Virus record (IMG/VR): IMGVR_UViG_3300032304_000539
Span: 1 to 22,252 of that record
Strand: one strand, 5' to 3'
Source: a virus
Length of the DNA stretch: 22,252 bases
A program made the translations under genes and the position numbers. Of this stretch, positions 1-22,252 are shown piece after piece (positions within the stretch are counted from its first letter, which is position 1; every line of letters starts with the position of its first letter). A model generated the notes under the pieces. The model searched no databases. It was not told the origin of the DNA and saw only the letters and a program-made list of their open reading frames with translations.

Positions 1-566
1 ATTTCTTCAACCATTGAAGCAACTTTGTTTACTTCACGTGGTTTGTAGTTAAATAATCCTTCAACGCTGAACCCGGCAATTTCGCCATTTTTAACCTTTT
101 GCCACGCTTCTTCGTTGTCAACAATCATTGACCCGAACCAACTTCCAACCGGTGCGTCTTCAAATCCTTTCATTGGCATAATACCACGCGAAGGGTCTGA
201 AATAAAGCTTTCAAATAATGTAACACCTTCAAATTGTGCGTTTGAATCGTGCATTAAATTGACGTTACTTTGAAAACCCTTCTTAAAAAACTTCTGAACA
301 ATTTTAAGAATAGTGTCTTTACTAAAAGCAACATAATAATCGCCATATGTAGAATCGCTGCGAAAAATAGGACTGTCAGCCAACATAATAGCACCACTAA
401 TAATACGACGGTCTTCATTTGCAATTTCAAATTTTTGTCTTTTATTAAATGCGTTCCAATTCTTTTGGATTGCGGGACGGTCAACCAATGCAATAAAATC
501 AACCTGTGCGTCGTCATTTATGTCTTCTGTAATATCCAACATAAAAATTGGTAAATCTGTATTCAT
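1..566 (-). CDS. Prohead protease, XkdF-like (Peptidase_S78_2), 3' end cut off by window
   Basis: This is a partial gene. It starts at ATG 566-564 and is open to the window edge, giving 188 codons. The protein begins MNTDLPIFML. Its body follows the XkdF / S78_2 capsid-maturation protease pattern: ISGAIMLAD (about 56-64), a YYVAFSKDT segment (77-85), NVNLMHD with a candidate catalytic His (H106), GSWFGSM (141-147) and GFSVEG with a candidate catalytic Ser (S167). Known members cleave scaffold and capsid proteins during head assembly. The catalytic residues are assigned from memory of the family and not by alignment. The gene follows the tape-measure gene after 34 bases. That is unusual, because this protease normally sits next to portal and capsid, so the head genes probably continue beyond position 1. 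An 87-aa minus-strand frame at 254-517 is a shadow of it. Confidence 0.85.
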   Translation of the reverse strand, partial: MNTDLPIFMLDITEDINDDAQVDFIALVDRPAIQKNWNAFNKRQKFEIANEDRRIISGAIMLADSPIFRSDSTYGDYYVAFSKDTILKIVQKFFKKGFQSNVNLMHDSNAQFEGVTLFESFISDPSRGIMPMKGFEDAPVGSWFGSMIVDNEEAWQKVKNGEIAGFSVEGLFNYKPREVNKVASMVEE

Positions 567-600
567 AACACTAAATAGTTTATTTTTTAATAATTATCGT

Positions 601-2883
601 TTATTCAAATCGCGCCCTGTTTTGAATGTCTGCGTCACGGCTTTGTGCGTCTGTAATGTCACGTTCAACAACGTATGCACGAATTGCACCACCACCACCG
701 CCGCCGCCTGTGTCACCGCCGCCACCACCACCTAAAGACGGCGTTCCGCCACCGCCTAAAGACGGCATTGACCCGCCACCACCTGTTGAAGGTGCGCCCG
801 GTGAAGGAATGTCAACAAAGCCGGGTTCAGAAGAACCGCCCGGAACTTCAGGCGCTTTAACCGCTAAAATGGCTTTAACATTCTTTAAACCCGCAGCAAT
901 TGCCGCAGCCGCAGCAACCGCACCCAAAACCGGACCGACAACAGGAATACCCGCCAAAGACTTAAATGCCGCCGTTGCTGACATATAAGTATCAATTGTT
1001 GTTGCAGCAATCGCAGCCGCCTTACCTGCAACCGTATGTTCCCCAATTGCCTTTGCTGCGTTCTTTAATGTTGAACTAATCTTTTGTGCGTTTTCTGCAC
1101 GTGCAGCCGCTTCTTTTTTGCTAATTTCAACCCTTGCGTCGCTTAATTCCTTTTCAGTTTTGGTATATGTTTCAGCATCAATTTTACCTTCTTTTAAAAG
1201 TTTTTTATTTAATGCCAATGCGTCGTCAACACCTTTTTTCCTTGCTTCGTATGAAAGGTTTTCATTATTAACAATAGAATCCAAACGTTCCTGTTCTTTG
1301 TCGTCAGCTTCTTTTACATATTTTGCGTCAATTTCAGCAACTTCAGCGCCATATTTTTCACGTAAAGCGGCAACCATTTTACCCTTCTGTTCTTCTGTGT
1401 AATCCGCATTGTCAAGTACCTTTTTAGTTTCAGCTTCCAAAGCTTCGTCCAATGCAGCAATTTCCTTTTCTTTGCCTTCTTTTAATTTAGCAACACGTGC
1501 TTCTGATAATGTCGCTTGTAAATCTTCTTCAAACTTTTTATCCTTTTCAGCGCGGTCAGCTTTTATTTGGTCGTCAATTGCCTTAACTTCTAATTGATAA
1601 GCTTCTTCTGTTGCCTTCTTTAATTCGTTCTTTGTTTTTGTATCAACCTTTAAAGCGTCAATTTCAGCAACACGCGCTTTCATATTTATTTCAGCCTGTT
1701 TCTTTGCCTTGTCGTCTTCTGAAGTTATTTCAGCCAATGCCTTTTCATTCTGAAGGTCAACAAGCATTTTGTCAGCCGTCTTTTTGTCTGCAATAGCTTG
1801 TTTATTATCTTCTTCACGTTTCTTTTTAGCATCTTCAGCCGCTTTTTTATTATCGTCAGCAATCTTTTTATTATAGTCAGCCGTCAAAACCAATTGTTCA
1901 GTCTTTAAACTTCTGAATTGTTTTGCTTCTTCTTCTGTTAAACTACCTTTAGTTTTTAAGCTTTCACGTAAAGTTGAAAGTTCATTTTCAACCCTTTGTT
2001 TTCCTAAATCGTAAATTTCCTTTTCTGAACCGCCTTGCGCCTTTAATACTTTAATACGATTTTCAATATCTTCGTTTGCTCGTTTATTTGATGCCGATAA
2101 TTTATCTAAATTGCGTTGCGCTTCACTTGTAACCCCAATAAAGTCTGTAAATTGTTCAACTAAACTTCCAATACCATTTGCCAAAGCACCCAAAGGACTG
2201 CTTTTAATCCATTTTGAAATTGCGTCAAAGTTATTTATTACTTCACCCAATAAAACAACCAATGCACCAATACCGGTTGCAACAATTGCACCCTTTAAAA
2301 CTTTAAATCCTGTTGAAGTTGTTTCAACTGATATCCCAAACGAACGTTGCACCGCCGCAGCCGTTTTTGTTGCTGCGTTGTTTAATTCCTGAAACGTCGT
2401 TGTACTTTTAATAACCGCGCCCAATTGTTTGAACGAATCCACACTTTCACCAACCGCCTGTAAACCTTGCGACAATGCCATTGCTGCATTCACCTTCAAT
2501 AAAGCTTTTTCAACGTCTTTATTCTCATTGCCAAACAAAGCCATTGCACCCTGAAGCGCACTAAATCCACCTGCAACACCTGCCAATGAAGAAGCAACCG
2601 CCTTAAATTTCGCGTCCGGGTTAAACGCATCTGTTAACGCCTTTGCGTCACCAATACGGTCTTTTAAGTCAGCCGCACGTTTAGCCGCGTTAATAGCTTC
2701 TTTTGAAGTCGCGCCAAACTTGTCAGCCATTAAACCAACGTCTGCCTGTGCTTCTTTTAATTGCGTTCTTAAACTTTTAACCGACTTGTCTGTTTCGTCA
2801 AATGCTTTGTCTAATAATTGAACGTCCTGCGCAGCCTGTGCCGCGTTGGTGGTGACGTTTATCCCAATAGTTTCTTCTACCAT
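601..2883 (-). CDS. Tail tape-measure protein
   Basis: The protein has 760 residues and sets tail length in long-tailed phages. It is alanine-, lysine- and glutamate-rich with long helical/coiled-coil stretches (about 255-600). One hydrophobic segment lies near 197-215 (VATGIGALVVLLGEVI) and a longer one near 640-672 (GPVLGAVAAAAAIAAGL), typical of tape measures that insert into the host membrane. The C-terminus is unusual: a glycine-rich stretch at about 700-732, partly built from a repeated PSLGGGG unit, followed by a conserved-looking end (AYVVERDITDAQSRD). The start ATG overlaps the stop of the upstream 692-aa gene by one base (TAATG), suggesting coupled translation. Proline-rich plus-strand frames at about 626-988 are shadows of the glycine repeat. 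Confidence 0.9.
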   Translation of the reverse strand: MVEETIGINVTTNAAQAAQDVQLLDKAFDETDKSVKSLRTQLKEAQADVGLMADKFGATSKEAINAAKRAADLKDRIGDAKALTDAFNPDAKFKAVASSLAGVAGGFSALQGAMALFGNENKDVEKALLKVNAAMALSQGLQAVGESVDSFKQLGAVIKSTTTFQELNNAATKTAAAVQRSFGISVETTSTGFKVLKGAIVATGIGALVVLLGEVINNFDAISKWIKSSPLGALANGIGSLVEQFTDFIGVTSEAQRNLDKLSASNKRANEDIENRIKVLKAQGGSEKEIYDLGKQRVENELSTLRESLKTKGSLTEEEAKQFRSLKTEQLVLTADYNKKIADDNKKAAEDAKKKREEDNKQAIADKKTADKMLVDLQNEKALAEITSEDDKAKKQAEINMKARVAEIDALKVDTKTKNELKKATEEAYQLEVKAIDDQIKADRAEKDKKFEEDLQATLSEARVAKLKEGKEKEIAALDEALEAETKKVLDNADYTEEQKGKMVAALREKYGAEVAEIDAKYVKEADDKEQERLDSIVNNENLSYEARKKGVDDALALNKKLLKEGKIDAETYTKTEKELSDARVEISKKEAAARAENAQKISSTLKNAAKAIGEHTVAGKAAAIAATTIDTYMSATAAFKSLAGIPVVGPVLGAVAAAAAIAAGLKNVKAILAVKAPEVPGGSSEPGFVDIPSPGAPSTGGGGSMPSLGGGGTPSLGGGGGGDTGGGGGGGAIRAYVVERDITDAQSRDADIQNRARFE

Positions 2884-4961
2884 TAATTAGTGTTTATTAC
2901 TTTTAATAAATTGACAAGCGTTGTCCTGTATGCCGTCGGGTCGTAAGATTCAATTTTATTTAATCTAAATAATACGCCATTAATCCAAATATATTTGCTG
3001 AAATCCAAATTGTAAATGTCAAGTGTCGTTAAATAAACGCGACAAGCCAATAACTTTGATTCCATATCTGTAATTTCCAAAATGTACGGTTTATTGTACG
3101 TATTGAATAAATTATTTGTCGGGTAAATTGACGCAGGAAATTGCAATTCCTTTGGTGCGCCAAAATTCAAGTCAACAGTCGGGTTCGTTGGGTCGTCCAA
3201 ATGTCCGGCATATCCGTAAACGTTTAAATTAGCTAAATTCCCGCCGCCACCTGTTTCACCTGCTTTTATATGCCACGTATGGTCAATAGATAATTTTTTA
3301 GCCATTAAAATACGAATAACAGAATCCATTGAATCTTCCTGCGAATTATTATTTGACAATTTAAATATTGTTGTATAATATTTATCAATGTGCGCGTGAT
3401 TCTGTGGTTGAAATAATACAGAAGGCGCAAAGATAATTTGAGTTGAAGCCGTATCTTTTACAAAATCAAATTCAGAATCATATAAATAATCGCCATACGT
3501 TTGACCGTACTTTTTTAAATAGTTATCATTATAATAATCTGTGTCAGGCGTGTATTTATACGCATAATAACGCGCATTTAACTGTGACATTGGTTTAATT
3601 GACATTGTTGAACCTGTATCAATCTTTTGTGACCAATCAATTGAATTGGTTACTGCGTCAGAATAAAAATCAATATAAGGCGCAATATTAATCTGTTTAT
3701 CGTTTATATTATCTTGATAAACGTACAAATTAAACATTTTACATATTGAAAGGAAAAAATCCTTTTGGAAAATACCCTTTGGTAAATTGTTATTCATTGA
3801 AACAGTACCATTATAAGCAACCGTTGCTAATTGCGCAGCCAATTGAGTAAATGTAAAGTTTGCATTTGAAACGTTTACAATATAAGTATTCGCAGTAACG
3901 GGAACACTTAATTCAATACGCACTTGATTCGTGTTTGCAATTTCACCTGTCCAATCAATATTGAAAGTAAAAGGGTTATTTGCTGAACTTGTATTTTGAA
4001 CCAATGTTTGAACTGCAACACCCGCAACATATAAAGTCGCAGTAATTGACGAAGCGGCGTCAGTTTGATAAACGCCTGTTATTGTAGCCAATGCATTAAC
4101 TGTCTTTGCGCCGTCAGTATAAGTAAAAATGCTTTTTCCTGCATTTTCTGTGAAATTAAGTAAAGTCGTATTATCAAAAGACAAATTTGCATTTCGCGCC
4201 GTTGGTGTATTACTGTTTAAAATTGTTTTTGTTGCACTAATCGTGCCTAATATAAATCTGTCATTCGTACCTTGAATTCCCTGACTATTATTTGGAATTA
4301 TTAATTTTTTGAAAAAGTCACTATTAAAAAAGTCACAATTTAAACTGTACGAAGTACCTTCAAATATCTTTTCAATATATTCCTTTACGTATAATGCCGG
4401 TCTAAATGTGTAAACGCTAAAATCGTCCTTATTTGTTGAAACGTTACCGTAATCAATCAATGGATAATAATAGCCTGAACCGTTTATTGTATTCCAACTG
4501 TTTGTTATACTTGTCACATTCCACGTATGGTTGTATTCGCTAAAATCCAAATCTTCTAAACGCCTATTTCCCAATTCTGTAATAAATCCACCTAATTCAC
4601 CAAACACCGCACATTGGTATTCAATAATACCCTTATTCATAACAATTTCAAGGATACGAATAACGCCCTTAAATATCTGTATTTTATCAATAAATACTTC
4701 GCATTTTGCAGCCTGTGCAGGTGTAAAGTTTGCGTTTACATTTGGTAAATCCGCATTATATTCTGTTGAAGTACCTAAATCAAAAGCAAACCCCAATATT
4801 TTATTATTAGTTGCGGTTGCAGGGATTGATATTGTACGACTGAACGAAGTATTACGGCTTCCAAAGTCGCGCACGTCGTCAATTGTGTACGTGAAATCTG
4901 TTCCAATGTCCTTCAACAAATCAATTAATTGGTCTTCAATATAAATTTCGGTTCTAATCAT
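2883..4961 (-). CDS. Large virion/tail protein, possibly baseplate or hub-like
   Basis: The protein has 692 residues and is rich in Asn, Thr and aromatic residues, with a beta-rich look. It begins MIRTEIYIEDQLIDLLKDIG. Two similar-looking segments, YVKEYIEKIFEGTSYSLNCDFF cut down to about 191-212 and a GIFQKDFFLSICKMFNLYVY-type segment (about 396-415), resemble the repeated helix-strand units of tail hub proteins. Between them (about 240-390) is a Thr/Asn/Ala-rich stretch that could be an Ig-like or carbohydrate-binding insertion. No catalytic motif is seen. Its place between the 404-aa structural gene and the tape measure, with one-base overlaps on both sides, makes a virion role very likely. 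The exact role is inferred. Confidence 0.6.
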   Translation of the reverse strand: MIRTEIYIEDQLIDLLKDIGTDFTYTIDDVRDFGSRNTSFSRTISIPATATNNKILGFAFDLGTSTEYNADLPNVNANFTPAQAAKCEVFIDKIQIFKGVIRILEIVMNKGIIEYQCAVFGELGGFITELGNRRLEDLDFSEYNHTWNVTSITNSWNTINGSGYYYPLIDYGNVSTNKDDFSVYTFRPALYVKEYIEKIFEGTSYSLNCDFFNSDFFKKLIIPNNSQGIQGTNDRFILGTISATKTILNSNTPTARNANLSFDNTTLLNFTENAGKSIFTYTDGAKTVNALATITGVYQTDAASSITATLYVAGVAVQTLVQNTSSANNPFTFNIDWTGEIANTNQVRIELSVPVTANTYIVNVSNANFTFTQLAAQLATVAYNGTVSMNNNLPKGIFQKDFFLSICKMFNLYVYQDNINDKQINIAPYIDFYSDAVTNSIDWSQKIDTGSTMSIKPMSQLNARYYAYKYTPDTDYYNDNYLKKYGQTYGDYLYDSEFDFVKDTASTQIIFAPSVLFQPQNHAHIDKYYTTIFKLSNNNSQEDSMDSVIRILMAKKLSIDHTWHIKAGETGGGGNLANLNVYGYAGHLDDPTNPTVDLNFGAPKELQFPASIYPTNNLFNTYNKPYILEITDMESKLLACRVYLTTLDIYNLDFSKYIWINGVLFRLNKIESYDPTAYRTTLVNLLKVINTN

Positions 4962-6175
4962 TATCTGTATTGACTGTTTAAATATTTACCAACTTCAACT
5001 TCAATATCAAAATTAAATAAGCCGTCAGCAATTGTATATTTATATTGATAATTGTTGTTTCTTATTGTAACCGGGAAAAATGCGCCTTGCACTTCCATAT
5101 AAACAATCGGTGACGCTATTAATTGCGCCAACCACGCGTAATCCATATCGTTCACCCAATCGCTTGTTAACATATAGTAATCGGTATGTTCAATCGCGAA
5201 ATTATACGTTGTTTCATTGTATTTGTTGTACGCATCAATATTTTTCATTTGACCGCCTGACAATTTATAAGGATTGCGTCTGTATGAAGAACGGTTGAAT
5301 TCGCTTCGTCTTTTGTTTACCAATCTGAACGCCATTGTATCATATCCGCCCAACCTATTAAGAAAATGAAGGTTGTATTGTCTGTATTTAGGGTTGCAAA
5401 CTTGTCTGAATTTTAAAACCCTTGTCACCGCAGCGCCTAAAGTAATATAAACATTGTACCCATAAGTATTTTGTGTAATAACTTCAGAACCAATAAACGC
5501 ATTAATTGCCGCAGCCTGAAAATTGAACAGGTTAAATTGTCCTGCCATTGTAATATTTCCACTAACCGCAGTTCCAAAAGTTCCGTCTTCGTTTGCAGGT
5601 TGAACCCAAAGTTTATACGAACCGCCGGTAATCTTTAAAAATGTAATAAAAAATTGGTCGCCGTATTCAATTGGAATATCTGAATTGTCCCTATCTGACA
5701 ACCAATCGTCCGTGTAATTCTCAATTAATAAATTATCATAGTAATTTGACAATACCAAAGGAATGTCGCCGTTTTCTGTGAATATGTCACCGAACAATGG
5801 CGCGTAATAATTATACGCTGAATAAGAACCTGAAGCCAAATTAGCAATAACCGCACCACTTACTTCTTCGCCAATACGAACCTGATAATCCACCTTTATT
5901 TTGTCATTTGAAGCCATTAAAACCGTCGTACCTGAAGGTTCAAAATAATTGGTCACGTATGCACGAACCATTGGTGATGCATTAAATACGCCATAACTTC
6001 CGTCGGCTGAAGGTGAAGGGAATACCTTGTTTCGGCTAACCTGTGCGCCATTTATGTAAATATCGTAAACGAATTTAAAGTTTGTAACCCCAACATTTGT
6101 TGAAGACGCTACAAACCAAAGGTCGTCGTGCATACTTGGGAACGTAGCCGGTTGACTATTTATTGTTATTGCCAT
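4961..6175 (-). CDS. Structural (tail-associated) protein, function unassigned
   Basis: The protein has 404 residues. The N-terminal 75 residues (MAITINSQPATFPSMHDDLW, then YDIYING) look like an Ig-like or fibronectin-like beta domain. The rest is rich in aromatic residues and Asn, with a run of Arg/Lys near residues 300-320 (NKRRSEFNRSSYRRNPYKLS). It ends FDIEVEVGKYLNSQYR. Its stop overlaps the start of the next gene by one base, and its own start overlaps the preceding gene's end by about 20 bases, so it belongs to the virion operon. I do not recognise a named family. A tail tube, tail-tip or adsorption role is possible. Confidence 0.55.
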   Translation of the reverse strand: MAITINSQPATFPSMHDDLWFVASSTNVGVTNFKFVYDIYINGAQVSRNKVFPSPSADGSYGVFNASPMVRAYVTNYFEPSGTTVLMASNDKIKVDYQVRIGEEVSGAVIANLASGSYSAYNYYAPLFGDIFTENGDIPLVLSNYYDNLLIENYTDDWLSDRDNSDIPIEYGDQFFITFLKITGGSYKLWVQPANEDGTFGTAVSGNITMAGQFNLFNFQAAAINAFIGSEVITQNTYGYNVYITLGAAVTRVLKFRQVCNPKYRQYNLHFLNRLGGYDTMAFRLVNKRRSEFNRSSYRRNPYKLSGGQMKNIDAYNKYNETTYNFAIEHTDYYMLTSDWVNDMDYAWLAQLIASPIVYMEVQGAFFPVTIRNNNYQYKYTIADGLFNFDIEVEVGKYLNSQYR

Positions 6176-6884
6176 TGTTTGATTCTATTTTATTTCCAAT
6201 TTGTCTAATTTGTAAAAGAACGTCACCGCCAAAAGCTTCTGCCATTGTTGTAAAAAATTCCTTATTAAATACTGTTTTTATTGCGTTGTCAAAATACGAA
6301 GTTGTACGTAAACCGTCCCTTTTTATTGCTGAAGCGGTTGCGTATGCTAAAGCTTTTAATGAAGTCGCTTTATTGACTGCCTGTTTAATCTTTTTGCTTT
6401 TCCTTTGTGTCTTGCTTAACTTCTTTGTTTGTGTTTCGTTTATACTCTTTGCCTTACCTAACCTGTACCATTGCAAAATTGACGTTGCCATTTTTTTATT
6501 TGGATACGCAGTTTTGTATTGATATGGTGAATCTGAAGAAACTTTTTTAGGCTTTGCATTTTTGCCACCTGCACCACGAACCCCCTTATTTACAAAATCA
6601 TAATAAACCGCAGCCGGGTTATCCTTATCGTAACCCAACCACATTTCGTAATCATTTCCAAACTTTGTGACCTTTGGCACAACCAAATCGCCAATTTTAC
6701 CTGAAGCAATTGAACCGCTTTTTGTCAGGTTCTTTTGTACTTCGTCGTTAAATTGTTTACCGTAGAAAATAAGCATCTGTTCAGCAATAGGGAATTCAGT
6801 CGGGTCAATAACGTTGTATTGTTCACCGATTGTTTTTAAAAAACCTTCCCTTAATGCTTTTGCCTGTGCTTTGGCTTCACTCAT
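6156..6884 (-). CDS. Putative tail-completion or neck-type virion protein
   Basis: A 242-residue protein results if translation starts at ATG 6884-6882 (MSEAKAQAKALREGF). The frame can be extended to a GTG at 6920, but that GTG abuts the U-run of a terminator (6921-6946), so I prefer the internal ATG. The protein is basic. It has a Lys/Gly-rich middle (GAGGKNAKPKKVSSD) and a helical C-terminal half that reads TSLKALAYATASAIKRDGLR, followed by a pattern that recalls HK97 gp10-like head-tail connector proteins. That resemblance is weak. It is the first gene of the tail block after the terminator, and no promoter was clearly found in front of it. Confidence 0.6.
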   Translation of the reverse strand: MSEAKAQAKALREGFLKTIGEQYNVIDPTEFPIAEQMLIFYGKQFNDEVQKNLTKSGSIASGKIGDLVVPKVTKFGNDYEMWLGYDKDNPAAVYYDFVNKGVRGAGGKNAKPKKVSSDSPYQYKTAYPNKKMATSILQWYRLGKAKSINETQTKKLSKTQRKSKKIKQAVNKATSLKALAYATASAIKRDGLRTTSYFDNAIKTVFNKEFFTTMAEAFGGDVLLQIRQIGNKIESNNGNNNK

Positions 6885-6920
6885 ACCATTAAATAGGTAA
6901 ATTGGTTCTAAATACCGCAC

Positions 6921-6946
6921 AAAAAACCCCGTGTAAAAACACAGGG
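6921..6946 (-). terminator. Rho-independent terminator
   Basis: On the minus strand CCCTGTGT, a TTTT loop and ACACGGGG form an 8-bp stem with one T-G wobble, followed directly by six T. It lies 37 bases past the stop of the frameshift extension (6983) and just before the first tail gene. It is the clearest terminator in the window and should end or reduce transcripts coming from the promoter near 9.3 kb. Confidence 0.85.
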
Positions 6947-6982
6947 TAATTTTCGCTTATTTCAATAAAAAACACAACTGCC

Positions 6983-7255
6983 TTATTTAATCCGCTTCGC
7001 CTGTTCCCGGTCGTAAGCATTTTTTGATTTCAGGTAAGCCATTGTATTCAAAAATTCAATGGTTTTCATTTCAAAAGCTTCCGAAGTTCTGATATTTTCG
7101 TGTTCGGCAACAAGTTTGGCGGTATAATGCCACCCGTAGATTCGCATAAAAGCAGCAACACCGAATCCGCTTGTTCCGTCGTCATTCCCGCCGTCGTCAT
7201 TTCCGTTTTCATATAATCCCGCGTAATTTCTATCCAATTTCTGTAAACTTGATAA
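6983..7255 (-). CDS. Frameshift extension of the tail assembly chaperone (GT-like C-terminal part)
   Basis: This frame is -1 relative to the 224-aa gene at 7066-7740. It is open from about 7325 to the stop at 6983, yet it has no ATG until deep inside (MRIYGWHY); only a TTG at 7237 could start it upstream. Read after a -1 slip on the U9 run it adds 90 residues, giving a fusion of about 252 residues. The added part has an acidic Gly/Asn/Asp linker (ENGNDDGGNDDGTSG) and a helical domain (GWHYTAKLVAEHENI then FEMKTIEFLNTMAYLKSKNA). In lambda-like tails, G and GT made by -1 frameshifting assist tail assembly. By analogy this is the T part. Confidence 0.75.
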   Translation of the reverse strand, partial: LSSLQKLDRNYAGLYENGNDDGGNDDGTSGFGVAAFMRIYGWHYTAKLVAEHENIRTSEAFEMKTIEFLNTMAYLKSKNAYDREQAKRIK

Positions 7256-7740
7256 AAAAAAACCAACGAATGATAAACGTGTATAAAATTCGCTTCCTGC
7301 ATATCCGCAGCGTATTCTTCGTGTTTACTTGCGTCGTACTTGTCGTCAATCCATTTGCCGTACCAATTTTTTTTCTGCGGGATAACCATTGACGCAGCTA
7401 TTTTGTGCAAGTTACCTAATGTGTCTGTACTAAATACCTTGCTTTCAATATAACGCGCTGACGGCATATTTTTAATGTCGTAGTTTATTCGGTATCTTTT
7501 GCCGTTGGTTGTAATATAGTCAACCGGCTTCCCTTCAATTGGTTCGTCTAAAAATGCCAAATCTTTGCGCAGTTCTTTTAAGTCTTCAATGCCTAAACTG
7601 TCAATTTGATATTCGGTTAAACCTGTGACAATGCACAATAATTTAACTTCCTTATCCAATTCTGTCCAATCCTTATTCGGGTTTGTTATTATTGGCATCA
7701 ATTGTTGATATTGCCAAAGGGTCAGTTCGTTCCATTTCAT
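7066..7740 (-). CDS. Tail assembly chaperone (G-like), 0-frame product
   Basis: The protein has 224 residues and begins MKWNELTLWQYQQLMPI. The N-terminal half has the short-helix pattern seen in Bacteroidetes phage tail chaperones: a stretch near EVKLLCIVTGLTEYQIDSL (30-49), an ELRKDLAFLDEPIEGK segment, and a later NLHKIAASMVIP. Codons 161-162 are TTT TTT inside a nine-T run, where a -1 slip leads into a second open frame. Its start lies inside the DUF5522-like gene, a 68-base overlap. The chaperone call rests on the frameshift architecture and position before tail genes as much as on sequence. Confidence 0.7.
   Translation of the reverse strand: MKWNELTLWQYQQLMPIITNPNKDWTELDKEVKLLCIVTGLTEYQIDSLGIEDLKELRKDLAFLDEPIEGKPVDYITTNGKRYRINYDIKNMPSARYIESKVFSTDTLGNLHKIAASMVIPQKKNWYGKWIDDKYDASKHEEYAADMQEANFIHVYHSLVFFYQVYRNWIEITRDYMKTEMTTAGMTTEQADSVLLLLCESTGGIIPPNLLPNTKISELRKLLK
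7254..7262 (-). other. Candidate -1 programmed ribosomal frameshift site (U9)
   Basis: The coding strand reads G GTT TTT TTT TAT in the 0 frame. The heptamer T TTT TTT lets both P- and A-site tRNAs re-pair after a -1 slip, and the next codon would be TTA at 7255-7253. The -1 frame is then open for 90 codons to 6983. The -1 frame is closed by a TAA about 70 bases upstream and has no ATG between that stop and the run, so frameshifting is the natural way to express it. No strong downstream stem-loop was identified by eye. Confidence 0.75.
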
Positions 7741-7864
7741 AATTCAAAGTTAAGTCTTTTTTCTGATAAGGACAATGCCGACAACCATTTTTGCAGCAAT
7801 ACCCCCTTTTTAAATGATATTCTTCTGTAAATACCTTAAATCCGTTTTCTAAATAGTAATCCAT
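7673..7864 (-). CDS. DUF5522-like small Cys-rich protein
   Basis: The protein has 63 residues: MDYYLENGFKVFTEEYHL, then KRGYCCKNGCRHCPYQKK. The cysteine cluster C-C-x(3)-C-x(2)-C with HLKRGYCC matches the short DUF5522 family known from Bacteroidetes chromosomes, probably a metal-binding protein of unknown function. Family members usually end soon after the CPY motif. Here about 28 more residues overlap the chaperone gene in another frame (68 bases), so the tail may only reflect where the next stop falls. The start overlaps the upstream gene's end by 16 bases. Confidence 0.7.
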   Translation of the reverse strand: MDYYLENGFKVFTEEYHLKRGYCCKNGCRHCPYQKKDLTLNYEMERTDPLAISTIDANNNKPE

Positions 7865-8211
7865 TTTTTTAATCCGTTAGCACTTGACATAATTGCGTCA
7901 GCGCGTTGCGTTAAGCTTTCAATTTGCCCGTTTAGTTCGTCCGCGTCGTATGATATATAATAACCATTTGACGTCCCAATAACAGGCAATATTCCTTCTG
8001 ACCTTATAAAGTTAACGATTTTACGCAAACGCGGTTCAGAAAATTGTTTAATTCCGTACCTTTCTTTTTGCCCGTTAATGGCTGCGACTATTTCCGCGCC
8101 TTTAATTGGGTTGGCTTTGCTTTTCAGGTTTAAACCACTGATAATTACAGGCACTAATCTTTTTTCGTCCGGCGTTAATTCGCAGGTAATTTCTTCAAAG
8201 TTTTTTATCAT
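7849..8211 (-). CDS. Winged-helix-like DNA-binding protein, unassigned
   Basis: The protein has 120 residues: MIKNFEEITCELTPDEKRL, a long helix with VPVIISGLNLKSK, then KGAEIVAAINGQKERYG, SEPRLRKIVNFIRSEGILPV and a wing-like GTSNGYYISYDADEL. The helix-turn-helix plus beta hairpin layout suggests a winged helix, with a C-terminal helix IESLTQRADAIMSSANGLKK. It could regulate this phage's promoters or have another DNA role. It is preceded by a structured leader (8231-8289) and shares its start context with the gene at 8786-8938. Confidence 0.65.
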   Translation of the reverse strand: MIKNFEEITCELTPDEKRLVPVIISGLNLKSKANPIKGAEIVAAINGQKERYGIKQFSEPRLRKIVNFIRSEGILPVIGTSNGYYISYDADELNGQIESLTQRADAIMSSANGLKKWITI

Positions 8212-8230
8212 TGTATAAGCTTTTAAATAT

Positions 8231-8289
8231 CCCCGCCCGTGACATAACTAAACACCCCTGTTTAAAATTGATTGTTGAATTGGACGGGG
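8231..8289 (-). promoter_or_regulatory. Structured 5' leader with nested hairpins
   Basis: On the minus strand CCCCGTCC (8289-8282) can pair with GGGCGGGG (8238-8231), an 8-bp stem with one wobble. Inside its loop TAAACA-GGGG-TGTTTA (8264-8249) is a perfect 6-bp hairpin with an all-G loop. The structure ends 19 bases upstream of the ATG at 8211, so it could control translation of the winged-helix-like gene. The GGGGTG core recurs in the two hairpins at 8955-8984 and 20451-20472. No named riboswitch class was recognised. Confidence 0.55.
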
Positions 8290-8298
8290 ACAATGTTA

Positions 8299-8472
8299 TT
8301 AATTAATGTCTGCCATTGCTAAATTAACCATTTTTAATTGAATCCTTAAATCTTTATTTTCCTTTTCTTTTAATCCCAATTCCTTTTCAATCTTTGCAAT
8401 CCTTTCAATTAAGCATTCGTTTTCAAGGCGAAGCAAATATTCCTGACCCATTAAGTAATTATTCTTTGACAT
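8299..8472 (-). CDS. Small coiled-coil protein, 57 aa
   Basis: It starts at ATG 8472-8470 and stops at TAA 8301-8299. The protein begins MSKNNYLMGQEYLLRLENEC and continues as one long charged helix (ERIAKIEKELGLKEKENK) with heptad-like spacing, ending NLAMADIN. The start sits in AACCTATG, a context also found in front of the genes starting at 10755 and 19971. I do not recognise a family. The gene is supported by continuous frame, amphipathic coding pattern and location between two structured RNA elements. Confidence 0.65.
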   Translation of the reverse strand: MSKNNYLMGQEYLLRLENECLIERIAKIEKELGLKEKENKDLRIQLKMVNLAMADIN

Positions 8473-8475
8473 AGG

Positions 8476-8547
8476 TTATTTGTTTACAAGTTTATAAAAT
8501 GTGGCTTTTGCCAATTCCCAAAGTATTATTATTAAAATGATTTTCAT
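8476..8547 (-). CDS. Possible 23-aa membrane peptide
   Basis: This tiny frame starts at ATG 8547-8545 and ends at TAA 8478-8476. The product is one hydrophobic helix followed by a short basic tail (MKIILIIILWELAK, then ATFYKLVNK). It begins immediately after the U-run of a compound hairpin, and its stop lies 3 bases before the next start codon. It has the look of a small phage membrane peptide, but a frame this short can occur by chance. Confidence 0.35.
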   Translation of the reverse strand: MKIILIIILWELAKATFYKLVNK

Positions 8548-8553
8548 AAAATT

Positions 8554-8625
8554 AAAAAAGCCGCCCAAAGTTAACCCAAATTACTACGTTTGTTATTTTT
8601 TAATATTAAAAATGCTTCAGGCGGC
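8554..8625 (-). terminator. Compound terminator-like hairpin
   Basis: On the minus strand GCCGCC (8625-8620) pairs with GGCGGC (8565-8560), with an extra AAG/CTT-type pairing after a 2x2 internal loop, and six T follow directly. The large loop holds a perfect 16-base palindrome, TTTTTAATATTAAAAA (about 8597-8612). It lies just past the stop at 8632. The wide loop makes it weaker than the hairpin at 6921, so it may only reduce transcription or protect RNA 3' ends. Confidence 0.5.
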
Positions 8626-8631
8626 GTAAGT

Positions 8632-8784
8632 TTAAATTCTGTTTATTTTGTCCTGTTCAATTTGATTGTCAGCGTCAATTTCGTCTTCGTCTTCTTCTTC
8701 CCAATCGCAATGTTCTAAACAATCCGGGCAAATATCAATTTCAGGAAAATTGGTGTGCGCACCGCAACAAGTTGAATATGGCAT
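8632..8784 (-). CDS. Small Cys-rich acidic protein, 50 aa
   Basis: It starts at ATG 8784-8782 and stops at TAA 8634-8632. The protein begins MPYSTCCGAHTNFPEIDICP and continues DCLEHCDW into a very acidic run (EEEDEDEID) and a C-terminal DQDK/N-rich end. CCGA near the start plus CPDC and a further Cys suggest a single zinc-binding knuckle. Its start lies one base past the previous gene's stop. The function is unknown; small Cys-knuckle proteins of this kind are common in Bacteroidetes phages. Confidence 0.7.
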   Translation of the reverse strand: MPYSTCCGAHTNFPEIDICPDCLEHCDWEEEDEDEIDADNQIEQDKINRI

Positions 8785-8785
8785 A

Positions 8786-8938
8786 TTATAAGTTTTCAAT
8801 TAAAGCCGTTAACAATAAAGCTACCGTAATAATCGCGAAGAACCAACCCATACCCAAAGATTCTTTGGCGTATTGCTTTTGCATTGCTGCATAATGTTCG
8901 TTTAATTTGTCCTGTTGTGTTTTTAGTCTGTTTTGCAT
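8786..8938 (-). CDS. Small C-tail membrane protein, 50 aa
   Basis: It starts at ATG 8938-8936 and stops at TAA 8788-8786. The first 29 residues form a charged helix (MQNRLKTQQDKLNEHYAAMQ); then a single membrane span follows (GWFFAIITVALLLTALI), ending ENL. It could be an accessory lysis or membrane protein, but nothing shows that. The leader (TTTAAAACTTATACAATG) nearly matches that of the gene starting at 8211. It directly follows the conserved GGGGTGCG hairpin. Confidence 0.65.
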   Translation of the reverse strand: MQNRLKTQQDKLNEHYAAMQKQYAKESLGMGWFFAIITVALLLTALIENL

Positions 8939-8954
8939 TGTATAAGTTTTAAAT

Positions 8955-8984
8955 GTGCGTTGGACAGTCGCACCCCTGCGGGGG
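8955..8984 (-). promoter_or_regulatory. GGGGTGCG hairpin, copy 1
   Basis: On the minus strand GTGCG (8973-8969), loop ACTGTCCAA and CGCAC (8959-8955) form a 5-bp hairpin. Just upstream CCCC-CGCA-GGGG (8984-8973) forms a second 4-bp hairpin that shares one base with it. It lies between the 98-aa gene and the 50-aa membrane-protein gene, at the same place in its cassette as the copy at 20451. It is a likely intercistronic RNA control or processing element. Confidence 0.6.
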
Positions 8985-8989
8985 ATAGG

Positions 8990-9286
8990 TTATAATGTAT
9001 TAAAATAATTAATAATTTTAGGCGTTGTTTCATAACTTCCGCCGTCTTCTGTATGTCTTTGTGAAGAAGTTGCCACGTCGTGAATTAAACCTGTTTCAAA
9101 GTTATAATGTACGTCAACAACTTCGCCGTCAAACTTACCATTCGTACAGGTATAAATATCGTGTACAATATTACGTTCTTCGTGCTTCAATGATTTTGTT
9201 GATAAATACAAGTCAAAGCCTTTTGATTCTAAAATTTCAGAAAGCTTATTTACATTCCAATTTAAAGATAAGGTTGCATTTTTCAT
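8990..9286 (-). CDS. Unknown small protein, first gene of the left cassette
   Basis: The protein has 98 residues and begins MKNATLSLNWNVNKLSEILE. It is a soluble alpha/beta-type protein with a GFDLYLS strand, a TNGKFDGEVVDVHYNF segment that looks like a beta hairpin, and ends TTPKIINYFNTL. No family is recognised. It lies 23 bases past a clear promoter and its first 15 coding bases (ATG, R, AAAATGCAAC) match the first gene of the right cassette (20482-20727) almost exactly, although the rest of the two proteins differs. Confidence 0.7.
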   Translation of the reverse strand: MKNATLSLNWNVNKLSEILESKGFDLYLSTKSLKHEERNIVHDIYTCTNGKFDGEVVDVHYNFETGLIHDVATSSQRHTEDGGSYETTPKIINYFNTL

Positions 9287-9309
9287 TTACTTTTGTTTTA
9301 TTGTTTCCA

Positions 9310-9342
9310 CAAATATAACACAGGTTTTATACACATTCCAAA
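9310..9342 (-). promoter_or_regulatory. Bacteroidetes-type promoter P-left
   Basis: On the minus strand TTTG (9342-9339), 21 bases, then TATATTTG (9317-9310) fits the Bacteroidetes consensus TTTG / TAnnTTTG. An AAAACCTGT segment shortly before the -7 box is shared with the promoter at 20769. The start codon of the 98-aa gene lies 24 bases further on. Tandem operator-like repeats lie upstream. Confidence 0.8.
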
Positions 9343-9368
9343 CATTTTGCAAAGTTTTTTCTAAAATT

Positions 9369-9400
9369 GTGATGAACGGTAAATAATAATGATAAACGGT
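9369..9400 (-). promoter_or_regulatory. Tandem operator-like repeats, left copy
   Basis: Two direct 12-base repeats read on the minus strand: ACCGTTTATCAT (9400-9389) and ACCGTTCATCAC (9380-9369), start-to-start 20 bases. The first overlaps the last base of the terminase stop codon. They lie upstream of P-left and match the pair at 20807-20838, so they are likely binding sites for a phage or host regulator. An origin iteron is an alternative. Confidence 0.7.
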
Positions 9401-10551
9401 TAAGCGAATGCGTAACGACCATTCCCGCGTTTGACATTGTGGTTTTGCCACGCTAAAGCCAAAGCCATTACGGTATCGTCGTGGAATCCTGAAGGCGCTG
9501 AATACCTTACACCGTGTGCAGTAAACTGATATTCAAAAACGTCCAATTCGTCCACAATAACCCCTTCCGGGAATCCGATTCGTCCCTGTTGAATGGCTGA
9601 CGCTAAACCTTCCATTAACTGTTGTTTGGATTGACTTGTAAACTTTAAACCTTCAATGTTTACACCTTCACGAAGCAAGTCTTCAAGTATCGGGTCGCCA
9701 ACCCCTGTTGAATCCACAACAATTGGCGCAGGTGGCAACCTTTTAATTGTTTCTTTGGTATTATGCCAATCCATTTGAAAGCGGTCAAAATAAGCCACGT
9801 TGCCGTCCTTATCCAATCCAATTATAACTGTAAAATCCACAGACTTTGCAAGGTCAATACCATAACAAACAATTGGTTGCGCTGAAATAGGTTTGACGCA
9901 GCGTTTAATAAATGCGTTGCCAAAAGGGTTTGCGCTATTCTCGGACGGATTCGCCATATATTCCTGTTCAAATACAACTTCAGGTAATTGAATTCGTGCT
10001 TCGTCTATTTCGCGCGGGTTAATATGCGGGTTATCGTATGTGCTAAATTTAAAGCTTTGCCAATCGTTTTCGCCCATTTTCATAAACAGGGAATAAAAGA
10101 AGTTTTTGCCGCGTGGTGTTGAAAGGAAAACCGCCTTCCCTTCATAGTCGGTCAGCGTCGGGCGTATGCTATTATTCCAACCGTCTTCAAGGTCAGCAAT
10201 AAATGCAGCTTCGTCAATAATAACCAAATGGAACTTACGACCGCGCAAATTGTCCAATCGTTCGCCGGTAAAAAATTCAATTGACCCTTCGTTGGGACAA
10301 TAGATTTTCAGCTTTGAAATATTGCTTTTAAATGGTAATACTTTTGTAAGGCGTTCAAAGAATACTTGCGCCAATCCGTATGTCGGTGTTATGTATGCAA
10401 CCTGTCCGCCATTTAATGCTTCTTTGATTATAAGTATTTGCGACAATTCAGACTTACCAAAACGACGTCCACACATAACAACAACAAAACGCCTTTCAGC
10501 GTCCAATATCTTTTTTTGGTTTACGTGTGGCGTTGGTAATTCAATGCGCAT
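9400..10551 (-). CDS. terL: Terminase large subunit
   Basis: The protein has 383 residues and is the DNA-packaging motor with ATPase and nuclease domains. ATPase motifs: Walker A-like CGRRFGKS (27-34), Walker B LVIIDEAAF (109-117, D113/E114), coupling motif LSTPRGKN (143-150). Nuclease (RNase H-like) acidic residues: YGIDLAKSVD (D233), IVVDSTGVGD (D280) and FHDDT (D358/D359). It is complete though on the short side for TerL. It follows a 67-aa gene with an overlapping start and is preceded two genes earlier by a TerS candidate. The next gene after it is not a portal, which is unusual. Confidence 0.96.
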   Translation of the reverse strand: MRIELPTPHVNQKKILDAERRFVVVMCGRRFGKSELSQILIIKEALNGGQVAYITPTYGLAQVFFERLTKVLPFKSNISKLKIYCPNEGSIEFFTGERLDNLRGRKFHLVIIDEAAFIADLEDGWNNSIRPTLTDYEGKAVFLSTPRGKNFFYSLFMKMGENDWQSFKFSTYDNPHINPREIDEARIQLPEVVFEQEYMANPSENSANPFGNAFIKRCVKPISAQPIVCYGIDLAKSVDFTVIIGLDKDGNVAYFDRFQMDWHNTKETIKRLPPAPIVVDSTGVGDPILEDLLREGVNIEGLKFTSQSKQQLMEGLASAIQQGRIGFPEGVIVDELDVFEYQFTAHGVRYSAPSGFHDDTVMALALAWQNHNVKRGNGRYAFA

Positions 10552-10755
10552 TTATAATTTTTCTATTTCTTTTTTAACTTCTACCCAATAGTTTAATACT
10601 TGTTTATCGTCATCAACAATATTATCTATTATCTCATCTACTGATATTAAGGCACATTGTTTAATTACTAAACGACCAACGCTTCCTTCTATTTTATAAG
10701 CTATAAGTGTCCAATATTTATCAAATAATTCTTGTGCTTTTTCTTTTGGTGTCAT
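10552..10755 (-). CDS. Small conserved-looking phage protein, 67 aa
   Basis: The protein begins MTPKEKAQELFDKYWTLIAY and ends DKQVLNYWVEVKKEIEKL. It is a helical protein with a middle segment RLVIKQCALISVDEIID. This pattern (MTPKEKA, KQCALISVDEI, YWxEVKxEIEKL) is familiar from many Bacteroidetes phage genomes, usually as a hypothetical protein. Its stop touches the TerL start and it starts in the recurrent AACCTATG context. Its function is unknown; the place between the terminase genes hints at packaging but does not prove it. Confidence 0.75.
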   Translation of the reverse strand: MTPKEKAQELFDKYWTLIAYKIEGSVGRLVIKQCALISVDEIIDNIVDDDKQVLNYWVEVKKEIEKL

Positions 10756-10775
10756 AGGTTTTTTTTATAAAGATA

Positions 10776-11156
10776 TTACAAAATTGTTTTGCCGTCAACA
10801 AATACAACTTCAATTCGTGAATCCTGTTGTACGTCAACCTGTTCTTTTGGTTTGCCATATACACGTGACAAAAGCGTGTCCATTGAATAAAGACTGCCAT
10901 TATTCATTGACTTAATGATTGCCTTTGCAACTGTTTTTTCCAATACCGTCGCTTCAGGGTTACCCGCAACGCTTATTAATTCATTGTCAGTCATTGACAT
11001 TAAAACCTGAATTGAATCGTTTATTTCAGCTAATTTGTACCCCTGTTCTTTTAATAGGCTGACATACTTACGCGGTCGCCCGTTCGGGTTTGCCGTTTCA
11101 CCTTTCTGAAGCACCTTTAATGTCCCCCCGTGTTTTTGTTTGACTATCTTTGCCAT
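10776..11156 (-). CDS. Probable terminase small subunit
   Basis: The protein has 126 residues: a basic N-terminus with GETANPNGRPRK (about 19-30), then helices (YVSLLKEQGYKLAEI, LEKTVAKAIIKSMN) and SRVYGKPKEQVDVQQDSRIE. The NPNGRPRK motif plus short helical domain and KPKEQVDV tail are typical of small-terminase-like (DUF5681-type) DNA-binding proteins found just before TerL. In the family these recognise the phage DNA end for packaging. Only one small gene separates it from TerL. Confidence 0.7.
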   Translation of the reverse strand: MAKIVKQKHGGTLKVLQKGETANPNGRPRKYVSLLKEQGYKLAEINDSIQVLMSMTDNELISVAGNPEATVLEKTVAKAIIKSMNNGSLYSMDTLLSRVYGKPKEQVDVQQDSRIEVVFVDGKTIL

Positions 11157-11171
11157 TGTAATACCTTTGTT

Positions 11172-11294
11172 TTACCTTCCCTGACCTTTGTACGCTTTTG
11201 GTCGTGGATTGTGTTTGTTAAAGCTTTTTTTCGCGTGTCCGCACTTTCTTTTACCGAAATTAGTCTTTTGACTGTCCCCTTTAATCTTTGCCAT
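11172..11294 (-). CDS. Very basic 40-aa protein
   Basis: It starts at ATG 11294-11292 and stops at TAA 11174-11172. The protein (MAKIKGDSQKTNFGKRKCGH, then a Lys/Arg/Asn-rich end finishing YKGQGR) is strongly positively charged and may bind nucleic acid. Its start lies inside the last codons of the HNH gene (14-base overlap), so translation is probably coupled. Similar short KxxNFGKRKxGxAKKS-type proteins are, as I recall, common next to HNH genes in Bacteroidetes phages. Confidence 0.7.
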   Translation of the reverse strand: MAKIKGDSQKTNFGKRKCGHAKKSFNKHNPRPKAYKGQGR

Positions 11295-11538
11295 TTATTG
11301 CCTTTTTATGCTTATCTTTTAAATATTCCAAATGTGTCTTTGTGTCCCCCATAACGACGTGACAATAACGACAAAGCGCCATTAAGTTTTCAATCCTGTC
11401 CTTTTGTTTAGTTCCGCCCATTCCCCTTGCTTCAATATGGTGAATGTCAACCGCTTTGTTCCCGCATACTTCGCACGGAATAAAGTCTTCAATTCCGTAC
11501 CCAAAGTAATCCAAATAAATTTTAGTATAATTTTTCAT
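11281..11538 (-). CDS. HNH endonuclease
   Basis: The protein has 85 residues from the ATG at 11538 (MKNYTKIYLDYFGYG). The longer frame to 11565 adds nine residues, but the internal ATG gives the usual family N-terminus and a short 17-base overlap with the preceding gene's end. The zinc and active-site pattern is CEVC (22-25), DIHHIEARGMGG (31-42), NLMALC and CRYCH (56-60). HNH nucleases next to terminase genes commonly assist DNA end formation in packaging; that role is inferred. Confidence 0.9.
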   Translation of the reverse strand: MKNYTKIYLDYFGYGIEDFIPCEVCGNKAVDIHHIEARGMGGTKQKDRIENLMALCRYCHVVMGDTKTHLEYLKDKHKKAINGKD

Positions 11539-11704
11539 TAAATATGGTAAAACTAACTGCGACAAATATTAAGCCAATTGCAACTGAATTATGGAATTCT
11601 GTATTTTCGTCAATTGCTTCACCAATGTTTATGCCTAACAATATATTGCGCGGCAATAAATGAATTGAAATCCTAAAGTTATAAAACTGAATAAAGTATT
11701 CCAT
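11522..11704 (-). CDS. Small protein with hydrophobic C-terminal strand or span, 60 aa
   Basis: It starts at an ATG that overlaps the HAD-protein stop (TAATG at 11706-11702) and ends at 11522 inside the HNH start region. The protein begins MEYFIQFYNFRISIHLLPRN, continues ILLGINIGE, and ends with SVAIGLIFVAVSFTIFNEKLY. The alternating pattern could be a beta hairpin or a short membrane span. Similar small proteins of the RISIxLxPRNxLLGI type occur in other Bacteroidetes phages as I recall. Its function is unknown. Confidence 0.65.
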   Translation of the reverse strand: MEYFIQFYNFRISIHLLPRNILLGINIGEAIDENTEFHNSVAIGLIFVAVSFTIFNEKLY

Positions 11705-12444
11705 TATTGGTTGTCAATTTGTTTTAATTTCCTTTGCGCCCATTCAATACCTTCAGTTCCACCCCACGCGTCCCACATTAAACCGCCGCAACCTTCTTCG
11801 TATGGTACGTCTTTATTTTGTTGGTGACGCTGAAAAGACGCCATTCGTGCAATCGTATCGCGTGAAATTGGTTCTTTGTTTGCTAATTGGTTTGCCCTTG
11901 CTTTGCCAACAGGTGTTCCGCATTCACCCCAACCGTTTGTTTCTGCGTATTTTAACGCCCTTTTTGCGTTGTTTGTTGCTGCTTCCGGATAATCGGTGTA
12001 TGAATCCACAAAAGCGAATTTTATACCCTTTGCGGTCGTTTTAGAATTAATCAATTCAATTTCACGGGCGTTGTTATCGTAGTGTGTACCGATTCCGTAA
12101 TGTCTTATTGTTTCCCACTTATAAGCGCCATTTGTAAATTTAACCCTGCTTTTTGGAATTCCTAATTCTTCAGCTACTTTGTAAACTTCTTCACTTGCGC
12201 TTTGTTGTCTTCGTGTAACTATGTAAACTGTTTTACCTTCTGCAATTAGTTCTTTTGCTTTGTTAAATCCTTTTTCAGTCGTTAAAGTGTCGTCAAAATC
12301 AAAACTAACTTTGTTTGAATCCGCAGCGTAAGCGCCTGAAGCTAAAATTGCCGCCCAAACGCGGTTCGCCTTTTCTTCTGTATCATAAATACAAGCACCT
12401 GACCCAATTCTGTATTTCCCGTTTGAACATTTAATTACCGGCAT
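11704..12444 (-). CDS. Composite HAD-like hydrolase with phage-type N- and C-terminal modules
   Basis: The protein has 246 residues in three parts. Residues 1-40 (MPVIKCSNGKYRIGSG, CIYDTEEKA) resemble a short module often found at the start of phage head-related proteins. Residues 45-150 form a HAD domain: VSFDFDDTLT (nucleophile D49, D51), YIVTRR (T77), a Lys at K109 and HYDNN (D123). Residues 155-246 (NNAKRALKYAETNGWGECGT then VGKARANQLA, DTIARMASFQRH, GGLMWDAWGG, IEWAQRKLKQ) match a C-terminal module seen in Bacteroidetes phage protease or head proteins. Possible roles include polynucleotide or sugar-phosphate phosphatase. Its start overlaps the glycosyltransferase end by 14 bases. Confidence 0.75.
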   Translation of the reverse strand: MPVIKCSNGKYRIGSGACIYDTEEKANRVWAAILASGAYAADSNKVSFDFDDTLTTEKGFNKAKELIAEGKTVYIVTRRQQSASEEVYKVAEELGIPKSRVKFTNGAYKWETIRHYGIGTHYDNNAREIELINSKTTAKGIKFAFVDSYTDYPEAATNNAKRALKYAETNGWGECGTPVGKARANQLANKEPISRDTIARMASFQRHQQNKDVPYEEGCGGLMWDAWGGTEGIEWAQRKLKQIDNQ

Positions 12445-13438
12445 TGCTAATTAGTTTATTGTAAATAGCAAAACGGCGTTTGTTTACTTCGTGCAGGTTG
12501 AAGTTCTTATTGCAATACTCGTACAACGCGTTCCCGTAGCTTTTACGGGCGTCAGGGTCTTTGGTTAACAACTTAATCCAATAATACCAATCCTTTTGAC
12601 TATTGACGTGACAAGCGGGATAAAAACCCTTGTACGGGTGAACGTTGCTGACAATTGCCGGGTTCTTCTTTGCCGCAGTTTCAAGTACCTTCAAATTAGA
12701 CTTCATTGAATTAAATTTGGAATCAATTAACGGAATAACTGAAATGTCAGAATCGCAATAAGCCGCCATATATGAAGTCACTTCATTGTAATTGTATATT
12801 TTAGGGTTCAGTTTCAATCCGTTAGTAAATGCCGCAATCATTCCGTCCCAAATTGGCTTTTCGCCTTCGTTGTACCCTGCAATTATAGTTTTAACCGGGA
12901 AATTGATTCGCTTCATTGGGTTACGTAATATTTCCATATCCTTCCCGTGCGTTCCCGAACCTGACCAAAACAAACGGACAAGTTCTGATTCTGTTTTGTA
13001 ATCCTTAAATTGTTCTTCGCCGTATGGAATAGCATTTGGTAATATTTCAACATTCTGATTATATGCGTAAACTTCTTCAGCCAATCGTTCGTGCGTAACT
13101 GTGCAAAGGTCGGCAATCTTCAGCCAATTAATTATTTGTTGCGGGACGTCGTTTAAAACATATCGTTCATAAAGTATATGTGAAGGGTCAAGCTTCCAAT
13201 AATCGTCGTTGTCAACTACTAATTTAAAACCGTACTTTTTGCGCCATTCAAACATTTGTTCGGGCGTTATGTTTGCCAACATACGATTCATAACAACAAT
13301 GTCATAATTCCCTTCAAAAGTTTCTTCGCTTATTGTATCGGTCATTAAACAATAATCCTTCTTCATATTTACCAACGGCATCATAATCCTATGATAACCA
13401 ACCCCACTTGTTTTGCTCGTAATCGCTAAAATGCGCAT
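12431..13438 (-). CDS. Glycosyltransferase, GT4-like (GT-B fold)
   Basis: The protein has 335 residues. It begins MRILAITSKTSGVGYHRIMM, a GT-B N-terminal Rossmann pattern with a Gly-rich turn. It then has VVDNDDYW (74-81), a VTHERLAEEV helix (114-123), ILPNAIPY (132-139), and a C-terminal domain with SDISVIPL (230-237), SNLKVLETAA (247-256) and PAIVSNVHPYKGF, which match the acceptor/donor region of GT4-type enzymes. Such enzymes move a sugar from a nucleotide-sugar to a glycan. It overlaps its neighbours by 13-14 bases and forms one unit with the GT2, methyltransferase and acyltransferase genes. Confidence 0.85.
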   Translation of the reverse strand: MRILAITSKTSGVGYHRIMMPLVNMKKDYCLMTDTISEETFEGNYDIVVMNRMLANITPEQMFEWRKKYGFKLVVDNDDYWKLDPSHILYERYVLNDVPQQIINWLKIADLCTVTHERLAEEVYAYNQNVEILPNAIPYGEEQFKDYKTESELVRLFWSGSGTHGKDMEILRNPMKRINFPVKTIIAGYNEGEKPIWDGMIAAFTNGLKLNPKIYNYNEVTSYMAAYCDSDISVIPLIDSKFNSMKSNLKVLETAAKKNPAIVSNVHPYKGFYPACHVNSQKDWYYWIKLLTKDPDARKSYGNALYEYCNKNFNLHEVNKRRFAIYNKLISNAGN

Positions 13439-14115
13439 TTAATTAGTTTTTCATAATGATAAATTGGTTGGTATTTTTCCCAAACCGCCTGTGCGCGCAT
13501 TAAACTTTCGTCCTTCATACGTCTGTATTCTGTACCGTTGCCAACGTCGTGTCCAATATGTTCTGAACTTAATTCAGGTAAATAATAATTAGTAAACCCG
13601 GCAATGATTGCGCGTTCTGCATAATCCCTATCTTGCATTCCGTAAGGGTCGTATTCGGTATTATAACCGCCAATAGTGTCAATTAATTCCCTTGTAATAA
13701 AATTATTACCAAATGGTACGTGTGTTTTATGTATTCCGTCAACCAATGGCGGCAATTCTTCAACGCAATGTATGCCAATAATCCCTGTTTTTGACACACG
13801 TTTTGAAAACATAACCCAATTTGACAACCAATTGGTTGGCAATAGTATGTCATTTGCCAATATACAAACGCCGTCGTATTCCTGTGTTATAGATAAACCA
13901 AAATTGACACCTGCGGCAATACCCCTTTTATGAAGTGACCAATTTGAATAATGCCAATTGTAATATTTTTGTATTTCGGTAAACTGTTCTTCGTCGCTTC
14001 CATTGTCAATAAGATAACAATGCGCGTCGTGACCGCTATTGTAAAAATTCCTGTCAATAACCTGTTTTGTTAGGTCTGACCTATTTTGCGTTAATAATAT
14101 TACGGCTATCTTCAT
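13426..14115 (-). CDS. Glycosyltransferase family 2 (GT-A fold)
   Basis: The protein has 229 residues. GT-A features: MKIAVILLTQNRSDLTKQVI at the start, LIDNGSDEE (35-43) for nucleotide binding, GIAAGVNFGL (65-74), and CILANDILLP (84-93), where N-D replaces the first part of the usual DxD. MQDRDYAERA (160-169) and EHIGHD (185-190) supply likely catalytic and metal-binding residues. It should add a sugar to a glycan, polysaccharide or protein. The start overlaps the methyltransferase gene by 35 bases. Confidence 0.9.
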   Translation of the reverse strand: MKIAVILLTQNRSDLTKQVIDRNFYNSGHDAHCYLIDNGSDEEQFTEIQKYYNWHYSNWSLHKRGIAAGVNFGLSITQEYDGVCILANDILLPTNWLSNWVMFSKRVSKTGIIGIHCVEELPPLVDGIHKTHVPFGNNFITRELIDTIGGYNTEYDPYGMQDRDYAERAIIAGFTNYYLPELSSEHIGHDVGNGTEYRRMKDESLMRAQAVWEKYQPIYHYEKLIKCAF

Positions 14116-14701
14116 AACTTATGTATGTTTTACTTTCGGGTTTATCAATAATTAAACTATATTCGTTTTGTTTCATTATTTCGTTTATTTTATTCCAACC
14201 TATTGTAAGTTTGTGTGTACCCTCGTAACCAACCCAATTATTACCGTCGTCTGTCAAAGGTGATTCAAAATGAATGTATTTAACCCCTTTGCAATATTTA
14301 GCTAACTGTTCAAAATGTTCGTTGCTTAAATGTTCAATAAAATGTGTTGCAATAATAATATCGGCTTTTATTGTTCTTTTATCTGTAAACCAATCAAATT
14401 TTGTAGGCTTAATATAATTAACTTCTTTACATTTAGTTGAACGAATTGCAGCTTCGCAAATTTCTATACCGTACCAACCTGATAAATTAAAGTCTTGCAA
14501 AGCTTGTTTAGCTAAATCGCCCTTCCAAGTTCCGAATTCTAAAACAACTGCATTATTACATAACAATAAAGCTTCCTTTACATTATCATAGTTATAATGA
14601 TTTTGTTCAGGATAACGTGCTTCTAATTCATTATGATAAGTTATTTGCTCATCAATTGTCATTGTATCGTAGCGTTCACGCCACTTGTCAAATTCGTTCA
14701 T
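14081..14701 (-). CDS. SAM-dependent class I methyltransferase
   Basis: The protein has 206 residues. Motif I is VVLEFGTWKGDLA (52-64), followed by GWYGIEICEAAI (75-86), the acidic loop of a Rossmann-like methyltransferase, and DIIIATHFIEHL (114-125) as motif IV. The C-terminal part FESPLTDDGNNW with KLTIGWNKINEIM is less typical. No DNA-methylase motif (NPPY, DPPY or PC) is present, so sugar, glycan or small-molecule methylation is more likely, in keeping with the surrounding sugar genes. It overlaps the acyltransferase gene by four bases (ATGA). Confidence 0.85.
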   Translation of the reverse strand: MNEFDKWRERYDTMTIDEQITYHNELEARYPEQNHYNYDNVKEALLLCNNAVVLEFGTWKGDLAKQALQDFNLSGWYGIEICEAAIRSTKCKEVNYIKPTKFDWFTDKRTIKADIIIATHFIEHLSNEHFEQLAKYCKGVKYIHFESPLTDDGNNWVGYEGTHKLTIGWNKINEIMKQNEYSLIIDKPESKTYISYEDSRNIINAK

Positions 14702-15180
14702 AATTTTATATTTGGTGAAAGATATTTTGCAGGTACACCGGCGTATTTACTATATTCTTTTGATTGACCTTTAAAAAAAGCACTTGCGCCAATCATACAA
14801 CCCTGTTCAATTATACTAAACTGATGAAGAACTGCATTCAATCCAATGTTTGAATTAGTTTTAATAATAGAATGTCCGCCAATCTTTGCGCCGCAACTTA
14901 TTGTTACATTATCCTGAATCATACAATCGTGTCCGATATGCGCGTGTTTCATAATAAAACAATTGTTTCTAATAAATGTGTCGTATTCTGTACCTGCGTC
15001 AATTGTAACCAATCCCGTAATTATATTATTGTCGCCAATAATAACCTTCCCTTTTTCCTGACCCCAAAACTTTTTGTGTTCAGCCGGGTCGCCAATAATG
15101 CAATAAGCGCCAATGTAATTGTTGTCGCCTAAAATAACGTTTTTGCCAATTATGGCGGTTGGGTGTATAAAATTAGCCAT
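14698..15180 (-). CDS. LpxA-like acyltransferase, left-handed beta-helix
   Basis: The protein has 160 residues made of hexapeptide repeats (IHPTAIIGKNVILGDNNYIG near the start, KVIIGDNNII, VTIDAGT). LpxA-like marks: GDPAEHKKF (30-38), HAHIGHDC with a candidate catalytic His (H84), GGHSII, LNAVLHQF (114-121) and the ending AGVPAKYL (147-154). It is shorter than LpxA, lacking the full C-terminal helical domain, so it resembles the sugar O- or N-acyltransferases of surface-glycan loci. The substrate is unknown. It probably acts with the adjacent transferases on a surface glycan. Confidence 0.85.
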   Translation of the reverse strand: MANFIHPTAIIGKNVILGDNNYIGAYCIIGDPAEHKKFWGQEKGKVIIGDNNIITGLVTIDAGTEYDTFIRNNCFIMKHAHIGHDCMIQDNVTISCGAKIGGHSIIKTNSNIGLNAVLHQFSIIEQGCMIGASAFFKGQSKEYSKYAGVPAKYLSPNIKL

Positions 15181-15529
15181 TTGCTTTTGGTTTACGTCCG
15201 CGTTTCTTCGGTTCAGGTTTATTTAATTCAATTCCTAATCTTTGGTCATTTTCAGAAGGTTTATTTTCAAATATAATGTTTTCTATTGGTAAACTTTTGG
15301 GTTGTTGCTCGTACCATTTATACAAACGCATAATCATTTCGTACTTACACGAACCGCACCAAACAGAAAATAAAAAATTAGGGTCTAAATATAACCTGTA
15401 AATATGTTCGTACATTTGAAGTTCAGCAAATTCAAGGTTGCGAATATAACCGTTCTTTGCGCTTTCATAATTTCCAATATTGGCTTCCAACCAATCGCGG
15501 TGTTCTTCTTTTATTTCCATAATTTCCAT
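15173..15529 (-). CDS. Unknown protein with basic AT-hook-like tail, 118 aa
   Basis: The protein begins MEIMEIKEEHRDWLEANIGN. It is helical with a central LFSVWCGSCKYEMIMRLYKW segment and ends PEPKKRGRKPKANG. The RGRKPK end is like an AT-hook and may bind DNA. The second Met (codon 4) is an equally good start. The pattern VWCGSCxxEMxxRLYxWYE seems familiar from other Bacteroidetes phages as an unassigned protein. It overlaps the acyltransferase by eight bases and the membrane-protein gene by 19. Confidence 0.7.
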   Translation of the reverse strand: MEIMEIKEEHRDWLEANIGNYESAKNGYIRNLEFAELQMYEHIYRLYLDPNFLFSVWCGSCKYEMIMRLYKWYEQQPKSLPIENIIFENKPSENDQRLGIELNKPEPKKRGRKPKANG

Positions 15530-15750
15530 ATTAATTTTGAAACAATCGGTGCTAAAAATCCTGCAATAAAAATTGTTGACGTAATATTTTGGATTAATTC
15601 AGGTGCGAAATAGTGTATTGGTGCAATCCACGCAGCCAAGCAACTTCCGCAATTGAAAGGCTTGAAATTGATTCGCCATTTAATTGGTAATTGGTGAATA
15701 TCGTTAAAAAATAGTGATGCACAGACGGCGGTTAAAATTGATAAAATCAT
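15511..15750 (-). CDS. Small membrane protein, 79 aa
   Basis: The protein begins MILSILTAVCASLFFNDIHQ and contains two or three hydrophobic stretches: the N-terminal segment, CGSCLAAWIAPIHYF (about 34-48), and TIFIAGFLAPIVSKLIWKLW at the end. FNCGSCLAAW places two Cys in the first membrane-proximal loop. It resembles small inner-membrane proteins that phages encode near regulators. The function is unknown; holin is one option but it is not near any lysin seen here. Confidence 0.65.
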   Translation of the reverse strand: MILSILTAVCASLFFNDIHQLPIKWRINFKPFNCGSCLAAWIAPIHYFAPELIQNITSTIFIAGFLAPIVSKLIWKLWK

Positions 15751-16247
15751 TTTCTAATATTTGTTTTCATTAATTTTTTGGTTTTGTTTATAGTTCTGAC
15801 AATGGACATATAAGGAATTCCTGTTTTTCTGCTTAATTCTTTTGCGTTCTTCTTAAAGTCAATCGCATACAGTTTCAAAATTTCCTTATTGTACCAATGT
15901 AAATCTTCTAAATTCCTTTCAAGTTTTTCAAACAATTCTGTCGGTTCTTCGTTTAGTCGCGTCAATTCCTTGTTTACTTCATTGCCAACAAATTCCGTGT
16001 AATTCCTGTAATTCTTATAAAATGTACTTCTGTCGCTTTTAATCATATTTAACATTATTCGCACAATGTAAAATTTTAATTCGCTTCTTTGATACATTCC
16101 AACCAACTTTGATTCGTCCATTTCGCAAAGAACTAAAAAAACTTCAGCTTTTAAATCATACTGCAATTCTTCAGGTTGCATTTTCCCAAAGGCGTCGTTG
16201 ACTTCCTTTGAATCCCAATATTCCGCTAAAATTTCATTTTTGACCAT
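15747..16247 (-). CDS. Sigma-70-like transcription regulator
   Basis: The protein has 166 residues. The N-terminal half has a region-2-like helical pattern (DLKAEVFLVLCEMDESKL, FYIVRIMLNMIKSDRSTFYK, about 31-79), and the C-terminal half a region-4-like helix-turn-helix (NAKELSRKTGIPYMSIVRTI, about 134-153) preceded by NKEILKLYAI. This is the layout of small phage sigma factors or late regulators of the RinA/ArpU type. It could recognise the two matching promoter modules in this window, though that is not shown. It overlaps the VRR-NUC gene by 22 bases and the membrane-protein gene by four. Confidence 0.7.
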   Translation of the reverse strand: MVKNEILAEYWDSKEVNDAFGKMQPEELQYDLKAEVFLVLCEMDESKLVGMYQRSELKFYIVRIMLNMIKSDRSTFYKNYRNYTEFVGNEVNKELTRLNEEPTELFEKLERNLEDLHWYNKEILKLYAIDFKKNAKELSRKTGIPYMSIVRTINKTKKLMKTNIRK

Positions 16248-16540
16248 TCAATTAAAGTTGGTTTATTGTCCACTTCAGTACAAATATACACAATTCCACC
16301 ACATTCGTAAATATCTTTTAACCTTTCTTTTTGTTCCACGCTTAATCGGTCACCAATCTTTTTGACTTCAACCGCAACATAAACGCCGTTTTCTGTGTAC
16401 CCTTGTAAGTCCGCCCAACCTTTTTGAATAGTCCCTTTACGCTGCCCAAATGGAATATTGTTTACCCTGTTTAATCTGTAACCAATGTTTTCAAGGTTTG
16501 ATTTTGCCCACTTTGTAAGTTCGTTTGCTGATATATCCAT
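16226..16540 (-). CDS. VRR-NUC nuclease
   Basis: The protein has 104 residues of the PD-(D/E)XK superfamily. It has GWADLQGY (41-48, D44), VAVEVKK with the E-x-K pair E58/K60, and SVEQKERL with Q70, then GGIVYICTE. Stand-alone phage VRR-NUC proteins are believed to act as structure-specific nucleases such as Holliday-junction resolvases. It belongs with the recombination and replication genes upstream. Its 5' end overlaps the 71-aa gene by 70 bases. Confidence 0.88.
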   Translation of the reverse strand: MDISANELTKWAKSNLENIGYRLNRVNNIPFGQRKGTIQKGWADLQGYTENGVYVAVEVKKIGDRLSVEQKERLKDIYECGGIVYICTEVDNKPTLIEWSKMKF

Positions 16541-16686
16541 ATTTTTTCGTAAAATTCTTTTTTAAATTTCAGCCTATTTGTTTTTGGTTCTACTTCAGTA
16601 TAACAACCATAAAAGTCGGTAAAATTATCGGTATAACAATATTTAATTGTTCCGTAATGCGTATATTTAATTTGATAAATTTTCAA
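16471..16686 (-). CDS. Unknown small protein, 71 aa
   Basis: The protein begins MKIYQIKYTHYGTIKYCYTD with a beta-rich, tyrosine-rich first half, then KFKKEFYEKIWIYQQTNLQS. The last third lies in the 70-base overlap with the VRR-NUC gene and is probably unconstrained by its own function. The start overlaps the preceding gene's stop region by 20 bases, as expected for a coupled gene. No family is recognised. Confidence 0.55.
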   Translation of the reverse strand: MKIYQIKYTHYGTIKYCYTDNFTDFYGCYTEVEPKTNRLKFKKEFYEKIWIYQQTNLQSGQNQTLKTLVTD

Positions 16687-17410
16687 AATATTTAACTAAA
16701 GCTAATTTTTTACATTGTGTTTCAATAAATTCTTCGTTTTTTATATCTTTGCTGAATTTTTTTGCGTCCATAGGGTGCATTTTATTCATTCTTTGTAAAT
16801 TGTCTTCACGAACAACTTTAATTGTATATAAAATTTCTTCAGGTGTAAACTGTAATTTGCCCTGTTTTAATAAAATTAAAAATACTTTGTCCGCATTGAA
16901 TACCTTGTTAAAGTCCTGACGTTTACCATTTAGCCATTCGTTTTTTGTAAATTCAACAATTTCGTCGTCTGTCAATTGTGGAACAGGCGGTTCAGGTGGC
17001 GGCGGAATGTTTTTACGAACTTCGTTTGCTTTGGCTTTATAGGCATTCATTATTTGGGATATGTATTTGGGTGAAAACTTTTCAAAATGGTCTGTATTAC
17101 ATTCAAAACGACCTTGTACTGCCATTTTAAACGCAATCCTGAATTCATTTATTGTAAAATGCGGGTATGTTGTACGAATATAGTCTTCAATAATATCCAA
17201 TTCCATTTTATCCGGTAACCTTGTTAAACCAATCAAAGTGAAAATATATGCCAATGTGCTTTTCAAATTATGCACGTCAACAACTGCTAATTTTTCGCCT
17301 TTAAAAGCTTCAACAATTGGTAAATCTTCTTTAGCTATTAACCCAATCGGATAGTCCTTCCATTCTTTTGCGACTTGCGGCGGTTGGGTCAGTATTTTTT
17401 GTATTTCCAT
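16667..17410 (-). CDS. Probable replication accessory protein (helicase-loader-like place), 247 aa
   Basis: The protein begins MEIQKILTQPPQVAKEWKDY. It is helical with a middle TTYPHFTINEFRIAFKMAVQ segment, a proline-rich linker (NIPPPPEPPVPQLTDDEI) near 130-150 and a basic C-terminus. No Walker motif is present. The first 80 bases overlap the DUF4373 gene in another frame. A gene in this place after a DUF4373 protein is often a replisome organiser or helicase loader in Bacteroidetes phages; that is an inference from context. Confidence 0.6.
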   Translation of the reverse strand: MEIQKILTQPPQVAKEWKDYPIGLIAKEDLPIVEAFKGEKLAVVDVHNLKSTLAYIFTLIGLTRLPDKMELDIIEDYIRTTYPHFTINEFRIAFKMAVQGRFECNTDHFEKFSPKYISQIMNAYKAKANEVRKNIPPPPEPPVPQLTDDEIVEFTKNEWLNGKRQDFNKVFNADKVFLILLKQGKLQFTPEEILYTIKVVREDNLQRMNKMHPMDAKKFSKDIKNEEFIETQCKKLALVKYFENLSN

Positions 17411-18035
17411 ATTTTATTCTGTTTTGTAACCACGTATTCACGCGGCGTTTAACATCAAAAAACTTTTCTGATTCATAACGCAATTTACCACTTTTTGATT
17501 GTTCACACCAATAAGCAATAAATTCTTCGTAAGATTCCGACAAAGTATTTTTGTAAGGTTCAATTAAAATTATAAAATTTGTTTGTGGGTCAACCGTAGG
17601 TTGAACAGTAATAATATTATTTACTTTACTTTCATTTACTTTTCTTTTCTTTTCTTTATGGTCGTTACGAACACTTTTGTAATGCGTTACATTTTCCGCA
17701 ATGTCCTGATTTTCACGCCATTGTGAAATTCTTTTAAGGTTTTTTTCTTTTTTTATCTTATACTTTTCACTAAAGTTTAGTAATTGTTTGTTGAAAGTTT
17801 CACCATTGTTTGACGATATTATGTCAATACTTTCCATAAAGTTCCAACATTTTTCAAGCTTTTTGCCAACCTTTAATTGCATTTTTAGCACTTCAGTATT
17901 AACAGGTTTTTCCTGTTTGGCTAATTTTTCAAGTATTGTATAAAACAACCCCAAACCTTCATATCCGTATTTCATAAAAAGCAAAGCAACCTTTTCATCT
18001 TCAAACGCATTGCTATCGTGTAAAAAATATTTCAT
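17331..18035 (-). CDS. DUF4373 (Lin1244/Lin1753-like) replication protein
   Basis: The protein has 234 residues if it starts at ATG 18035-18033 (MKYFLHDSNAFEDEKVALLF). This is the usual DUF4373 start. The frame can be extended to an ATG at 18119, but the extra 28 codons contain a strong hairpin and U-run. The domain continues KYGYEGLGLFYTILEKLAKQ and resembles replication-initiation proteins (winged helix). A Lys-rich linker follows, then a C-terminal part ending RKRMEGLSDWVNS. The last 80 bases overlap the next gene. It likely works with the DnaA-like protein in starting phage replication. Confidence 0.8.
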   Translation of the reverse strand: MKYFLHDSNAFEDEKVALLFMKYGYEGLGLFYTILEKLAKQEKPVNTEVLKMQLKVGKKLEKCWNFMESIDIISSNNGETFNKQLLNFSEKYKIKKEKNLKRISQWRENQDIAENVTHYKSVRNDHKEKKRKVNESKVNNIITVQPTVDPQTNFIILIEPYKNTLSESYEEFIAYWCEQSKSGKLRYESEKFFDVKRRVNTWLQNRIKYGNTKNTDPTAASRKRMEGLSDWVNS

Positions 18036-18037
18036 AT

Positions 18038-18092
18038 AAAAAAAGGGTCGCGGGACGCCGGGAAATGGTACTTCCCGAAAATCCTTTGACCC
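18038..18092 (-). terminator. Attenuator-like hairpin before the DUF4373 gene
   Basis: On the minus strand GGGTC (18092-18088) pairs with GACCC (18049-18045); inside, CGGGAA (18077-18072) and TTCCCG (18064-18059) form a perfect 6-bp stem with a 7-base loop. Seven T follow at once (18044-18038), two bases before the preferred start ATG. The layout is that of an intrinsic terminator or attenuator. The internal loops on both sides weaken it somewhat. Confidence 0.6.
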
Positions 18093-18130
18093 AATATATT
18101 CGTAATTGCGTTGTACCATAACGCGTTTAT

Positions 18131-18562
18131 TTAATTCCTGTCTGCAAATATAATGCTTTTTTCAATTCTTTTTTCAAGGAATGCAATTTTATTTCTGAAC
18201 CAATCCGCCGTGTCAATTAAATCCTTTGCTGAATTTATATTATACATAACCGTCGTATGGTCGCCAACCCCAATAAACTGTCGTATTTCGCTTAATGAAA
18301 GTTTAGTATGCTTACGTATTAAATACGCAGCCGCCTTCCTTGCGTCAACAATGTTTTTTGTTCGGCTTTTTACAGACATTTTAGTATCAAATATTTCTTC
18401 AACCAACAAAGATATTTTCTTTGCTTCACTTGAAACGTCAGGGTCAATAATAACTTCGTCCTGTTTAATTAAATTGTTTTCCTTCATTATATTATGCAGC
18501 AATCGTAAATTTTGTCTTTGTGACTTGTAAAATTCTAAAATATCGCTTTTTAGTGTTTGCAT
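18131..18562 (-). CDS. DnaA domain IV-like DNA-binding protein
   Basis: The protein has 143 residues. Residues about 72-109 read VDARKAAAYLIRKHTKLSLS, then EIRQFIGVGDHTTVMYNI, which matches the DnaA C-terminal domain with its GDHTTV signature (100-105). There is no ATPase domain, so it can bind DNA but not act as a full initiator. The residue before D of DHTTV is Gly, where bacterial DnaA has Arg (the minor-groove contact in E. coli), so binding specificity may differ. It probably marks the phage origin and works with the DUF4373 protein next to it. Confidence 0.85.
   Translation of the reverse strand: MQTLKSDILEFYKSQRQNLRLLHNIMKENNLIKQDEVIIDPDVSSEAKKISLLVEEIFDTKMSVKSRTKNIVDARKAAAYLIRKHTKLSLSEIRQFIGVGDHTTVMYNINSAKDLIDTADWFRNKIAFLEKRIEKSIIFADRN
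18145..18177 (-). promoter_or_regulatory. Possible internal promoter before the DUF4373 gene
   Basis: On the minus strand TTG (18177-18175), 22 bases, TATATTTG (18152-18145) fits the looser Flavobacterium consensus. It lies inside the last codons of the DnaA-like gene, and any transcript would run through the hairpin at 18038-18092. The match is minimal (TTG only, long spacer), so it may be chance in AT-rich DNA. Confidence 0.3.
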
Positions 18563-18564
18563 AA

Positions 18565-18807
18565 TTAAAAGGGTAAATCGTTGTTATCTTCTAAAGATTG
18601 AATTGGCGCATTTACAGGCGCATTATTGGCATTTGTTGGCGCAACGTAAGTATCTTCATAAATTTTGTAATCCGGGTGTTTTGGGTCTGTTTTGTAAGAA
18701 TTAACCCACATTGAATACTTTTTACCATTGATTGCAAAATTAATTACTTCACCTTTAGGCGTTTGGCGCTTCCAAGCACCCCAATTTTCTTTTTTTACTT
18801 CTGACAT
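18565..18807 (-). CDS. Small protein with SSB-like acidic C-terminal tip, 80 aa
   Basis: The protein has 80 residues from ATG 18807-18805 (MSEVKKENWGAWKRQTPKGE), chosen because this ATG is one base past the upstream stop (TAA-A-ATG). The frame's longer version from 18888 would overlap the upstream gene by 80 bases. A small beta-rich part (INFAINGKKYSMWVNSYKTD) is followed by an Asn/Ala/Pro-rich linker and the ending LEDNNDLPF. The acidic tip closing with a hydrophobic residue and PF is the hallmark of SSB tails that recruit partner enzymes. It may be a minimal ssDNA-binding protein. Confidence 0.7.
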   Translation of the reverse strand: MSEVKKENWGAWKRQTPKGEVINFAINGKKYSMWVNSYKTDPKHPDYKIYEDTYVAPTNANNAPVNAPIQSLEDNNDLPF

Positions 18808-18808
18808 T

Positions 18809-19024
18809 TTATATTTGGTTTGTGGATTCTTCTGAATCCTGATTAAAAAATACTGCTTTAAATTCACATTCATTTTCCCACTTTGCAAGGAATGCGCTTA
18901 ATTCCTGATAGGCTTCCGGTGAATACCAACAATAATGGTAAACTTTAGCTAATAACATTTGACGTTCCATTGGTAGCAAATTTTGCATTCCATTTTCGTA
19001 ATCCTGATATACTTCCTGATTCAT
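18809..19024 (-). CDS. Unknown small protein, 71 aa
   Basis: The protein begins MNQEVYQDYENGMQNLLPME and continues with a helical, Trp/Tyr-rich part (YHYCWYSPEAYQELSAFLAK) and an acidic end. It is flanked by short gaps (1 and 3 bases) to its neighbours, consistent with an operon gene. The leader (AAACTTATAAAAAATG) resembles the CTTATA-type leaders seen near 8.2-8.9 kb. No family is recognised. Confidence 0.6.
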   Translation of the reverse strand: MNQEVYQDYENGMQNLLPMERQMLLAKVYHYCWYSPEAYQELSAFLAKWENECEFKAVFFNQDSEESTNQI

Positions 19025-19027
19025 TTT

Positions 19028-19423
19028 TTATAAGTTTATTTTGGCTTTTTCCCAACTTAAAATTGAACGAATGGCGTCTAATTGGTGAACAGAAGAAGCG
19101 TTAATTCTGTCAAATGCGTTTTTTAAACGTGACCATTCACGCGCCTTGCTTTTAACCCACATATTTACAGTTGAAGTTGCCAATTTACCTTCCATTATTT
19201 CGTGGATTTTGTCGCCAATTTCCATATCAATAACGCATTCAATCTTATATTCTGCGGCGGTTCTGTATTCGCCTGATTGTGTCATTGCAACGTTTAGTGT
19301 GTCCAATCGTTTAATCAAAGCGTCGTGATAATCCGCCGAATCATTTTTAGGCAATGGCATCTGTAAATAATCCAACATTTTTTCCGCCTTAATCGTTAAT
19401 TCTTCAATGGTATATTCGCGCAT
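19028..19423 (-). CDS. Unknown helical protein next to ERF, 131 aa
   Basis: The protein begins MREYTIEELTIKAEKMLDYL and is helical throughout. It has a central GEYRTAAEYKIECVIDMEIG, then TSTVNMWVKSKAREWSRLKN. Its start overlaps the ERF stop by one base (TAATG), suggesting a joint role in recombination. The WVKSKAREWSRLKNAFDRI segment recalls small helpers found beside phage annealing proteins, but I cannot name a family. Confidence 0.65.
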   Translation of the reverse strand: MREYTIEELTIKAEKMLDYLQMPLPKNDSADYHDALIKRLDTLNVAMTQSGEYRTAAEYKIECVIDMEIGDKIHEIMEGKLATSTVNMWVKSKAREWSRLKNAFDRINASSVHQLDAIRSILSWEKAKINL

Positions 19424-19971
19424 TATTTATTAATTTGGTTTGCTTGTAATACTTTAAATGCTTTGTTATAATCGTCTTCTTTTGTAAACGATTCAATTTT
19501 AATTGCCATTTTATTCTTTTTGTCTTCTGTAAACGGCGTGTTTTCTAATAAAGTCTGTAAATATAAACGTTTATCGTCACCAACTTCGTCTTTATGTTCG
19601 TTGGTTGCGTCTGCGTCTTTTGTATCATCAATCGCAAACAGTCCGTTTAATGCGTATTTACGCGCATACGAAGAAGCTGACCCGGTTATTTGTGCAGCGT
19701 CCATTCCTTTCTTAACTTCTTCTTCACGCGCCCAACCGTGTGCGCTAATTGAATTTTCTTCGTCTGTTAATAATGTCGCAGTTGCTTTGACATAAATTCT
19801 GTCACCAACTTGCACAATTTCGTCACTAATTATTAAACAGGTTTTTTCTTTTGCCAATATTGGCTTAACCACTTCAATAATGTCTTCGGCGCTTCTGTAC
19901 CTGTAATTGCCGAACTTGTTTAATTGACCCTTTGGCGCTTTTAATTCTGCCTGAATTTTGTAAATGTTCAT
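19423..19971 (-). CDS. ERF-family single-strand annealing protein
   Basis: The protein has 182 residues. ERF marks: YRSAEDIIEVVKPIL (25-39), a beta segment VKATATLLTD (61-70), and AQITGSASSYARKYALNGLF (93-112) followed by AIDDTKDADA. ERF proteins anneal complementary single strands and help circularise or recombine phage DNA. It sits in a recombination group with the exonuclease (upstream), the SSB-tail protein and the VRR-NUC nuclease. The start is in the AACCTATG context. Confidence 0.92.
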   Translation of the reverse strand: MNIYKIQAELKAPKGQLNKFGNYRYRSAEDIIEVVKPILAKEKTCLIISDEIVQVGDRIYVKATATLLTDEENSISAHGWAREEEVKKGMDAAQITGSASSYARKYALNGLFAIDDTKDADATNEHKDEVGDDKRLYLQTLLENTPFTEDKKNKMAIKIESFTKEDDYNKAFKVLQANQINK

Positions 19972-19988
19972 AGGTTTTATTTTTGGTT

Positions 19989-20237
19989 TTAAAATTCGTA
20001 TTCTTCAAATTTTTCTGTCCAATCCGACATTGGTGTAAATGGTATCGGCGGGAACGGGTTTTTTGGTTGAACTAACATTTCAGGATAATGCTTCTTTTTG
20101 AAGTTCTTTAAATTTTCTTTTGCCGAACTTAACATTTCCATTTTTTTACGTGCATCTGTTCCGTTGCTTCTGTCAAACAACCATTGGAAATATCGCACGT
20201 TTTCCTGAAGTTTAAAAAGTTTCAATTCTAAATTCAT
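19989..20237 (-). CDS. Unknown small basic protein, 82 aa
   Basis: The protein begins MNLELKLFKLQENVRYFQWL, a long charged helix through KEN LKNFKKKHYPE, and ends with a Pro/Phe-rich tail (NPFPPIPFTPMSDWTEKFEE). The start overlaps the preceding gene's stop by four bases (ATGA). It lies in the early operon before ERF. No family is recognised. Confidence 0.6.
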   Translation of the reverse strand: MNLELKLFKLQENVRYFQWLFDRSNGTDARKKMEMLSSAKENLKNFKKKHYPEMLVQPKNPFPPIPFTPMSDWTEKFEEYEF

Positions 20238-20443
20238 AATTGGTGTTTAATAAATACGTTTTCAATTTCTTCTAAAGCTGAATGCGCAAGTTCTTCAATG
20301 CGTTCAATGTTGTTTTCTTTTACGTAGTGCAAAATAAGATTCAAAGAACCGCGACTGAATCCCAACGCACCGGCATAGTCTGCGGCGCGACTTAATGGTT
20401 GGTGCATTATTTCCCCTATTGTTGTTTGTGTTTCTGTATTCAT
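20234..20443 (-). CDS. Unknown small helical protein, 69 aa
   Basis: The protein begins MNTETQTTIGEIMHQPLSRA, with a helix-turn-helix-like stretch (AADYAGALGFSRGSLNLILH) and an acidic helical end. It could be a small DNA-binding protein, but the pattern is weak. Its start lies 7 bases after the GGGGTGCG hairpin (20451-20472), the same relative position as the 50-aa membrane-protein gene in the left cassette. Confidence 0.6.
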   Translation of the reverse strand: MNTETQTTIGEIMHQPLSRAADYAGALGFSRGSLNLILHYVKENNIERIEELAHSALEEIENVFIKHQL

Positions 20444-20450
20444 AAAAATT

Positions 20451-20472
20451 GTGCGTTGGTCAGACGCACCCC
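20451..20472 (-). promoter_or_regulatory. GGGGTGCG hairpin, copy 2
   Basis: On the minus strand GTGCG (20469-20465), loop TCTGACCAA and CGCAC (20455-20451) form a 5-bp hairpin preceded by GGG. Compared with copy 1 (8955-8984), the loop bases flanking CTG change together from A/T to T/A, so the inner pair is kept. AATTTTT follows, so it could also act as a weak terminator or attenuator. The second C/G hairpin seen in copy 1 is absent here. Confidence 0.6.
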
Positions 20473-20481
20473 TGATTTTTT

Positions 20482-20727
20482 TTATTTTATTAATAATTCA
20501 AACCTGTATTTTTTATCTTCATCTTCATTGATAAAGTTAAAAAATAATTTTTCAGCTTCTTTTAATTTTAAAAGTTTAGCTGAATTTTCATCAACCCAAT
20601 TTTCAGCAAATCCAAATCTACCCAATTGTATAAAACCCCCAAAATATTGGTTATGATTTACCAATTTTTTGTCTTTTGATTTTACAATTGTTTTTTTAAT
20701 AACAAGATTCCCTGTTGCATTTTCCAT
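20482..20727 (-). CDS. Unknown small protein, first gene of the right cassette
   Basis: The protein has 81 residues: MENATGNLVIKKTIVKSKDK at the start, then NHNQYFGGFIQLGRFGFAEN and a charged, Lys/Glu-rich end (DEDKKYRFELLIK). It is the first gene after the right promoter. Its first codons match those of the first left-cassette gene (8990-9286), after which the proteins differ. No family is recognised. Confidence 0.7.
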   Translation of the reverse strand: MENATGNLVIKKTIVKSKDKKLVNHNQYFGGFIQLGRFGFAENWVDENSAKLLKLKEAEKLFFNFINEDEDKKYRFELLIK

Positions 20728-20768
20728 TTGTGTTGTTTTTAATGAATAAATAAAGAACTATTATACAA

Positions 20769-20800
20769 CAAATATACAGGTTTTGCACATAGCAACCAAA
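20769..20800 (-). promoter_or_regulatory. Bacteroidetes-type promoter P-right
   Basis: On the minus strand TTTG (20800-20797), 20 bases, then TATATTTG (20776-20769) is a full match to the Bacteroidetes promoter consensus. AAAACCTG directly precedes the -7 box, as in P-left. It lies in the 115-base gap between the GNAT and 81-aa genes and should drive the early operon containing ERF and the DnaA-like gene. Confidence 0.82.
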
Positions 20801-20806
20801 TAAAAA

Positions 20807-20838
20807 GTGACGAACGGTAAAATAAAATGATGAACGGT
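20807..20838 (-). promoter_or_regulatory. Tandem operator-like repeats, right copy
   Basis: Two direct 12-base repeats read on the minus strand: ACCGTTCATCAT (20838-20827) and ACCGTTCGTCAC (20818-20807), start-to-start 20 bases. The gap to the TTTG box is 6 bases, against 26 at the left module, a difference of two helical turns. They are probable regulator-binding sites shared by both promoters. Confidence 0.72.
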
Positions 20839-20842
20839 AAAC

Positions 20843-21277
20843 CTAATTTAGGTCTTTGTGGAAATACAACATTTCGTCACCGCCGTATGCGTATTCAGGG
20901 AAATAAAACTTAAACCCGCAGGAAATTAAATTGTTTGCGGACGGGTAATTGTCCTTTGTAGTGTATGTAATTGCAACATAACAACTTTCTTTGGCTGCGT
21001 TTAATCTTATTTTAATAAGCTTTTTATGTAACCCTAAACCCCTAAACCTTTTGTCAACCCACGCGCGATTGAATATACAAATCCCCTGCGTATAAATAGA
21101 ACCGCAATAAGCAATAATTGTTTTCTTTTTGTCTAATACAACCCACCAATCCCGATTGTGTTTAAACTCGTTGCCGCAACCCTTAAAGTTTGGGTTGGTA
21201 CGGTCTAATTCCTGAAGCTGAATATAAGCGTCAAAGTTTAGAATTTTGCCTTTGCTATATATTTTTAAAAGTTTCAT
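20843..21277 (-). CDS. GNAT-family acetyltransferase
   Basis: The protein has 144 residues. It contains the acetyl-CoA pyrophosphate loop RFRGLGLHKKL (77-87) after a beta strand (ICIFNRAWV), then YVAITYTTKDN and NNLISCGFKFY (115-125), the usual motif-B region. The substrate is unknown; phage GNATs have been linked to DNA-base modification, protein acetylation and internal-toxin defence, and nothing here decides between them. Its start overlaps the next-upstream gene's stop by one base. It ends just before the right operator repeats. Confidence 0.85.
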   Translation of the reverse strand: MKLLKIYSKGKILNFDAYIQLQELDRTNPNFKGCGNEFKHNRDWWVVLDKKKTIIAYCGSIYTQGICIFNRAWVDKRFRGLGLHKKLIKIRLNAAKESCYVAITYTTKDNYPSANNLISCGFKFYFPEYAYGGDEMLYFHKDLN

Positions 21278-21465
21278 TATAACCCTTTTAATTCTGCTTC
21301 GTCAGGGCGTTCAATTTCCTTGAATTGAATTCTATTGCCGCCACGAATCTTTGCTAAATTTTGACGAATATCCTTTTCAATGTCGTATAATTCCTGAAGC
21401 TTTTTTGTAAAAAATTCTTCCTGTTGGGACAATGTCCACTTATTGAATCCCTTTGGCATTCTCAT
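21277..21465 (-). CDS. Unknown small charged helical protein, 62 aa
   Basis: The protein begins MRMPKGFNKWTLSQQEEFFT, a helix through LQELYDIEKDIRQNLAKIRG, and ends GNRIQFKEIERPDEAELKGL. It overlaps the MazG-like gene by 26 bases and touches the GNAT gene. No family is recognised. Met-3 is an alternative start. Confidence 0.6.
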   Translation of the reverse strand: MRMPKGFNKWTLSQQEEFFTKKLQELYDIEKDIRQNLAKIRGGNRIQFKEIERPDEAELKGL

Positions 21466-21646
21466 TTGTTTTTAGTTTTATAAGTTTTTTTAAATAAATT
21501 GACAAGTCCAACGCTTCTTCGTAGGCGTGTTGTAACCAATCAATTTCCGTTAGGTCTGTTCTGTCCATTGTTGTACCGTATTCCTTAATTCCTTTGTCTT
21601 CACGTGCCAACAAATCGTCAATAATTGTATATAGGATTTTGCTCAT
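21440..21646 (-). CDS. MazG-like small helical protein, 68 aa
   Basis: The protein begins MSKILYTIIDDLLAREDKGI and continues KEYGTTMDRTDLTEIDWLQH, then AYEEALDLSIYLKKLIKL. The K/REYGT, D-W-L-x-H-A-Y-E-E-x-L-D pattern with a final helix resembles short all-alpha NTP pyrophosphohydrolase-like (MazG-type) proteins of phages, although key metal-binding Glu residues would need alignment. Its start overlaps the exonuclease stop by one base. Confidence 0.55.
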   Translation of the reverse strand: MSKILYTIIDDLLAREDKGIKEYGTTMDRTDLTEIDWLQHAYEEALDLSIYLKKLIKLKTNENAKGIQ

Positions 21647-22252
21647 TATTTGTCTGTTTTGGAATGAAATTTATTGCAAACTTTACATTTGTATTGAATA
21701 CGGGTTAAGCCGGTTGCGGTTACAACTGAATTATTTTTAATAAGGTCTTCAGAACCCGCGCCACATTCAGGACACGAACCCCTGTCTTGACCAAATACAA
21801 CGCCGTAATGCGTCTTTGGTGCAATATGGTTGCCTAATAATTTATAAACTTCTTCTAATAATGAAACGTCCTTTTTACAGTATTTAATCATTTTTTCCAT
21901 TGCAACCTTGTCTTTGTTCAACAGAATATCCTTCCAAAGATTAAATTCGGTTTTGATTTTCCCGCCTAAACCTAAAAATTCGGCAATGTAATTTAGTCTG
22001 TTTGATTGAAAACGGAATTTAGAACGGGCAACCTTTAGCGTGTCAATTGTCTGATAATTTGGGAACATATCAATCCCGTGAAATAAACAACGGGTTCTTA
22101 TCCACGCCAAATCAAACTTGTCGCCATTGTGACCAACCAATTCGTTTGCAGTATTTGCAACCGCAATAAATTGTTCCAACATTCTTTTGTCATTCTGTTT
22201 GGCGTCCCATTGTAAAGCATAAACTTCCTTTTCGTCTTGCCATTTATAACAA
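21646..22252 (-). CDS. DnaQ-like 3'-5' exonuclease with C-terminal zinc ribbon, 5' end cut off by window
   Basis: The frame is open to the right edge, giving 201 residues of a longer protein; the Met at 22182 is internal. Visible motifs: LVGHNGDKFDLAWI (Exo II type, with N and D) and MIKYCKKDVSLLEEVYKLL (Exo III type, Y-x(3)-D). The Exo I motif (D-x-E) should lie outside the window. The tail carries CPEC and CKVC pairs, a zinc ribbon. Such RNase H-fold exonucleases process DNA ends; with ERF downstream it could form a two-part recombination pair. A proofreading or polymerase-linked role is also possible. Confidence 0.8.
   Translation of the reverse strand, partial: CYKWQDEKEVYALQWDAKQNDKRMLEQFIAVANTANELVGHNGDKFDLAWIRTRCLFHGIDMFPNYQTIDTLKVARSKFRFQSNRLNYIAEFLGLGGKIKTEFNLWKDILLNKDKVAMEKMIKYCKKDVSLLEEVYKLLGNHIAPKTHYGVVFGQDRGSCPECGAGSEDLIKNNSVVTATGLTRIQYKCKVCNKFHSKTDK

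What the first reader, a model, noticed from the sequence alone, without database searches (positions are those of the whole stretch)
1..22252. Complete absence of GATC, CATG, TCGA, GGCC and CTAG in 22 kb
Reading every GAT, CAT, TCG, GGC and CTA on the given strand, including across line breaks, I found none completed to the palindrome. GAT, GGC and CTA each occur on the order of a hundred times or more, and CAT and TCG several hundred times each. Under independent bases at about 36% G+C roughly 70 copies of GATC, CATG, TCGA and CTAG and about 20 of GGCC would be expected. Other 4-bp palindromes (CCGG, GCGC, CGCG, ACGT, GTAC, TGCA, AGCT) are present, so this is selective. Codon bias (few ATC and CGA codons) explains part of it, but zero for five sites points to strong selection, most simply by several host restriction systems. 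CTAG alone is often rare in bacteria.
Basis: partly seen in the sequence, partly recalled or inferred. Interest (0 to 1): 0.75.

Follow-up and report, generated by a model that had tools for sequence, protein, structure and literature searches.

The report
Phage purged of many restriction sites
This uncultured phage has removed about twenty different short DNA words, most of them known cutting sites of bacterial restriction enzymes, from its genome, and its close relatives show individual words returning or disappearing, as if tracking the enzymes of their hosts.

Summary
Pooled with two relatives, about 20 words are eliminated or nearly so.

One 63-kb contig holds two ~31-kb phages, about 89% identical. 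One half has 0 GATC, the other 30, while CATG, GGCC, CTAG, CCAG and ACAGC stay at 0-1 in both. Among 1,516 substitutions between window and first half, 0 GATC arose (19.6 expected); in the other half 21 (25.9 expected). Most control words arise near expectation.

Best explanation: strong, current, reversible selection by sequence-specific host cleavage, mostly Type II restriction, over a varied host population. The kind is known; the breadth is unusual: 13 of 168 words eliminated against 0-3 in 11 named phages. CCAG, ACAGC, RGAG and GAN8TC match no listed enzyme. The host is probably Chitinophagaceae, not Flavobacteriia; matching enzymes were almost not found there.

The parts
1..22252 (.). 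whole window, about 70% of a ~31-kb phage genome; zero GATC, CATG, TCGA, GGCC, CTAG, CCAG, GGAG, ACAGC, CTNAG, GGNNCC, CCNNGG
   Evidence: genome size inferred from the two-genome contig
9400..10551 (-). terminase large subunit, used to find and order 80 relatives
   Evidence: PHROG phrog_2 E 3e-45; Pfam Terminase_6N; loci, tree
601..2883 (-). tail tape measure protein
   Evidence: phrog_1538 E 3e-9
3..566 (-). phage serine protease XkdF-like, cut by the window end
   Evidence: Pfam Peptidase_S78_2 E 5e-15
7673..7864 (-). DUF5522 protein, with short DNA similarity to genomes of the suspected host genus
   Evidence: Pfam PF17653 E 4e-19
11281..11565 (-). HNH endonuclease
   Evidence: Pfam HNH E 1e-8
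12431..13438 (-). glycosyltransferase
   Evidence: phrog_7162 E 8e-61
14081..14701 (-). weak methyltransferase-domain match, below Pfam's cut-off; not a DNA methyltransferase family
   Evidence: Methyltransf_23 E 3e-5, 24.2 bits against a cut-off of 27
16226..16540 (-). small VRR-NUC endonuclease
   Evidence: phrog_93 E 5e-8; Pfam VRR_NUC E 1e-6
19423..19971 (-). Erf-like single-strand annealing protein
   Evidence: phrog_155 E 5e-42
21646..22251 (-). DNA polymerase exonuclease subunit, cut by the window end
   Evidence: phrog_403 E 2e-44

Best explanation
The phage genome has been cleared, and is still being kept clear, of the recognition sites of many sequence-specific DNA-cutting defences met in its host population, chiefly Type II restriction-modification systems. 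No DNA methyltransferase was recognised in it, so its unmodified genome would be cut in a restricting cell unless the site is absent. Mutations and imported genes that create a site are removed; when a host lineage lacks a given enzyme the word drifts back, for GATC at about the neutral rate, and when one is met the word is cleared. Shown here: absence, specificity, both strands, current purifying selection, gain and loss of words between relatives. Inferred: that the agent is restriction endonucleases, and that the roughly 20 words are the sum over many host strains and not one cell's arsenal.
For: (1) Codon-shuffled null: 0 observed against 15-71 expected for GATC, CATG, TCGA, GGCC, CTAG, CCAG, GGAG, ACAGC, CTNAG, GGNNCC. 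(2) Substitution relocation test, window to G001a, 1,516 substitutions, created/expected: GATC 0/19.6, CATG 0/19.9, TCGA 0/22.8, CCAG 0/25.2, CTNAG 0/16.2, GGAG 0/22.8, ACAGC 0/10.8, GAN8TC 0/20.3; words not avoided: TGCA 26/29.3, GTAC 17/14.6, CCGG 7/6.4, ACGT 26/18.1, but AGCT 8/18.6. G002 (95% identical) is a little less clean: CATG 2/13.4, TCGA 2/16.4, ACAGC 1/7.1, GATC 0/13.0. (3) Released lineage G001b: GATC 21/25.9 and GCNNGC 22/12.9 are present, while CATG 1/26.5, CCAG 1/32.3, GGCC 0/13.2, CTAG 0/9.9, ACAGC 0/13.6 are not. (4) The largest word differences between close relatives are enzyme-like specificities: GATC and CTAAG (G001b against L019), GCNNGC (L019 against G001a), GGCC (L073 against L072; also in L077 against L074, where CGTCA differs about as much); smaller differences in other words are also listed. 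(5) On a tree of 82 TerL genes the minimum number of avoid/present changes is GATC 5, TCGA 5, ACNGT 5, CCGG 3; TGCA, GTAC, GCGC, ACGT, AGCT are avoided in 0 of 78-82 scored rows. (6) Residual core sites in 14 clade members: 33 in 210.8 kb of shared backbone, 22 in 10.2 kb outside it (p 1e-15; without GGAG 19 and 11, p 5e-8). (7) 96 of 459 testable listed enzyme sites have O/E under 0.1 in three pooled genomes, many nested. (8) No DNA methyltransferase family among the 25 of 27 Pfam families shown for 47 phage proteins (35 of the window, 12 of G001b), nor by motif scan in G001, G002, G004, G017.
Against: In 147 genomes of the suspected host genus, DpnII-type 0, TaqI-type 0, HaeIII-type endonuclease 1; methyltransferases are sporadic (PF02086 over cut-off 12 of 147; PF00145 over cut-off 8 of 61). 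One of 147 genomes drawn from the family has DpnII. The host assignment itself is weak. CCAG, GAG, RGAG, ACAGC, GATGT, AGCCC, GCCCC and GAN8TC are not sites in the enzyme list held. Rusinov 2018 found avoidance mainly for orthodox Type II sites and none for Types I and IIG. AGCT, a control, is itself mildly low (8/18.6; 47/61). Presumed prophages L101/L102 with related TerL eliminate none of these words, as expected for temperate phages but no support.
Confidence: 0.85

Rival explanations
1. Codon usage, amino-acid content or oligonucleotide bias of the host explains the missing words without selection on the words.
For: Codon usage is skewed (GAA 469 against GAG 9; ATC 23, CGA 26), and CTAG is low in nearly all relatives.
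Against: Shuffles that keep codon usage and protein restore the words; both strands are depleted; GATC is back in a relative with about 89% identity.
Confidence: 0.03
2. A mutational process (deamination at methylated host motifs, directed repair) empties the sites; no selection on cutting is needed.
For: Methylated cytosine sites mutate fast (general knowledge); TCGA, GGCC and CCNNGG contain C.
Against: Mutation would remove old sites but not stop new ones: over the five window-clade comparisons (G001a, G002, L009, G017, L021; G002 and L009 are one contig) 0 GATC and 0-2 CATG or TCGA were created where 8-23 were expected. GATC and GAG would need a different process.
Confidence: 0.04
3. Avoidance of CRISPR PAMs explains the short asymmetric words (GAG, CCAG, GATG contexts), with restriction explaining the palindromes.
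For: PAM or motif depletion in phages has been reported (PMC12174588; PMC4246573; search listings with start of abstract only). The words are 3-4 bp and asymmetric.
Against: Genome-wide loss (CCAG 0 of 73 expected over both strands) is stronger than CRISPR escape should need, which only requires changes at matching spacers (inference). Of the short matches to the window in 147 genomes of the suspected genus, stretches from six genomes were inspected and none showed CRISPR-like repeats; that search was not made for spacers and can miss them.
Confidence: 0.08
4. The phage's own nucleases cut host DNA at these words, so the phage must lack them.
For: The window encodes a VRR-NUC and an HNH endonuclease.
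Against: One or two nucleases can hardly give about 20 separately gained and lost words; G001a and G001b, which differ in GATC, align over most of their length.
Confidence: 0.03

Closest known systems
Restriction-site avoidance by non-temperate dsDNA phages (Rusinov et al. 2018, PMC6286503; abstract, Results and first part of the Discussion read)
   Same: Near-total elimination (CB under 0.1) of Type II sites in a phage genome
   Different: There elimination concerns 7.1% of Type II phage-site pairs and under 0.5% for other types; here 13 of 168 short words (some overlapping) are eliminated in one genome, including asymmetric words that are no listed enzyme site. They do note the Type III site CAGAG, which contains GAG, as under-represented in 25 phages
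T7 and N4 low in GATC; phi29 without GGCC (known cases as I recall them)
   Same: The same scan shows them: GATC 6/123, GATC 1/145 in the first 50 kb, GGCC 0/18
   Different: One to three words per phage, not 13 of 168
Staphylococcus podovirus phiAGO1.3 (PMC6346686, start of abstract in search listing)
   Same: Wide host range attributed to lack or scarcity of restriction sites
   Different: Isolated phage with known hosts; phi44AHJD, a relative as I recall, has no word under the 0.1 threshold here
PAM depletion in phages (PMC12174588, PMC4246573; listings only)
   Same: Short motif depletion attributed to host immunity
   Different: Different effector; not restriction palindromes

Membership tests
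Restriction-site avoidance in a dsDNA phage | Words eliminated against a null that keeps protein and codon usage | tested here: met
Restriction-site avoidance in a dsDNA phage | Avoidance is word-specific; other palindromes are not avoided | tested here: met
   TGCA, GTAC, GCGC, ACGT, AGCT avoided in 0 of 82, 81, 80, 81, 78 scored rows; AGCT mildly low in the window clade
Restriction-site avoidance in a dsDNA phage | Both strands depleted (double-stranded DNA target) | tested here: met
   CCAG 0/32 and 0/41, GGAG 0/34 and 0/12, ACAGC 0/21 and 0/8, GAG 15/98 and 2/70 on the two strands
Restriction-site avoidance in a dsDNA phage | Current purifying selection, reversible when pressure ends | tested here: met
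Restriction-site avoidance in a dsDNA phage | Host encodes enzymes with the matching specificities | tested here: inconclusive
   true host not established; DpnII 0/147, TaqI 0/147, HaeIII-type 1/147 in the suspected genus
Restriction-site avoidance in a dsDNA phage | Avoided words are sites of known (mostly palindromic) Type II enzymes | tested here: inconclusive
   met for GATC, CATG, TCGA, GGCC, CTAG, CTNAG, GCNNGC, GGNNCC, CCNNGG, GGNCC, CASTG, GTMKAC, CTRYAG, CMGCKG, CAYN4RTG and for asymmetric GGATG, CGATG, GATGG; not met for CCAG, GAG, RGAG, ACAGC, GATGT, AGCCC, GCCCC, GAN8TC
Restriction-site avoidance in a dsDNA phage | Phage DNA carrying the site is cut in the host | not testable with these tools
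   needs host and phage in culture
Phage protected by its own methyltransferase | DNA methyltransferase gene in the phage genome | tested here: not met
   no DNA methyltransferase family among the 25 of 27 Pfam families shown for 47 proteins; motif scan negative in G001, G002, G004, G017. Some relatives do carry one

The most novel reading that the evidence does not exclude
The asymmetric words (RGAG within a depleted GAG, CCAG, ACAGC, GATGT) and the gapped GAN8TC are targets of undescribed sequence-specific defences in this host group, of a kind rarely reported to leave avoidance in phage genomes, and the clade differences let their specificities be read from phage sequence before any host is cultured.
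Probability: 0.4. Interest if true: 0.85.

Novelty: new variant of a known kind. Interest (0 to 1): 0.72.

Why it matters
In the 11 named phages scanned here restriction avoidance touches 0-3 words. In this phage about twenty words are held at or near zero at once, and close relatives provide a natural experiment in which words are released or cleared. That offers a measure of selection by host restriction in nature, a way to read the restriction repertoire of uncultured hosts from phage genomes, and candidate recognition sequences (CCAG, ACAGC, GAN8TC, RGAG) with no enzyme in the list held.

Tried and rejected
Codon bias and composition: rejected by codon-swap nulls. Inheritance from a site-poor ancestor: rejected by the substitution test. 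A special genome region as the reason for GATC in half of contig G001: rejected when the contig proved to be two related genomes end to end. GAG as one simple 3-bp motif: not settled; RGAG is nearly absent and YGAG only partly depleted, and the permitted contexts differ between clades.

The greedy search for further words was stopped by my time limit; beyond roughly 20 words its additions, many of them gapped words containing TAG or CTA, look like codon-context effects and are not claimed. The half-word expectation for gapped palindromes ignores reading frame and was replaced by codon shuffles.

CRISPR spacers: two short matches to one contig of G259 lie in a 9-kb stretch where no CRISPR-like repeats were found; stretches from five other genomes were looked at likewise. 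Host enzymes: searches gave little. A link between phage C5 methyltransferase and return of GGCC (L073, L077) is suggestive only: L076 and L078 have 3 and 7 GGCC without one in the part fetched, and L005, L025, L027 have such a gene but no GGCC.

Rows dropped and dependence: in the tree counts a row was scored only if the expected count was at least 6, and O/E between 0.15 and 0.4 was left unscored; L101, L102 and L004 (same contig as G001) were left out of 85 rows. The groups were picked by hand. One search made 11 comparisons from 9 contigs (G002 and L009 share one; L018 is nearly identical to part of G001b). One search used 14 clade members, whose contigs overlap in homologous regions, so its p-value treats related sites as independent. 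Searches pooled three related genomes. The 13 eliminated words overlap in part (AGAG, CCTC, CTCC share GAG/CTC). The 11 yardstick phages were chosen by me.
Full report
What is there. The window is a 22,252-base virus record with most genes on the minus strand: tape measure, terminase, glycosyltransferases, Erf, a polymerase exonuclease and others. A related 63-kb contig, G001, proved to be two genomes of about 31.3 and 31.9 kb end to end, about 89% identical in the two longest aligned blocks (blocks range from 80 to 93%), with a 90-base end repeat. The window is thus roughly 70% of such a genome. The best-ranked terminase in named phages is only 36% identical.

The observation. GATC, CATG, TCGA, GGCC and CTAG are each 0. 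With protein and codon usage held fixed, codon shuffles give 26.8, 46.1, 33.7, 15.4 and 17.4 copies, and the lowest of 200 shuffles gave 17, 31, 22, 6 and 7. The same null shows more words at zero: CCAG/CTGG (71 expected), GGAG/CTCC (47), CTNAG (33), ACAGC/GCTGT (28), GGNNCC (15), CCNNGG (10); GCNNGC is 1 of 27, GAN8TC 2 of 34, GAG/CTC 17 of 166. The asymmetric words tested are missing or rare on both strands, so the target is double-stranded DNA.

How many words. Pooling the window with G001a and G017 under a codon-swap null that already forbids the main words adds GTMKAC 0/38, CAYNNNNRTG 0/36, AGCCC 0/39, GCCCC 0/31, CCATC 2/93 and ACATC 4/94. A test of 459 listed enzyme sites found 96 with O/E under 0.1, many nested in one another, including CTRYAG 0/49, GTMKAC 0/41, CMGCKG 0/37 and CAYNNNNRTG 0/36. 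My reading is about 16 palindromic or gapped-palindromic words and 4-6 asymmetric ones. CCAG, GAG, RGAG, ACAGC, GATGT and GAN8TC are not sites in the enzyme list held. GAG is two-tiered: RGAG almost gone, YGAG partly; GATG survives mostly as WGATGM.

Yardstick. In a fixed set of 168 words (136 tetramer classes and 32 gapped palindromes), the window has 13 with O/E at most 0.1 (418 missing sites), G001a 14, G017 12, G005 11, G001b 7, C198 6, G011 5, G015 1. Eleven named phages have: phi29 3, 1961P 2, N4 (first 50 kb) 2, T7 1, c2 1, Flavobacterium 11b 1, and lambda, KHP30, phi44AHJD, FCL-2, 2972 none; the two Pollutibacter loci have none. The 13 words overlap in part, and the eleven phages were chosen by me, not sampled.

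Current selection. Substitutions between the window and relatives were relocated at random to sites with the same base and codon position. Against G001a (1,516 substitutions) no GATC, CATG, TCGA, GGCC, CTAG, CCAG, GGAG, ACAGC, CTNAG, GCNNGC or GAN8TC was created where 6-25 were expected. TGCA 26/29.3, GTAC 17/14.6, CCGG 7/6.4 and ACGT 26/18.1 arose near or above expectation; AGCT 8/18.6 did not. G017 is equally clean. G002 has CATG 2/13.4, TCGA 2/16.4, ACAGC 1/7.1, GGAG 1/14.6. Against G001b, GATC arose 21/25.9 and GCNNGC 22/12.9, CTNAG 10/23.2, TCGA 6/35.8, GGAG 9/35.3, but CATG 1/26.5, CCAG 1/32.3, GGCC 0/13.2, CTAG 0/9.9, ACAGC 0/13.6. GATC is also back in L017 (20/21.1) and, less, in L018 (6/13.4). 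GCNNGC is present too in G004, G005 and G006, so its loss is confined to the window's nearer relatives among those compared.

Turnover. On a terminase tree (82 rows scored) the least number of changes between avoided and present is GATC 5, TCGA 5, ACNGT 5, CCGG 3, CMGCKG 3, CCNGG 3 and 1-2 for the other words that vary; CATG changes once (72 rows avoid it, 7 have it). TGCA, GTAC, GCGC, ACGT and AGCT are avoided in none. Other clades have their own sets: most of L037-L071 have GATC and many have CCAG, while some lack CCGG, ACNGT, AAGCTT or GTSAC. In close pairs the largest differences are GATC and CTAAG (present in G001b, eliminated in its terminase sister L019) and GCNNGC (present in L019, eliminated in G001a); a few weaker words differ too.

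New DNA. In 14 clade members the remaining copies of 11 core words are 33 in 210.8 kb shared with the reference genomes and 22 in 10.2 kb not shared, taken to be newer DNA (p 1e-15). Half of the 22 are GGAG; without GGAG it is 19 and 11 (p 5e-8). In L005 all three remaining sites lie inside a C5 methyltransferase gene not recognised in the window. This fits imported genes arriving with sites and losing them.

Mechanism. These facts fit host cleavage at the words, with no methyltransferase of the phage's own: none among the 25 Pfam families shown (of 27) for 47 proteins (I did not see the other two), nor by motif scan in G001, G002, G004 and G017. That the cutters are mainly Type II restriction enzymes is inferred from the specificities. 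About 20 systems in one cell is unlikely; a population of hosts with different sets is more likely, which also explains the turnover.

Host. A Chitinophagaceae MAG (UBA8137) contains two contigs of this phage group, and Pollutibacter soli (Chitinophagaceae) has two presumed prophages with 59% identical terminase. The window's DUF5522 gene overlaps a stretch with 72-83% DNA similarity to 22 of 147 genomes of the MAG's genus. This points to that family but rests partly on metagenome binning. In those 147 genomes the endonuclease families DpnII 0, TaqI 0, HaeIII 1 were found, and methyltransferase families are patchy. This does not support the restriction reading and does not exclude it: endonucleases diverge fast and MAGs miss mobile islands (general knowledge).

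Literature. Rusinov et al. 2018 (abstract, Results, first part of Discussion) report elimination for 7.1% of Type II phage-site pairs and under 0.5% for other types, with none for Types I and IIG and few cases for Type III. Six searches listed no paper whose title or abstract start reports such a broad eliminated set in one phage; the library holds open-licence papers only and I read one of them, in part, so this is a weak negative.

Noticed in passing
L004 contig (IMGVR_UViG_3300043436_001856), 63,203 bases: One IMG/VR record is two related phage genomes joined end to end, apparently an assembly concatenation; treated as one genome it would hide the word difference.
   Followed up: yes
L005 11421-12194, L025 6779-7579, L027 6588-7376, L050 8081-9088, L073 1933-2706, L074 248-1621, L077 926-1699, L100 21-1085: Several relatives carry a C5 DNA methyltransferase that was not recognised in the window; L073 and L077 also have GGCC back (14 and 15 copies against 0 in L072, L074), but the link is not clean.
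   Followed up: partly
G021 contig C198 (L129, L130), 32,926 bases: A relative binned in a Chitinophagaceae MAG eliminates CATG, CTAG, GGCC, TCGA, GGNNCC, CCNNGG but not GATC.
   Followed up: partly
L051 7681-8817, L052 1035-2171, L068 1114-2280: Genes with N6-methyltransferase motifs (L051 also with a ParB-like N-terminal match) in relatives without CCGG.
   Followed up: no
window 7673-7864 (about 7763-7877 for the DNA match): A DUF5522 gene whose DNA is 72-83% similar to short stretches in 22 of 147 genomes of the suspected host genus, possibly taken from a host.
   Followed up: partly
window 9335-9367 and L123 3332-3364: A 33-base AT-rich stretch is 97% identical to one in a contig of another genome of that genus, possibly a shared promoter.
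   Followed up: partly
window 8212-8989: A 778-base stretch without an ORF of 60 codons or more on the coding strand.
   Followed up: no
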